64,000 nucleotides of DNA, taken from the NCBI GenBank assembly GCA_020342235.1, contig CP073216.1:868001-932000 (forward strand), in the 5' to 3' direction. This document shows positions 1 to 64,000 of the stretch, one piece after another. A model generated the notes under the pieces. The model saw nothing but the letters and a program-made list of their open reading frames with translations. It ran no database searches and had not been told where the DNA came from. A program made the translations under genes and the position numbers. Position 1 is the stretch's first letter, and the number at the start of each line of letters is the position of its first letter. This DNA comes from Saccharomycopsis phalli. Taxonomy: Eukaryota; Ascomycota; Saccharomycetes; Ascoideales; Saccharomycopsidaceae.

Positions 1-130
1 AAATCCTGAAGCAGCAACGGTGTTGAAAGAAACCCTTTATCAATACTTTTGTAACATATCTAAGATTAAATGCTTCAATGAGTGCTGTTTTTCTGTTGAT
101 GTGTGGGTGCTAGATGTTAGTGTAAGAAAC
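1..130 (+). repeat. Repeated coding-like fragment, copy 1
   Basis: This stretch at the window edge resembles 12105-12225 (same strand). Both start with a CCTGA(A/G)GCAGCAA block, then a TGTTGAA block, a TATCA block and a CTTCAATG block, with small gaps between. Here the frame is open from base 2 and reads PEAATVLKETLYQ; the second copy reads PEAAMLLKKTLYQ before a stop. A GTAAGT follows at 149, so this could be the end of an exon whose gene begins left of the window. I do not recognise the family. The protein-level likeness suggests a duplicated or decayed gene rather than a non-coding repeat. Confidence 0.45.
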
Positions 131-482
131 TTGAACACCTTTGCCCAGGTAAGTTTACTGAGTCACATAGTTTGCTGTAAGAATCGTAGTCAATCACATT
201 CTGGTAAAACTCCATGAGCTTGTGGCTTAATTTATAACCAACAAAGACTATTTCAAATACACTTTGGTTTTCATTTATAGACTCTAGCATGTCATCTATC
301 CTAAGAAGAATTTGGGTTCCTAGCTCAGGATTGCCTGAGGCTGTCAGGATCATTGCTATGAGCTTGGTTTTGCTCTTATAAGCAGCCCTGTGTTCATTTA
401 TCGTGATTTTTGATATGTTATGGGAAGTAATAACCGTGGGAGATGACGGTTTCCTACCACTCTTTGCATGTTTGCTTTCAAA
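117..482 (-). other. Open frame of about 121 codons, unrecognised
   Basis: The minus-strand frame is open from just after a stop at 483-485 to a stop at 117-119. The only early ATG lies deep inside, at 353, yet the residues before it are protein-like (basic and Ser/Pro rich, then a mixed helix-type stretch). The absence of a start at the upstream end points to a missing exon or a decayed gene. It overlaps the forward fragment at 1-130 only marginally. No family recognised. Confidence 0.25.
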
Positions 483-789
483 CTATTTCCCAAAGTATGT
501 AAATGCGGGAATGTTGTAGCGTCTTTATCGGAGGAGAGTCCTCTTTGAGTTGCTCTTGTTCTAGTTTAGTCTTTTGCTAAGTAGTTTTGTGATGGCATCA
601 AGAGTTCAAATGTCTGAAACCTGCGGTGTTGTCACTTTTAGCATATTCTGAATGATGGAACATTTGATCATTTTTGATATTCATTCGAGTTGTGCTGGCT
701 GCAATAAACTGGCACAAAGCGAGTTCTTCTTATCAGTGTGTCATGAGCCATCATATTGCCTTGGTTATTTTTAGTGGGTTGAGTGTAAT

Positions 790-1272
790 TTGAGGTGGTA
801 TGCCAATCTGGATGTAAATGATTGGGGTAAAGATTGGTATGAGAATTCCCAATGCCAGTCGCAAAACTTAGTTGAGGATGATACTCACTTGACTCGACTA
901 GGTTTCTGTAATGCTGTTACAGAAAATTTCAATTCCATACGATATAAGCGGGACTACGCACGTTTTCCATGGCTTCAAAAAGAGCTACAAACTAATGTAT
1001 TTGACAAACTACAAGTAATTACCAGGGATGAGATAAAGTTATGGATCAATTTATTAACGATTTTCCATAAAATTACCATAGTTTACATTGATTGTGATAT
1101 ATTGGTGGACTTGGAACCTGGTTTGCTGCACAGCATCCCGACAGATTTACATGAGCTAATACAGGGTTTATTTCAACAGCATTGCTGCCTGGGAACATTC
1201 CTGAGTGAAAATAAGCCTGTCAAATCACTATATTTCCGGAGACAATATATGGTTAATTCCAACCATAAATAA
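790..1272 (+). other. 160-codon open frame without ATG, unrecognised
   Basis: The frame is open for 160 codons and has a protein-like composition, but the only ATG in it is near its end, so it cannot be a simple intact gene. An upstream TTTTTAGTGGG near 768-778 could be a 3' splice site, which would make this a terminal exon of a gene starting to the left. It could equally be the remnant of a dead gene. Bases 483-789 between the two neighbouring fragments show nothing I can name. Confidence 0.25.
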
Positions 1273-1376
1273 TATTATTCAGGACACTAAACTCAAATTA
1301 CCAGATCACGCCAGTTGCATCACGTGATATATTATGAGCCAAGCAAGATGTGAAAAATTCATCAACCTTGAGTGAC

Positions 1377-1901
1377 ATGTTCAACCGGAGTATAATACGG
1401 CTAGGAAACCCGGCCAACTTGATATTACGGCGGGGATTTATAGTGCCTACCAAGGGCCGCAAGGTTATTCCTGTATATGAACCGGTGGCTGGTGCACATA
1501 GTGGCCGGAAGCTCATGGAAAAGCTTGAAGAGTCAATCTACGACAAGTACGATCCACAAGGGTGGAGACGGAAGTTGATTGCACGAGACAACAAGGACGG
1601 ATTGCGGAGCGGGGATATAATACGGGTGAATTACAAGAACGACCCAAACAATGCGCTTGCGTTTGTAGGGTACATTTTGGCGATTGACCGAAATGGGCCA
1701 GACAGCACGATTTTGCTCCGGAACAAGATCACAAAGGTCGGAGTTGAGATGCGGATCTCGCTTTTCAATCCGATTATTGAGCGGATTGATGTGATTAGAA
1801 AGCCACACAAGTACAATGGCCGGTTGAGACATTATTATATCCGGGACACTAAGTTAGATGTTGGAGATTTGGAGGCGCTGCTTAAGAAGAGACGTAAGTA
1901 G
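1377..1901 (+). CDS. IMG1: Mitochondrial large-subunit ribosomal protein bL19m (Img1)
   Basis: This 174-residue protein matches the bacterial L19 / yeast Img1 family, which forms part of the mitochondrial ribosome at the subunit interface. The family core is visible: a GDIIRV strand near residue 77, then a glycine-containing strand turn, an LLRN-KVGVE stretch and an ISLFNP segment, and a GRLRHYYIR ending. The N-terminus is basic and fits a mitochondrial presequence. I chose the ATG at 1377; an in-frame GTG at 1350 is not a likely yeast start. Length is close to the yeast protein (169 aa). A CACGTG lies at 1321-1326 in the short upstream region. Identity is well supported by motif order. Confidence 0.88.
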   Translation: MFNRSIIRLGNPANLILRRGFIVPTKGRKVIPVYEPVAGAHSGRKLMEKLEESIYDKYDPQGWRRKLIARDNKDGLRSGDIIRVNYKNDPNNALAFVGYILAIDRNGPDSTILLRNKITKVGVEMRISLFNPIIERIDVIRKPHKYNGRLRHYYIRDTKLDVGDLEALLKKRRK

Positions 1902-2245
1902 GAGTTGCTGTAAATAAATGATAAGGGAGATGTAGTAGGGTGAATGGAGTGGTTAGATTACAGGAGTGATGAAGGGTGCAAATGAAATGAAGTAAAAAAA
2001 ATGAACGATTTGCGTGGAACAAAATATTCAAAATGCTGTAAAACGGAGTTTTCTGAAGTTAAGTATACGGAGATGGTTGGCGATGGAATAGGTATTTTGC
2101 GAAGTGATGGTATATTTGGTACATTATGGATGTATAGATATTACTGATGTTATTTATCTTACCAGATGCCACGATAAGTTGGGTTACTTTATAAACTGGC
2201 AATTTAATTATTTTGATTGGCATTGAATAACCCGATGGGTGGGTT

Positions 2246-2350
2246 GAGTAGTTAAAATATAATCGTTTGGATATTCAAGATAGTCTGATTATTTACACTT
2301 TAAAAGAGACTTGTTCTCTATAGAACGAGAATGTGTGGCTAGGTTATCAT
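2246..2350 (+). repeat. Dispersed repeat family, copy D
   Basis: Shares the ordered blocks TTAAAATATAATCG, ATATTCAA, AGTCTGATTATTTACACTT and ACTTGTTCTCT with copies at 4532, 9810, 10090 (inverted), 11705 and 16308. It is diverged and has lost the 3' half seen in the longest copies. Confidence 0.6.
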
Positions 2351-2771
2351 TGAAATAAGAGAGAAAGAAGTTGGAAGACAAAGAAGTTGGGGGATGAGGA
2401 AGTTGAGAGGTACAGAAGTTAAAAGATAAAGTTGAAAGATAAAATCCCTCGTTTACTACTTATTTTTGCGGTACCATCCTTTTTTAGACGGGAAATATAA
2501 ATCTTCTCTACTGGAGCCTAGTCAAGCTATAGTCCATAAATAGACATTATTATTATTACAGTACCAGTCACAGTATGAAGCTGCCCGTTATAGGTGTAGA
2601 TCATATATAATACACGTGTAATACGTTATTGGATGGCTTGAGTCACATTGCATTTCAATGATTTTGGTTGAGCATGACAATTGATGGTGATTATGTAACA
2701 AACAGTGTCAATGTACGTAGATATAGTGTTGTATGACGTAGACGGGTACCAAATATATAATAGATAGTACT

Positions 2772-2864
2772 AATTATATATGAGCACCAATTATATATGA
2801 GCACCAATTATATATGAGCACCAATTTTATATGAACACCAATTATATATGAGCACCAATTATAT
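2772..2864. repeat. 17-bp minisatellite, about 5.5 copies
   Basis: Unit AATTATATATGAGCACC repeated head to tail with one or two changes in the fourth copy. It ends about 85 bp before the GSKIP-domain start codon, so it lies in that gene's promoter or leader. Confidence 0.9.
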
Positions 2865-2949
2865 GGCCACACTCCCAATGTAACATGCTTGGAAATTGCT
2901 TTTTGCCTTGCTTTCACTCATATTTCTACACATTTCCCGTTTCAACTTG

Positions 2950-3276
2950 ATGGATCACTTGCATGACGTTGCGATAATCCAAAAAGAATACAGGGATTAT
3001 TTCCGGAGCCTTTCTCTTGAGGTGCTGCCGGATAAATTAGACCTCTGTGGAGTGACAATTGCAAAAGACACTCCGTATTTGATCCTCGAGACCTTGGAAG
3101 GGTTGCTGTATGAATGTTATCTCTCTAGCGAGGGATGGATCGTAGCAGGATCAAAGGAGATGTACGAGGATTTTGAGGTGTTGGCCAAGAAAATTTCGCC
3201 CGGGTTTTCACGGATGTGGAATGAAAAATTAATGTGCAAATTATGGCAAGTCCGATGCGACAAAGGCACGGATTGA
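2950..3276 (+). CDS. Small GSKIP-domain protein
   Basis: A 108-residue protein whose C-terminal two thirds fit the GSKIP (DUF727) fold: an ET-x-E strand pair near residue 48, a hydrophobic GWIVAG strand, a YEDFE helix start and then ISPGFSRMW followed by a leucine-rich helix ending in CD. In animals GSKIP binds GSK3 and PKA. In fungi the domain also occurs within Clu1/Tif31, and small stand-alone versions have no assigned role that I know. I chose the ATG at 2950; an in-frame TTG upstream is unlikely. The match is by pattern and the identity percentage is low, so a different small alpha/beta protein remains possible. Confidence 0.6.
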   Translation: MDHLHDVAIIQKEYRDYFRSLSLEVLPDKLDLCGVTIAKDTPYLILETLEGLLYECYLSSEGWIVAGSKEMYEDFEVLAKKISPGFSRMWNEKLMCKLWQVRCDKGTD

Positions 3277-3336
3277 CAGAACCAAAAGATGAGCTCACGT
3301 GAATCTACTAGTATACGTTTCGTTTATTAATTTACA

Positions 3337-3999
3337 TTATGCTGTAGCCTTGTTATCTTTCTTCTTCAAATACAACGACTCGCCGCGACTGAGCTCGGCT
3401 TTTTCCTCCTCCTCGACGATCTCTTTCCACCCATCATCCAAGCTGTTTGTCTGTCTGGTCATGTTGCCCGACTCGACCAACTTCTCTTCGTATACGCTCA
3501 AGCCAATGGTGCCGAGCAACAACCCCACGGTCAAAAACTGGGCATATACACGGGCCTGGACCAATTTCTGGGTCTGAGTCATGATCGGATCCTTGTTGAC
3601 AATGTGCCAGCACCCCCACATCGAGGCTGCCCATGCGCCGACAATGATCTTGTACTTGTTGTTGCTCAAAACCTCGACGGTCTTGGCTGATGTCGAAAGC
3701 GCCTTCCATCGCTTATTGTCTTCCAAGAGCCGTTCTCTGGTTTTGGTATCGTCGCCATACACCTGGCGGTCGAAGCTCATCGAAGACAACTCGGCGCAAA
3801 CCGATGCCGCAAACGTAGGTGGTGCAATCGTGAGGGCCGTGCGGAAGGCAGTTGGCAATCTTCCAAGCGCTGGAAATCTTCTCTTTCCGACAGTGAATAT
3901 AAGCCCGGAAATTCCGGCTCCAAGAGCAAGTCCCTTGATCCCACCGTAGAGAACGTGGGTATTGTGTGCTTCGAGTTCTTCCTGGGTAACGAGTTTCAT
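3337..3999 (-). CDS. RCF2: Respiratory supercomplex factor 2 (HIG1 domain)
   Basis: A 220-residue inner mitochondrial membrane protein, close to the 224 residues of yeast Rcf2. It starts MKLVTQEE and has an N-terminal hydrophobic pair (about residues 17-65). A soluble linker follows, then a second pair of membrane segments (about 118-170), with the HIG1-type loop TQTQKLVQARVYAQ between them. The C-terminal tail is acidic and then lysine-rich. Rcf2 associates with cytochrome c oxidase and supports bc1-oxidase supercomplexes. It is convergent with the GSKIP-domain gene, with stop codons 60 bp apart. The start ATG is the first in frame and fits the family's N-terminus. Confidence 0.88.
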   Translation of the reverse strand: MKLVTQEELEAHNTHVLYGGIKGLALGAGISGLIFTVGKRRFPALGRLPTAFRTALTIAPPTFAASVCAELSSMSFDRQVYGDDTKTRERLLEDNKRWKALSTSAKTVEVLSNNKYKIIVGAWAASMWGCWHIVNKDPIMTQTQKLVQARVYAQFLTVGLLLGTIGLSVYEEKLVESGNMTRQTNSLDDGWKEIVEEEEKAELSRGESLYLKKKDNKATA

Positions 4000-4531
4000 G
4001 GTTGTGGAAAATTGGTGCGACGCCGGACTTTATATAAATAAATTTTATGCACAATGTTCCTACATTGTCCGATAGGGGTTTGCCGCGCGATGAGCAACAT
4101 GGGTCTGTTGTACATGCCAATGATCTCGACTGGACTGGACTGGGCGGGAATAAATGGGTTTTATCAAGTTTCCATGGGCTTGGGCTGATGTTGGTTTGTT
4201 TATTGGGTTGTATTTGCCGGGGCGGGTTTCCATTTATCCTGCTCATTTTTTATGGCACCACTTTCAAATCCCGACTGGCATTTTTCAGAGTGTCACAGGT
4301 CCATGGTCATTGTATTTTTTGACCAAGCGATTGTGTAAACTGGCTATAATTTTTTGAATGAAAAATTTTCATTGTATACTGATGAAAAATTTTACCAGTG
4401 ATTGAGACTTGACATTTTGATTTGGTGATTTTGTCAACGGTTCGGGTGGGCAAATGGAGGTTAGAAGTGTAGTAAAAAAGAAAAGTTGATTATGGTGCCG
4501 TGGAGATGGAATATCACCAGGGAATATCATA

Positions 4532-4640
4532 TGGAGTGTAATATAGCCAAACTATATTCGCTTGACCATTCAAAAGTCTGACTATTTATACTTGGTAAAT
4601 GAAGCAATGGATAAAAGAGAAGCACAATGCCAAGTCGAGT
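4532..4640 (+). repeat. Dispersed repeat family, copy C
   Basis: Contains AGCCAAACTATATTCGC, then TGACCATTCAAAAGTCTGAC and TATTTATACTTGG, which align with the other five copies. It is nearest in sequence to the inverted copy at 10090-10215. Confidence 0.7.
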
Positions 4641-4793
4641 ACATTTATCGGAAGATACTGAAGCTGCAAGAAGCCGAGGAAAAAGTGAGGAACTGACGAA
4701 TTAGTGTAGCTTCCAAGAAAGAATTCTATTATTAAATGGAGAGGAGTGACATGAAGATAGTATAATATGAGGATAGAATATCTTACGAAGTAT

Positions 4794-4853
4794 AGAATAT
4801 CCTAGATGATGGAATATCCTAGGTGATGGAATATCCTAGGTGATAGAATATCA
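4794..4853. repeat. 17-bp minisatellite, about 3.5 copies
   Basis: Unit GAATATCCTAGGTGATG, with small changes in the first and last copies. A looser AGAATATC-like repeat precedes it. Confidence 0.85.
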
Positions 4854-5006
4854 AGTATCTAGCATCTGCTAATCAGTCATTTATTAAATAACCCTGGCAA
4901 TCCATAACATAGAAAACAATGTCATGATTATACAACCCACTCAATGCCCACCATATCTTCAGAAAATTCTCAGAAACACTCGCCATTTCTCAGGCAATAC
5001 CAGCAT

Positions 5007-6242
5007 CTACGACCTTGTCTCCTGATCCATATCCCCCTTTGTTTCCATCTTTATCTCCTCCCTTGTCTCCCGCTCCGTCACCACATACGACTCAAACTGA
5101 TCCGCTTGGATATCCTCATAAGGCATGTACGCAACCAAGTTCGGAGTAATCGGCCGTAGAAGCAACGACATCTTGCTAATCGCTCCGTACGTCGCCGACT
5201 CCCTTATTCGCTCCTTAATTTCACTCGGCTCGATTCCTGCGTCAAGCATCACACTCGCGAGTCCAGCAACTGCTGGTGCTGCCATTGAAGTTCCACTCAA
5301 CAGCAACGGAGTCTCGCCTTTTGCATTCACACTAGCTACTCGAACCCCACTCGCTGCGACATTGACACACCGGCCCCAGTTTGAAAACGACGCGTAGCTG
5401 TCGCTCCTGTCGTCAATAGCCCCCACAGTAATTGCGTACTTTGCACTGGCAGGACTGGTGGCACAGGCGTCCATATTGGAGTTCCCTGCGGCCGCAATCA
5501 ACACCAATCCCGCATCGTAGGCCACTTCCACGGCATTATTCAACACCTTGCTGCGAAGTGCTCCGATTGAGAGGTTGATCACCCCCTGGGCTCCCGTCTG
5601 AGTCTTGTTGTGCACCGCATACTCAATGCCTGAGATGATCGAGCTCAAACTGCCGGTTCCCGACCGGTCAAGTGACTTCACAGCCACCAAGTTGACCTTC
5701 TTGGCCACCCCATACGTCCTCGACCCAATTATCCCGGAAACATGAGTCCCATGGCCGTTCAAATCGCCGTTTCCTTCGCCAGTAAAGTCTGCTCCATAGA
5801 AGCACCGGCCCTCAAACTCGGGGTTTTCGCAGCTGATCCCGGTGTCAATGACATAGGCATTAATTCCCCTGGCCTGGAACTCCCGTGGGAACTTGTACTC
5901 GAGTTCGTCGTCCTCAAGAAAGTCCCGTCTACTGAGCCGTGCAAGGTGCCGTGGTGCGTCTTCCTGGACGTCGTAGTCGCACGTCTTCACAACGATATCC
6001 GACGTTATTTCTTCCACCAACGGGTTCTTGCGAAGCCGGCTCACAATATCCGAGTCAAAGTCGCCCGAAAACCCCTCGAATCCGCCAAACGAAAACGCCT
6101 TTTCCACCAACGGCCGGATGTGCTGCACCACATGGACTGCGTCGTCGCTGTGTAGCAAAGCTTCGAATGTCGACGGTGATTTCAATTGGACAAAGTACTT
6201 GGTTGCAAGAACCACTGGAATGAGAGTGTGTAAGAGTCTCAT
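5007..6242 (-). CDS. Secreted subtilisin-like serine protease (S8, cerevisin type)
   Basis: A 411-residue preproprotein. A short signal peptide (residues 1-14) runs into an inhibitor-I9 propeptide that starts KYFVQLKS (15-24). The proteinase K-like catalytic domain follows, from about residue 115. The full triad is present: Asp133 in VIDTGI, His164 in GHGTHVSG, Ser319 in GTSMAAP. The oxyanion Asn is N254 in AAAGN. Cysteines near 88, 138, 147, 260 and 292 could form disulfides as in proteinase K. A charged tail of about 40 residues follows the domain. The family includes vacuolar Prb1 and secreted alkaline proteases. This protein is shorter than Prb1 and resembles secreted or Ysp3-like enzymes, but its location is inferred from the signal peptide only. 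Confidence 0.9.
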   Translation of the reverse strand: MRLLHTLIPVVLATKYFVQLKSPSTFEALLHSDDAVHVVQHIRPLVEKAFSFGGFEGFSGDFDSDIVSRLRKNPLVEEITSDIVVKTCDYDVQEDAPRHLARLSRRDFLEDDELEYKFPREFQARGINAYVIDTGISCENPEFEGRCFYGADFTGEGNGDLNGHGTHVSGIIGSRTYGVAKKVNLVAVKSLDRSGTGSLSSIISGIEYAVHNKTQTGAQGVINLSIGALRSKVLNNAVEVAYDAGLVLIAAAGNSNMDACATSPASAKYAITVGAIDDRSDSYASFSNWGRCVNVAASGVRVASVNAKGETPLLLSGTSMAAPAVAGLASVMLDAGIEPSEIKERIRESATYGAISKMSLLLRPITPNLVAYMPYEDIQADQFESYVVTERETREEIKMETKGDMDQETRS

Positions 6243-7489
6243 GGTGAGTGGATTTGGATTTCACAGATGTATATAGCCATGGCACAAGTACAAAGAGCTC
6301 AATGGGACTCGCAGATTTACAAGCGTCTATAAGGACTATCCTGAGGTCAAGGAGTTTTATTCCCCGAGTTTATTCTCTAACTTTTATTCTCTGACTCTTC
6401 TTATCCAAGCATCCTTGGTGGAATGTCAGTCTCCTTTACTGCCTATATCTATGGACCACGAGACTCCGCGTGATAGAGTTGAGAAAAGATATCATTTGTT
6501 TTAGGGAACGTGCATCTATTTTTGGACGTAAATAATTGAATCTTGGATTATCCAATGGTACTGTTTTTCAGCAGTATATCCTCCTAGACATTGTCCATTT
6601 AATGGGGCACATGGTTGGCACACAGTTGCAATTGCATCTACCGTAATGTGACCTACTGGGATTGAATATGATTAAATAATAGTGAGATTTAGATAAAAGA
6701 AAATTGATTTTGACTGAACTTGATCCACTAGCAGTTTACTAATAATCACTATAAAACAATTGCACGTAAAATGGACTGCGGGCAAGTCCCGAGAGCTCCT
6801 TTACTAGTGCTCAGTACAGCTATAGCCCACAAATGAATATATTACTATATACTGTCGAGATTGCAAACCGTAGTTAAAAATACAGGAAGTTACTCGGAAT
6901 ACGCATCGCGCATCTTTGATACTAGTGCATCACAGATATGGCAAGCGGGTTAGATAGCAAAATAAGGTAAAGATCTCAACTATAGGGAGATCTATCCACC
7001 AAGTAGATGCAGAACAACAACCATCACCATCACATCCAATTATTTGTACAAGGAAACTACAATTAGTCTGAGCATAATTTGTCATGTCAAACACATTTGG
7101 AAATGACAGACATGACAATTGCATCGGTGACAATCCAATGACTAATTTGGATACTCGACAATTACTGAACCAGTCAATGTAGAAAACAATGTGGCTGGTA
7201 AATATCGTGATTTCCATAGATTTGAGTTGTATTGATCTCGTCCTTTGATTAGTCCGTTAATCTCAGTGGGTCTACCCCACATGCTTCACATGACACACCC
7301 ACAGAACAATAAACCCTAAATCCAATTCGGCACAACACTACAACCACTCATATAAATGGCATTTCCATTTTTAATCACTACCTTCCCTACTCTATTGGCA
7401 AGGGCCTTGGCCTATCATCACCCGCAGATCATTGGTGCATCACTCTGCAGTATAAATAGATAGCCTTCCCGCATCTCATCTTTATTGCT
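6243..7489. other. Long divergent promoter region, protease / amine oxidase
   Basis: About 1.25 kb between two divergently transcribed genes. There is no convincing coding frame; a minus-strand frame at 6930-7217 lacks any recognisable feature. TATA-like sequences TATAAATGG (near 7351) and TATAAATAG (7451) precede the amine oxidase. The size suggests regulated promoters, consistent with two nutrient-responsive functions. Confidence 0.6.
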
Positions 7490-9559
7490 ATGGATAGACT
7501 ACAACAGATTGCATCGCACACAACCACGACTCGAACCCTTGGACCACATCCTCTCGACCCGCTCAGCGTCAGGGAGATAAAGGAAGTCTCTGATATTGTC
7601 AAGCGGCGGTACAAGGACGCCCTGATCCGGTTCAACACAATCACCCTCGAAGAGCCGAGCAAGGACGCTTATCTTTCGTGGAAAGAAGGAGGCAAGCTCC
7701 CACCAAGAGTGGCATACTTTGTCATCTTGGTTACGGGCTTCTCAGGAATTCACGAAGGCCATGTTGATGTGGGAAACCGCAGTCTTGTCGACTTGAAGGA
7801 GTCGCCCAATGTCCAGCCGATGCTCACGATCGAGGACTTGAGCCGGTGCGAGGAGATTATCCGAAAGGATCCGGAGGTCATCAAGCAATGTGAAATCTCG
7901 GGGGTTTCTTCCCTGGAGATGCACAAGATCTATTGTGATCCGTGGGCAATTGGCTACGACGAGCGGTGGGGGTCCAGCAGAAGACTCCAGCAGGCGATCA
8001 TCTACTACAGATCGAACGAGGACGACTCACAGTACTCGCATCCCCTTGACTTTTGTCCAATCATTGACCCCCAGGCAGAAAAGGTCATTTTCATTGACGT
8101 GCCAAAAGTCCGTCGCCCATTATCCAAACACCGCCATTCGAACTTCCATGCGGCCGGAGTCAAGGAAAAGTACGGAAAGTACCGGCCAGAGCGGAAACCA
8201 ATTAATGTCACCCAACCAGAAGGCGTGTCGTTTTTGATGCACAACAACGTGATCGAGTGGTCAAATTTCAGCATCCACATTGGGTTCAACCACCGTGAAG
8301 GAATCGTCTTGTCGGACATCTCGTACAACGACCACGGAAACATCCGTCCGTTGTTCCACAGAATGTCGCTCTGCGAAATGGTGGTGCCTTACGGGTCACC
8401 TGACTTCCCGCACCACCGGAAGCATGCCTTGGACATTGGCGAATACGGAGCAGGGTTTATGACCAACTCGTTGGCGTTGGGATGCGACTGCAAGGGCGCA
8501 ATCCATTACTTGGATGGACATTATTGCAACAAGGATGGGGAGCCTGTGACTGTTAAAAACGCAATTTGCATCCACGAAGAAGACGACGGGATTTTTTACA
8601 AGCATTCTGATTTCCGCGACGACTACAAGACATCGACCATCGTCAGAGCGACCAAGCTTGTCATTTCGCAGATCTTCACCGCATCAAACTACGAGTACTG
8701 TATTTACTACAACTTCATGCATGACGGCTCCATAAAACTTGAAGTCAAACTCACGGGGATCCTCAACACCTACGTTTGTGCAGACGACGAGGACATTGGT
8801 CCGTGGGGAACAATAGTTTACCCAAACACAAATGCCCACAACCATCAGCACTTGTTTTCGTTCCGTCTTCATCCACGAATCGACGGCGATGGCAACTCTA
8901 CTGCCATGGTAGACGCCCTGCCGTCGCCATATCCTACTGGCCATGAGAAAAACATGTATGGCAACGGGTTTTACGCCAAGAAAACCACATTCAAAACCGT
9001 GGGCCAGTCGATCACAAACTACGAATCGTCCACCGGCCGTTCCTGGGACTTGTTCAACCCAAACAAGCTTCATCCTTATTCAAAGAAACCCGTGAGCTAC
9101 AAGATTGTCTCCACGTTCTGCCCACCGCTTCTCGCCCAGCCAGGCTCCTTGCCTTATAAACGTGCTGCTTGGGCTTTGAATTCGTTCACCACGGTTCCTT
9201 ACAAACCAGACCGGCTCTATCCTTCAGGGCTCCATGTCTGCCAATGGTCAGGCGATGGAATGGTGGGTATTCGCGACTGGATTGGCGATGGATCCGACCT
9301 GGTTGAAAACACCGATGTGGTTGTGTTTCACACGTTTGGAATCACCCACTTTCCTGCGCCAGAGGATTTCTGTGTCATGCCTGCTGAAAAGGTTGAGGTC
9401 TTGTTGCGTCCTCGCAACTTTTTTATTGAGAATCCGGGCCTTGATATTGCGCCTAGTTATTCTATGACGACTTCGGAGGCTAGAACTAGCGGTGGGGAAA
9501 TCAAGTCGCTGGATGACACTACGTCGAGACTTGCGTTTGAAAAGTGTTGCAAGAGATGA
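7490..9559 (+). CDS. Copper-containing primary amine oxidase
   Basis: A 689-residue copper/topaquinone amine oxidase, which oxidises primary amines to aldehyde, ammonia and hydrogen peroxide. The cofactor tyrosine is Y401 in SNYEY. The copper ligands are H452 and H454 (HQH) and H620 (THFPAPEDF). The catalytic-base Asp is D315 in LDIGEYGAG. Spacing of all these residues is identical, shifted by four, to what I remember for the Ogataea (Hansenula) polymorpha enzyme, so I expect a functional enzyme. That enzyme is peroxisomal, but here the protein ends KCCKR with no SKL-like signal. The ATG at 7490 is the only early one. The TATAAATAG at 7451 is oddly close to it, so the TATA at 7351 may be the one used. 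Confidence 0.94.
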   Translation: MDRLQQIASHTTTTRTLGPHPLDPLSVREIKEVSDIVKRRYKDALIRFNTITLEEPSKDAYLSWKEGGKLPPRVAYFVILVTGFSGIHEGHVDVGNRSLVDLKESPNVQPMLTIEDLSRCEEIIRKDPEVIKQCEISGVSSLEMHKIYCDPWAIGYDERWGSSRRLQQAIIYYRSNEDDSQYSHPLDFCPIIDPQAEKVIFIDVPKVRRPLSKHRHSNFHAAGVKEKYGKYRPERKPINVTQPEGVSFLMHNNVIEWSNFSIHIGFNHREGIVLSDISYNDHGNIRPLFHRMSLCEMVVPYGSPDFPHHRKHALDIGEYGAGFMTNSLALGCDCKGAIHYLDGHYCNKDGEPVTVKNAICIHEEDDGIFYKHSDFRDDYKTSTIVRATKLVISQIFTASNYEYCIYYNFMHDGSIKLEVKLTGILNTYVCADDEDIGPWGTIVYPNTNAHNHQHLFSFRLHPRIDGDGNSTAMVDALPSPYPTGHEKNMYGNGFYAKKTTFKTVGQSITNYESSTGRSWDLFNPNKLHPYSKKPVSYKIVSTFCPPLLAQPGSLPYKRAAWALNSFTTVPYKPDRLYPSGLHVCQWSGDGMVGIRDWIGDGSDLVENTDVVVFHTFGITHFPAPEDFCVMPAEKVEVLLRPRNFFIENPGLDIAPSYSMTTSEARTSGGEIKSLDDTTSRLAFEKCCKR

Positions 9560-9809
9560 AGCAGTGAGAGATGACATACAAGAAATTGTTGCTATATATT
9601 TCAATAGTATGTGATTTGCTATTTTTGTAGTAATGGGTGCTTAGGCTTGCAGCAGCTGTAAACCAAGACAAATCCTCGTTGATATTTTGCGGCATGTCTG
9701 ATACAAGAGTAAATATAAAGCGTAAATTCCAGTATTGACATGGTTAGTTTATTGCCTAAATATTGATGCAACATAGTAATTGTAATATAATAGCTAGGAT
9801 GGGAGGTGT

Positions 9810-9960
9810 TGAAGTAGCCAAAATATATTTGCGTGACTATTCAGTCTGGCTATACTTAAAGACTTGTTTTCTGGAGAAAGAAAATGGACTTGACTAGAGC
9901 ATTACCTTTGTAACGGAAGATTGGGTCAGTGAGAATGAAGTAAAGTCAACGCTCTTTTTT
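9810..9960 (+). repeat. Dispersed repeat family, copy A (long)
   Basis: One of the two longest copies. Ordered blocks: GTAGCCAAAATATATTTGCG, TGACTATTCAGTCTGGC, TATACTTAAAGACTTG, TTCTGGAGAAAG, GACTTGACTAGAGCATTACC, then GGAAGATTGGGT. It aligns through its whole length with copy B at 11705-11850. Confidence 0.7.
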
Positions 9961-10089
9961 ATTAGAGTAATTAAGATACGATGTAATAAAAAAGGGTTAC
10001 ATGTCTTTCTGAAGCTATACTAATCCGTTGGTTTCACACATGCTCTTGGCTACGTACCTTTTGCACATCTTGAAAATAAAAACTAGCTC

Positions 10090-10215
10090 CAATAGGTCTT
10101 GGTTCTTCTCTGACAAAAGGTTATTTTATTTCATATTCAAGTATAAATGGTCCGAATTTTCTCTGAATAGTCATGCGAATATAATTTAGTTATTTTGTCA
10201 ACTCGTATCCTAGTT
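10090..10215 (-). repeat. Dispersed repeat family, copy F (inverted)
   Basis: On the minus strand it reads AACTAAATTATATTCGC, then TGACTATTCAGAG and CCATTTATACTTG, as in the forward copies. It lies only about 130 bp from copy A in the opposite orientation. Confidence 0.6.
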
Positions 10216-10400
10216 TCTAACTATATTACATACGAGTTGTAATGGCTGGTAGAAAGTACAAAAGTCAAGACACTGCTTTTTACCCAATTGCATTTAACAA
10301 TTATATTTTCTATTTAATGAGACTGAGCGTATTACAATGTATAATATATGTAATCAGAAATGTCTTGATAAATATACAACATTAAGAGAATATCAGCATT

Positions 10401-10470
10401 TCCACCTCCATCCACCTTCCACTTCCATCCACCTTCCACCTCCATCCACCTTCCACTTCCATCCTCCTCC
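10401..10470. repeat. 17-bp minisatellite, about 4 copies
   Basis: Unit CCATCCACCTTCCAC(C/T)T with starts at 10408, 10425, 10442 and 10459. It lies immediately 3' of the KIN28 stop codon, so it is probably transcribed in that gene's 3' end. Confidence 0.9.
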
Positions 10471-10478
10471 AACCCACC

Positions 10479-11405
10479 CTAACTACTCTTCTTGGGCAAG
10501 TTTGGCGGCTTTGTCGCACGTGGCAACTCGGTGAAATACTCACTCAACAACGCCTGTTCTGTTGTGCACCGTTTTGCCGGATCCAACTGGGTCATTTGTG
10601 TCATCAACTCAATTGCCTTGTCGGAAGCCGCCTTGAACCGGTTCCGCAACTCTGCCGTGGTTGGCGGAGGGTAAATGTTCAAGGAGTTGTACAACGGCAA
10701 CTTGGATACGTTGGGCCAGTTTTTCTCCGTAGGAGTGCCCAATGCCCTGAATGTGACCTCAAGTTGCTCCAAGTCAGACGACCCGGGAAGATAGGGTGTC
10801 CGGAGCATGAGCTCGGCGAAAATAATCCCAACAGACCACACGTCAACTGCAGAAGTGTAGTGCCGCGAGCCAAATAGAAGCTCGGGTGCACGGTACCAGA
10901 TTGTAACCACGTTGGCAGTGAGTCTGTCGTTGGCACTAATGAGTGATCGTGCAAGACCAAAATCCGCGATTTTCACGATTCCGCCCGGTGAAATCAACAA
11001 GTTATTTGGCTTCAAGTCCCTGTGAAGAATATAGTTTCTGTGGCAATGGTGCACGCCTCGCAAGATCATGAGTAGCCACGACTTGACATCGGCAGGCTGA
11101 AAAACCACCTCCTTGTCCTTGATTAGCACCTCCAAGTCACAGGGAAGAAACTCCAACACTAGATTGAGGTTCCCGTTTGCAGACGAGTACACATCCATGA
11201 GTTCGATGATGTTTTCGTGGTGCAATTCGCGAAGGTACTTGACTTCTCGAATAGCCGACATGTCCAACCCGTCCTTGAACATTCCGGTTTTGATCTCCTT
11301 GACGGCAATGTCCTTTTTGCTCTTTATCTGCTTGCCAAGGTACACCACCGCATAGGTACCCTCTCCTACCTTTTTGTCCTTGGTGTACTTTGATGAGATG
11401 TCCAT
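10479..11405 (-). CDS. KIN28: TFIIH-associated cyclin-dependent kinase Kin28 (CDK7)
   Basis: A 308-residue kinase that phosphorylates Ser5 of the RNA polymerase II C-terminal repeat as part of TFIIH. Kinase motifs in order: GEGTYAVV loop (14-21), Lys36, the SAIRE helix (50-54), HRDLKPNN with Asp130, DFG with Asp148, and the activation-loop Thr163 in RLTANVV. The WYRAPELLFG segment follows. The C-terminus (about 280-308) carries the Kin28-type PTKP-x-LPK-like ending, here ATKPPNLPK, which separates it from Cdc28 and Pho85. The residue before the WYRAPE block is Ile where most CDKs have Arg (TIW instead of TRW), a small oddity near the phosphothreonine pocket. No intron is seen, although S. cerevisiae KIN28 has one. 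Confidence 0.9.
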   Translation of the reverse strand: MDISSKYTKDKKVGEGTYAVVYLGKQIKSKKDIAVKEIKTGMFKDGLDMSAIREVKYLRELHHENIIELMDVYSSANGNLNLVLEFLPCDLEVLIKDKEVVFQPADVKSWLLMILRGVHHCHRNYILHRDLKPNNLLISPGGIVKIADFGLARSLISANDRLTANVVTIWYRAPELLFGSRHYTSAVDVWSVGIIFAELMLRTPYLPGSSDLEQLEVTFRALGTPTEKNWPNVSKLPLYNSLNIYPPPTTAELRNRFKAASDKAIELMTQMTQLDPAKRCTTEQALLSEYFTELPRATKPPNLPKKSS

Positions 11406-11498
11406 GGTGAGGAGGATTGAAAAGTTGTGTCACATGATAGTCGATGGACTGCATATGCATGGGTATTTCTCTGGGGTATTAGTCTGGATGGTTGGTAT

Positions 11499-11572
11499 AT
11501 TGGATATGTTAATGGATATTCTAATGGATATGTTAATGGATATTCTAATGGATATGTTAATGGATATGGACT
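11499..11572. repeat. 24-bp direct repeat, about 3 copies
   Basis: Alternating ATGGATATGTTA and ATGGATATTCTA half-units, giving a 24-bp period. It lies about 100 bp upstream of the KIN28 start. Confidence 0.85.
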
Positions 11573-11704
11573 TGTGTTGAGACGGAAGGCCTAGGTATGA
11601 GGAGTTGAACCATCAACTGACAACCATCGATATTGGACAGCCACATAAATTATAAATCATACCCATTAACCATAAATCCTTTTTAGTACAAGAAAAGTTG
11701 GCGA

Positions 11705-11850
11705 AATTGCTAAAATATACTCGCTCAGCCATTCAAAGTTGACCATCTATGCTTGGAAAAGAAAACACATTCTCTGAAGCAAGAAAAGAGACCTGGCTAG
11801 ACCATTACCTTGGTGACTAGAGATTTGGTAATGAATAGAGTCAAGATGCG
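11705..11850 (+). repeat. Dispersed repeat family, copy B (long)
   Basis: Aligns with copy A along about 145 bp: TGCTAAAATATACTCGC, CAGCCATTCAAAG, TGACCATCTATGCTTGG, CATTCTCTGAAGCAAG, ACCTGGCTAGACCATTACC, then AGATTTGGT. Confidence 0.7.
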
Positions 11851-12104
11851 AAATACCCAATATTAAACAAAGGCATGGATGTGAATTTACCATAATCGTT
11901 TGTCCAATGATAATAATCGTCACAATCTCTAGACTAAAAGACCAAACACTACTATTCTGTCCTCTACTGCCCAGAATACTAGGCCAGAATTCTTTAGAAA
12001 ATAAATCAAATACTAGACTCTGCAAATAAAACCAGTAGCACACTTGAAAAGTCTTTTGCCATCCACAAATCAACCTACACTGTTGAGTTTTACTGAACCA
12101 CCCT

Positions 12105-12225
12105 GAGGCAGCAATGCTGTTGAAGAAAACCTTGTATCAGCTTTTTAATAGTTGCCCGAGATACAAAACTTCAATGGAAACTGTTTTATTGTTGATTCGT
12201 AGCACTTGAGGTGGCTGTAAGCTAC
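12105..12225 (+). repeat. Repeated coding-like fragment, copy 2
   Basis: Homologous to 1-130. The aligned frame reads PEAAMLLKKTLYQLF and then continues in diverged sequence to a stop near 12208. Neither copy is an intact gene within the window. Confidence 0.45.
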
Positions 12226-12440
12226 ACAAATGCCAAAATGATTCCTCACTAGCATGTTGCTTTGGATTTTCCAAAGTAAAAGCACATTTTTAAATTAGTA
12301 TTTTTCACAGACAATATATAGCCAAATACAGAAATAAATATAATCACTCAATATCCAATGGTGCTACATTGATCCTGCATGCCAATTACCCTACATATGA
12401 CTATTATCCACACACACACCCATCTTTGGTTATCATTCCC

Positions 12441-13631
12441 ATGTCGAATTTCTTCAAAAACCTCATAAGACCAAATATATACTCCTTGGAGCCTTACCGA
12501 TGCGCCAGGGACGACTTCAGCGAGGGAATCTTGCTTGATGCCAACGAAAACCCATTTGGTCCGTCCTTGACCAAGAGCCAAGTGTACCAAGACGACTTAA
12601 ACAGGTACCCTGATCCAAGACAGGAGGAATTGAAGCTGAAGATTGTGGCATTCCGCAACTCAGAGGCCCAGGCAGAGGGAGCTCCGATCAGACCTTCAGA
12701 CGACTCGTTGCTTTTATCCCCAGCCAATCTCTGTCTTGGTGTAGGATCTGACGAGTGCATCGATATGTTGATCCGGGCAGTTTGTGTTCCAGGGAAGGAT
12801 AATGTGCTTATATGTCCGCCAACCTACGGGATGTACAAGATCTCGAGCAAAATCAATGACGTGGGTGTGATATCGGTGCCGTTGCAGTTTGATACGTTTG
12901 ACATCCAAGAAGATAAGATCATCGAGACGCTCCAGGCCCGGGGCTCAGAGACCAAGGTTGTGTTTCTCACGACACCAGGTAACCCTACGGGGAAATTGAT
13001 TGGTGCTGACCGCGTGGAAAAGTTGCTCAAGTGGTGCTTGGCCAACTGGACAGGGCTCGTGGTATTGGACGAGGCCTATGTTGACTTCTCGCCAATTGGC
13101 ACGTCGCACTGTGTTCTTGTCAATGAATATCCAAACTTGGCGGTCTTGCAGACGTTGTCCAAGTCGTTTGGTTTGGCAGGAATCCGTTTGGGAGTCACGT
13201 TTGCTGCCAAGGAGCTCAGTGCCATTCTCAATGCTTTAAAGGCACCATACAATATTTCGTCCATCACCTCTGAAATCGCCAACCAGGCATTTGACAAGGC
13301 CAGTCTTGGGCTCATGAAAAGCTATGTTGCCAAGAACCAAGACGGAAAGGCGTACTTGTTGCGCGAGTTTGCCCTGATCAAGCGACTTGGAAACGTGATT
13401 GGCGGGCCGGACGCCAACTTTATTCTTATCCAGGTGTTGGATAAGCAAGGTGTTCCAGACAATGCTGTTGCAAAGGAGTTGTACTTGAAGTTGGCAACAG
13501 AACAGAAAATCGTGGTCCGATTCCGGGGCACCGAGCCTGGATGCAATGGAGCATTGCGGATCACGGTTGGCACCGAGGAAGAGAATCTTGAGTTGGTGGG
13601 TAAAATCAAGCAGATTTTAGCCGAGATTTAA
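12441..13631 (+). CDS. HIS5: Histidinol-phosphate aminotransferase
   Basis: A 396-residue PLP-dependent class I/II aminotransferase, converting imidazole acetol phosphate to histidinol phosphate in histidine synthesis. It begins with the family's RPNIYSLEPYRCARDD. The substrate loop LLDANENPFGP and the LNRYPDP motif follow. Further on come a GVGSDE cofactor loop, PGNPTG, the DEAYVDF aspartate strand and the Schiff-base lysine K241 in LSKSFGLAGIRLG. Arg near the C-terminus in RFRGTEPG and RITVGT binds substrate phosphate. I chose the ATG at 12441, since the in-frame TTG upstream is not a normal start and the chosen start matches the family N-terminus. Length is close to the yeast enzyme (385 aa). 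Confidence 0.95.
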   Translation: MSNFFKNLIRPNIYSLEPYRCARDDFSEGILLDANENPFGPSLTKSQVYQDDLNRYPDPRQEELKLKIVAFRNSEAQAEGAPIRPSDDSLLLSPANLCLGVGSDECIDMLIRAVCVPGKDNVLICPPTYGMYKISSKINDVGVISVPLQFDTFDIQEDKIIETLQARGSETKVVFLTTPGNPTGKLIGADRVEKLLKWCLANWTGLVVLDEAYVDFSPIGTSHCVLVNEYPNLAVLQTLSKSFGLAGIRLGVTFAAKELSAILNALKAPYNISSITSEIANQAFDKASLGLMKSYVAKNQDGKAYLLREFALIKRLGNVIGGPDANFILIQVLDKQGVPDNAVAKELYLKLATEQKIVVRFRGTEPGCNGALRITVGTEEENLELVGKIKQILAEI

Positions 13632-13726
13632 TCGTGGTACATGACTGAATGCGGTTGGACCACATGTCGTCTACTCTTGAGGTATGCCGTTTAGTGCAAT
13701 AAACTATTACATAATGTTAATATCAT

Positions 13727-13848
13727 AGACACGCTTCTATTCATTAGCACTTGTGTAATTGCAATCACATAGACACACTTTTATTCATTGGCACTTATGT
13801 AATTGCAATTACATAGACACACTTTTCATTAGCACTCATGTACCTGGT
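13727..13848. repeat. Imperfect 43-bp direct repeat, 3 copies
   Basis: Each unit contains ACATAGACACACTTTTATTC, then CATTAGCACTTATGTAATTG, with scattered changes; the last copy is shortened. Confidence 0.85.
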
Positions 13849-14159
13849 TTACCATGTGTGGCCCTAATGCATAAATGCATGCTATCGATGGGTCTATTGT
13901 ATGGTACCCGCGTAGGATTTACGTACTTTTCGTATGACGTTGCAAAGTTTATTTTGCAAGGCTGGTACGCTTATGTATGATGCCAACATCTTTATTATGT
14001 AATGTTCAGAGCTTTATTGTGTGGAAAACAGCACATGCCTTATTGTATTTTTGCATGCCGAATCATACGTAATGTACTTGGGCAGGTTAATACAGAAAAT
14101 ATTATCAACGTCAGACATTCTGGTGGCATGAATCACAATATGATGTCAATAAATGATGT

Positions 14160-14232
14160 CAACTAAAGACATGTACTGGTATCAAACTAAAGACATGTAC
14201 TGGTATCAAACTAAAGACATGTACTGGTATCA
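14160..14232. repeat. 24-bp direct repeat, 3 copies
   Basis: Three nearly exact units, each with AACTAAAGACATG and TACTGGTATC. Confidence 0.92.
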
Positions 14233-14480
14233 AACGGAAGTCATATGCGACCAATGAGCCAATGGTGAGACAAAAAATTGCCAGTCAAGGTAATGGGACA
14301 TGTAGTGAAAATTGTAAATCCGCAGTCTTGAAAATTTAAAACCATTTTTGCACAACAGGGACTAAATCAGCTGATTGAATATCCAATATTGAACCATGAG
14401 TTGGTACAGGATCGACTTGAGAAGCTACCGAAACTTGTAAAACCAGAGAACTATAAAGTAGTTGAGAAAATTGAGAAACT

Positions 14481-14720
14481 AGAGAATAGTTGACAAAACT
14501 AGAGAATAGTTGACAAAACTAGAGAATAGTTGACAAAACTAGAGAATAGTTGACAAAACTAGAGAATAGTTGACAAAACTAGAGAATAGTTGACAAAACT
14601 AGAGAATAGTTGACAAAACTAGAGAATAGTTGACAAAACTAGAGAATAGTTGACAAAACTAGAGAATAGTTGACAAAACTAGAGAATAGTTGACAAAACT
14701 AGAGAATAGTTGGCAAAACT
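14481..14720. repeat. 20-bp minisatellite, 12 copies
   Basis: Unit AGAGAATAGTTGACAAAACT repeated 12 times. The first eleven copies are identical and the last differs by one base (TTGGC for TTGAC). Such uniformity implies recent expansion or homogenisation. It lies just beyond the 3' end of the NBL1-like gene. Confidence 0.97.
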
Positions 14721-14888
14721 ACACCAAAAGTTTGAAATGATACATTTCTTGTATATTCACGGTGTATGTGCATCACAATCAATCATATCACACTTTACTT
14801 TAATTTACACCACACCTACCATATTAATTTACAATACCCATAATCACTCTCGCCATTTTCTTTTCCCTCTTTTTCCCTCCTCTCTTCT

Positions 14889-15235
14889 CTACTTCTTATA
14901 CTCCCTCTTAACCTTCCGAGGCGATCCCTCATTTACACTAGCCTTGGTCTTACAAGCAGCAATCTCCGACACCAAACTACTGAAATTGACCTTCTGCCGC
15001 CGCTCAAGTTCGATAACATCCTTCAACTTTGTGTTCCAGTACCGATTGGGTACGAGATTGAGCCGGAGCTGCACCTTGGATTCAAGATTCTTGACCAACG
15101 TATCCTGCTCATACCTCAACTTCTCAATCCTCTCATTCACTAAAGTTAGTATAAAAGCCGCCTGCTTTCCCACATACAGCTGATTCTTAGTTTCTTGGCA
15201 ATGGCCTCCTTTTGGTCCTGAGAAAAGGTGCCCAT
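14889..15235 (-). CDS. NBL1: Spliced Nbl1/borealin-like chromosomal passenger subunit
   Basis: Two exons, 15178-15235 and 14889-15139, joined by a 38-nt intron (15140-15177). The intron has a GTATGT donor and TACTAAC directly followed by TTTAG. Splicing gives 102 residues starting MGTFSQDQKEAIAKK. The centre, with ERIEKLRYEQDTLV and RLNLVPNRYWNTKLKDV, fits the N-terminal helix of borealin/Nbl1: R-x2-KLR, then R-x-N-x2-P. Nbl1 joins Sli15/INCENP and Bir1/survivin in the Aurora B complex at centromeres and spindle. A basic tail (KVKREYKK) ends it. The unspliced frame gives a less plausible N-terminus. The gene structure is solid; the family call rests on a short motif and could be wrong. Confidence 0.68.
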
Positions 15236-15338
15236 GTTTGTTGATCATCGCTCAGAGACGTAAACAACTCGCCATCACGTGCTCCGGGTAATGTGCTGCC
15301 CAATATATTGAGGGCCAGAAGTTGCCACTGGCAGCAAG
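15236..15338. promoter_or_regulatory. Divergent NBL1 / RPN10 promoter with CACGTG and Reb1-type site
   Basis: A 103-bp spacer between two start codons. It contains CACGTG at 15276-15281 (Cbf1-type E-box) and CGGGTAA at 15285-15291, the Reb1 core, only 3 bp apart. TTGCCAC at 15322-15328 is a partial match to the Rpn4 element of proteasome genes, but it is very close to the RPN10 start. Confidence 0.5.
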
Positions 15339-16109
15339 ATGGTACTAGAAGCTACAATGATTGTGATTGACAATTCCGAATATATGCGGAATGGCGATTT
15401 CACCACGAGCAGGTACGAGGCGCAGCTTGACACTGTGGATATAATTTTCAGCGCAAAGACCCAGAGCAATCCCGAGAACACCGTGGGGATTTTGTCAATG
15501 GGTGGGGAAGGACCACAGGTTTTGAGCACATTGACGAGCGAAAAGGGCAAGATCTTGGTTGGAATCCACGAGTCGAAAATCTGGGGAAAGAGCCATCTTG
15601 CAAATGGTATACAGGTTGCGGCATTGGCGTTGAAGCACCGGCAGAACAAGAACCAAGGCCAGCGGATTGTGGCGTTTATCGGGAGTCCGATCGAGGAGAG
15701 CAGCAAGGAGTTGGAGAAGTTGGCAAAGAAGATGAAGAAAAACAGCATTGCTGTTGATTTCATCAACTTCGGCGAAGAGGCGCAGAACACCGCGAAGTTG
15801 GAGAAGTTTGTGTCGATTGTCAACAGCCATGACAATAGCCATTTGGTGACGGTTTCTGCCGGGCCAAAGGTTCTTTCGTCGGTGGTGGTGTCGTCGCCGA
15901 TTATTTCCGGAGAGGATACCGAGGTTCTTGACGACGGCGACTTTGGAGGAAACGAGGATCCGGATTTGGCGCTTGCGTTGCGTTTATCGCTTGAAGAAGA
16001 AAAGTTGCGGCAGGAGCGCGGGCAACAGAAGAAGGAGGAGAAGCTGGAGGAGAAGTTGGAGCCGATTAAAGAGAAGCAAGACGCAGACGGTGATACGAAG
16101 ATGGAGTAG
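15339..16109 (+). CDS. RPN10: 26S proteasome ubiquitin receptor Rpn10
   Basis: A 256-residue protein that binds polyubiquitin at the proteasome lid-base junction. The N-terminal von Willebrand A domain (1 to about 190) starts MVLEATMIVIDNSEYMRNGD, the signature of Rpn10/S5a. It continues through NPENTVGILSMGG and GQRIVAFIGSP. A single ubiquitin-interacting motif follows, DPDLALALRLSLEEE (about 207-221), with the LALAL-x-x-S core. The tail is Glu/Lys rich and low complexity. Length is like the yeast protein (268 aa), which also has one UIM. Confidence 0.95.
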   Translation: MVLEATMIVIDNSEYMRNGDFTTSRYEAQLDTVDIIFSAKTQSNPENTVGILSMGGEGPQVLSTLTSEKGKILVGIHESKIWGKSHLANGIQVAALALKHRQNKNQGQRIVAFIGSPIEESSKELEKLAKKMKKNSIAVDFINFGEEAQNTAKLEKFVSIVNSHDNSHLVTVSAGPKVLSSVVVSSPIISGEDTEVLDDGDFGGNEDPDLALALRLSLEEEKLRQERGQQKKEEKLEEKLEPIKEKQDADGDTKME

Positions 16110-16797
16110 TGTGTAGTGAATATATTCGTGCATGTATAACAACGTGGTGTAATGAGACCAGTGGATAGTAAGCATTGATATATTTCAAGATGTGTGGGCT
16201 TATGGATAGATTTTAATAGATTTCAGTCGAGTTGCCTGGCAAAAGGTCCGTGGCCAGACTGAAATGGTATAGACCAAGATATGGACGATTTCAGAATTGT
16301 AATGTAGTAGTTAAGATCCAGGCTGGTGAGTGAAATGTCTCTTGACTATCCAAAGTCTGGCTAGTTGAACAGGAGACTTTTCTGGTGAATGGGTACAGAG
16401 ATTCATGAGGAGAGATAATAGTCAAAGTTATGATATAAATGTTATGATATAAATGTTAAGATAGGAAAGCTACAAGATGACAGTTGCGTTATGAAAATTG
16501 ACAAGATTGAGAAAGTTGAGTTCAAGGTTAAAGTTGAGAAAGCCAAAATACCTCTTTGGTGTATATACCAAGATATATTAACTACAATTCACAACACTAG
16601 CCAAATCACCAATGATTAACCATTGGACATCTCCCAGTACAAGTACGCACTTGCAGCTAATAGTGATCCGTATAAAGTGCAAACACAAAGAAACCATAGA
16701 CAGATACAGAAGTCAATTATAAAGAGAAACATCACAAAGACACTTTAGTTGAAACCACACGGCAACAAAACATACAGACCTTCACCAATACAACACC
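16110..16797. other. Intergenic region with dispersed repeat copy E
   Basis: Contains the repeat copy at 16308-16400 and a short repeated TTATGATATAAATG at 16428-16455. The rest is AT-rich leader of the downstream GAF gene. No gene seen. Confidence 0.65.
16308..16400 (+). repeat. Dispersed repeat family, copy E
   Basis: Shares GTAGTTAAGAT, then TTGACTATCCAAAGTCTGGC, AGGAGACTTTTCTGGTGAAT with the other copies, with a small insertion between the first two blocks. Confidence 0.55.
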
Positions 16798-18313
16798 ATG
16801 TTGAGCCGAGCCGGAGGAACCAACGTCTCCAAGTACCGAAGCTTGCGGAGAAATGCCAAAAACCAAGACGAAAAACCCACAGACTTTATTCCCAGCATGG
16901 AAAACTGTATTGTGAGCAGCATTCCCATGACCAGAGGACATTTCTTTGATGCCTACAGCAAAGTAAGTGACTGCTTCCAATGGATCATGCTAACTCAGGG
17001 AACATTGAACTTGTCCAAGGTGCAAATGCCGAAATTTCTTGAATCAAGCGGGCTCCTACGGCCTCCAGACTGCTACAAAGAGCAAGCGAGGCAAAAAGTG
17101 AGTGTCAACATACGCCTTGGGGATTCTACTAACGTAGTCGGTTGACTTGTACTCCAATATCGTGCAGTGGAACAACTACAAGGAGTTCAACAAGATTCTT
17201 CACCGGGCCATGGACCTTGGCTCGGCGTCAGGAAGCTCCATCTCTTTGATTGATCGCCAGAAGCAAATTGTCAAGTACAGCCAGTTGTTGAATGTAAAAG
17301 AATGGCCTCGAAGCGTCTCTATCGATGGCCATGCAATTTTATCCAAGGACAAATTCCTTATTTTGGATGCATCCAAGGACTGGAGGTTTGTCAACAACCC
17401 GTTAGTAAAAGGGTATCCGTACCTTCGGTTCTACTTGGGGCTTCCTTTAATTATCAACAACGTCCCCATTGGCATCATTGCCATCTTCGACGGGATCCCA
17501 CGCACGAGCTTTGACCCCAAGAAAATAGCCCAAATCCAGGAGTTGGCTTTGGAGATTGTTGAGCTGCTCAACTCGGTGTACTCGTCCAAGCGGGAATACA
17601 GCGAGGAGACCAAATTGTACAACCGCATCAACAATAACAAGGTGTTTTCTATCCCGTTGTATGAGAAGGACGGCTCGGGCAACTCGTTCAAGCAAAACTA
17701 TGTTCTTCGCTTTGACAAGAACAGCAACATTCAAAACAAGGAATTGTGGCAAAGTCTCTTGCTGATTAGCGACTTCAAGACTGCGGCCAAGACCATTTGC
17801 AAGACCATCAAAGACAACCTACAGGCTAGCGTGGTGTACATCACTGAGGTAAAAGTGGTGGAGACGTACCAGATTGAGTCAGAGCACTGTCCAAATCGGC
17901 ATGAAATCCTTGCTAGCGAGTTTAAACGTATGGAAAGTTTACGGAAAGTGGACAAGGAGAAGGTCATTAGTCGGTGCTTAGGGATGGTGAACTCCAATCC
18001 CATCAACGTCGCGCAGCCGGAGTTGTATTACCGGAGTCTATGCTCTGAGTTTGGGTTGTGTGTTCGTAACAAATTCTCCAACGAGCAGTTTAGTTACGGG
18101 ATGTGTATTCCGTTTTATAAGCTGAATTCCAAGTTTGTCATCAAGGGCAATGACAGGTACAGATCAGACATGACCAACATGTATTTGAAATCGGGGGGAT
18201 ATGTCATTACTGTGTTTACAAATGACGAGAATGACATTACCGAGGACAAGGTTAATTATATTCTCGATTGTATGGTAGTTTATCGGAAGATGTACTTTAA
18301 CTCGTTGAGCTGA
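16798..18313 (+). CDS. Spliced stand-alone GAF-domain protein
   Basis: Three exons (16798-16962, 16999-17097, 17138-18313) give 479 residues. Intron 1 (36 nt) is GTAAGT to GCTAACTCAG. Its length is a multiple of three and it has no stop, so retention would add 12 residues. Intron 2 (40 nt) is GTGAGT to TACTAACGTAG. The GAF domain (about residues 90-225) shows SGSSISLIDRQKQ, then DGHAILSKD, DWRFVNNPLV, YLRFYLGLPL and IGIIAIFDGIPR. These features resemble the GAF modules in front of fungal hybrid histidine kinases, but no kinase follows. A C-terminal region of about 200 residues may be a second, diverged GAF-like fold. Ligand and partners are unknown. Confidence 0.8.
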
Positions 18314-18743
18314 GCCCGAGCGCATCAATATACAATGGATATATAAAATATACAAATAAATATAAATATAATATCTACAAATATAATATATAAAATTATG
18401 TAATGATTCCTGTTTGTATCTATTGAATTCAACGGTGGGCAGAGGCATAGCCGCAGGAAACTCCACTAGGCGTCCAGAATTACCTCAACGAAGATCACTC
18501 TCTAGCCCAAGTTTTGAGTTTTTCCGCCCATACCAAAGGTTTTCTTTCAACGCTAAGTATAGCGGCGGCACTCATAGTTTAAGCGGTGAAATATCAAACT
18601 CCTTGGAGCCTAATATAGCTATATAATACAAATAAATAATAATTAAAAAAAAAAAAAACATTCAGAACCAGATTTGTGTATTGCATGAAATTTCCGTAAT
18701 CCTTGCTTGCATTTCCATTTTCAAAGGACACAATACACACACA
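18314..18743. other. Intergenic region, nothing recognised
   Basis: AT-rich, with an A-tract at 18645-18658 just upstream of the next gene. A short frame at 18414-18626 has no supporting feature. Confidence 0.5.
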
Positions 18744-21161
18744 ATGGGAAATGTTTCAGCCAGCACCAAAGCTTCACAAAGTAACGTTTCTCAGGGACCT
18801 CACTCCCCTATAAACCATCAGTCATTAGCGGATGTCCCTATAGTTTTGCCTGGAAATGCTCCTGGAAACTCATTGGGTCACCAAAACAAGCAAGCCTCCT
18901 CATCTGCTGGAATCACCTCAAACACCGATAAGGGCCCTCAATTTCTGGAAAAAGCCGTAGGAGGCGAATTAATACCATATCCATCACCTCCACAAAATGC
19001 CAGTGATGCAGAGCTTCAGGTCTGGGCATATGGCCTCTGCTATGCATATACAAATGTCATCAACATGATTGACGTGTTTGAGAAAACCCCTCCACCCAGC
19101 ACCAAAGATTCACAAAATAACGTTTCCAAGGAACCTCAGTCTCCTAGAAACCGTCAGCCACTAGCGGATGTCCCTATAGTTTTACCTGGAAATGTTCCTG
19201 GAAACCCATTGGGCCACCAAGACAAGCAAGCCTCTTTATCCGCTGGAAACACCTCCCACAAGGATCCCCAATTCCCGGACAAATCCACTAATGACAAATT
19301 AATACCTTACCCACCACCTCCGCAAAACGCCAGTGATGCAGAGTTTCGGATTTGGTCACGTGGTTTCTGCTATGCACATACAAACATCTCCAACATGCTT
19401 GACGAGCTGTTTACTCCCCAGAGACTCCTCCTGATGTGCGAGGAAATTGCCTTAGATGTTATATCTGCCCAAAAAACATCTAATGATGACCTTTTGACCG
19501 AAATCCAAGACCTCAGAGAAACCGTTTCCCAGCTTCGGTTGGAAGAAAATCCAAGCGCCATATCCGACCCACCTGCGAAACACCAGGCAGATGGTAACAT
19601 TGCGCCAAACCACCGGCAAAATTACGCTTCACTGCCACCTTGTGCTGCTTCACCAAGCACAGAGTCACCTCACCAGGTTAAAACCACGATCCTGTGCAAT
19701 CAAAACTGCCCCGAGCCTCTTTCCCATGAGAAACATGAGCACAAACACACGTCTCTGACATTTAATGATTTGCCTACGGTAGAAACAGTCTCGCGTACTC
19801 TGAACATCCAAACCTGCCCCAAGGAATCTAAAGAGTCTGCCCAAACAGTATCTAAAGAGTCTGCTCAAGCAGTATCCAAAGAGTCTGCTCAAGCAGTATC
19901 CAAAGAGTGTGTTCAAACAGTATCCAAAGAGTCTACTCAAATAGTATCCAAAGATTCTGCTCAAACAGTATCCAAAGAGTCTACTCAAACAGTTTCCAAA
20001 GATTCTGCTCAAGCAGTTTCCAAAGATTCTGCTCAAGCAGTATCCAAAGAGTCTACTCAACCAATATCCAAAGAGTCTACTCAAACAGTATCCAAAGAAT
20101 CTGCCCAAACAGTATCCAAAGGTTCTACTCAACCAATATCCAAAGAGTCTACCCAAACAGTTTCCAAACAGTTTCCCCAAAGAGTTTCCAAAGAGTGTGT
20201 TCAACCAATACCTAAAGAGTCTACTCGAACAGTATCCAAAGAGTCTACCCAAACGGTATCCAAAGGTTCTACTCAACCAATATCCAAAGATTCTGCTCAA
20301 GCAGTTTCCAAAGATTCTGCTCAAGCAGTATCCAAAGAGTCTACTCAACCAATATCCAAAGAGTCTACTCAAACAGTATCCAAAGAATCTGCCCAAACAG
20401 TATCTAAAGAGTCTACTCAAGCAGTATCCAAACAGTTTCTCCAAACAGTTTCCAAAGAGTGTGTTCAACCAATACCTAAAGAGTCTACTCGAACAGTATC
20501 CAAAGAGTCTACCCAAACGGTATCCAAAGGTTCTACTCAACCAATATCCAAAGAGTCTACCCAAACAGTACCCAAAGAGCCTACCCTAACAACCACCAAC
20601 GACTCTTCCCAAGCAATATTCAAAGGGTTCTCCCAAAAATTATTTCAAGAGCCCACTCTACCAGTATCTAAATATTCCGCCCAAACAGTATTCAAAGGAT
20701 TCGCTTTCACCCAAAAAGTATATCAAGAGCCCACTCATACAATACCAAATATGCACACCCAAACAGTACCCGAAGCATATGGGACCCTGGCCATGTCCCC
20801 ATTCGAAGTAAGAGTCATTCCCAATGTTCCAATGTGGATATCGCCGTCAAAACTTTCCTCCCAGCTCGAATACCTTGGAGCGAAATACGGATGGCATGGC
20901 AGGCTTTTGGTCACCGTTCCAACTGCCCTCTTTTATAGAGCCAGTTACTTCAAATGGAAACCTGAAGACTATAAATCCAGAGAGACATACTGCGCTCAGG
21001 TCTCATTTGTCTCCATTGCAGCTGTTACTTTCATGACAAGATTATTTCTGCGTATTGATGGAACGATCAATTATTCAATCGAGCACATACGGGCGGACCA
21101 CTTCGATAGTTTTGGCAGAATATCGAGGCGCTCGAGACGCTCGAGACGCTCGAGACGCTAG
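18744..21161 (+). CDS. 805-aa protein with about 32 copies of an 8-residue repeat
   Basis: Family unknown. The ATG at 18744 begins MGNVSAS, a plausible N-myristoylation signal (Gly2, small residue at position 6), so the protein may be membrane-anchored. Residues about 25-225 hold two tandem copies of a 110-residue module. Each runs from LADVPIVLPGN through PPQNASDAE to a W-x(2,3)-G-(L/F)CYA helix, and a short coiled coil follows the second. From about residue 361 to 615 comes an array of SKESTQTV-type octapeptides. The C-terminal 150 residues look globular, with WISPSKLSSQLEYLG and GWHGRLLVTVP, and the protein ends in SRR triplets. The Ser/Thr-rich array could be heavily phosphorylated. It is not a cell-wall adhesin, as there is no signal peptide. 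Confidence 0.75.
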   Translation: MGNVSASTKASQSNVSQGPHSPINHQSLADVPIVLPGNAPGNSLGHQNKQASSSAGITSNTDKGPQFLEKAVGGELIPYPSPPQNASDAELQVWAYGLCYAYTNVINMIDVFEKTPPPSTKDSQNNVSKEPQSPRNRQPLADVPIVLPGNVPGNPLGHQDKQASLSAGNTSHKDPQFPDKSTNDKLIPYPPPPQNASDAEFRIWSRGFCYAHTNISNMLDELFTPQRLLLMCEEIALDVISAQKTSNDDLLTEIQDLRETVSQLRLEENPSAISDPPAKHQADGNIAPNHRQNYASLPPCAASPSTESPHQVKTTILCNQNCPEPLSHEKHEHKHTSLTFNDLPTVETVSRTLNIQTCPKESKESAQTVSKESAQAVSKESAQAVSKECVQTVSKESTQIVSKDSAQTVSKESTQTVSKDSAQAVSKDSAQAVSKESTQPISKESTQTVSKESAQTVSKGSTQPISKESTQTVSKQFPQRVSKECVQPIPKESTRTVSKESTQTVSKGSTQPISKDSAQAVSKDSAQAVSKESTQPISKESTQTVSKESAQTVSKESTQAVSKQFLQTVSKECVQPIPKESTRTVSKESTQTVSKGSTQPISKESTQTVPKEPTLTTTNDSSQAIFKGFSQKLFQEPTLPVSKYSAQTVFKGFAFTQKVYQEPTHTIPNMHTQTVPEAYGTLAMSPFEVRVIPNVPMWISPSKLSSQLEYLGAKYGWHGRLLVTVPTALFYRASYFKWKPEDYKSRETYCAQVSFVSIAAVTFMTRLFLRIDGTINYSIEHIRADHFDSFGRISRRSRRSRRSRR
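19825..20590 (+). repeat. 24-bp coding repeat array with a 288-bp higher-order unit
   Basis: About 32 copies of a 24-nt unit (TCCAAAGAGTCTACTCAAAC type). Twelve consecutive units are repeated as a block: the paired GATTCTGCTC units at 20001 recur at 20289, exactly 288 bp later, with the following units in the same order. Because the unit has no stop in several frames, long spurious frames appear on both strands. Confidence 0.92.
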
Positions 21162-21959
21162 AAATCATGATTGAGAAATACAAAGCAACGGTCCCACTGA
21201 CGAGATGCAAAACCTTGGACTAGATCTATTAGTGTAGGTCCAGTGGTGCTCGACCTTTGATTGACCTGACGAAAATACGCCACTTTTGCCATCAACCTGA
21301 CGTAAAATACCAGTTTAGCCATTATTCTGACGTAAAATACTACTTTTATCATCAAGTCTGTAGAATGCGCAGCCAGGTAACTATGAAGATATCTCATCAT
21401 TTGCATCAGCATCCAAACTAGCAATGCTGGAGGCTACTCAAGATCACTAGGTGGTGCACCAATCATTGTTGAGAGGCTGATATAACTATGGCCCTGTAAT
21501 TATCATTATAAATCTCCATATTTGCATGTTACTCTCTTGCATTTGACTATATTGCCTCCAGGAACACGGTGATTCGACAAATATACATTCATTGGGAAAA
21601 ATCCAGCTACTGAGAAAAATATTAATCAGGTCGTATTTTGAGATTCAGAACTTAAATTTGCACTGTGCTCTTGATCCATATGCCACAAGCTCTGGGAATT
21701 GAATTATACATTACTTATATACATTATACTTTTGAGCCAGCCTTCTCGAGTCTCTTTTACTCAACTAACAAGATTTAAACCACTCAATAATTCAAGAAAC
21801 CTATAATAGACAATCCCTTGTAGCTTCAGCCTAAATTGAGCATATACTCTCGTGTTATTAGCCTCTTAGAAATACAATACACATATCTACCTGAAAAGCT
21901 CGCAATCTGGTTATGAATAAATTTATATTACAACTATATCAATAAAATAAACGTAGTGG
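21162..21959. other. Intergenic region with a 30-bp repeat
   Basis: Contains three imperfect 30-31-bp units (21263-21356), each with CTGACG(T)AAAATAC followed by a CTTTTGCCATCA-like block. The rest is AT-rich, shared 3' flank of two convergent genes. No gene seen. Confidence 0.65.
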
Positions 21960-24900
21960 CTAGTTTTTCGGTCTCTTGGTGCTCAGATCTTCATCTTCAG
22001 GCAATTTCCGTTTTGCAGCACCTTCTATATTACTGCTATCAGGCTCAACCAACCTCGAGTCATCCATCGCATGTTCTAAATTCGCGGCTAAGTCGGATAA
22101 TGGCTTTGGGTTTTCATCCGTGTCACAAATCTCCTTGTCACTCTTGCCATCAATGGTGATTATGGAAGTATTCGTTTCATAGCCATTTGAATCCTGCGAT
22201 GCATCATGTTCTTCCGCCTCATTATTTTCTTGCTTGATACTTACTTCACTTTCCATTTCAGTAATTTCCTTTTCAGATTTTTCAGTACCTTTTTCAGCAT
22301 TCTCTTCACCTTGTTCTTTTTTATCATCTTCATCGCTATTTTCACCACTATGCATCTTCTCCGTCTCCTTCTCCTTCTCCTTCTCCTTCTCCTCTTCCTT
22401 CTTCTTTTCCTCTATCTCCCTTTCCTCTTTACTCATATACTTGTATCCATTAATTTTATCTTTTCCATCAAAGAGAAACTCATCATTCTTCAACTCAGCA
22501 TCAGCGTCCTTATTCAACAATTTCAATATCGCCAATGCCCGCGGGAAAATATCTCGTCTCGCAACTTTCACTTTCACAACTTTATTATCATTCTTAGGCC
22601 GCCAGTCTAAAATCATTGACTTTTGCGCCAGATATACCACTGCTGGCGAAGCTGCTGTTTGTGCTTTTTGATCCTGTCTATATTTCAAAAACAATTTGAG
22701 GTAAATAGCAATAAAAGTATCGTCAATCTCTGCAGTAGACCCAAATCCATTGTTCATTCTTCGTATTTCTGAAATCTCGTGCAAGAAAAGCACAGTTCGC
22801 ATGTCAATGTCGTTGGTCAAGGTTTCTTTAATATAGGAAATATAGTTCCCAGTCGTTTCCATAAAATTGGTGTAGTTTAATTTGGTAACAATATCTTCAG
22901 TGTATGAACTGTTGATATCTAGATATTGCCGCACGATCTTACAAGCATTGTGGCAGCTCATCTCCCAGGCTTTCAACATATTAATCATCCCAGACCCAAA
23001 CCGACGCAACTTTTTAATTAGTAAGACAAGACTGGAGAAGTCACAAGACTCGGTCAAGAGATTCATGTAGAAAGTAATATAATCGTATGCATAGACAAAA
23101 TGTTTCCCTGGCCGCTCAAACTCAGGTTTCCAGATCGTTAAAATGTTCTTATTGTTCAACTTGAGAGAGATAATCTTTGATATTTCCTCCTTACTCATTT
23201 TCATATTGTTGAGACGGTAATATATCTTGGCGATACGGTACCGGGGCTTGTGCTGCCATTTTTTCTTATCAGCAGTGATGAGTCGTTTGAGAAGCTTAAT
23301 GATATAAAGACTAAAAGACTCAAGACTAGACGGAACTTCATCATTTGGATCATCATCAAACTTGTCCTTGCTGATGTATTCAATTGCTTCAGGTATGGTA
23401 AGTTTCTCTTTCATGACAAGCTTGTATACCATAGACAATAACTTATAATGTGGCTCAATAATCTCGGCATCTGACATAGCTAATTGACACGATTTTAAAA
23501 TATTCTGCAAAATTATTGCGTTAGGATAATCCAATTTATACTGCAAGCACGCAGTCCGGTAATAATTGGACCAGTCGTTCTGATTGTAGTGTTGGGACAT
23601 TTTAGATAACAAAAGATTAATCTTGAAGAGTGAGTTATGGCTAATTGGCTTCTCGTAATTGGTTTCAAACCATCCCTGCAGCGTTAGCAACACTTTTGGT
23701 GTGGTGCTCAACCGGAAACTCAACTTATCCATTGGTTTCATACACGAATTATACAACTCTTTGGAGAACAATGGATACACGAGCAGGATCATTTTAGGAT
23801 CAGCAGAGGAGGAAGTAGCTAGCAAATTAATGGCCATCAAGTAGCAGAGCAAACTCTTCTTTTGTAACACCGCAATGTTGTTCTTCTTTTCACTATTCAA
23901 CTTATCACTTGTCCATATCAAGTCATCTTCTACCAAATAACTATAGGTCTGCCCAAGAAGAACCCATGATTCAATTCTGTTAGTTCCACAAATTAAATCT
24001 GACTTAAACATCTGAATAACAAAGTCCAACTCCGCGCTGCGTCCCTGCATGGTTCTCTTACGGATCTTGAAGAGCGTGAGAGCAAATACCGCCTGAACGT
24101 AATACAACCCATGATCGATTGCTACTTGTGACAGTAAGTTGGCACGCTTGATGTTCAAATTGATAAGCCCATAAAAGCCCTGGTGAAGCAAATCCATACT
24201 AAGCGAGTTGTTCAAGTACGCTTCAATCACACTATCTTGACGAGAAATGATCTCATATTTCAGATCCGGGTTGCCTATAATCTCATAGAACTGATCCAAC
24301 GTAATTTTATAGTCATTCTTGATATTGTTATTGAAGTAAGGGTCTTTCTTGTCAAATGCCAACTTCAAAACAGGCAGAACAAGTTGTATGGCGGCATCGT
24401 AGTTCAATTTCTGGTGTTTCACATTGTGACTGTATGGTAAAAAGAAATCAGTGACAATGTTCAAGTTATATTTACAATTCAACAACTGATATATCTCCAA
24501 ATCATACTCCGGGTTGTTGTAAAGAAGCAACTCTTCTTGAAGAAGGTCAAGGAACACATTGCAGTCACAAATACTACCATATCCTAAAATGGCATGCACA
24601 TTACTGAGCAAGTCGAGAGGTAGGTCAGACATAAGACTCTTCCAAAGAAGGTACAAAATCGAGTATACGTTACTGGTCAAGTTATTGAAGATATGAGACA
24701 CTTTTGAGAAGCTTGAGAGAAGCATATACCCTTCGCTGATAGTCCCACTGGTTATTCTTGCAAGATAATAAACTGAAATAATTTGAAGCAACTTAACGAC
24801 GTTGCGGAATGAGTCCTTCGAAGGCAGCACAAACTTCCAACTGTTTGCTCTGAGTAGTTCTAAAAGCTGTCCCAGATAAATATTGAAGTATTTCAAACAA

Positions 24901-27782
24901 TGGAGAAAGGTTACAGCGTCAAACGAAAGATTGAGAAACGCCATAAGAAAATTGTTGAACGTGTATTGGAATTTCTGCAAATCTTTTGCTGTATAGTAAT
25001 GGTTGAACAAGATTTGCCAGAGTTTCAATTGGAGTAAGTAATTAGATGACTTAATGAACTTAACGATCAAGTTTTCGTCCTTGTTTGCAAGTAACCTGTC
25101 CAGAACCTCTGGGTCAAAGATAAGGTTCACTAAGTTGAGTGTCTCCTTGGAATCAATGTTAATAATCAAATTGTCACCGTTGATGTTCAAGATCTTTGAG
25201 AAACTATTGAGAACTCTGTACTTCTTCAAGTAGTCATCGATCGATGATTGGTTTAGCGGCGGGAAATTCGTATAGTTTTGGTAAGTAATGGTAATATTAA
25301 GTTGGGAATTTCGCGAATTTAAATCGTTGAGAATCGCATTGATCGAAGCAGTAACAGGAGCCAGCGATGAAGAGGTCTCTGAAGAAGGCTTTGTTCCACC
25401 AATACTTTCTTCGCCAAACAAAAATTTTACCCATTGGAATCGGAACCATTTAACATCATCAATTTCCAGGCACTTTTCCATGATATTTCCAATATTGTCG
25501 AGAGTTTCTTGAATCTTTAACGCAAGCATCTTATTTTGCTTGCCCAAATGTGTGTCCAAAAGAATTTCGGCAAGAGTAATGGCCATATTTAAATAAATAT
25601 CCACAGATGAAGTGTCATTTTTAAAAATAATATCATTGTAGGCTCTACTCAAGTGTACTTTGTAATAGTCAAAATACTTTTTGATAATGGACACAACTTC
25701 ATGTCCATGACAGATCTTGTAATCAATAATAGTATTATCAGAAAGAAGTTTGGAGAGCAAATAATAGCGCAACTGGTAAATGTTGTGATTCTGCGAATTT
25801 ATCTCTTCCACCAAGGCAAAAAGATTAATGTCCTTTTCAATGGGTGTCTTTTCAATTTTAGTAACTATCAGGTTAAAAATATCCAAGATAGAAATCATCT
25901 TGGACTTGTCTGTAGAATCATCAACCAAGCACCCAGACTTGGACTTGTCCCAGTCCTTCAACAAAGAGTAAAAGCTTTGATGCAAAGCAAATTCTGGAGA
26001 AACGGACTGACCTTGCAGCTGCCTTATAAATTCGACCTTGAGCGGCTCTAAAACCTGTTGATCCGAACATCTGCTAATGAAATAATCCACTCTCTTCAAC
26101 TCATTATTAATATCATTGAAGCTCTCTTCCGTGACATTTCCATCGTCTAAGCTTTTCACTCGCTTACTGCTTCGTTGCGGCTCCTTTTTCTGAGTTTCTT
26201 CCGTCACTTCTTCGGCCTCACTAACAACTTCATCCTGTTCATGGAACACAAACTTGACGACATCCGTGGTAAGAAACTTATCGCTGAATAATGGATCCTC
26301 CAGCTTGGATTTCGATATATTATCGTACGACTTTTCTAACTGGTGCAACAATTCATACCAAGTGTACGCATTCAATTCAATCTCAAGAATTTCAATCTCC
26401 AGTCTGTTGTGCTGCTTAATTTTGATATCTTGGTTCTTTAATGAGAGGAAACAGTCCAAGTCCTGATTCAAGCATACAGACGAAGTTCCGCTGTTGATAT
26501 CTTCCACGACGCTTTTCAACCGCTTGGTGAATTGGTTCAATAACCTGTTGTGACCCAAGTTCTTAAAAATAACAAAATCTTGTAAGTTGTTGTTGTGTTG
26601 CAACTCTAGTAGCAACCTGGTTAAACGTGGACTGTTGAAATACTGGAATATATCAAATAAAATGTCAATAATATCGGGATCTTCGTAGTTGCAGTAATCT
26701 AATGCCTCAATTAAATCGTCAATAATCTTTGAAAAATTCTCTAAATCCAGCAGGAGATCGATATCTTTTTCTTTTTCTTCATCATCTTCATCATTTTCTT
26801 CTTCTTCTTCTTCTTCTTCTTCTTCTTCTTCTTCTTCTTCTTCTTCTTCTTCTTCTTCTTCTTCTTCTTCTTCGTCTTCTTCTTCTTCTTCTTCATCATC
26901 ATCATCTTCTTCTTCTTCTTCTTCGTCTTCTTCGTCTTCTTCTTCATCCTTTGCTTGCATGTTTTTATCTTCCTCCTCGTCACCTTTGTTTTCTTCTTTA
27001 TCAACCTGTATGAGTTTTGCATCTTTATCGTCATCTACTCCATCCAGTTCTCCCATGACTATATCTTCTTCAACTTTTAATTTTTCTGTGTCTCCATTCA
27101 CATTTTCATGGTTTGTTTCTTTTTGTATGTGTTCTTCTTTCTCATCCTTTGATAATTCTTTTCCATTCCCATTGCCTATTTCTGTGTCTTTTTTATCATT
27201 CTCAATTTCCGTATCTTTCTCCATATCCTTCTCTTTCTCCATATCCTTCTCTTTCTCCATATCCTTCTCTTTCTCCATATCCTTCTCTTTCTCCATATCC
27301 TTCTCTTTCTCCATATCCTTCTCTTTCTCCATATCCTTCTCTTTCTCCATATCCTTCTCCTTTTCTATATCCTCCTTCATTCCCATATGGATCTCTTCCT
27401 TCACATTTGGCAGCGACTTCTCATCTTCGCGCCCTAAACTTTCTTCTTCGCGAACTATCTTCCCCTCCTGTTGTTGCTGCTTGCCCTCCCCTTTTTCTCT
27501 CAATACTTTCAAGTTGAGTATAGCACGGTTCTTGTGTGCCAAATAGCGCAATGTCTTGACTGACGGAGTGATGTTCTTGTCTGTACCTTTTAAGATTGAA
27601 AGCTTAAACAATTGATTGTAGTTATCCAAGGACTCGTTATACTTCTTGTCCTTCTGGAACTCCAAGGCCCTTTGGAAGATCTTAAACCCTTGCTCTACTT
27701 GCAATTCTTTGGTCTGCTGTTGCTCATCCTCATCAAGTTTTTTGGTATTATTGTTGATGTTCAAAGGACGAAACGTCGACAT
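21960..27782 (-). CDS. HIR3: HIR complex histone chaperone subunit Hir3 (CABIN1 family)
   Basis: A 1940-residue protein, longer than yeast Hir3 (about 1650). Hir3 scaffolds the HIR nucleosome-assembly complex with Hir1, Hir2 and Hpc2, and represses histone genes. The N-terminal TPR-like segment (EQGFKIFQRALEFQKDKKY) and the C-terminal family block RYRIAKIYYRLNN followed by IWKPEFERPGKHFVYAYDY are diagnostic. Most of the middle is helical-repeat sequence. Extra length comes from two charged insertions. One is a DMEKEK array near residues 140-185. The other is a run of nearly 50 acidic residues (about 290-345), encoded largely by repeated GAA (TTC on the plus strand, 26797-26892). An acidic Lys-rich region lies near 1800. 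The start is the first ATG in frame. Confidence 0.88.
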   Translation of the reverse strand: MSTFRPLNINNNTKKLDEDEQQQTKELQVEQGFKIFQRALEFQKDKKYNESLDNYNQLFKLSILKGTDKNITPSVKTLRYLAHKNRAILNLKVLREKGEGKQQQQEGKIVREEESLGREDEKSLPNVKEEIHMGMKEDIEKEKDMEKEKDMEKEKDMEKEKDMEKEKDMEKEKDMEKEKDMEKEKDMEKDTEIENDKKDTEIGNGNGKELSKDEKEEHIQKETNHENVNGDTEKLKVEEDIVMGELDGVDDDKDAKLIQVDKEENKGDEEEDKNMQAKDEEEDEEDEEEEEEDDDDEEEEEEDEEEEEEEEEEEEEEEEEEEEEEEEEENDEDDEEKEKDIDLLLDLENFSKIIDDLIEALDYCNYEDPDIIDILFDIFQYFNSPRLTRLLLELQHNNNLQDFVIFKNLGHNRLLNQFTKRLKSVVEDINSGTSSVCLNQDLDCFLSLKNQDIKIKQHNRLEIEILEIELNAYTWYELLHQLEKSYDNISKSKLEDPLFSDKFLTTDVVKFVFHEQDEVVSEAEEVTEETQKKEPQRSSKRVKSLDDGNVTEESFNDINNELKRVDYFISRCSDQQVLEPLKVEFIRQLQGQSVSPEFALHQSFYSLLKDWDKSKSGCLVDDSTDKSKMISILDIFNLIVTKIEKTPIEKDINLFALVEEINSQNHNIYQLRYYLLSKLLSDNTIIDYKICHGHEVVSIIKKYFDYYKVHLSRAYNDIIFKNDTSSVDIYLNMAITLAEILLDTHLGKQNKMLALKIQETLDNIGNIMEKCLEIDDVKWFRFQWVKFLFGEESIGGTKPSSETSSSLAPVTASINAILNDLNSRNSQLNITITYQNYTNFPPLNQSSIDDYLKKYRVLNSFSKILNINGDNLIINIDSKETLNLVNLIFDPEVLDRLLANKDENLIVKFIKSSNYLLQLKLWQILFNHYYTAKDLQKFQYTFNNFLMAFLNLSFDAVTFLHCLKYFNIYLGQLLELLRANSWKFVLPSKDSFRNVVKLLQIISVYYLARITSGTISEGYMLLSSFSKVSHIFNNLTSNVYSILYLLWKSLMSDLPLDLLSNVHAILGYGSICDCNVFLDLLQEELLLYNNPEYDLEIYQLLNCKYNLNIVTDFFLPYSHNVKHQKLNYDAAIQLVLPVLKLAFDKKDPYFNNNIKNDYKITLDQFYEIIGNPDLKYEIISRQDSVIEAYLNNSLSMDLLHQGFYGLINLNIKRANLLSQVAIDHGLYYVQAVFALTLFKIRKRTMQGRSAELDFVIQMFKSDLICGTNRIESWVLLGQTYSYLVEDDLIWTSDKLNSEKKNNIAVLQKKSLLCYLMAINLLATSSSADPKMILLVYPLFSKELYNSCMKPMDKLSFRLSTTPKVLLTLQGWFETNYEKPISHNSLFKINLLLSKMSQHYNQNDWSNYYRTACLQYKLDYPNAIILQNILKSCQLAMSDAEIIEPHYKLLSMVYKLVMKEKLTIPEAIEYISKDKFDDDPNDEVPSSLESFSLYIIKLLKRLITADKKKWQHKPRYRIAKIYYRLNNMKMSKEEISKIISLKLNNKNILTIWKPEFERPGKHFVYAYDYITFYMNLLTESCDFSSLVLLIKKLRRFGSGMINMLKAWEMSCHNACKIVRQYLDINSSYTEDIVTKLNYTNFMETTGNYISYIKETLTNDIDMRTVLFLHEISEIRRMNNGFGSTAEIDDTFIAIYLKLFLKYRQDQKAQTAASPAVVYLAQKSMILDWRPKNDNKVVKVKVARRDIFPRALAILKLLNKDADAELKNDEFLFDGKDKINGYKYMSKEEREIEEKKKEEEKEKEKEKETEKMHSGENSDEDDKKEQGEENAEKGTEKSEKEITEMESEVSIKQENNEAEEHDASQDSNGYETNTSIITIDGKSDKEICDTDENPKPLSDLAANLEHAMDDSRLVEPDSSNIEGAAKRKLPEDEDLSTKRPKN

Positions 27783-28272
27783 GTCGCTATGTTACCACTA
27801 TTTATATACAGCTTTTTTGGTTTCTGGCGTGGTATTTATTATCAAGATAGCCGCTGAGTTGTAGACAAACTCAGGTGCATGAAAATATAAAAACCCACGT
27901 ATTAGAGCAGGGGCGTTGGAACAATTTTGATCTTGGGTAGAAATACATTGAAAATTATTTTTATACTCTGGAAGTATAAGATAAGGAGGAAATAGTGGGT
28001 TTCAACGTGTATAGATCATTATTGCAAAGCACTCATTGGATAATACAATTATTAATCAAGTGCAATCAAGTACAATTATAATCAATCAAGTACTACAATC
28101 AATCAAGTACTAAAATCAATCAAGTACTACAATCAATCAAGTACTACAATCAATCAAGTACTACAATCAATCAAGTACTACAATCAATCAAGTACTACAA
28201 TCAATCAAGTACTACAATCAATCAAGTACTACACCAATTATATCATACAATCATACAATCCATTCGTCAGAC
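27783..28272. promoter_or_regulatory. Divergent HIR3 / IPA1 promoter region with 17-bp array
   Basis: A 490-bp spacer. The half nearest IPA1 is mostly a 17-bp minisatellite (28080-28233) ending 40 bp before the IPA1 ATG. I see no clear TATA box or known factor site. Confidence 0.55.
28080..28233. repeat. 17-bp minisatellite, 9 copies
   Basis: Unit AATCAATCAAGTACTAC; the core CAATCAAGTAC recurs every 17 bp from 28084 to 28220, with one base change in one copy. Confidence 0.95.
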
Positions 28273-29670
28273 ATGACTCAAAAAAACGGCAGTCCCATGC
28301 CCCAAGACTTGCTCTACTATTCAGAGTTCCTTCCAAGAATCAATAATCTCCTCATTTCGTTTCAAACACCCTATCCGATCCACGATATCGTGCTCAAGGA
28401 TAACACCACTCTCATTTTGCAAATTTCAATCAACTCAATTATCCATTCCCATGAAATCCCAGTGAGCCACACGATATACCATCCCTATACAAAAATCAAC
28501 AAATCTATAATCGTCAAAGACCCAAACTTTCCACACTGTTACTTCATCAAACTCAAGTCCAACCACAGACTAGACAACTACAATTCCCGAAGCGAGAACC
28601 ATTTAATGACTATGGGATCGCATTCAAAATGGAATGCCAAGTATTTAAATTCCCTTGGTGAATACAGGTTTGAATGTCGCAACTGCCGGGAAAAGTTGTT
28701 TGAAGACATTCATAAATTCATCGAATTACCCTCAGAATTATGGGCCGAATTCATGGACTTTTGGCATTGTCATAAACCAGATGGTGACGAAATTGTCGAG
28801 TACAAGGACCGGTACTCCTCCATCAAAGTTGCAGTGGGGACCATTGCTGTGGGAATGTATTATTTCTCAATTAACAAAGAGTCAAGCTTTGTGAGTGAGC
28901 TTGTGGTTGATATTGAAGATGTGGACTTTGCTAAACAAATCAATTTGATCCGCTGTAAGAATTGCAGTGTGGTTTTGGGCGAGTTGGACTACAAGACAAA
29001 TTTGATGAAATTGAACAAGTGGAGTTTGCGCTTGGAGATTGGTCAGGATCTGAAAGATAAGGATGTCAAGGTGATGGGTAGATTGGAGGAGATTAATAGT
29101 GAGCATAATGATGAAAACAAAGAACTGAATGATGAAAAAAAAGAACTAAATGATGAAAATACAGAACAGAATGATGAAAGCAAAGACACCACCGACATCA
29201 GCTTACACGTCAACAATGTCTTGGTGGATAAAATTAAAAACCTTCAAATGAATACCCATTCAACTGCTTATTCTAGTGTTTCAGTTTTTCACCCATACTA
29301 CTACGCATATAGCGTGATTCTTGACACCATCAACTCCTCGGCCATTCGATTATTCACCTTGACAAATTTAGACGACCCAACCTCCAGATTGTTTGTGTGG
29401 GTCATAAACGTCGGTCTATCAGCCACTGCCAGTGGTTTAAGTGTCATGAGAGATTGTATGAAAGTTTATTATTCCACTGACGAATCCCTCTTGGACGATA
29501 AGGTAACCAGCAACTTAGACCAGGAGGACCTCGACTTGCCTGATAGAGTGATGGAAAATATCTTACAAGTTTTGACCAGCATTAATGAGAAATTGCCTGC
29601 GAATTCCAAGAAATGGGAAAAGTGGGATCTAGGGCTTTTACCTTTTGAATGGGTTGAAAGTGAGGTGTGA
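28273..29670 (+). CDS. IPA1: Ipa1 / UBE3D-like E3 (HECT-like) protein
   Basis: A 465-residue protein of the family of human UBE3D and yeast Ipa1 (YJR141W). Ipa1 is essential and linked to mRNA 3'-end processing; UBE3D was described as an E2-binding ligase-like protein. The zinc-binding signature is present: ECRNCREKLF (about 135), LPSELWAEFMDFWHCH (about 152-167), and RCKNCSVVLGE (about 233). A C-terminal region with FVWVINVGLSAT matches the family's hydrophobic block. An Asn/Asp/Glu-rich run with ELNDE repeats (about 277-300) is an insertion not expected in the fold. Length exceeds yeast Ipa1 (347 aa) partly for that reason. Confidence 0.82.
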   Translation: MTQKNGSPMPQDLLYYSEFLPRINNLLISFQTPYPIHDIVLKDNTTLILQISINSIIHSHEIPVSHTIYHPYTKINKSIIVKDPNFPHCYFIKLKSNHRLDNYNSRSENHLMTMGSHSKWNAKYLNSLGEYRFECRNCREKLFEDIHKFIELPSELWAEFMDFWHCHKPDGDEIVEYKDRYSSIKVAVGTIAVGMYYFSINKESSFVSELVVDIEDVDFAKQINLIRCKNCSVVLGELDYKTNLMKLNKWSLRLEIGQDLKDKDVKVMGRLEEINSEHNDENKELNDEKKELNDENTEQNDESKDTTDISLHVNNVLVDKIKNLQMNTHSTAYSSVSVFHPYYYAYSVILDTINSSAIRLFTLTNLDDPTSRLFVWVINVGLSATASGLSVMRDCMKVYYSTDESLLDDKVTSNLDQEDLDLPDRVMENILQVLTSINEKLPANSKKWEKWDLGLLPFEWVESEV

Positions 29671-29990
29671 TGACATGCACTTTTGCATCACAACCAGCAT
29701 ACCTTAGAGGCCTTGGCACAGCGTAATATATGCGATACGTACGACAGCCGATACAAATTTGAAGCTTATTACGGCACGTGTGCTTTATACTCTGTGCATG
29801 ATGAGCATTTGAGGAATAAGGTTTGTCGACGTATTCTTGTTTCATCTATTTACGACGTCATTATGACAACGAATACATGGTGTCAGCCTAGTGAAATCAT
29901 AATCTCCTTAGAGACATGCTGGTTCTCCAGATAGGTCCTTGGAACTACAATAGTTTACAAGGCATGATACTATTCGATATTGAACTTTAT
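29671..29990. other. Intergenic, convergent 3' ends, nothing recognised
   Basis: A 320-bp spacer between the convergent IPA1 and bromodomain genes. An open frame lacking ATG spans most of it but has no features. Confidence 0.5.
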
Positions 29991-32021
29991 TTATATACCA
30001 GCATCCCGTTTCGCCTCGCTAAACAAGTTAATCACGTTTGTAGTTTCCTCTTCCATTTCCAACGCCCACCGTCGGATATTAGTATTGCTTCTATTGTACA
30101 TTACCGCATTGGCAAACATCAACAAGATATCTCTTTCCAATTGCTTGAAACTGGTGATTTCTCCATTCTTCACCATTGCCTTTATTGTCTTTAAATCCCG
30201 CGGCTGATAAATCACACTGTGGTAGTTAGGCGCATCGTTTTCGTTGACGGGCTGCAAGAAAGGCGACGCGAATTTCAATGACGAAACGTTGGAGATTAGC
30301 TGCATGGCAACCGTGACAAATTTCTTATCTGGAACATCGAGTTTGGCTCGTTTTGACTGGCGAGTTCTTGAACTGGATCGGCTGGCTTTTCGTTTTTCAG
30401 CCCGGGGTTTGGATTCCAGGTCTGAGCCTTCTGCTAAGTCTGATGATTTAGTAGGTTCTTGCTTTTCATTTATATCTTTCTTGTCTTTATTGTCATTTTC
30501 CACTGGTGCATCTGTTTCTGCCTCTTTCTCCGCTTCTTTTTCCTCTTCCATTTCCGCTTCTTTTTCCGGTTTCATATCATTTTCATTCCCAGCTTCTTCC
30601 ATTTCCGCATCATCCTCTGCCTCTTCTTCCATTTTTATTCTACTTTCTATCTCTTCATTGTTCCCCGCATTTTTCTCACACTCTGTCACAACCTCTGTCC
30701 CAGCCTCTTGTTCGGCTTCATTGACTGTTTCTGCTTCTTTATTCTCTTCTTCCGACACGTTTCCTTCTTTTTCTTCGTTCACTAATCCCTGGACTGTTTT
30801 TTTCTCTTTTATATTTTCGTTATCTGCTTCATGCTTCTCTACCGCCATTCCTTCCTGCTTCTCTTGTTGTTTTTCATCATTTTGCTTTTCATTTGACTCC
30901 GCTTCCTCGTCTTCCTTTTCGTCCTTCTGTAATATCTCTGCTTCCAATCTTTCAATTTCATCATCAGCTTCCTCAGGATTTTCAGTCTCTTCAGATTTAT
31001 GAACATCTGCAGGGTAATCATCATCAATAGTCACATTATCTTTGCTCTTTTTGACCTCCTCCTTATCCTCCTCCTCCCTTTTCTCTTCCTTCTCCTGTTC
31101 TTCCCCCCTTCTAGCAGAATGGCTTCTGGTTCTTCTTCGAGGAACTGCATCCACTTCATTTTGCCGAGTTCTTGAACTGCGGTCTTTTATTGGCTCCACA
31201 ATAGTAGTTTTGCCACTCTTTTTCGACCTATCTTCATCAGTATCCTGTACAGCTTCTGTGCCCTCGTCCTCGGACTTACCTAATATCCGGTTCTTTAAAT
31301 TCTCAACAATATTCAAACCCCCTATACTTTTATTTAGCCCCGTGCTGATCAACGGGATATTCAACTTGTTCTTCCCACCATCTTCATTCACTTCCCGCTT
31401 AACCTTCTCCTGTAGTTTTTTGATTTGATCGTTTATATGCAGGTTGTCTTTGCTATTTCTCTTTGCCTTGTGATCCTTGTTATCCTTTTCCAACATTTCC
31501 TCGGTGTACTTTCCATCTTGGATGTTTACGATATCCTGGTTGTAGTTCTTGTAATTTTTCTCCAAGTTACGGATATCGTAAATCAACAACTTCTTGATAA
31601 TGCTGTTGAACTGTGAGATTAAATTCTTAAAGAATACCAACTTGCTATCAATCGGCTCAGTGAGTTTCATGACATACTGTGCCTTGTTGTTCTTGTCATC
31701 GTTCTTGTTTTTTATCGTGAATAACGACACATTCTTTGACTCACTCATGTCCTGGCTCTTTACCTGCTTGATGTAAAGCAACTGAATATTACTGATGAGC
31801 TCGTTCAACACATAATTGTCGTCTATTCGGAGAGTCTCCTTGGTCTCCTTTGGTTTGCTTCGTGGATAAAACTGGCGCAAACTATCGGAAATGAACGGGT
31901 TTTTTTTTATACTGTTCGTTAGACATGATACCTCCAAGGACTCTTTGACTTTGTTGGTGGAAAACTCCTCAAATATTATCTGAGAGCATATCAATTTGTG
32001 TAGTGTGCTTTCAAGGTCCAT
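29991..32021 (-). CDS. BRD8-like single-bromodomain chromatin protein
   Basis: A 676-residue protein with a C-terminal bromodomain (about 585-676): FVTVAMQLISNVSSLKFASP, YHSVIYQPRDLKTIK and NAVMYNRSN, where the last Asn is the acetyl-lysine contact. A short N-terminal helical region (1-170) is followed by a very long Glu/Lys-rich linker (about 250-560), with a basic patch RRRTRSHSARR. This order, a helical N-terminus, charged linker and terminal bromodomain, resembles BRD8/Bdc1-type subunits of NuA4/SWR1 complexes in other fungi. S. cerevisiae lacks a direct equivalent. The ATG at 32021 is used; the in-frame GTG at 32060 is less likely. It could instead be another single-bromodomain protein. 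Confidence 0.7.
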   Translation of the reverse strand: MDLESTLHKLICSQIIFEEFSTNKVKESLEVSCLTNSIKKNPFISDSLRQFYPRSKPKETKETLRIDDNYVLNELISNIQLLYIKQVKSQDMSESKNVSLFTIKNKNDDKNNKAQYVMKLTEPIDSKLVFFKNLISQFNSIIKKLLIYDIRNLEKNYKNYNQDIVNIQDGKYTEEMLEKDNKDHKAKRNSKDNLHINDQIKKLQEKVKREVNEDGGKNKLNIPLISTGLNKSIGGLNIVENLKNRILGKSEDEGTEAVQDTDEDRSKKSGKTTIVEPIKDRSSRTRQNEVDAVPRRRTRSHSARRGEEQEKEEKREEEDKEEVKKSKDNVTIDDDYPADVHKSEETENPEEADDEIERLEAEILQKDEKEDEEAESNEKQNDEKQQEKQEGMAVEKHEADNENIKEKKTVQGLVNEEKEGNVSEEENKEAETVNEAEQEAGTEVVTECEKNAGNNEEIESRIKMEEEAEDDAEMEEAGNENDMKPEKEAEMEEEKEAEKEAETDAPVENDNKDKKDINEKQEPTKSSDLAEGSDLESKPRAEKRKASRSSSRTRQSKRAKLDVPDKKFVTVAMQLISNVSSLKFASPFLQPVNENDAPNYHSVIYQPRDLKTIKAMVKNGEITSFKQLERDILLMFANAVMYNRSNTNIRRWALEMEEETTNVINLFSEAKRDAGI

Positions 32022-34694
32022 GAGAATTTTACATTGAAAAAAGCCCGATATGCACTCCACAGAATGAGCATGGACGGAGAAATATCAATTGGTGAATGGT
32101 GAGATAAAATAACGGTGGGATTAAATAATGGCAAGATACAATAATGGCGAGTTAAATTGAAAGAAATAAAAGCATTGTATTGAGTCAATTTATATTTATT
32201 TTGTATTCAGTTATTGTATCAGTAGCCAGGATACTTTCTCTCCGAAACACACAGAGGCTGTAAGGAAACTCTTTATAATTCTGTTTCTATCCGGATAAAA
32301 GCTTGAGATATGGATTGTCTGTGGTTCAATGTACTGTGGTTATTTCTGAAGCCTGGGAAATCTCCTGGGAATTCGAGTCAATGAATAGGTGGAGCCCTAT
32401 GCTCCATGGGATTTCTTTACGTTTCTACACAAGGCTTGTAAGATGATTCTATAATATTTTGTAATAATATTGTACAACACGCTTTGTGTTTATAGCAAAC
32501 CTGAATTGGCGTGCAAGTATGGTGGAGCAAAGTCTCAGTGTTCTAGTTGGATCCGTAATATATGTAAAAGCATAGAAATTCGCACCTTAATTTAGTTGTC
32601 AATCTGTCCCATGAATGCTGTAAATCTTTTGCTGTTTCCATGTATTTCTCGGAGACATCTGCTGAGTAACACTCAGTTTGCTTCATCGTAGTTCTTTAAA
32701 TGTCAGCTATTTCTTTAAAACACACGTAGTATGTTCGTCATTGGACAAAACTTCTGACTTACTCACAGATCGATTTTAGAAACGATTCTAGAGTTATGGT
32801 CTCTCCATAATGATCACCTCCCCAACAGCTCCTCTATGCTGACTGTTAAGATATAGTCGTTCATAGATGACCGGTAAATATATTAATGTGCCGTCTCTTC
32901 ATATAAAAGGAAGAGAGCTGGGGTTCATGTGGGAAGACTTTTGCTTATTGTTTCCTGAGTCTGGAATTACTCTAAGCGTAGACATGAAACGACATTCTCG
33001 CAACGGAGCACTTGGGACCGCAATTTGGCTAAAATTGAGTCTTAATGGTACTTCGTGTTGAACTTTTTCCAGTAAGAAGTTTGCTAATCGAGCTCAAGAT
33101 CTTTGGGGCTGGTTGGACCGGGTTGTCAAGTATAGTATAACTTCTACAATACTTGTAATTTCTTTTACTTTCCATACAAATCCTCGACTGCTGATAGTGG
33201 TAATCTATTCTAGACCAACTAGGATGCCCTATTCTGGACCAATTAGGCTGCTCTATTCCAGACTTGTATAGTAGAAACTGATCTCGCAAGGATCATTTCC
33301 CAATATTGGCCTTTGGAAAATCTACAGTTTATTTGTAGTCTGCGAATTCAAGAAAACTAATATCCCAGTGGAGAATATCATTGATGGTTATGTTGATTGG
33401 GACTTGGTATAGAAATTGGCAGTTTCTCCCAGTTGGAATTCTGTGAAATTTTAAATTCCATAATTACTCTTGTAGTGTCAAATTCCATCGGTACTCTTGC
33501 CCTTTTAAATTCAGCATCAAAAATTGACATTTTATCTCCCAACAGAAACAAATGCGAAGTGTTGTATTGTCTTGTTCAGAACTAACCCATTTCATCTGTC
33601 ACCCAACAGAAACAAATGCGCAGTGTTGTATTGCCTTGTTCAGAGCTAACCCATTTCATCTGTCACAACCGCATAAAAGCTTGTTTTACCAATCTTTTAA
33701 TACAGCCTTTGTGGTTTCGTACAGTAAATATCATATTTAGTCACTTCACCTGACCTGGTGATGGTCCTAGTGCAAAAACTTTGTATATCCAATTGAGCTA
33801 CATATTTTGCCTTGGCAAACACCGTTCTCCTATTAAGCTACCCTAGAGTAGCTTTGATGTTCGTCGGAAAACACATTTCCAAGTGTCGTAGAATTAGCAT
33901 GTACAATGTCTCACGAAAGGCAGATTTGCGTATCTGCAACTTGCTAATTTCGTATTTTTATTATATCATATCTTCTATTGTCTTTCGTCTCTTGATATGC
34001 TCTTCTTCACCAATTCGAAACATATTACCTGCTAGGCGACTAATTTAGTTGCGACTAAATGGCAGTGCATAATCGACACATTAGCCAAGTATGCGTAACT
34101 GGATATTATAGTTTGTATTGGTGTCTCATTGATACAGATAAGACATGTATTTAGCTAAATTATATAAATGTCTCACTTTATTCGTACATGCAATCTCCAA
34201 ATATAGGTGGGGTTATTCTCTGAACACCAGGCAACAGTCGTGTACGGGTCAATCATACACCAGTTGCCGATTTAAACTTGTAGAGCTGTATTATAGTTTT
34301 GCAATTAGTTTAAGGTTACACTGGCTGAAGTAAATGCATTATCCTAGTCATCCCTTGCAGAATGCTAAATAGCAAAACTCAAACCCAAAACTATAAGGAC
34401 CGTTTAATCAAGGGCAAATGATGTAAAGTCTTCTTGTGCATTGACTCTAAACTTTGAAATACAGGGTAAGCTTTGAAATTTGAAGTTGGAGTGGCATTAA
34501 ACTTTGAAATGCAGAGACTCATAATTTACCGTTTCCTACTTTACCGTTTCATTGACCATCTCATAATTACACCTTCCAGTCTTATTCAACCACATTACTG
34601 CAAACCTATTTCCAAATCTAGATCAATCCAATGAGTTAATGACAATATCAAAATGCTCGTCTATACCTATGTAGAATATCTTCGATCATGCCAA
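32022..34694. other. 2.7-kb gene-poor region
   Basis: No frame longer than about 65 codons with an ATG and no recognised family. It holds a recent 64-bp tandem duplication (33538-33665), and near 34440-34520 two AAACTTTGAAAT(A/G)CAG repeats. Composition is AT-rich throughout. It may be the remains of lost genes, but I can support none. Confidence 0.55.
33538..33665. repeat. 64-bp tandem duplication
   Basis: Two adjacent 64-bp units beginning CCCAACAGAAACAAATGCG, with three substitutions between them. Confidence 0.93.
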
Positions 34695-35969
34695 TCAACT
34701 AAAAAACTTGGCCAAATTCTTCTTCCGGCTCTCCTTCCTTTTCTCCAAAATCCCCTCCACCGTTTCCAAGTCTTTTACAATCAACGGGTCCTTCCCCTCA
34801 TTCAAGTCTCGCGCCTTGGCCAAAAACTCTCTTGCCTTTTCCAACCGATTGTTGAACTGGTAGCACTTGCCCATTCTGAAGTAACACTTTACAAAATCCA
34901 ACATCTCGACCTTGAACGCCTTCTCGTACTTTGGATACAACTCAAGCATATCCAACAAATACTTGCTATACTTGATTGCCTCGTCGTACTGCTGCAACTT
35001 CAAGTTGACAATCGAAAGATTCGAGTAGACGCTCTTCTTCAAAAGCAAGAAGTTGATATACACCTGGTAATTGTCCTGGTTCTGCTTCTCGGTGTTGCCC
35101 TGGGTGATGAGCACGTCCTTCTCGGGCTGGAGCTCGTCAATATACCGCAATGCCTTTTTGAACTTGAGCAATGCCTTGTCGTACTGCAGCGCCTTGAAGA
35201 GCAAATTTCCCGAGTTTTTTATAATCTCTGATGCTTTGTACGACTGGAAGAAATCGTCCTTGTCGAAATTCTCCGAGTCATCGGGATATTCTTCGTACAC
35301 ATCGCCTCCAATTTCATCATAACATGCCACAAAGCACGGCACTTCCATGCCACTGAGGAACTCTCCACACAGTTCGATTTTCACAGGAACCAGGGGGAAG
35401 TAGGTGTCCTTGCTGATGATATCCGTCTTTTCAATTTCGCGGACTACAGCCTTGCCGAGAATGACTTTTCCAAAGATTGTATGCTTGCCGTCCAAATGTG
35501 GGGCGGGATAAGTGTTGATGAAAAACTGTGAAGTGTTGGAATTTTCGTCATTGTTTGACATGGCTACGTTGAAGACAGTGTCGAATTTGCTAGCTGCAAG
35601 GTTTTCGTCGGGGAATTTGTTGTACAACTTCAAGCTGTCGGAGACTTGGTTGTCATTTTCGAGGAAAACCGATGCCCCGCCGGTTCCAATTACATCCAAC
35701 TGCTCTTTGGACGGAGGATAAGTCAAGTTTGATCCGGTTACCAAGTCGCCGGCCTGGATGATGAAGTTACGAATCGCTCTGTGGAAGTAGTTGCCCTTGT
35801 AGGTCAATGGGATTCCGTCAAAAACGGTGTTTCCGGTACATAGTTGGAAAAAGTTTTCCGATGCCAACGGCGCCTCGTCATGAAAAAGCTCAATGACGAT
35901 TCTACCAGTCTGCTTTGCGTTTATGGAGATATCCAAGTAAACTTTTTTCCGGTCTAGACTAATATGCAT
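34695..35969 (-). CDS. CPR7: Cyclophilin-40 type prolyl isomerase, Hsp90 co-chaperone Cpr7
   Basis: A 424-residue protein with an N-terminal cyclophilin domain (about 5-205): GRIVIELF, APLASENFFQLC, GNYFHRAIRNFIIQAGD, NSQFFINTYPAPHLDGKHTIFG. A linker GGDVYEEYPDD and C-terminal TPR repeats (about 245-410) bind the Hsp90 tail. The linker and the final KNLAKFFS match Cpr7 rather than Cpr6. The usual Trp in the cyclophilin pocket is replaced by His (PHLDGKHT), as in Cpr7, so isomerase activity may be low. I chose the ATG at 35969; the preceding in-frame TTG is unlikely. Confidence 0.9.
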   Translation of the reverse strand: MHISLDRKKVYLDISINAKQTGRIVIELFHDEAPLASENFFQLCTGNTVFDGIPLTYKGNYFHRAIRNFIIQAGDLVTGSNLTYPPSKEQLDVIGTGGASVFLENDNQVSDSLKLYNKFPDENLAASKFDTVFNVAMSNNDENSNTSQFFINTYPAPHLDGKHTIFGKVILGKAVVREIEKTDIISKDTYFPLVPVKIELCGEFLSGMEVPCFVACYDEIGGDVYEEYPDDSENFDKDDFFQSYKASEIIKNSGNLLFKALQYDKALLKFKKALRYIDELQPEKDVLITQGNTEKQNQDNYQVYINFLLLKKSVYSNLSIVNLKLQQYDEAIKYSKYLLDMLELYPKYEKAFKVEMLDFVKCYFRMGKCYQFNNRLEKAREFLAKARDLNEGKDPLIVKDLETVEGILEKRKESRKKNLAKFFS

Positions 35970-36076
35970 GGAGAATAAATCCACCAAAAGGGCCCCATTA
36001 TATCACTCAGTTACCCGGGTGTTGAGTACGGGTAAATTTAATCATGTGATTACTTTAATAACACGATCAACTGTGG
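35970..36076. promoter_or_regulatory. Divergent CPR7 / GEA2 promoter with two inverted Reb1-type sites
   Basis: A 107-bp spacer between start codons. TTACCCG at 36011-36017 and CGGGTAA at 36030-36036 are perfect Reb1 cores in opposite orientation, centred 19 bp apart. This is a typical arrangement for a nucleosome-free divergent housekeeping promoter. Confidence 0.65.
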
Positions 36077-39000
36077 ATGTTGGCAAGCATGCGAGAGATA
36101 CAGACTTCGATTGATTCCGTGACGCTAGTTAGTCAGGAATGTATACGGATTATTTCGGAGGTGCGGAAGAACTCGCGATTTCTTCAGTCTGGAGTGGCTG
36201 CGATTTTGGGGTCGTCCGACACCATCAATTTGTTTAGCGACGAGTTCATCTACAAGAGTCTCAAATTCAGCGAGGGAAGCGCGGCGAACAGCGAGAATAG
36301 GGATTCGATTGATTCGCGCAACGGTGTTGGCGGACCCGACCCAATTTTGGCTGGATTTCTCCAGTTGAAGTCGCTATTGGCTGAGATCGAGGACTTGAAC
36401 GAGCTAGACAGTTTGACGATTTTGCAGCCGTATTTTATGCTTGTGACGTCGCAGACGACGTCTGGGTTGGTGACGTCGATCACGTTGAACTCGTTGGCGA
36501 AATTGTTGGGCTACGGAGTGTTGTTTCGCCAGACAAAGAACCGCGACTTGGCCTTCAACGTGAATCAGATGGTGACGTCGCTCACACACACGCAGTTTGA
36601 GTCGTCGGACCCGAATTTGGACGACTCGGTGTTGCTCAAGGTTTTGGAGTTGGTTTTGGCGATAATGCAGGACTACATGGACGTGATCAAGAACGAGGTC
36701 ATGTTTGAAGTGGTACAAATCAACATGTCAATGGCATGCAACAAGAAACGGTCGGAGGTGTTGCGACGTTTTGCCGAGGGCTCGTTGAATACATTGACAG
36801 TTCTAGTATTCAGCCGTTTGGCGGTGCTTCCAGACTCGAAAATGGCTCTCGACGTGCGGTTTTTTTTCCAGTATTTGACCAACTTGGTGTCGATTGTGTC
36901 GGCCGAGAACCAGTACTACCACACTGAGTCGACGAAGATCTTTGTGTTGAACCTCATTTCGACCATCATTGAGGTTGCGGGAAGACACGTGCCGCGGTTC
37001 CCGGCGATTTTGCGGCTCATCCAGGACCAGCTCTTCCGCAACTTGCTCATGATCATTCTAAAGAACGACAATCTCAACTTGCTACAGGCTGCTCTCCAGT
37101 GTTTTGTCAGCTTGAACCTCGTGTTGTCGAGCCACCTCAAGCTCCAGCTAGAGTTTGCGTACGAGAACATCTTCCGCAGCATTTTGCCGGAGGAGTTCAA
37201 CCGGCTTGACGAGAGTATCGACGAGAACAGTACTGCCATGGAAAAGGAAGTAGTTGCTGGCCCACGATCGCGATCGAGCACTCCGGCCAACGTGAGCCAA
37301 CGCAGTTCCTTGGCAAAAGAGCTTATTGTCGAGTCGCTCAGTTTGTTGTGGAACCATTTGGGCGACTTTTTGCTCGGGCTTTTCATAAACTATGACTGCC
37401 AGGTTGGCAGAAAGAACGTTGGGCTAATCTTCATCAAGTTCCTCAACAAGTTGTCTGAGTCGAGTAGTGCGGCATCCACAACAAACAACGTGCCGCCTAT
37501 TTGTCTTGAGGGCTTGATTCAGTACATTGGAGGTGTCCATGGCCGTGTGAAGGAGTTGAAACGGCTCCAGATTGAGTTTGATGTGGAGCAGTATGAGGCG
37601 AACCGGACGCTTGAGACCAAGGCGCACAAGGAGGACTTTATCCGGATTCTTGGGGTGTTGAACCACGGTGGGCTCAAGACCGGGTTGCGGACGCTTAAAG
37701 AAAAGGGTTTTTTGCGCGACGGGTTGGACGAGAAGGAGGATGCGATACAGTTGGGTCATTTTTTCTACAGCAAGGCGGGGCTCTTGAACAAGAAGGAGGT
37801 GGGGGAGTTTATCACGAAGCCGAAGAATATTGATATATTGGTTGCGTTTTTGTCATTTTTTGACTTTAAAGGGAAGAGGGTGGACGAGGGGTTGCGGCTT
37901 TTGTTGCAGAAGTTTCGGTTGCCTGGGGAGTCGCAGCAGATTTCGCGGGTGGTGGAGAATTTTGCCAAGAAGTATGTTGAGGATCAGGAGTATGAAGTGG
38001 AGGTGGAGAGTGAGGTGGAGAGTGAGGTGGAGAGTGAGGTGGAGAGTGAGGTGGAGAGTAAGACGGAGAGTAAGACGGAGAGTAAGACGGAGAGTAAGAC
38101 GGAGAGTAAGACGGAGGCTGATACTGACAAGAGCAAGACTGATACTGACAAGAGCAAGATTGAGAGCAAGACCAAGGAAAGTATAATCACAGAGACCAAT
38201 ATTGACACTCGGGACCAGTCCAACGATGCCAGAGAAACAGATCCAGCAACTGGTGCTCCAACTGAAGCCACAACTGAAGCCCCAACTGAAGCCCCAACCA
38301 ACCATGGCCCATCCAAATCAGGCAATGAAAAATCACCAACTCAAACAGAACAATCGGAAAACGTCACACCAGATGACAGCACAGTCTACGTGCTCAGCTA
38401 CGCGATCATCATGCTCAACACAGACTTGCACAACCCGAAAATCAAGGTGCACATGACGCTTGCGGAGTTCAGAAACAATCTCCGGGGCGTGTACAACCTG
38501 GGCAACTTCCCCGAGTGGTACCTCAAGATGATCTACCAGTCGATCAAAAGCCGGGAGATCATCATCCCAGAGGAGCACTATGGCACGGACAAGTGGTTTG
38601 CAGGCTGCTGGGACATTTTGCTCCATGGAGACCATCACGATACGTTCCGGTTTGCGTTTGAAAAGGATCCGGTGGAGGACGGGCGGCGGATGGTGGAGTT
38701 GGCCGGCATGGATCCGGTGGAGGCAAGCCACTTTGACCGGTTTCTCTTTGCGAGCCTGCTTCCCGAGCTTCTCAAGAGCTTTGTGCATGTCTTTGAGGAG
38801 ACCAGCGACGATCACCGGGTGTCGCAGTTGATTGGCACCATTGACAAGTGCGCGAACATTGCGTCGTACTACCAGTTGGACCGGGTCTTGGACTCGATCG
38901 TCGACCAATTGGCGCGCCAGACGACGTTAACGGGCGAGAAACCGGCATCGGTGTCGGCAGACGAGTTTATCCGCAGCAGCATTCCAACCACAGAGATCCG

Positions 39001-40906
39001 GCTCCAGGAAAACCCACCGGTTGGCAGCTTGGTGGGCGAGTCTGTCTACGGATCGCGGCGCAACGATCGACGGCCAGCAGTGGTAACTGTGAGCGAAGTG
39101 TCGACGACGTTTGGCCGAGACTTCAAGGCGCAGATCTCGTTTGTGGCGTTGTTCAACATTGTGCAAAAGAACCGGGGCGCCGGAATGGGCCGGCTGTGGC
39201 TGAAGGTGTTGACGGTGGTGCTCCGGTTGTTTGAGAACTCGCTACTTGACGGGAACTTGTTTACGGAATTCCAGCAGCAGCACCAGTTGGGAAAGCTTCC
39301 CGCGGTGCGGCCGCGCTACGTGATCGACCGATCGGCCAAGCCGGCGCCCGAGGATTCTGGCGGCCTCTTCAGCGCATTCACATCATACTTGAAAATGAAC
39401 AGCGACGACCCACCAGAACCGTCCATGGAGGAGGTCGAGGCAACGCTCCTGACCGTGAGCTGCATCGAGCAGTCACGTGTCTTGCAGGTGTTTGGCGGGT
39501 TGCGCGGCGCAGGCGACGCCAGTTTACGTGAGATCATTGGCAGCTTGTTCCGCATGTTGCCCAACTTCGCCAAGAGCAGCAAACGCGTCTACGAGCCTGA
39601 GGTCATGTTCATTATCGAGGCGTCCGTCAGTCTTGTCGCATATGTCGGCAAGCGGCTGCTCCGGAACGAATTGGGCGAGAAGATCGTGGTTGCCATCAAC
39701 AAGTTGTTGGTCATCAACGAGAAAAACAGCCGCAAGCTCTTCCAGGAGCTGCTGATCCTCCGCTTGGTGCTCTACCAATTGGCATTGTTCTGCCAAATCG
39801 ACGCCCTGTTTGCAAACTCAAACGAGATCTTGGCCAGCTTGCTTGCCTTGCTGCAGGGCATCGCCGCCGACGTCCTTGACGGCTACGGCGCCGGCTTGTT
39901 GCACCTTTTGGACAGCTTATCCACCAGTGTCGTCGGCAAAGCCGCAGCCGACTCGGAAGACTACTGGAAGCTTCTACGCCGGCTCGGCAGCTTGCCGCAG
40001 CACACCGCAGCAGTGCTCCAGTTCGCTAATCACGTGATCGACACCCGGCTCGCGCCGCTGAGTTTCATGCAGGTGTTGGGGCTTCTTGACGAGATATCTC
40101 TGGCCGGTGCTGTCGCATCGGGCCATGAGCAGCAGCCCGACAAGCCAGCAGGCGACAATCCGTACCGGGCGTTGATCGGCGTGAGTATCGCCTCGATCGA
40201 CCGCACAAGCCTGTTGCGGGAGAAAATCGCGACCTACGACCAGACAGACACATATTGGTACGCGTTGGTCCAGGCATTGGGCCACCAGAGCTTGAACCCG
40301 TGTCGAGAGATCCGCACCCACGCATTGACGGTGTTCGCCAGCAGCTTATTGGAGGCCCAGGGCTGCAAACCGCTCACGGCGCGCGGGGTGTTTGAGTTAA
40401 CGGTGTTCCCGTTGGTGAACGAGGCATTGAAGGATGAGGTTTTGTACTGCGACTTCCACGGGATGGCAAAGACAAAGGCCAGTCTTGTGCTGACCATTAC
40501 CAAGGTGTATCTCCAGTACTTGAGCAACGGCTACATTTCCAAGCAGTGTGACCCGGACTCTGAGCTTGCCTACATTTGGTTGTCACTCTTGGACGCGTTT
40601 TCCAGCTTGGTCGCCGACGAGTCGCGGCACCATGGTCACGTGATCCGGGAAGCGGCGGCGGAGATGATTAAAAACTCGTGGTTGTGCATGAAGAACTGCG
40701 GGTACATTGATGTGGCGAACGACGGGTACCTTGTGGCTGAGACATGGCGCCGGGTTGATGTGTTTTCTGGTTTGCGGCAGGAGATGGAGGAGAAGGAGGA
40801 GCAAAAGGAGGAGCAAAAGGAGGAGCAAAAGGAGGAGCAAAAGGAGGAGCAAAAGGAGGAGCAAAAGGAGACGCAAAAGGAGGAGCAACAGGAGACGCAA
40901 GGATAA
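36077..40906 (+). CDS. GEA2: Golgi ARF guanine-nucleotide exchange factor (Gea/GBF1 family)
   Basis: A 1609-residue Sec7-domain protein that activates Arf1 at the early Golgi. The N-terminal DCB and HUS regions (1 to about 500) include the HUS box segment LFINYDCQ near 436. The Sec7 domain starts near residue 525 (KEDFIRILG) and keeps FRLPGESQQ, with the glutamic finger E618. It also keeps the AIIMLNTDLHNP block. Between these lies a low-complexity insertion of about 130 residues (about 635-765), built from EVES and KTES units. C-terminal HDS domains follow and the protein ends in an EEQK array (about 1570-1605). Gea1 and Gea2 cannot be told apart here; one copy is expected outside the whole-genome-duplication clade. 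Confidence 0.9.
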   Translation: MLASMREIQTSIDSVTLVSQECIRIISEVRKNSRFLQSGVAAILGSSDTINLFSDEFIYKSLKFSEGSAANSENRDSIDSRNGVGGPDPILAGFLQLKSLLAEIEDLNELDSLTILQPYFMLVTSQTTSGLVTSITLNSLAKLLGYGVLFRQTKNRDLAFNVNQMVTSLTHTQFESSDPNLDDSVLLKVLELVLAIMQDYMDVIKNEVMFEVVQINMSMACNKKRSEVLRRFAEGSLNTLTVLVFSRLAVLPDSKMALDVRFFFQYLTNLVSIVSAENQYYHTESTKIFVLNLISTIIEVAGRHVPRFPAILRLIQDQLFRNLLMIILKNDNLNLLQAALQCFVSLNLVLSSHLKLQLEFAYENIFRSILPEEFNRLDESIDENSTAMEKEVVAGPRSRSSTPANVSQRSSLAKELIVESLSLLWNHLGDFLLGLFINYDCQVGRKNVGLIFIKFLNKLSESSSAASTTNNVPPICLEGLIQYIGGVHGRVKELKRLQIEFDVEQYEANRTLETKAHKEDFIRILGVLNHGGLKTGLRTLKEKGFLRDGLDEKEDAIQLGHFFYSKAGLLNKKEVGEFITKPKNIDILVAFLSFFDFKGKRVDEGLRLLLQKFRLPGESQQISRVVENFAKKYVEDQEYEVEVESEVESEVESEVESEVESKTESKTESKTESKTESKTEADTDKSKTDTDKSKIESKTKESIITETNIDTRDQSNDARETDPATGAPTEATTEAPTEAPTNHGPSKSGNEKSPTQTEQSENVTPDDSTVYVLSYAIIMLNTDLHNPKIKVHMTLAEFRNNLRGVYNLGNFPEWYLKMIYQSIKSREIIIPEEHYGTDKWFAGCWDILLHGDHHDTFRFAFEKDPVEDGRRMVELAGMDPVEASHFDRFLFASLLPELLKSFVHVFEETSDDHRVSQLIGTIDKCANIASYYQLDRVLDSIVDQLARQTTLTGEKPASVSADEFIRSSIPTTEIRLQENPPVGSLVGESVYGSRRNDRRPAVVTVSEVSTTFGRDFKAQISFVALFNIVQKNRGAGMGRLWLKVLTVVLRLFENSLLDGNLFTEFQQQHQLGKLPAVRPRYVIDRSAKPAPEDSGGLFSAFTSYLKMNSDDPPEPSMEEVEATLLTVSCIEQSRVLQVFGGLRGAGDASLREIIGSLFRMLPNFAKSSKRVYEPEVMFIIEASVSLVAYVGKRLLRNELGEKIVVAINKLLVINEKNSRKLFQELLILRLVLYQLALFCQIDALFANSNEILASLLALLQGIAADVLDGYGAGLLHLLDSLSTSVVGKAAADSEDYWKLLRRLGSLPQHTAAVLQFANHVIDTRLAPLSFMQVLGLLDEISLAGAVASGHEQQPDKPAGDNPYRALIGVSIASIDRTSLLREKIATYDQTDTYWYALVQALGHQSLNPCREIRTHALTVFASSLLEAQGCKPLTARGVFELTVFPLVNEALKDEVLYCDFHGMAKTKASLVLTITKVYLQYLSNGYISKQCDPDSELAYIWLSLLDAFSSLVADESRHHGHVIREAAAEMIKNSWLCMKNCGYIDVANDGYLVAETWRRVDVFSGLRQEMEEKEEQKEEQKEEQKEEQKEEQKEEQKETQKEEQQETQG

Positions 40907-41379
40907 GGCCGAGTGGGGGCGGGGGCTTGCTAGTGGGGGCGGGACAATAGTAATAAGGTTTAGGTTACTGGTACTGTAGCAGCGGCTAATTGTCCGAGAT
41001 TTTGATATGGGTGATTAGCGACATGGTATTAAAGTTGTGACACATTAGAGTCTGGAAGTGTAGGTGTTGGGTAAGCAACCTTAATTGCGGATTTGACATC
41101 TCAGCAAGTGTGAGCATCCGGCATGTCTTGGGTAAATTGGTGATTCGTGTGCCACACCGAGACATACATGGCGGCACCAGCAGGATGCGATTCCATTTGG
41201 AAACTCCAGCGGCAGTCTGGCTGCACCGTTTCCCACGTGATCTGTACAAGGGCCTGACTGGTATTCATGTAGCGCGCCTGACTACCTTAGCGTCGAGCAA
41301 GAAAACGTCAGGGATACTACAACTATGGATATCCATTCGCCCCGTGGAAATTCATAAATCTATACCTGTAATATACACA
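40907..41379. other. Spacer between convergent GEA2 and WOR1 genes
   Basis: Contains the candidate short gene at 41101-41268 on the minus strand and an overlapping open frame running on to 40986. A CACGTG lies at 41234-41239. The GC content is higher than in most spacers in this window. Confidence 0.5.
41101..41268 (-). CDS. Candidate 55-aa small protein, possibly read into a second frame
   Basis: From the ATG at 41268 the frame encodes 55 residues starting MNTSQALVQITWETV. It has three Trp, GC-rich third positions and no low complexity, unlike random spacer sequence. It ends TGC TGA. The +1 frame at that stop is open for about 38 further codons (to 40986) and is also protein-like (EMSNPQLRLLTQHL). 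One gene with an unrecognised intron, a +1 frameshift, or a single mutation would explain both. I know no family match. It could still be a chance frame. Confidence 0.35.
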   Translation of the reverse strand: MNTSQALVQITWETVQPDCRWSFQMESHPAGAAMYVSVWHTNHQFTQDMPDAHTC

Positions 41380-43020
41380 TTAGTTGGCCTGGTACAACCC
41401 GTTGGAGTACCCCTGGTTCAAAAACGGCGTGCCGTCCTCAATCTGCCCTTGGTGCTGCCCGCTGTTGCTTGGGAACCACCGATTGTTGCCTGGAAATTGC
41501 GGTTGTTGCGGCTGTTGCGGCTGCTGTTGTTGCTGCAGTTGTTGCTGCAGATCGAGTGGCTGGCCCGCGTTTGCGGCATAATTGGTGCTGGTTAGCGGGT
41601 TTCCAGACTGAGGGTAGTACTGTTTCATTGCGCCATAATTGCCGTTTTTGGCATCCTTAACAAAACCGCCCTGCTGCTGCGAATAGTATTTGTTGACGCC
41701 AACCGGATTTGGTGGGAGCGGCAGGAGCTCAGGCTTGACATTCGCATTGATACCCTTATTGTAACTACTAGCGCCCGGCTGCGTAGGATAGTACTGCGAT
41801 GGAAATGTAGTGTTCGGCGCCGTGCCTGTAGGACTGTACTGTACGTGATTGTACTTGCCTGGGTTCTGTGCAGGGTTGTTGATCAACAGCTGGTTAAAGT
41901 ATGGCTGCTGCTGCCCAAACTGGCTATTATTGTACTGCCCTGTGTACTCGACTTGACTGAGTGGCGGCAAATTGTATGGCAGCTGGCTCGACAGCGGCGA
42001 CGTATGCGAGGGAAACGCTTGCGCGGGCTGCACCTGGCTTCCGGCTGCAGCCTGCGGCTGCTGCGGCTGTTGCTGTTGCTGTTGCTGCTGAGGCTGCGGC
42101 GGCTGGTGTTGTTGCTGCGGCTGTTGCTGATGTTGCTGTGGTTGTGTTTGCTGCGGCGCTTGCCCGCCAAAATATACCTGCGAATTAATTGGGTTATTTG
42201 GCATCATGCCGGATATGGACGCGTTTGCATTCTGCGTCTCCAAGTAGTAAAATGATTCGTCCTCAATCGGCACCTTGCCGCCGAGAGAAGAGTCCTTAAC
42301 CGCGGTCCAAAGCTCTGCAGAGAGCTGTATGTCCTTGAGCCGAGGGTCGGTGGACGGTTTCGTTAACCGGTGGTCCATGACATCGTAGGTGTTGTAGTAC
42401 GAGATCAAGTGGATGGTCTCCGTGATTGCACGCGACGCGTTTGCGCTCTCTGGCACAAAACTGCCCAAGGAATTTTGGTGGGTGATTGTCAAGGATAAAG
42501 TCTTCTTGACCAAGCCATTGTCCTTGAAGGCATATGACGCGACCAACGACCCGACCAACGACCGGTTAGGAAGGTCGGCTGCCGGCTCGGAGAAATGGGC
42601 CGATGTCGGAGTTCCAAGGGACGAGGCCGACGAAATCGACTGGTTGTTTTGTGGATGGGTGGGCGAAAAGGTGGACGCAGTGGGCGAGCTAATGGACTTG
42701 CGCTTCGAATCCTTCTTTGGCTTCTTCCGGCTCTCCTTGTCATTGGCCGCCGATCTGTCCAACTCGCGATACACCAAGAACCGGCCCAAGATCCGGGATG
42801 GCGACCACGACACGCCATCGGTCCAGCGCTTGACGCCCGACCGCTCCTCAATGAACACAAACACGTTTCCAGACTTGATGAGGGAGCTGCGCTCCCGGTC
42901 GTGCGGCCTACGAGGCACCGTGGGCAATTGCTTGTTCAACGCCCCCTGGATCACCAAGAGAGCGTCCTTGGTGGAGGAAATGTACCCCCAGTAAGTCGGA
43001 GTAATTTTTGAATTGGACAT
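41380..43020 (-). CDS. WOR1: WOPR-domain (Gti1/Pac2) master regulator, Wor1/Ryp1/Sge1 type
   Basis: A 546-residue DNA-binding regulator. WOPR part A (about 8-90) is nearly canonical: TYWGYISSTKDALLVIQ, then VPRRPHDRERSSLI, SGNVFVFIEE, GVKRWTDGVSWSPSRI and LGRFLVYREL. A Lys/Ser-rich linker (about 90-150) separates part B (about 155-270), with FKDNGLVKKTLSLTI and HLISYYNTYDVMDHRL. The C-terminal half is Gln/Asn/Pro rich with long Q runs, as in Candida Wor1 and Histoplasma Ryp1. The family controls white-opaque switching, yeast-phase growth or virulence programmes. KRWTDG keeps the conserved KRxTDG motif that contains a possible PKA site. A TATA box (TATATATA, 43103-43110) lies about 85 bp upstream of the ATG. 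Confidence 0.95.
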   Translation of the reverse strand: MSNSKITPTYWGYISSTKDALLVIQGALNKQLPTVPRRPHDRERSSLIKSGNVFVFIEERSGVKRWTDGVSWSPSRILGRFLVYRELDRSAANDKESRKKPKKDSKRKSISSPTASTFSPTHPQNNQSISSASSLGTPTSAHFSEPAADLPNRSLVGSLVASYAFKDNGLVKKTLSLTITHQNSLGSFVPESANASRAITETIHLISYYNTYDVMDHRLTKPSTDPRLKDIQLSAELWTAVKDSSLGGKVPIEDESFYYLETQNANASISGMMPNNPINSQVYFGGQAPQQTQPQQHQQQPQQQHQPPQPQQQQQQQQPQQPQAAAGSQVQPAQAFPSHTSPLSSQLPYNLPPLSQVEYTGQYNNSQFGQQQPYFNQLLINNPAQNPGKYNHVQYSPTGTAPNTTFPSQYYPTQPGASSYNKGINANVKPELLPLPPNPVGVNKYYSQQQGGFVKDAKNGNYGAMKQYYPQSGNPLTSTNYAANAGQPLDLQQQLQQQQQPQQPQQPQFPGNNRWFPSNSGQHQGQIEDGTPFLNQGYSNGLYQAN

Positions 43021-44563
43021 GGCTCTTGCCTAATACTTATTAATGTAATCACCTGATCAATTGGAAAATAAAACCCAACAAAGTTTTGACGCAGATGGAG
43101 TGTTTATATATACTGCCAAGCGCGGGATGAGAAGAATAGCAATTTATGGAAAGGGTACAAAGAAAAGTAAAATATATAAAAAGCAACTACTCGCAGCCGT
43201 GCCAGGCGATTAACATACAATGCAGCGTATATATATTGTCATGCAATAAAGTTAAGTCATTAATGTCATGCGCCGCGCGGCTTGCCGCCGCCCTGCGCAT
43301 GCGTGTCTGCATCCTAATTGAGTCGATTCTCTAGGAATTCCAGATCCTAGTCATTAAAAGTGCAGAGATTTCGATGCTATTGTTTTTGTGGGCCGCCGCT
43401 CCCCCCCCTCTCTCTACCCACCCCGTGGAAAAAATAAAAAAAAAAAAAACAATGATAACAAATTCAGTACACATGTGATGGAGACAAAGTAACCTCTTTT
43501 AATTATGGTTGCTCCCAGCAAATGTCCTTTTCGTGGAATATTCACTTTAAGATTCTGTCAAAACCTAACTTAATATTCAACTTTTGCACTTTATCCATCC
43601 TCAAAATATCACTCCCTGGAAAATATCCCAATATACCATGCTACTCAGGGCTCCCCATTTGATTTGCCCCCTCGCTTCTTGAAGCCTTTTCCTATTTGGG
43701 GCTGATGCCATTTAAGCAGTTGAGCAGCGTCCTGTTTCTTTTTTCCAGACAACAAACAGAAACCCCGGCTGCAAAACTTTAATCATTTAGCGAATACCAT
43801 AATCAAATGCAAGGAACGGAGTGAGTTTCTCCATTTCGTCCATCATTTCCTCAGACGCCCTGGTGCAATATTTCCTCGGTTGTGCGTGCCTGCCGTCAAC
43901 AGTAATCTTATTCGCCTCAATATGTGATTGCTATGTTACTAACGCAATTCACACGGCCCTAAATTTAATTTCCTCAATTGTGACTTTCTTGAACCTGCAA
44001 ACTTCACCCTCATGCATACAAACCTAAATCCTAACCGGTGTTCTCCTTATTTACCTCGCCTGCGAGGATTCACAGAATCAAAATAATACCCCATTGTGGC
44101 AATATCTATACCAGAACCCCAGTCAAGTCTGGCGCAGCAATTGCGTTACGCAATTGTACCACAATTGAATAGTTTCTGGTATTGATAGTTTTTTTTTTTT
44201 TTTTTTTTTTTGCTTTTCGTCAATTGAGGCACGCAAGTGTGCTGTGTTGTTTTGTTTTGTTTTTTTGTATCCGTGTCTCTGTTTTTGTTTTTTTATTCCT
44301 AGTACATCACTTCAGTCCGTTTTAAGTTCCAAATGCAGTCCAGCGCTCTCACATGTGCATCAATATCACTATCTCAAAACTATAACCTTGTGAAACTTAC
44401 CGTTTTCAACTTGACAAGCTCCGCTAAATCCCACCAACAGCTCTGCAGTTACCCGGTATTTCACCCCCAATTACCCTGGATCCGTCGCATCGAATTCCTT
44501 TTGAATCAAAACCTAGTGCCTCAAAGAAACTCATGCAGGGCAGCGGCTCGTAAATTTTGCCGC
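43021..44563. promoter_or_regulatory. 1.5-kb WOR1 upstream region
   Basis: A long non-coding stretch upstream of WOR1 and 3' of the PPR-like gene. It has a TATA box near the WOR1 start, an A-tract at 43438-43450 (a T-tract on the WOR1 strand), a 23-base T run at 44189-44211, and a Reb1-type TTACCCG at 44449-44455. AAACTTTAA at 43774-43782 resembles the motif I recall for Wor1-type proteins (TTAAAGTTT). Long upstream regions with self-binding are known for Candida WOR1; that this one is alike is inference. Confidence 0.5.
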
Positions 44564-47293
44564 CTAGACTTTGGCAAATATCTCATCTCCAATCTTCTTG
44601 AACATCTCAATACTCGCTTCCAAGCCAACTTCAGAACCCCGCAGCCGCTGATCTTTTTTCAACTTCGCTTGTCTCACCCTAACCCATTTGGTCGCCAACT
44701 CTTCTTCTCCAAGCACATATATCTTCTTCAACAACGACACAATCGTCCGCTTGATTGCCACCTCGTGCCGACTCAATGTCTGGCTATTAATGTATCCTAG
44801 TGCCTGGAGCCGGAGCACCAACAAAAAGCCGACGTACGGTTCCGCGGGCAGCTTCTCGATTCCAAACTTGATGAGCAGGAGAATCATCTTGCAGTCAAAC
44901 ACAAACTCTGACTCGGACACGCGTGCCGGGGCTGCTAACTGGAACAGGCCGGCCAGGGCTTCTTTCTGACTTGCGTCTGTCTGTGTCAGGGCTTCTATAC
45001 AGGCAGCCTCCTGCCCTGGACCATACCTCCGATCCTCCCTCATCTTATTCACACACCAAAACACAAGGTTCTCCAACTTCTCAAACTCCCTCACATAATT
45101 CCCGTAGCTGTAAATCGTCTTTTGCCACACATCCCGATCAATCTTCCTCGAAGGTACCCGGTCAAGCACCTCAATCACCTGGCTCATGATCTCGTCATAC
45201 GATGACATGTATCCTCGTTTAAGAAGCTCGGCCCTCGAATTAAAAAGAGTCTTAACCATCGCCGACACAGTCTGCTTGTTTGCCGCACTATTGCTAAGCA
45301 AATATCCAAACAATTTCCGCGCCTCGGGGTATTGTCGTCGGCCCAACAAGTGATACGTCAAATGGTTGCTAATTTCATGAAAACTCTCCAACTTGAAATT
45401 CTCGCTACCGTCCAAGATGGAAATAATTCCGCCCATGCTGACGTCACCAAACTTCCGAATCCCTATACACCAGTTACACACCATGGCCGAAACATACGCC
45501 TCAACATTTACATGGGTTTGTTTCGTGTACAAATGGTCAAGCCGGCCAATCAACACCCGCACCATCTCAAGAGCCTCCTCATAATGCCCATTGTCACAGC
45601 AGCTTCGAATATAGATCCCAAGAATCCGCGGCAGCAATGCCCGGGGCTCGTAATATAGGGTCTGGAGCATACTGCCAAAGTCCGCTTGTTGCATCACGTG
45701 TTTTATCAATGCATCAAATTTCGCGCGGTCACGTGAGTACCAGTGGTAGAGCTTATACTCCACCATCTTGTGGTACTTTTGGTTCTGCCTTAGGGCATTC
45801 AAGGACTGCTGCTCAGAGTATTGGTCAAATAGCATATCCAACTGCTCAAACGTCACCAGCTTTTCTCGGCTCATGTAGCAATTGTAGTACATTTCGTTCC
45901 AGAACATGCTGTTTCGCACAACAAATCCTCGAGGAATCCCACCAATCAACGCTTCAATGCCTTCACTGCCCTTTTCCAAGCTGAAGACAACCCGCGTCAA
46001 ACTGTTTACCACAACTTTGCTATACCACTTCCGCTGGTTTATCCTCCTGGTAGCACTCCGCTCATCTCCGTATATTTTTGCCATGTTCCCCGGCTGAAAA
46101 AGCTCCTGAATATTCCGCCAGCACAACTCATGTAGCTCAGTGCTTCTCCCAGCGATTTGTCGCATGTATTCCAACACAGGAACCATGGCCATGCCGTTTT
46201 CTGGAACCTTGCCACAGCTCAACAACACCAAGCTGAACTTCATGAGATATTCAGAAAGATTCTCCTTCCGCCAAATATCTGCAGACTTGCCTTTTCCGAT
46301 CCTCACCGTGTCTTTTACGAGCATGGGGCGGCTTGAAAGTATTTTTTTCACAAACTCGCGGTACATGTCCAGATGGTCATACTGTCGCACGAGCGCCATC
46401 AAGAGCTCCCAGTTATCACTGCCAAGACCGATTTCAATCAATTTTAGTACCTCGGTGACATTCGGCTTGATCCAGGGATATATGCTGTCGTGCATTTCCA
46501 TTACTGTCTTGCACTTTCCATAGATGAGTCCATTGCCAATGATACAGGTATACAAATCGCTGCATAGGTAATGTTTGCTTTGTTTTTCGTGGCACAATTT
46601 TGCAATGCCCTGGAGGAAGGTTCGATAAAATTCGGGGCTGGACAAGGACATTTTGATGCTCAGCACCCAAAACTTTTTCCTTGCATATTCGCTGGGAGTT
46701 TGTTTTGGCGAGTTTGTTTTGGTTATTTTCAGTAAATCTTTTGACAATAGGGTTGGTTTATTTGGTTCTCTTGATTTTTTTTCCCCCACTCTCTCCACTC
46801 TCTCAAGTTTCTCCATATTCTTCACTGTCTCCATATTCTTCACTTTCTCCATATTCTCCACTTTCTCCATATTCTCCACTTTCTCCATATTCTTCACTCT
46901 CTCAATTTTCTCCATTTCCTCCATTTCCTCTACCCTCTCCATTTCCTCTACCCTCTCCATTTTTTTTACTCTCTCCATTTGGTCAAACCCCAAAATGGCA
47001 GTCTTGAGAAAATCCACATCCATACTATTCATATACCCAATCCAAACCGCCTCAACACGACTCAACGTCTCGATATCCAAAACAGGAAAGCCCAATACCT
47101 CTCGCAACTTCTTGGCCCCAGCTTCCAGTGACCCTGGTACAATTTCTCTGGACGGCCGAAAAGCCGCCGATGACGATCCAAAATAGCGCGGATTACATTG
47201 TAGGCGAGTCCAAGAAACACTGACCCTACTTCTGGGCAATAAATACGACCTCACGCCTGAGCAGACCCACGGTACTGTTGCCCTGTGGAACAT
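44564..47293 (-). CDS. Mitochondrial PPR-like protein, unassigned
   Basis: A 909-residue protein with an Arg-rich, acid-poor N-terminus (about 1-50) typical of a mitochondrial presequence. From about residue 200 to the end it is a helical repeat protein without sharp consensus, with paired helices spaced like the diverged pentatricopeptide repeats of yeast mitochondrial expression factors (Rmd9, Aep and Pet types). I cannot place it in one of these families. A low-complexity array of MEKVEN/MERVEE units (about 105-170) is inserted between the presequence and the repeats, encoded by repeated TCCAT-containing units at 46800-46980. The first ATG is used. Confidence 0.6.
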   Translation of the reverse strand: MFHRATVPWVCSGVRSYLLPRSRVSVSWTRLQCNPRYFGSSSAAFRPSREIVPGSLEAGAKKLREVLGFPVLDIETLSRVEAVWIGYMNSMDVDFLKTAILGFDQMERVKKMERVEEMERVEEMEEMEKIERVKNMEKVENMEKVENMEKVKNMETVKNMEKLERVERVGEKKSREPNKPTLLSKDLLKITKTNSPKQTPSEYARKKFWVLSIKMSLSSPEFYRTFLQGIAKLCHEKQSKHYLCSDLYTCIIGNGLIYGKCKTVMEMHDSIYPWIKPNVTEVLKLIEIGLGSDNWELLMALVRQYDHLDMYREFVKKILSSRPMLVKDTVRIGKGKSADIWRKENLSEYLMKFSLVLLSCGKVPENGMAMVPVLEYMRQIAGRSTELHELCWRNIQELFQPGNMAKIYGDERSATRRINQRKWYSKVVVNSLTRVVFSLEKGSEGIEALIGGIPRGFVVRNSMFWNEMYYNCYMSREKLVTFEQLDMLFDQYSEQQSLNALRQNQKYHKMVEYKLYHWYSRDRAKFDALIKHVMQQADFGSMLQTLYYEPRALLPRILGIYIRSCCDNGHYEEALEMVRVLIGRLDHLYTKQTHVNVEAYVSAMVCNWCIGIRKFGDVSMGGIISILDGSENFKLESFHEISNHLTYHLLGRRQYPEARKLFGYLLSNSAANKQTVSAMVKTLFNSRAELLKRGYMSSYDEIMSQVIEVLDRVPSRKIDRDVWQKTIYSYGNYVREFEKLENLVFWCVNKMREDRRYGPGQEAACIEALTQTDASQKEALAGLFQLAAPARVSESEFVFDCKMILLLIKFGIEKLPAEPYVGFLLVLRLQALGYINSQTLSRHEVAIKRTIVSLLKKIYVLGEEELATKWVRVRQAKLKKDQRLRGSEVGLEASIEMFKKIGDEIFAKV

Positions 47294-47487
47294 GATTATA
47301 AAACCGATCCATCACGTGTACATATGTACACGTGATTCCAGTCACGTATACACTGCACGTGACTGTTCCGTGCCCCGGTGACATTTTGGTAATAGGAGAG
47401 AGTTTTAGGCTGTGGGCGCTTTTTATATCTGAGCATTTTTCACACGAACACGATTTGTGTTCCCGGATACGAGAGAGACACAGCGAC
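47294..47487. promoter_or_regulatory. Divergent promoter with CACGTG cluster and 26-bp palindrome
   Basis: The spacer between the PPR-like gene and SCD5 carries three CACGTG hexamers (47313, 47329, 47356) and one CACGTA (47343) in 49 bp. The first two form the arms of a perfect 26-bp palindrome (47311-47336) centred on CATATG. CACGTG is bound by Cbf1 and Pho4-type bHLH proteins. Confidence 0.7.
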
Positions 47488-49776
47488 ATGAACGGGACGA
47501 ACTTTGATTGGACAGCATTTTCAGGGGCAACCGACTCCAGTGTGACTGCGAGTTTCTCCAGTCTTAGTTTGGACGCAACCAAGGATGGATCTGGGCAGCT
47601 TTCGTTGACGATGAACCAGCTTTCGGACGAGGAGAGCAAGACGTATCTCCGGTGGTACAACGATTTGGTTATCCGGAAGCACAGCAAGCTCATTAGCGTC
47701 GGAGATGTGTTTGAGTTTCTCAAGAACTTCCACTTGAGCGACCCGTTGAAAAACTACTTGAAGTCCCTCTTCAGCACGGGCGGCTTGAACATCGGGCAGT
47801 TCTTTGCTTTGCTCCGCCTCATTTCCCACTACATTTACAACTTGACCGAATTGCATCGCGACACCATGCCGTCACGCGACTTGGTTAGCCAGGTATGCCA
47901 GATCCCCAAGCCCCGGTCGATTCTCGCGACAAAACGACTTGAAGAAGCAGCAGAGTCTGGACTGGTGCCGTTGGATGAGAGCAAGATCGATCTCGACAGC
48001 TTTGCCAAGTTCATCATGACAGGCGAACGGCCTGGCAATAGCAAAAGCACAGTGTCGCCTATCAACAAGGGCCGGAAAAAGAAGAAGCCGAAGCGGGTGC
48101 AGTTCAGTGACCAGTTGGTGACGGTTCAGATGGACGAACCGACAAATGGAGGCTCGGACGCATCTGCAGTGGAGCCGAAACTGAGCCGCAACAGCCTTGA
48201 TTTGTCATTGCCCATGGGCCAGTTGCTCCAGAAGTTGAAGAGCAACCCTCTGCAGAAGCACCAGATTGCTGTCCGCGGTCTTTCAGAAGCAGACATGCAG
48301 GACGAGCGTGAGTTGTTGGGCGAGAACTTTAAGCATTTCCAGAATGTGAACATTGAAAGTGCATTGGTCCATGGAAAGGCAGCGGCCATTCCTCAGGAGC
48401 TTGTGCCGACAAACACCGGAGGGACTATGGACGGGCAAAACGGACATGTGCCGCACTTGGGACTACAAAATGGGAGTTTTTCTGGGGTGCAGCAGAATTT
48501 AACCGGGGGCTTTTCTGGATCTCAGCAGAATTTAGCTGGAAACTCAACTGGGCTACAGCAGAATTTAACTGGAAACTCAACTGGGCTACAGCAGAATCTA
48601 ACTGGAAACTCAACTGGGCTACAGCAGAATGTAACTGGAAACTCAACTGGGCTACAGCAGAATCTAACTGGTGGAAACTTGTCTGGGATACAACAGAATT
48701 TAACCGGTGGAAACTTGTCTGGGATACAACAGAATTTAACCGGTGGAAACTTGTCTGGGATACAACAGAATTTAACCGGTGGAAACCTATCTGGTCCGCA
48801 AAACACATCCGCAGGAAACATCTCGATAAACATCTCCGGATCCCAAAACGGCCAGCTACAACCAAACTTGACTGGAAGCGCAAACCAGTTCCTTCGCAAC
48901 CAGTACTCAAGCTACAGCATCAACCAGCCACCAGCCAACGGCTCAAGCTCCACCGTAAACAACATCAACTCAAACCAGTCGGCATCCAACACGTTTCCAT
49001 CCTCCTTTGCATCCAACACAAATATCAGTACATCTAATAATTTAAACCAGGGACTCAGCCCAAACAATACAAACGGAAACACATCTCTCTTTGGCCTCTC
49101 CAACAGCTCTTCCCTCATTCAAAACTCCCTCGGTTTGTCGTCCCCTGGCTCACTTTCTCCAAGCTTCCCAAGCCTTTCTCCACAACCTTCGGGCCCCGAT
49201 TATTACCCTCAAGACAGAACGTCTTCCTTGAGCCCCTTGCCTTCGCGCGGTGACCAGTTTATCAATTCATTGACGGGCAGTGTTACTAACCTTTCGGTTC
49301 CGCCTCCGCCACCTCCTCGAGCGCGTAGTAGCACTTTGACGGGGATTCCACAGAGGCCTAATTCGGATTTCTCGCATTCGTACCAGAATCAAGGTCTGGG
49401 CCAGTATCAGACCCTGGACCAGAACCAGTTTCAGAGCCAGTTTCAGAACCAGTTTCAGGGCCAGTTTCAGAACCAAAGCCAAGGCCAATTTCAGAGCCAA
49501 GGCCAGGGCCAATTTCAGAGCCAAAATCAGAACCAATTTCAGAACCAGTTTCAGAACCAGAACCAGTTTCAGAACCAGAACCAGTTTCAAACCCAATTCC
49601 AGAACCAGAACCAGCCCCAAACCCAATTCCAGCCCCAGTTCCAAGGTCAGAACCAGTTTCAGTACCAGAATTCAGGAGCAATTTATGGGAACCAAAATGT
49701 GTCGCAATATGGTGGGAATCCGGGCGTAGCGTATCCTTCAACTAATCAGAATCTTGAATGGTATGAGACGGAGTAG
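47488..49776 (+). CDS. SCD5: Scd5-like endocytic adaptor / PP1-targeting protein
   Basis: A 762-residue protein. Residues about 35-110 form an EH-like helical domain (DEESKTYLRWYNDLV, NFHLSDPLKNYL, LNIGQFFALLRLI). A basic stretch with KKPKRVQFSD near 190 contains the RVxF motif for protein phosphatase 1. The central repeats (about 345-430) are four GNSTGLQQNLT units then GGNLSGIQQNLT units. Each holds LxxNxTG or IxxNxTG, the consensus of Prk1/Ark1 kinases that regulate actin patches. The last 130 residues are Gln/Phe/Asn rich. This combination matches Scd5, which couples PP1 to clathrin-mediated endocytosis. I chose the ATG at 47488; the upstream in-frame GTG is unlikely. Confidence 0.75.
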   Translation: MNGTNFDWTAFSGATDSSVTASFSSLSLDATKDGSGQLSLTMNQLSDEESKTYLRWYNDLVIRKHSKLISVGDVFEFLKNFHLSDPLKNYLKSLFSTGGLNIGQFFALLRLISHYIYNLTELHRDTMPSRDLVSQVCQIPKPRSILATKRLEEAAESGLVPLDESKIDLDSFAKFIMTGERPGNSKSTVSPINKGRKKKKPKRVQFSDQLVTVQMDEPTNGGSDASAVEPKLSRNSLDLSLPMGQLLQKLKSNPLQKHQIAVRGLSEADMQDERELLGENFKHFQNVNIESALVHGKAAAIPQELVPTNTGGTMDGQNGHVPHLGLQNGSFSGVQQNLTGGFSGSQQNLAGNSTGLQQNLTGNSTGLQQNLTGNSTGLQQNVTGNSTGLQQNLTGGNLSGIQQNLTGGNLSGIQQNLTGGNLSGIQQNLTGGNLSGPQNTSAGNISINISGSQNGQLQPNLTGSANQFLRNQYSSYSINQPPANGSSSTVNNINSNQSASNTFPSSFASNTNISTSNNLNQGLSPNNTNGNTSLFGLSNSSSLIQNSLGLSSPGSLSPSFPSLSPQPSGPDYYPQDRTSSLSPLPSRGDQFINSLTGSVTNLSVPPPPPPRARSSTLTGIPQRPNSDFSHSYQNQGLGQYQTLDQNQFQSQFQNQFQGQFQNQSQGQFQSQGQGQFQSQNQNQFQNQFQNQNQFQNQNQFQTQFQNQNQPQTQFQPQFQGQNQFQYQNSGAIYGNQNVSQYGGNPGVAYPSTNQNLEWYETE

Positions 49777-51940
49777 TTGGGTAATGCCAAGTGGATCTAG
49801 AGGATTGGATCTTGGTAGTTTTTTGTGGGTAATTATGGATCGCAGTGCTTACCAGATATAGTGGTGCTGGTGCTGGTTGGCATTGGACGAGGAAAACTAG
49901 GCTGATTTACTTTTAAAGTTTGATACCTTATGAGTAACTAAGAGACAGAATGTAGCTAGAGAGTGATAGAATTGTAATAGAAGTTGACTACAAATGAAAT
50001 TTGTAAATACAAGTGAATGCTAGGTAGGGGATTTGGCGTAGAATTTTGGCAAAGAGAAGATAGGATGGAATAGGGATTAGGGTTGGGAAGGAAGAAGTGA
50101 AGTGGATGAAGTGAAGTGAAAGAAGTAAAGTGAAAGAAGTAAAGTGAAAGAAGTAAAGTGAAAGAAGTAAAGTATATGAGAACTGGTAAAGAAGTGGAAG
50201 AGAACTGGTAAAGAAGTAAAATAGAACTGGTAAAGTAAAAGAGAATAGATAAAGCATAAGAGAACAAGTAAAGGACAGTAAACAATAAAGAAACAAGCAG
50301 AAGTAGAATAGTTGCAAGCTGAATTAAACAAATCAAAGCAACCAATTATCAACAACTGAAAGCAAGTAAAGCTATTGAAAATTAGACCAACACAGTCAAA
50401 TATGTGAATTGGCACCGAGACAAATTCCAAAACCACAATAATCACTATATCGAACAACTGAAATTGACTCTGCCATTATACTATTATTCAATTGAGTTGG
50501 TCAACGTTGGAGATGGACTGCAACACCGCGCTTCACTTGAGAAGTTGCAATTAAGCTGGAGAAACGAATTTTCAACTTCGATATTCGAGGAATTTGCCAT
50601 GATGAGTGGAAATGTCGGGATTCAGATAAAATTTTAGAGACGAGTCTAAACTTGAGTTTATGACGTTATGGTTCTAAAACACGACAATTCTAGATTCTTG
50701 CTGCTAAATTCACCAGACTAAATTCCTCGGTCTAAATTTGCGAGCCTAAATCTGCCAGGTTAAATACACCCTTGGGGGTGATTGCTCTACACTTGAGGAT
50801 TGACATTGGAGGTGTGTGTGGTTGAATATCCCAAATTGATTATACAAAGGCAACTTTCCCAGCAAGATTTACCTATATTCTTCACTACGACTCAAACCTA
50901 GAAAATTAAGCTACAGATATTTTATAGACATTGTTCCAGCAGATGATTCCAGACAATCTCAGACAATCTCAGACAAACAACGTTAGTGCGTAGCAAAGGA
51001 GTATCCTGATGATCATTACCAAGGTAGGGTAACAGTGTTACAGGGTAGGGAAATTCGACATGACACAACAGGGTAGTACGTTTGGAGCGTTGATGGTTTG
51101 ATGCCCCCGGCAGGGTAGTTTATGTGTCTTCACGTGCACGGCAAACTGGCGATGGTGCCGAGAGTTGGTGGGGGTGTTTACGGCGGCATGGTGAATCCAT
51201 TGCGGATTACTTGTTTAAGGATTTATGGTATGCGGCCCGTCTGCAGATGGCGTTTCTGAGAAGGACCGCCGATCTTAACCCAAGATTATGTACCATGGTT
51301 GTTACTTTTTGTTTTCTTTTTTGGGGGGGGAGGTCGGAGGTGTTTTTATTGGCCGATGTAACCCACGGGTCGCCCGTATTTGTGTGCCGCTTTTTGTGCA
51401 GGTGGTGGAATCCACAAATTACAACACCCACCCGTGTTTGTGGTTGCTTATTTGTTGCTGCTGTTTTATGTTTTATGTTTTTTTGTCTTATGCTTTTTGT
51501 TTTATGTTTTATGTTTTTTGTTTTATGTTTTTTTTTTGTTTTTTTTTTTGTCTATGGTTTTGTGTCTATGATCGCGTTTTTGCGTGCCTGGCTTCATGGC
51601 TGGAGCACCCGGCGCACCGCAAGGGTATCGGAGTTAAATTTCGGATATAGTTCGCAGCGACAGCACGTCTGCCAATTGATTGTGCCAATTGCCTCGGCCA
51701 ATTGGCTGTGACAACTGACTGTGTTTATGTAAATTGCACCTTGGAGCCTCATGCTCAGTGGACAATTGACGGTTGCCCCGTTTTTTTTTGTGCTTGCATC
51801 GGCACGTCGGCGTCGGGGCTGCAGGTTGATTCGTGCCAGAATATTGGCTTGCGCATCCAGGTTAAGGTTTCCTTTCCTGAATAAATACAGCTAGTCTGAA
51901 TGACATCTTGTCTGGGCACCAACACATACTTGAAAATACA
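49777..51940. other. 2.2-kb region upstream of the first velvet gene
   Basis: Contains four 14-bp GAAGTAAAGTGAAA units (50113-50173) followed by looser AGAACTGGTAAAG repeats to 50240. TTAAAGTTT lies at 49912-49920 (Wor1-like motif). CACGTG is at 51131-51136. A T-rich stretch built from TTTTATG units spans 51465-51560. The open frames across the T-rich stretch are low complexity and not credible genes. A very short frame overlaps the velvet start codon (51900-51962). Confidence 0.6.
50113..50173. repeat. 14-bp minisatellite, about 4 copies
   Basis: Unit GAAGTAAAGTGAAA head to tail, followed by diverged related sequence. Confidence 0.88.
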
Positions 51941-51962
51941 ATGCGGAGAGTACTCCAACTAG
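51900..51962 (+). promoter_or_regulatory. Upstream ORF overlapping the velvet-1 start
   Basis: A 20-codon frame starting at the ATG 41 bp before the velvet ATG and ending 22 bp inside the gene, in another frame. The upstream ATG has T at -3, a weak context, whereas the velvet ATG has A at -3. Leaky scanning would be needed for velvet translation if the transcript includes this ATG. Confidence 0.5.
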
Positions 51963-52786
51963 TGCCTTTGAACGGCATCCACGAGACGAACGACATCAGC
52001 TACAGCTTCAGTCTCATCCAGCAACCCAAGTTTGCGCGAGAGTCGACGAACCTGAAGCGGCTTCTTCACCCGTACCCGGTTCTCACGTTGAAGGTGTACC
52101 GGCGGGAGAAGAATGGCGGATTTACGGACATTACGAGTCACAGCTTGTCGCAGTTCTTCCTCAAGGCGTCGATAGTCGGAACCAACGACCAGATATTGGT
52201 GGGCAACACTGTGATCAGCGGCACGTTTTACGCGCCGCCCTCGGACGACGCTGAAATAACCCGCCAGGATCCGGGGGTGATTGCCTTTGTGTTCAACGAG
52301 TTGGGCATTGTCAAAAAGGGCAACTTCCGGCTCCGGTTCGAGCTCTACAAGTTTGAGTTCTTCCACCACTTGTTGCGGCGGGTCCCCAAGATATGTAAGG
52401 TGCATCTGCTTGTCTCCGACGAGTTCAGAATATACGGCTCGCGCCAGTTCTACAAGAAACTGAATCAGCTCCGCTTCGCCAAGGAGCTTGAGATCGAACG
52501 CCGCAAAGTCGCGTGCAATCGCACGTTGACGTACTTGAAGAATATCAAGGTGCTCAAGGAGCTGGACGACAGGAAACTGGGCAAGAAGAACCCCCGGCTC
52601 GAGGTCAAGCAGATGATTTCGGGGTCGCAGTTCCTTGTCTTTGACTCGAAGAAGCAGACCGACACCCCCGAAGCCTCCACCAACGAGCCTGGAGACCCCC
52701 CTCAGTACACGGTGGCTACTTCCAACAAGCGGAAACTTGCCGTCTATGACGATCGCATGAGTATCAAGAAGCTACTATTGGCCTAG
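51941..52786 (+). CDS. Velvet-domain regulator 1
   Basis: A 281-residue protein with a velvet domain at about 20-178. Family landmarks in order: YSFSLIQQPKFARES (21-35), HPYPVLTLKV, FFLKASI, a VISGTFYAP strand, then FVFNELGIVKKGNFRLRFELYKFE and VSDEFRIYGSRQFYKKL. Velvet factors are nuclear dimers with an NF-kB-like fold that bind DNA and control development and secondary metabolism. A shared helix (about 183-215, ending YLKNIKVLKEL) follows the domain. The tail is basic and ends with a KKLLLA stretch. I chose the ATG at 51941 because all three paralogues then begin Met-Arg and have the QQP position at residues 27-29. It is nearest to velvet 3 and is not clearly VeA, VelB or VosA. Confidence 0.92.
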   Translation: MRRVLQLVPLNGIHETNDISYSFSLIQQPKFARESTNLKRLLHPYPVLTLKVYRREKNGGFTDITSHSLSQFFLKASIVGTNDQILVGNTVISGTFYAPPSDDAEITRQDPGVIAFVFNELGIVKKGNFRLRFELYKFEFFHHLLRRVPKICKVHLLVSDEFRIYGSRQFYKKLNQLRFAKELEIERRKVACNRTLTYLKNIKVLKELDDRKLGKKNPRLEVKQMISGSQFLVFDSKKQTDTPEASTNEPGDPPQYTVATSNKRKLAVYDDRMSIKKLLLA

Positions 52787-53899
52787 TGGGTGGCTTGGTG
52801 GAGGTTTGACTATTTTCGTGGGTGGGCTGAATACAAATGTTACATTGCTAGTTCTATAATGTAGTGGTACTTCCGTCATGGTTACTCCGGTTGGTACTCG
52901 CCCGTAGATTCAAACCCGTCATACGGTACCATGGCTGTTTCTTGCGACTCAATTGTTTTGCTACCATTGATGCTTTCCAAACTATTCGTTTATTTTACGC
53001 TTTGTTTCCGCATTTCATCTGCCTATTGTGAAAACGGACCGCGAGTTTCCTCAATTCCCCAAATTGGTCCGTCTCGGCTCAGTATAGTATTTACCCGGCT
53101 GTGATCGTGCCGAGACATGCATGCTACCCAAGATTCATCACATCCAGTGTCTGAGCCTCGACTTGGTGTCATACCGCAAATCATTGCTTCTGTCATCGCT
53201 TTAATTAGCCGTAATTCACCTGGTATTTCGTATTGTCGGCACAATATTGAATATACAGGTGGGCTTACCCTTGGCTTGTGGCTTTTACCATTTTCCCATT
53301 CCACTCTATGCTGGATTTCCCACTCTATTATTTTGCATTTTCCCACTCTATTATCTTTTGGGTTTGCTTCTATCTTTTTCCTCCTCACTTTTATTTCCAA
53401 TTGTATTCTCAATCCATTATCCATTTGGCTTCACTTTTTCAAGTTGTATTCTCAGCCCATTATCAATTTGGCCCCACTTTTTTCAGTTGTATTCTCAACC
53501 CAAGTCAAACGACGAATAAATTTTTTTCAATATTTGGCAATTTCCTCAACTGTCAACTTTAAACTATAAATTCACTTGGGAAGCGGTTCAAAAGTGAGGC
53601 GTACTTTGGAAATTACCACGATATTCACCAAGCTAAAATCACAAACATGACGTAACAACTGGATTTATACATGACTAGACTACAGGGATCTGGGTCGTAT
53701 GTAGTAATCAAACGTAAAATTGAGGGAGGCTATTTGCCAGGATAACTAATCGTTCAGTCCCAAAGAAAAATGTATGGTACTATGGACACATGGCAAAGTA
53801 ATGACTCTTTTATTTTTAAGCTGATTGATAATCAGTCATGACGATACCAGACACTGGCTTTACTTTTTAAAAATTACGTTTAAATCTAATTCCAAAAAT

Positions 53900-54085
53900 A
53901 TACCTGCAAAAAAGAACTAATCAAAAAGCTTAGCAAAATACCTGCCAAAAAACTTTACAAAATGCCTGCCAAAAACGTATCACAACACCTGCCAAAAATA
54001 TACTGTAAACACTTGCCAAAAATATACTGTAAATACCGGCCAAAAATATACAGTTAAACCTTGCCAAAAATACGCTGTAAAAACT
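53900..54085. repeat. 23-bp imperfect repeats in the velvet-2 upstream region
   Basis: About seven units, each with CCTGCCAAAAATATACTGTA or a variant, spaced 21-25 bp. They end about 460 bp before the velvet-2 start. Confidence 0.85.
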
Positions 54086-54213
54086 CATGGAAAATTTGGC
54101 TTCAAGAACCTCCACACAATTTACGCCAACACCCACACCCACTTCCTACAACACATCAAAATCCACACCGTACCAAGACAACCAGCTCCAGTAATCCGGA
54201 CCATGGGAAATTA

Positions 54214-54260
54214 CCGCCGGAAAACCACCGGAAAACCACCGGAAAACCACCGGAAAACCA
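54214..54260. repeat. 11-bp repeat, 4 copies
   Basis: Unit CCACCGGAAAA; the first copy has CCG in place of CCA. Confidence 0.93.
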
Positions 54261-54501
54261 CTCTTCCTCAAACACCAACATTGATTCTAGACCTGGTCAC
54301 GTGATACATGACTGCTTAGCCCCCATCCAAAATCGCGGATCCAATGTGCGCATGATTTTAGCGGGAACAAGAAATGGGATAGAGCCAAACCCATGGACCC
54401 CATGTCAGCATGAATGGGTAGAATAAGTCCAAACGGCACATATGTCATTGTGTGACTCTATGCATCGAGACATATATATAAATAAATATATATAATAATA
54501 C

Positions 54502-54558
54502 ATGGACCCTGGAGAAAGCACATACGTGATATACAAACTACATGCGAAACACAGTTGA
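54502..54558 (+). promoter_or_regulatory. Upstream ORF overlapping the velvet-2 start
   Basis: An 18-codon frame starting 40 bp before the velvet-2 ATG and ending 14 bp inside it, in another frame. The upstream ATG has T at -3. It lies only just downstream of the TATA region, so some transcripts may begin after it. Confidence 0.45.
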
Positions 54559-55537
54559 GTTCGCCCCGATAACTACAATCCACAACGCAATCAACATCAA
54601 GTATCGGTTGCAGATTGTCCTGCTGCCAAGATTTGGCCGGGAATTCACCAAAGCAAAACGATTGATCAACCCTCACGCAGTGATCGCCTTGAAAGTGTAC
54701 TCGGGCTCAAAAGACATCACCAACCATGTCTTGTGCCAGTTTCACATGAAAGTATCGCTCCAAGGAGGCAACATGCGCAACCTCGTGGGTCTTCTGTTTG
54801 TCAACGGCTCGCTCCATCCAGTTAATGGCGGAGTGTTTATCTTTACGTTTCCGGACTTGGGCATCGTGTCCCGGGGTGTGTACACCCTCCAGTTTGAGTT
54901 GTTCAAATACGAGGGGTACGCGTTCATGGGGGAAAGAGGCACTCCGCCGTTGCTTACGAAACTTGGGGAGATCCAAAGTGCTCCGATCCATATCTTTGGG
55001 ATCCGCGAGTTTTACAAGTCGGAAGTTCAGCGGGGATTCCAACAGGACGCTGCGTCGGAGCTTGCGGAATTGAAGCGGTGCCGAGAAAAATACAACATTT
55101 ACAAATATTTGAAATCCATTGGAATTATCAAGGATACTTCCAAAACCGATTCTCCCTTGAAACGCAAGCACTCCTTCCTAGACCACCCGCAAAAACGTCC
55201 CGCTACTGAGTGCCACATGACACATCACGTGACCGATCCAGACTCATGTCACATGACGTATACTGTGTCGCCGTTGAGCAGTGGGTTTGACACAGCATCG
55301 GACTTTCACAGCAGCTCGCTGTCGATTTTTGACGACTTACATCACAACTTTAACGTCTCGCAGCCCAACTTTAACAATTCCATATTTAGCGATACTGCTT
55401 TTAACGACGCCTTCAGCACCGCCACTTTCAGCGATCCTGGTCTTGGCGAAGGAATGTTGGGCGAATTGAGTTTCCCTGAACTTGACGGCAGCGCGTCTTC
55501 CAGAATGAAGGACGCCTTTTCCTACAGACTTTGCTGA
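54542..55537 (+). CDS. Velvet-domain regulator 2 (diverged)
   Basis: A 331-residue protein. The velvet domain spans about 20-165: YRLQIVLLPRFGREF, NPHAVIALKVY, CQFHMKVSL, FTFPDLGIVSRGVYTLQFEL and PIHIFGIREFYKSEV. The FPDL-x-x-x-x-G-x-Y core is better kept than in its neighbours, but the near-universal QQP is replaced by LLP at residues 27-29 and the following ARES by GREF. The shared post-domain helix ends YLKSIGIIKD. The remaining 140 residues contain a basic KRKHSF segment and an acidic Ser/Phe/Asp-rich tail (about 240-320), which looks like an activation domain. It begins MRN at the ATG at 54542. The loss of QQP may alter DNA contact or dimer choice. Confidence 0.85.
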   Translation: MRNTVEFAPITTIHNAINIKYRLQIVLLPRFGREFTKAKRLINPHAVIALKVYSGSKDITNHVLCQFHMKVSLQGGNMRNLVGLLFVNGSLHPVNGGVFIFTFPDLGIVSRGVYTLQFELFKYEGYAFMGERGTPPLLTKLGEIQSAPIHIFGIREFYKSEVQRGFQQDAASELAELKRCREKYNIYKYLKSIGIIKDTSKTDSPLKRKHSFLDHPQKRPATECHMTHHVTDPDSCHMTYTVSPLSSGFDTASDFHSSSLSIFDDLHHNFNVSQPNFNNSIFSDTAFNDAFSTATFSDPGLGEGMLGELSFPELDGSASSRMKDAFSYRLC

Positions 55538-55975
55538 CATGTGGTGTCTTAGTAGATTTTATATACTTGTCATTAGCATTACATACAATTTATAAACGCA
55601 ATACAGTACAGGATAAGTAAACCTTGCTCGGGGTGGCATGCCATTTGCGTATTCTCGTAATCAAGAAAATTCTAGTTGACACAATCGGCCCAATCAAGAT
55701 CGGCCTGACCCGCAGTACAGATCACGTGAACAACTCGGAACACGCCTGGGATTCGACGCTCTCTAGACTCTGTCATGTACGAGAAGAATTCTAGGCCGTT
55801 GGCCCAAGCAATGCATGCACGACAAAATGATCCACGCCATTACGTCATGGCCACAAAAAAATCCCCAAGCTACAATTGCGCTACAAAACAAGACACATTA
55901 CAATTGTATATTTGCTACTCTGGCCCCAATATATATAGTATAGGAAGGTATAGTACAAAAGCAGGAACGCATGGT
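55538..55975. other. Spacer between velvet 2 and the zinc-ribbon microprotein gene
   Basis: The 3' flanks of two convergent genes. CACGTG at 55723-55728. A plus-strand 85-codon frame from 55775 overlaps the microprotein gene in antisense and has no features, so I reject it. Confidence 0.5.
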
Positions 55976-56086
55976 TCAGTACCATACGCATTCCTCGCAG
56001 CGACTCTGCTTGCAGTTCTCACACTTTGTTAGATGCTCGTCGTTCACGGTCCGACATTGGCAACACCGCCAATAATAATCTGCCAT
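55976..56086 (-). CDS. 36-aa zinc-ribbon microprotein
   Basis: From the ATG at 56086 the frame encodes 36 residues with seven cysteines. The layout is W-R-C-C-Q-C at 6-11, C22-x2-C25 and C30-x2-C33, ending VWY. This W-x-C-C-x-C ... C-x2-C ... C-x2-C arrangement resembles small zinc-ribbon domains (RanBP2-like) at the ends of many uncharacterised filamentous-fungal proteins. The frame stays open upstream to 56185 without another ATG, so the real protein might have an extra N-terminal exon. A TATA-like AATATAAATAAA at 56215-56226 on the same strand, behind a T-tract, suits the ATG used. Function unknown. Its place between velvet genes invites a regulatory role, but that is a guess. Confidence 0.55.
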   Translation of the reverse strand: MADYYWRCCQCRTVNDEHLTKCENCKQSRCEECVWY

Positions 56087-56189
56087 GGGAACTTGGAGAG
56101 TGTCTTGATTTGACTTGCTAGATCCTGTTTCTAAAGTCGACGTGCAAAGTTGTGGCTGCCCAAAGGAATGTGTGTTTTGCAGCGTTTAA

Positions 56190-56420
56190 TTTTTTCCTAG
56201 GGGTGATTCAGGGTTTTATTTATATTCAGTGCGTCTTAAATGTAGCGAAATGAGACTTTTTTTTCCTTGACCAAACGAGAAAGAAAAAAAATGATGCAAG
56301 AAAAAAAAAAAACACAAAAAAAAACACAAAAAAAAAATACAACAAATTACAACAAAAAAACATAAATATATAAAAAAAAAAAAACTAAACAAAGTAAACA
56401 AAAAAAACAACTAAACGTCT
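56190..56420 (-). promoter_or_regulatory. T-tract and TATA promoter of the microprotein gene
   Basis: On the minus strand this is a long T-rich stretch (many runs of 7-12 T), followed by TATAAATAAA near 56217-56226, about 135 bp before the microprotein ATG. This is a typical yeast promoter layout and supports transcription of the minus strand. Confidence 0.45.
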
Positions 56421-58245
56421 ATTGTCAACAGCATACCAAAATTTAAAATCAACATTGGCCTGCAGCGGGTGAATTAGATCGCCAGCCGGACCAATTCTTT
56501 CCCGCTAAAGGCTCCGTTTACTAATACCCGCCATCATGTCTCATTGTAAAACGTGTCACGTGAAGCGTATCCCAGATTATGGAACTAGATGCACGTGATA
56601 TGTAACATGGTCAACAATTCACAAGGCACAACTTGAGCAACATGAATTTCGAAAAAAAAATTGTGGAATTCACATTATATTACCCCAAGCTCTGATATAT
56701 ACGCAATCAGCCTGTACGCCGACTCTTTATTACTTTTTTGTTATTGTAAACTTGTAAAATTCGCAGTGGTCCTGTAGTGTTTACCTTCACAGGTCGTTCC
56801 TCTTGAACGTTGATGAGACATTTGTGTGGAATTCGTCAAAACTTTTTCCTATCATCGACTCATCAAAATGTGTCATTTGTATGGATTTGGTTAGCGTTTT
56901 GCCTTTATCGGTTGCAGACCTTGGCAAGCTATAATCCAGACCAAGTTCTAAATAATCAGTCAGAGTTGAGCAGCGTTTATGTGAAACAAAACTTACTCAA
57001 ATGGGAAGTTATAACTCAATTGATCTCTTTCCACAATCACCCGATTTCCATCAATCATTTCTACACTTTGAGTGTACAAGTGGGTTGATGGAATAACGAA
57101 ATTTGTCGCATCAATTGTAATTCCAAATTGGAAAAAACTTGGAGAATGGAAATGTGGAAAATGCCAGGTTGAAATAGAATGGATGTCCTTCTACAATGCT
57201 ATGGTGGTGTTGGTCTCTGAACTCAATCAGCTGTACAAGTACCATTTGGTAATACATGTACCAAATTAGAACTTTTACGGCCACATAAGCGGGAATAGGC
57301 CTTTTAAATTATCAATACAAAGCATCAATAATCAATACAGAACATCAATCATCAATCGAACCATTTTTCAGTGAGCTTTTCCACCCGGTTGGCATAGCCC
57401 AGAACTTTCTCCAACAGAGAGGGGCCTTTCACCAATATAGAGGGGGCCATTATGTTCTCCAAGATAAACTAATATATTCTAACCATTAACAAAGAAGCCA
57501 ATGTAACATGAAATACTAAATAAAATAATTATTGTTGAAATTGCGGTCATGTACCATCCGCCCGGATCAAATGCATTGGGCTATTATAGAGATGCACTAC
57601 GACCAGAACAATTACAGTTTAAACCTTAAGGATAATGTTTCGATAGAAGCCTGCCGAGGTAGTAAATAAAAGTATGAACTGCAATTTTCGGAATTCAAAC
57701 GGCAGTTACACTTGGAAGGAACCACTGATTTGAATCGAGCGCTTGTATACCAACAGATTGCTGAGGCATGAGCAACGCCACTGGAAATATTACGACATTA
57801 TATTTGGGATTTATTTGCTATCTTGTCCGAGTTGATTGCAATTATAATATCAAAGTGGCCTTGATATTGTACTGTAGAAGAGTGCATTATTTAACCAAAA
57901 TGGTGCGTTATGGAACGTTCTGTTGCAGTGTGGCTCGCAATTTACAATAGAGGAAGTATTTTTGAATAAGCCATTGGCTTTGGAAGAACGAATTTCTTTT
58001 TTTGGTAATTTTCTGGGAATTGCTGTTTTACCGGTGTGATGCGATCCTCGATGCGTTTGTTTGAATCCAAGGTAGGAATTTAAAAAGTGGGGCAGATTTA
58101 GTTTGACAGAAGTTGGGAATTTTTGGGCAAGTTTGGATATGAATATATGACGAGGTTATTTATGATGGTTGGTATATAAGGATTTCATGAGCTGATGTGA
58201 AATGAGAAGTATTATGAAAAAGTAGTTATGTGCTAATGCCTCATA

Positions 58246-58382
58246 GACAAATCTATAGACAAATCTATAGACAAACCATCAACAAATCTATATACAAACC
58301 ATAGACAAAAACACAGACCAATGTTCATAGACCAATCCATATACTAATACTCATGGGCCAATCTATAGACAAACATAGACCA
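58246..58382. repeat. Imperfect 12-16-bp repeats
   Basis: Repeated (T)CTATAGACAAA and related CATAGACCAAT units, about nine in all, 500 bp upstream of velvet 3. Confidence 0.8.
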
Positions 58383-58801
58383 CTACCATGCCATTGTAAA
58401 TCGCTAGCAAATGCAAAGTAGTCACACTGCACTGTTCTTTGTCAAAGCACCTGAATCACCAACCTGGGCCATTTCCAAGCATCTAGACTAGATACGTAAT
58501 TGGCAATAAAGTTTGTAGCCACATTGGGAATATTCGTTTCATGTAATACAACAGGCTAATATACGATTTTACGGTGAGCCATTGACTAGTTGTAAGCGAT
58601 ACAACGGCATTGCAATTGGAAGTGCGACCCGCATGGGAATGTGCTACAAAGAGGGGAATGTGCCAGGGCCAACACAATAATTGAACTAACGACATGTCCA
58701 AGAACATAAGCAAATGGACAAGCTGAGGGAGGGCCGATTAGCGAATACCAGCCTGATTAGCGAATACTGGCTCAATTACGAGCCCGCACAGATGCGACGT
58801 A

Positions 58802-58834
58802 CACGTGAGAATTCCGACTGCGCATACACACGTG
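58802..58834. promoter_or_regulatory. Paired CACGTG sites before velvet 3
   Basis: Two CACGTG hexamers, starts 27 bp apart (58802 and 58829), 44-76 bp before the velvet-3 ATG. Candidate bHLH sites, close enough to the start to influence promoter use. Confidence 0.5.
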
Positions 58835-58857
58835 ACAAGTGACCAAAGTCTGGTTCC

Positions 58858-58899
58858 ATGTTTGGGCATCTGGTAGTATGCGGTCTTCCCTTGAATTAA
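58858..58899 (+). promoter_or_regulatory. Upstream ORF overlapping the velvet-3 start
   Basis: A 13-codon frame starting 20 bp before the velvet-3 ATG and ending 22 bp inside it, in another frame. The upstream ATG has T at -3 and the velvet ATG has A at -3, as for velvet 1. Confidence 0.5.
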
Positions 58900-60092
58900 T
58901 ACCAATTGAACGTGTGGACACGGTTTCTGGCACGTCGTACGGGCTCCGGTTTGTGCAGCAGCCAAAATATGCTCGGGAGAGCACAGTGCTCAAGTCGTCG
59001 GGACCGGTTCTGGGCGCGAGCATCCACAAGAGGTTGCTCCATCCGTTTCCGATTCTCACGCTCAAGGTGTATTCGCGGCAAGGCGACATTACTGCACACA
59101 ATTTGAGTCTCTTTTTTCTCCGGGTGACGATGCCCGGGGAAACCGACGAAAGTCCAGTGGTGGTGGGCACCCGGACGATTTCCGGCACGGTGTATAATCT
59201 TGCTCCTAGTGGTGAGGTGGTGGTGGTGTTTATGTTTGGGGACCTTGGGTTTTTAAAGAAGGGAACGTACCGGATGACGTTTGAGTTGTACAAGTACGAG
59301 CCGTTCCGACGCGAAAACGTGCACGTGCCGGAGTTGGTGAGGCTTGCTCTGGTGGTTCTGGACGAGATCCGGGTGTATGGGCCACGAGAGTATTATAAGA
59401 GGAGTGTGCAGGAGCGGATCCAGAAGGATATGGAGGAGGAGCAGAGGCGTCGCGACGGAGACCGGGGGTGTCGGATGGTGATACTGTATTTGCGGAGTAT
59501 TAATACGATCAAGGATTATGAGCGGAGTGAAAAGGGGAGGAGTGAAAAGGGTGGTGAGAAGGGGAGGAGTGAAAAGGGTGGTGAGAAGGGGAGGAATGAA
59601 AAGGGTGGTGAGAAGATGAGAGAGGAAAAATGGAGAGAGGAAAAATGGAGAGAGGAAAAATGGAGAGAGGAAAAATGGAGAGAGGAAAAATGGAGAGAGG
59701 AAAAATGGAGAGAGGAAAATAAAAACGAAAATAAAAACGAAACGAAAAACGAAACGAAAAACAAGGAAAAACCAATTCACAAACAAATCAACGAAAAACG
59801 CACAAGGCATCAACACCAGGAACGTGACTCGGGGGAAAAAAAGGCCAGGCACGACTTGCCTGCACACCACCCTGCGCTGATCTTGACCAATCTTGCCAAT
59901 AAATCCGTGGGGAGTGTTCAGTTGCCGTCGATTCGCGACGTCCAGCTCGGGAACGACGTCCAGTTACCGTCGATTCGCGACGTACAATTGGGAAGCGACG
60001 TCCGGCTTCCGCCGCTTGTGGGGGACGTGCGTATAGGGCAGGACGATAAAGGGGCGAAACGGGCGACAGGAGGGGGAAAAGTCAGCTGCTGA
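58878..60092 (+). CDS. Velvet-domain regulator 3 with repeat-expanded tail
   Basis: A 404-residue protein. The velvet domain (about 20-180) has YGLRFVQQPKYARES, HPFPILTLKVY, LFFLRVTM, TISGTVYNLAP, FGDLGFLKKGTYRMTFELYKYE and LDEIRVYGPREYYKRS. The post-domain helix shared by all three ends YLRSINTIKDY. The tail then has SEKGGEKGR units, six to seven WREEK pentads (59617-59725), an Asn/Lys/Glu run and a duplicated VQLPSIRDVQLG block (about 350-375), and ends basic. Its N-terminus aligns with velvet 1 residue for residue except for an 11-residue insertion after ARES. I chose the ATG at 58878 for the conserved Met-Arg start; an in-frame GTG upstream is unlikely. Confidence 0.92.
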   Translation: MRSSLELIPIERVDTVSGTSYGLRFVQQPKYARESTVLKSSGPVLGASIHKRLLHPFPILTLKVYSRQGDITAHNLSLFFLRVTMPGETDESPVVVGTRTISGTVYNLAPSGEVVVVFMFGDLGFLKKGTYRMTFELYKYEPFRRENVHVPELVRLALVVLDEIRVYGPREYYKRSVQERIQKDMEEEQRRRDGDRGCRMVILYLRSINTIKDYERSEKGRSEKGGEKGRSEKGGEKGRNEKGGEKMREEKWREEKWREEKWREEKWREEKWREEKWREENKNENKNETKNETKNKEKPIHKQINEKRTRHQHQERDSGEKKARHDLPAHHPALILTNLANKSVGSVQLPSIRDVQLGNDVQLPSIRDVQLGSDVRLPPLVGDVRIGQDDKGAKRATGGGKVSC

Positions 60093-61503
60093 TGCCTTGG
60101 CGTTGCAAAGAGGTTGGAACATGTGTTGAAATGAGGTTGGAACAAGATGGAACAAGATGGAATGAGGTTGGAACATGTGCTGGAACATGTATTGGAATGT
60201 GTTGGAATATGACATTTGCAATGACATTGCAACATGTCGTCGGAACATGACATTTACTGCAAATTCCTGTGCAAAATTTAGCCCTGCCGTTCAACCTCAT
60301 TGGGTTTGCTGAATTATCCGGCCACTAACTGCGTTTGGCCTCCTTTCATTGGCCTTGTTTGGCCTTTTTTATTGTCTCTCAATTGCCCTTGTTGGCCCTA
60401 TTGTTTACCTGCACCATCAGGCAACACTCCTCGTGCTTCTATTGTGACTTGAGTAGGGTACAGATGGACAAACTCTAATTCCCAAAGTTTACTCGGTCGT
60501 CTGTCCTACGGCCCGTTGGTCCAAGAAACTCACCTCCGCAAGGTTAAAGCATTGCCTCGAAGCCACATTCCAGCCTCGAAGCCACGCTCCAGGGATTATC
60601 AGACCATTTTATCCCGTCTATAGAGGTCCTTCAGGGATTATCAACGACAAACGCATCATTGGACCTACGTGCAGCAGCCCATGTGAGAAATATTATTCCA
60701 TAATATATGTCATGTGGACCGGAACGTAATTCATCCCTCTGATAAAAAAAAAACGCCAGGAGAAAATGTGATATAGTGGCCCAGCATCCTCACGAATGGA
60801 GTACCTGGTCTAAATTAGTGCCCCCAGACTTAGCAGGCGCACCTCAGATACGATCAGATGTAGATGTGGGCGTGAGATGGCCGGTAGAAAAAGCCACCGC
60901 TGTTTATAGATTGTTTAGATTTATATCGACCCACCACAGAATAGAAGCGATATCACGATAATTATTTAAAAATATTGGCGATTTTGCATCTGGGTAAATG
61001 CATACTGAGAAGCGGTAACTCAGAACAGCAGCCTAGCTCTCCCAAAGCGGCAATCACTGTACATATGTCTGTTTCACGTTGCATTGCTGCTGGCTAGCAA
61101 GATGGTGAACAGCCTCGTCACACACACGAATCCAACCAGGCACAAGTAATCAATGGCAAGCTCCAGCGTAAACCAGCCGGTATATTGATAATTGTCGGCG
61201 GTATACAGATGTCGGCCCGCGACTGAGCGTGGCCCTGGCTTGCGGCACCGTGTCTTCAGGGGAATTAAGGTTTGCACGCATGCATATTACAATCAGTTGT
61301 AAACTATCAGTATGCAACTTGAAGATTTTAGGAGGGTGCTATTCAACTTGAAACCAAATTAGTGTCAGTTCCAAACAGGCGCACAGCAAACGATTTTCCA
61401 TGTATATAATGGTTCCATGATTCCTGCCTGTTTTCTCGTTTTTGGAAAATTCACTAGAGATTAAGATACGTCTGCGCAACTAGGTATACCGTGAGGTACA
61501 GTT
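60093..61503. other. 1.4-kb region between velvet 3 and the adhesin
   Basis: Contains scattered TTGGAACATG and GGAACAAGATGGA repeats (60110-60250) just after the velvet-3 stop codon. The rest is upstream sequence of the adhesin. Short frames at 60776-60961 and (minus) 61074-61277 lack an ATG at the start and are not supported. Confidence 0.6.
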
Positions 61504-64000
61504 ATGAATTTAAATCTAGTGTTTGTATCTCTATGTTTTGCCCTAGCTGGGGCTGCTTCTCCAGAGGCAGCGTCGGGGGGCAATTCGGTAGCGAATTCTG
61601 CTGAACTGCCCGTCGAGAATCCTGCAAAAGGTGCACCATCAGAAGCACAAGCGACGCAAGCAACGCAAGCAGCAACTTCGCAAGAGGCACAAGCAACGCA
61701 AGCAACGCAAGCAGCGACTTCACAAGAAGCACTTCAAGCAAGTTTGAAAGTGCCAACTTCTCAACAAGCACAAGCAACTTCTCAAGAAGCACAAGTAACT
61801 TCGCAAGTAACTTCTCAAGCTGCGCCTTCTAGTGAAGTGGTGCCATCAACTTCTCAAGCTGCGCCTTCTAGTGAAGTGGTGCCATCAACTTCTCAAGCAA
61901 CTTCTGAAGTGATACCATCGACTTCTCAAGTAGTACAATCGACTTTTCAAGCAACTTCCGAAGTACCTTCAACTAGCCAAGCACCATCTTCTAGTCAGAT
62001 ACCTTCCTTTACTTCGCCATCCTCTCAGACAGAATTCACTCAGTCTTCTGCCTCTCTGGAATTCTCAGTGTCCCCAACATCTTTTGCTACACTGACTTTT
62101 GCTTCCTCATCTGAAGCTACTAGTGCGTCGTCGAGCATCCCTTCTCCTTTTGCAAAGGCCGTTCTCCCATCACTTTCAAGTGAGTCTTCCGCGTCATCTC
62201 AATCGGAAACTCCTACTTCTACGGTCCTGTCATCTGCAGTTTTTTCACAAAGCTCATTGACTAGTTCTGCTCCAGAAAGTTTGTCATCTAGTTCTGCTTT
62301 GGAAAGCTCGTTAACCAGTTCTGCTTTGGAAAGCTCGTTAACCAGTTCTGCTCCAGAGAGTTTGTCGTCTAGTTCTGCTTCAGAGAGTTTGTCAACCAGT
62401 TTGTCATCTAGTTCTGCTCCAGAAAGCTCAGCCAGTTCTGCTTCGGTTACACTGACTTTGGCTTCTCTGACTGAATCCACTGGCTCATCTTCAAGCTCCC
62501 CTGATCCTATTGGAAAGGCTGTTCTTCCAACACTCTCAAGTGACAGAACCACCAGTTCTTCCGAGGTTAGCTCGTCTGAGAGTTCTGCGACTCCTTCAGT
62601 CACACTGACGTTGGCTTCTCTGACTGAAAGTACAAGTGCATCTTCAAGCTCAATTGACCTGTTTGAAAAGGCTGCTGTTCCTTCATCCTCAAGTGACCAA
62701 ACCAGTAGTCATTCAGAGAGTTCTAGTTTCACCGAGGTTTCTCCTTCGGGGGCTTCTTCTACAGCTTCTTCAGAGAGTACTACTTCCTCAGAAGCTTCAG
62801 TTACACTGACTTTGACTTCTCTGACTGAAACCACTGGCTCATCCTCAAGTGACCAAACCAGTAGTCATCCAGAGAGTTCTAGTTCTACCGAGGTTTCTCC
62901 TTCGGGGGCTTCTTCTACAGCTTCTTCAGAGAGTACTACTTCCTCAGAAGCTTCGGTTACACTGACTTTGACTTCACTGACTGAATCTACTGGCTCATCT
63001 TCTAGCTCTCCTGATCCTTTTAGAAAGGCCGTTCTTCCAACACTTTCAAGTGACAGAACCAGCAGTTCTTCCGAGGCTAGTTCGTCTGAGTCTCCTTCAG
63101 TCACACTGACTTTGGCTTCGCTGACTGAAAGTACAGATGCATCATCAAGCGAATCTTCTGACACCAAACATGCTTCAGAAAGTTCCGCTTCTACCGAGAG
63201 TCCTTCAGCCACACTGACTTTGGCTTCGCTGACTGAAACCACTGACTCATCTTCGAGCTCAACTGACCTTTTCGGAAAGGCAGTTCTTCCAACATCTTCA
63301 GGTGATCAAACCAGCAGTTCTTCCGAGGTTAGCTCCTCTGAGACTCCTTCAATCACTCTGACTCAAACAGATGCGTCATCAAGCTCGATTCTTAGTGTCG
63401 GTAAAGCTGCTATTCGTTCAACCACATCTGGTGATCAAGGAAGCAAATTTGGTTCAGAGTCTACACAAAGCTCTACCAGCGATGATTCTCAGGCTACGAG
63501 TTCCAAGGATAGTGATTCTACAGATTCTGCTACCATTTCTGGTTCAGCCGTTCATAGTGACACTCCAGATGACGATAAACTGTCCAGTGCTGACTCTACT
63601 TTAGGACATACTACTGTGAGTGGCTCTTTAACCACATCGCTCCTGAGTACTTCGGATGGATTCTCTGATGCACAATCTACCACTAGTGGGGAGACCACCA
63701 CCGTGTTGCCTTCCAGCACTAAGCAGGATGGAGGCTTGTTGGGCCAATTGACCTCACTTGGAGATTCTTCTGCTTTGGAAAGTGTTTCTTTGGCAGGAGC
63801 CTCGGCACTTTCGCAGCTTATTTCTGCAGCAGCACCTGTGACTTCAGCAGCTGGTTCAGATGTTTCGAAGATTGGTTCAGAAATTTCGGGTGTGGCTTCT
63901 ACAGTTGCGTCTGCTGTTGACTCAGATGTATCAGGTGTTACTTCAGCAGCTGAGTCGGTTATTTCAAAGGCAACTTCAGCAGTTGCTTCAGATGTATCGG
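61504..64000 (+). CDS. Ser/Thr-rich secreted adhesin-like protein (partial, runs off the window)
   Basis: The frame is open from the ATG at 61504 to the last base, 832 codons without a stop. It begins with a signal peptide (MNLNLVFVSLCFALAGA). It is then almost wholly Ser, Thr, Ala, Gln and Glu. Residues about 45-160 carry TSQ and ATQ repeats. From about 195 to 625 there are seven or eight imperfect modules, each with TLTLASLTES, a serine run, and GKAVLPTLSSD. Near the right edge shorter TSA and SDVS repeats begin. This is the layout of O-glycosylated yeast wall adhesins or mucins. I cannot see a ligand-binding N-terminal domain or a GPI signal; the latter would lie beyond 64000. Confidence 0.82.
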   Translation, partial: MNLNLVFVSLCFALAGAASPEAASGGNSVANSAELPVENPAKGAPSEAQATQATQAATSQEAQATQATQAATSQEALQASLKVPTSQQAQATSQEAQVTSQVTSQAAPSSEVVPSTSQAAPSSEVVPSTSQATSEVIPSTSQVVQSTFQATSEVPSTSQAPSSSQIPSFTSPSSQTEFTQSSASLEFSVSPTSFATLTFASSSEATSASSSIPSPFAKAVLPSLSSESSASSQSETPTSTVLSSAVFSQSSLTSSAPESLSSSSALESSLTSSALESSLTSSAPESLSSSSASESLSTSLSSSSAPESSASSASVTLTLASLTESTGSSSSSPDPIGKAVLPTLSSDRTTSSSEVSSSESSATPSVTLTLASLTESTSASSSSIDLFEKAAVPSSSSDQTSSHSESSSFTEVSPSGASSTASSESTTSSEASVTLTLTSLTETTGSSSSDQTSSHPESSSSTEVSPSGASSTASSESTTSSEASVTLTLTSLTESTGSSSSSPDPFRKAVLPTLSSDRTSSSSEASSSESPSVTLTLASLTESTDASSSESSDTKHASESSASTESPSATLTLASLTETTDSSSSSTDLFGKAVLPTSSGDQTSSSSEVSSSETPSITLTQTDASSSSILSVGKAAIRSTTSGDQGSKFGSESTQSSTSDDSQATSSKDSDSTDSATISGSAVHSDTPDDDKLSSADSTLGHTTVSGSLTTSLLSTSDGFSDAQSTTSGETTTVLPSSTKQDGGLLGQLTSLGDSSALESVSLAGASALSQLISAAAPVTSAAGSDVSKIGSEISGVASTVASAVDSDVSGVTSAAESVISKATSAVASDVS

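Follow-up and report, generated by a model that had tools for sequence, protein, structure and literature searches.

A Wor1-type WOPR gene beside one of two arrays of divergent velvet genes in a CUG-Ser yeast genome

We analysed a 64-kb window (the whole stretch 868001-932000 of contig C5, in a genome of 14,148,124 bases on 8 contigs), which carries a WOPR transcription factor gene and, two genes further on, three velvet genes, here W1, W2 and W3. We consider it probable that an ordinary WOPR gene lies here beside one of two lineage-specific velvet arrays, that the velvets are working proteins, and that the linkage came about through the history of the array and not as a selected switch. Of this explanation, the analysis shows the gene identities, the copy number, the clade structure, the fold by homology and the nonstandard code.

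The WOPR gene and its velvet neighbours

The features of the window that bear on the argument are as follows.

41380..43020, minus strand: WOPR (Wor1/Gti1/Pac2-type) transcription factor gene, 546 aa, PF09729 match
About 42391-42996, minus strand: WOPR domain, residues 9-210 of the 546-aa protein
43774..43782, minus strand: exact Wor1-type 9-mer TTAAAGTTT, about 0.75 kb 5' of the WOPR start, in the WOPR promoter
44564..47293, minus strand: gene for a 909-aa protein, all family matches sub-threshold, an unremarkable neighbour
47485..49776, plus strand: gene for a Q/N-rich repetitive protein, no family over cut-off, an unremarkable neighbour
49913..49921, plus strand: exact Wor1-type 9-mer TTAAAGTTT, about 2 kb 5' of W1 and 0.14 kb past the end of the preceding gene
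51941..52786, plus strand: velvet gene W1, 281 aa with CTG read as Ser, PF11754 E = 4.1e-13
54542..55537, plus strand: velvet gene W2, 331 aa, PF11754 E = 2.2e-6
58878..60092, plus strand: velvet gene W3, 404 aa, PF11754 E = 1.5e-8
61504..64000, plus strand: gene for a Ser/Thr-rich repetitive protein with a signal-peptide-like start, read with table 12; open end, running beyond the window edge

The canonical WOPR protein anticipated at 41380-43020 was confirmed. The Pfam profile PF09729 matched residues 9-210 over its complete length (profile 1-168; E = 4.3e-59), and the closest PDB match was C. albicans Wor1 (4qtj, E = 2.9e-49). The profile and the Wor1 alignment revealed both the WOPRa and the WOPRb halves, with the KRWTDG core, and the C-terminal half of the protein is Q-rich. 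A search of the genome with PF09729 yielded this gene as the sole WOPR match. The gap 5' of the gene measures 1.5 kb. Judged by its sequence, the gene is to be regarded as an ordinary, single-copy Wor1-type regulator.

The distance from the WOPR gene to W1 is 8.9 kb edge to edge, with two genes in it. The original prediction had called these ordinary, which is a fair description, as neither 44564-47293 nor 47485-49776 reaches a family cut-off. For the latter, the first ATG is at 47485, while the listed frame begins with GTG at 47332. Three velvet-domain proteins had been expected within 51941-60092, and all three passed the curated PF11754 cut-off, scoring 28-50 bits. The Pfam WOPR and velvet profiles thus both found their predicted genes (E = 4.3e-59, and 4.1e-13, 2.2e-6 and 1.5e-8 for W1 to W3). 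The Pfam scan of W1-W3 used the standard code and the longest frames, and the ATG starts (51941, 54542 and 58878) were set by eye. The C-terminus of W3 is charged and of low complexity, with 15-nt repeats.

An AlphaFold model of W1, calculated with the three window velvet sequences as input, was weak (mean pLDDT 49.5). Foldseek comparison of this model with the PDB gave only seven matches at E <= 0.001, all of them velvet domains of VeA, VosA or VelB; they held ranks 1-7, with E values from 4.8e-8 to 1.3e-5. Within the limits of a low-confidence model, W1 appears to adopt the Rel-like beta-sandwich velvet fold.

A hidden gene in the gap 55538-58877 was rejected, the longest ATG frame wholly within it being 91 aa, and no RNA genes were detected in the 64 kb by ARAGORN in bacterial mode or by Rfam at the gathering score. 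The product of the gene at 61504 resembles a mucin or adhesin of the cell wall, a label given by eye.

The velvet family across the genome

Velvet genes number at least 13 in the genome and occupy 10 loci, distributed over contigs C1, C5, C6 and C8. A search with PF11754 alone gave ten of them. With W3 as the query, W3 itself and a new pair, C6:617k and C6:618k, were found; nine of the 20 rows were velvet genes, and the other 11, which lay in the low-complexity tail of W3 (query 219 onward), were left out of the count. The domains of C8:42k and C5:67k, used as queries, retrieved no further velvets from the genome. The searches were run exon by exon and only the best candidates were scored, so that the count is a lower bound. 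The Pfam PF11754 cut-off was passed by 11 of the 13. C6:617k matched no Pfam family and is a homologue of W3 (E = 3.3e-37); C6:618k scored 17.8 bits with PF11754 against a cut-off of 25, and is likewise a homologue of W3 (E = 5.8e-20).

To place these genes, trees were calculated from the 13 genome velvet domains and three reference fragments (A. nidulans VelB, A. nidulans VosA and a VeA), using alignments of 167 columns and, with one exon join corrected, 170 columns. C5:374k grouped with VelB (99/97 in both trees; domain identity 51%). A long-branched clade of seven comprised W1, W2, W3, C6:617k, C6:618k, C5:67k and C8:42k, with supports of 100/99 and 99/99. Within it, W2 paired with C6:617k (91/87 and 86/86), and W1 paired weakly with W3 (65/76, 167-column tree). 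Of 200 bootstrap trees, 1% and 3% recovered W1-W3 together as a single group, and their single origin was contradicted by no strongly supported branch. Strong support was limited to 3 of the 13 inner branches, and C5:67k is a long branch.

The C6:617k/618k pair is a second array of the divergent clade, on another contig, and it has no WOPR gene nearby, the WOPR match being unique genome-wide. A large segmental copy of the window block was not seen at C6: the ERCC4-domain gene flanking the C6 array (L035) is absent from the family hits of the window, in a comparison that scanned this one flank and drew on about 10 kb of sequence there.

Because the clade lies outside both VosA (Ryp2) and VelB (Ryp3), W1-W3 are to be read as orthologues of neither, as measured against three fragmentary reference sequences. 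The original prediction had likened the locus to the Ryp1-Ryp2/Ryp3 circuit. As an analogy by orthology this did not hold: in a phylogeny with VeA, VelB and VosA the window velvets fell into their own clade (100/99 and 99/99), and the VelB orthologue C5:374k lies about 535 kb from them on the same contig.

Ten genes scanned beside seven of the nine other velvet loci belong to housekeeping or transport classes (repair, mannosyltransferase, Golgi-stabilisation, transporter, RhoGAP, channel, adaptin, mitochondrial import and APC). Motif 1 is interrupted by an intron, located by eye, at the same place in C5:388k and C6:1244k, and the joined frames of these two genes are open; motif 1 of W1-W3 is uninterrupted. 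Most budding yeasts are reported to have no velvets (PMC10845976), which would suit a horizontal acquisition from a filamentous fungus in place of vertical retention. Such a transfer is nevertheless very improbable, given that several velvet types are dispersed among native genes on C1, C5, C6 and C8, that the genome has a distinct VelB orthologue, and that Saccharomycopsis fibuligera is reported to have 12 velvets too (PMC5106798). The prediction of a budding-yeast lineage that retained and amplified its velvets is supported by the at least 13 genes, of which three lie close to the WOPR gene.

We then considered whether the window velvets look functional. All seven members of the divergent clade have motif 3 in the form [YF]xxRx[FY]Y, the counterpart in VelB and VeA being FSAKKFPG or YSAKKFPG. 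Motif 1 reads QQPxxAR in W1 and W3, and SSPxxGR in W2 with CTG as Ser. W1-W3 keep the MR start, and the alignment shows that they also keep the loop-A KR pair, with basic residues at the positions of VosA R41 and K42. The remainder of loop A varies: that of W1 is shortened and has no K37/K39 equivalents, that of W2 has one extra lysine, and that of W3 has an insert, with the K37/K39 part rearranged. C6:618k has no second loop-A basic residue. For VosA, loop-A residues K37, K39, R41 and K42 are described as contacting DNA, with K37 and K39 mattering most for binding, and the K37A/K39A double mutant as losing it (PMC3876986). The missing equivalents in W1 and the missing basic residue in C6:618k make DNA binding by some members unsure.

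These features can also be read as signs of a relaxed, decaying array, in which W1-W3 would be fast-evolving duplication leftovers with little regulatory role. The long branches, the 35-48% domain identity among W1-W3, the shortened loop A of W1, the low-complexity tail of W3 and the modest Pfam scores of 28-50 bits all point that way. The frames of W1-W3, however, are all intact (281-404 codons), and the MR start, the loop-A KR pair and motif 3 are conserved as described, which leaves decay an unlikely account. W1-W3 probably act as one half of a heterodimer, which is the reading that we favour.

Under the explanation preferred here, the velvets would be working Rel-fold DNA-binding factors that heterodimerise with one another or with the unlinked VelB orthologue, and their dimers would target development or starvation genes. 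The WOPR protein would work separately through Wor1-type sites, perhaps including its own promoter. Dimerisation, targets, expression and the absence of selection on the linkage are the components that we infer.

Genetic code and lineage

In alignments of five conserved genes, CTG faced Leu at 1 of 11 sites, whereas the remaining five Leu codons did so at 118 of 186; the SEC7 and RAD5 alignments were partial, and KIN28 contained no CTG. The standard code was ruled out for the window on this count, although CTG contexts had first suggested Leu. Ser stood opposite CTG at 0 of the 11 sites, so the alignments say 'not Leu', and the assignment to Ser comes from the tRNA genes. Among 14 tRNA stretches with the exact long-arm D-loop signature, three Ser-type genes (L071, L076 and L080) have a CAG anticodon and an intron, as identified by eye; the discriminator can be seen in one of them and is G. 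Rfam recognised all three CAG genes as tRNA, and ARAGORN none of the 14 stretches. CUG is therefore read as Ser in this genome. Neither this reading nor the velvet genes outside the window, at least ten in number, formed part of the original prediction.

CUG as Ser is reported to be common to Ascoideales and Serinales (PMC13148404), so the trait alone is not diagnostic of Ascoideales. ATP sulfurylase (PF01747), the one MET gene covered, had no match in the genome, in a search run without a yeast control; loss of sulfate assimilation is reported for S. schoenii and S. fibuligera (PMC6508603, PMC5106798). Our best guess is a Saccharomycopsis-type yeast, given 12 velvets in S. fibuligera and 13 here. 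The GC content was 43.4% over 152,009 bases of the genome. This sets it apart from S. schoenii, for which 33.9% GC and 6 nuclear chromosomes are given (PMC13148404), as against 8 contigs here.

Linkage, and comparison with known systems

To estimate the chance of the WOPR-velvet linkage, we placed 10 velvet loci at random relative to the single WOPR gene. The nearest locus was no more than 8.9 kb away in 1.5% of the trials and no more than 20 kb away in 3.0%. Calculated on gene order, with 5000 genes assumed, the chance was about 1.2%. The pair had been chosen post hoc and in one genome, and a chance of 1-1.5% is on those terms suggestive. With a chance this low, the linkage may be under real selection.

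Two copies of the Wor1 9-mer TTAAAGTTT, taken from PMC3364952, are present in the window, where 1.26 would be expected, and 36 of 100 shuffles contained at least two; its number is not above chance. Both copies are intergenic and lie within the WOPR-velvet block. The copy at 43774 is a possible autoregulatory site. The gaps 5' of W1, W2 and W3 measure 2164, 1755 and 3340 bases, compared with a median of 1022 for 20 gaps, and a sum this large has P = 0.006 on our own gene list. Long upstream gaps of this kind resemble those of elaborately regulated genes. As signs of coupling, the low linkage chance, the placement of the 9-mers and the long gaps are hints, not proof.

These hints could be combined into a linked switch locus, where the WOPR protein would use Wor1-type sites to activate its own gene and the velvets next to it, and velvet dimers would feed back on the WOPR gene. 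The 19-kb block, perhaps together with the wall-protein gene, would then be one heritable or starvation-triggered cell-state switch. The 1-1.5% linkage chance, the restriction of exact sites in the window to the WOPR promoter (43774) and the region 5' of W1 (49913), the long upstream gaps, and the single interdependent network described for the WOPR and velvet factors of Histoplasma (PMC3720256) are all in its favour. Yet the 9-mer count is at chance level, the site at 49913 lies 2 kb away from W1 and close behind the preceding gene, the window velvets are not Ryp2/Ryp3 orthologues, and nine of the ten velvet loci are unlinked, one alone lying near the WOPR gene. We hold such a switch to be possible but rather unlikely. 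With about as little confidence, one may suppose that WOPR-velvet control, dispersed elsewhere, was rebuilt here as one physical unit, with a self-activating WOPR gene and new velvet paralogues under it. If so, this would be a cis-linked cell-state switch, perhaps connected with hyphal growth, sporulation or predation in Saccharomycopsis-type yeasts.

In its strong form, as a linked switch that shares homology with the Ryp circuit, the idea is not supported, on three counts: the orthologues differ, the 9-mers are at chance level, and the linkage is so far indistinguishable from coincidence. In the explanation that we prefer, the linkage would mark the place where the array happened to arise, with no selected switch locus.

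An amplified velvet family in a budding yeast has already been published, that of S. fibuligera with 12 velvet-domain genes (PMC5106798). The earlier statement that velvets are not known from model Saccharomycotina therefore needs a gloss: these 12 genes and Saccharomycotina velvet clades (PMC10845976) are in print. Velvets have been called absent from hemiascomycetes (PMC3720256), and their absence from budding yeasts was still stated in 2026 (PMC13006574). A WOPR-velvet linkage in a yeast was described in no title or abstract opening found in the open-licence literature. As far as these searches show, the location beside a WOPR gene and the presence of two arrays within the divergent clade are new. 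With at least 13 velvets, seven of them divergent, the genome offers a place to study the diversification of Rel-like factors against a background of loss in most relatives, and to ask whether WOPR and velvet control remain coupled. Should the linkage prove conserved, one could test in a small genome whether WOPR-velvet circuits are older than the divergence of yeasts from filamentous ascomycetes.

Among the closest known systems, S. fibuligera shares with this genome the CUG-Ser reading of the order Ascoideales (PMC13148404) and about a dozen velvets. Loss of sulfate assimilation is reported for it (PMC5106798), and here PF01747 gave no match in the search without a yeast control. It differs in having about 18 Mb and 7 chromosomes (14.15 Mb and 8 contigs here), and the available text of its account names no wor1 and no WOPR neighbour (PMC5106798). 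Compared with the published Saccharomycotina velvets (PMC10845976), C5:374k is a VelB and the others are velvet-domain proteins. The Histoplasma circuit of Ryp1 (WOPR), Ryp2 (VosA orthologue) and Ryp3 (VelB orthologue) (PMC3720256) has both transcription factor families in common with the window. It uses VosA and VelB orthologues, whereas the window velvets are neither, and the available text describes no physical linkage for it (PMC3720256). Candida albicans Wor1 (4qtj) shares with the gene here a WOPR domain with both halves; the gene here differs by an upstream gap of just 1.5 kb, and Candida is reported to have no velvet factors (PMC3720256).

Reading of CTG codons

Leucine stood opposite CTG at 1 of 11 aligned sites, indicating that CTG is not read as Leu in the window and the whole genome. 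The genome carries three intron-bearing tRNA genes of Ser type, whose anticodon, judged by eye, is CAG. Translation table 12, in which CTG encodes Ser, should be the proper one for the proteins of the window.

Surroundings of the velvet genes

Six imperfect TGCCAAAAATATACTGTA-like copies, spaced 23-24 nt apart, were found at 53937-54103, upstream of the second velvet gene, W2 (54542-55537, +). These copies are possibly a regulatory array. The third velvet gene, W3 (58878-60092, +), is followed by a gene whose product is probably a secreted wall protein. Repeats of 27 to 161 nt make up a mosaic within it, at 62.0-63.4 kb.

Elsewhere on the same contig, the VelB orthologue at 374k lies about 13 kb from an intron-bearing velvet gene at 388k, the two forming a loose velvet cluster. 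The velvet gene at 67k (locus at 62300-72000 of the contig) is flanked on both sides by putative mannosyltransferase genes (PF11051).

Other parts of the window

Some genes of the window outside the velvet set

61504-64000, +, Ser/Thr-rich, repeat-bearing protein, after W3
18681-21161, +, repeat protein with many KESTQTVS-like copies (by eye)
7490-9559, +, copper amine oxidase

The 2.6-kb gap at 32061-34694 gave no Rfam match, and the longest ATG frame wholly within it spans 64 aa. The product of 18681-21161 matched the Pfam T4 gp5 trimerisation domain (E about 2e-15), probably a low-complexity hit. For the copper amine oxidase, the nearest PDB relative was a peroxisomal primary amine oxidase, 3sx1, an enzyme of a methylotrophic yeast.
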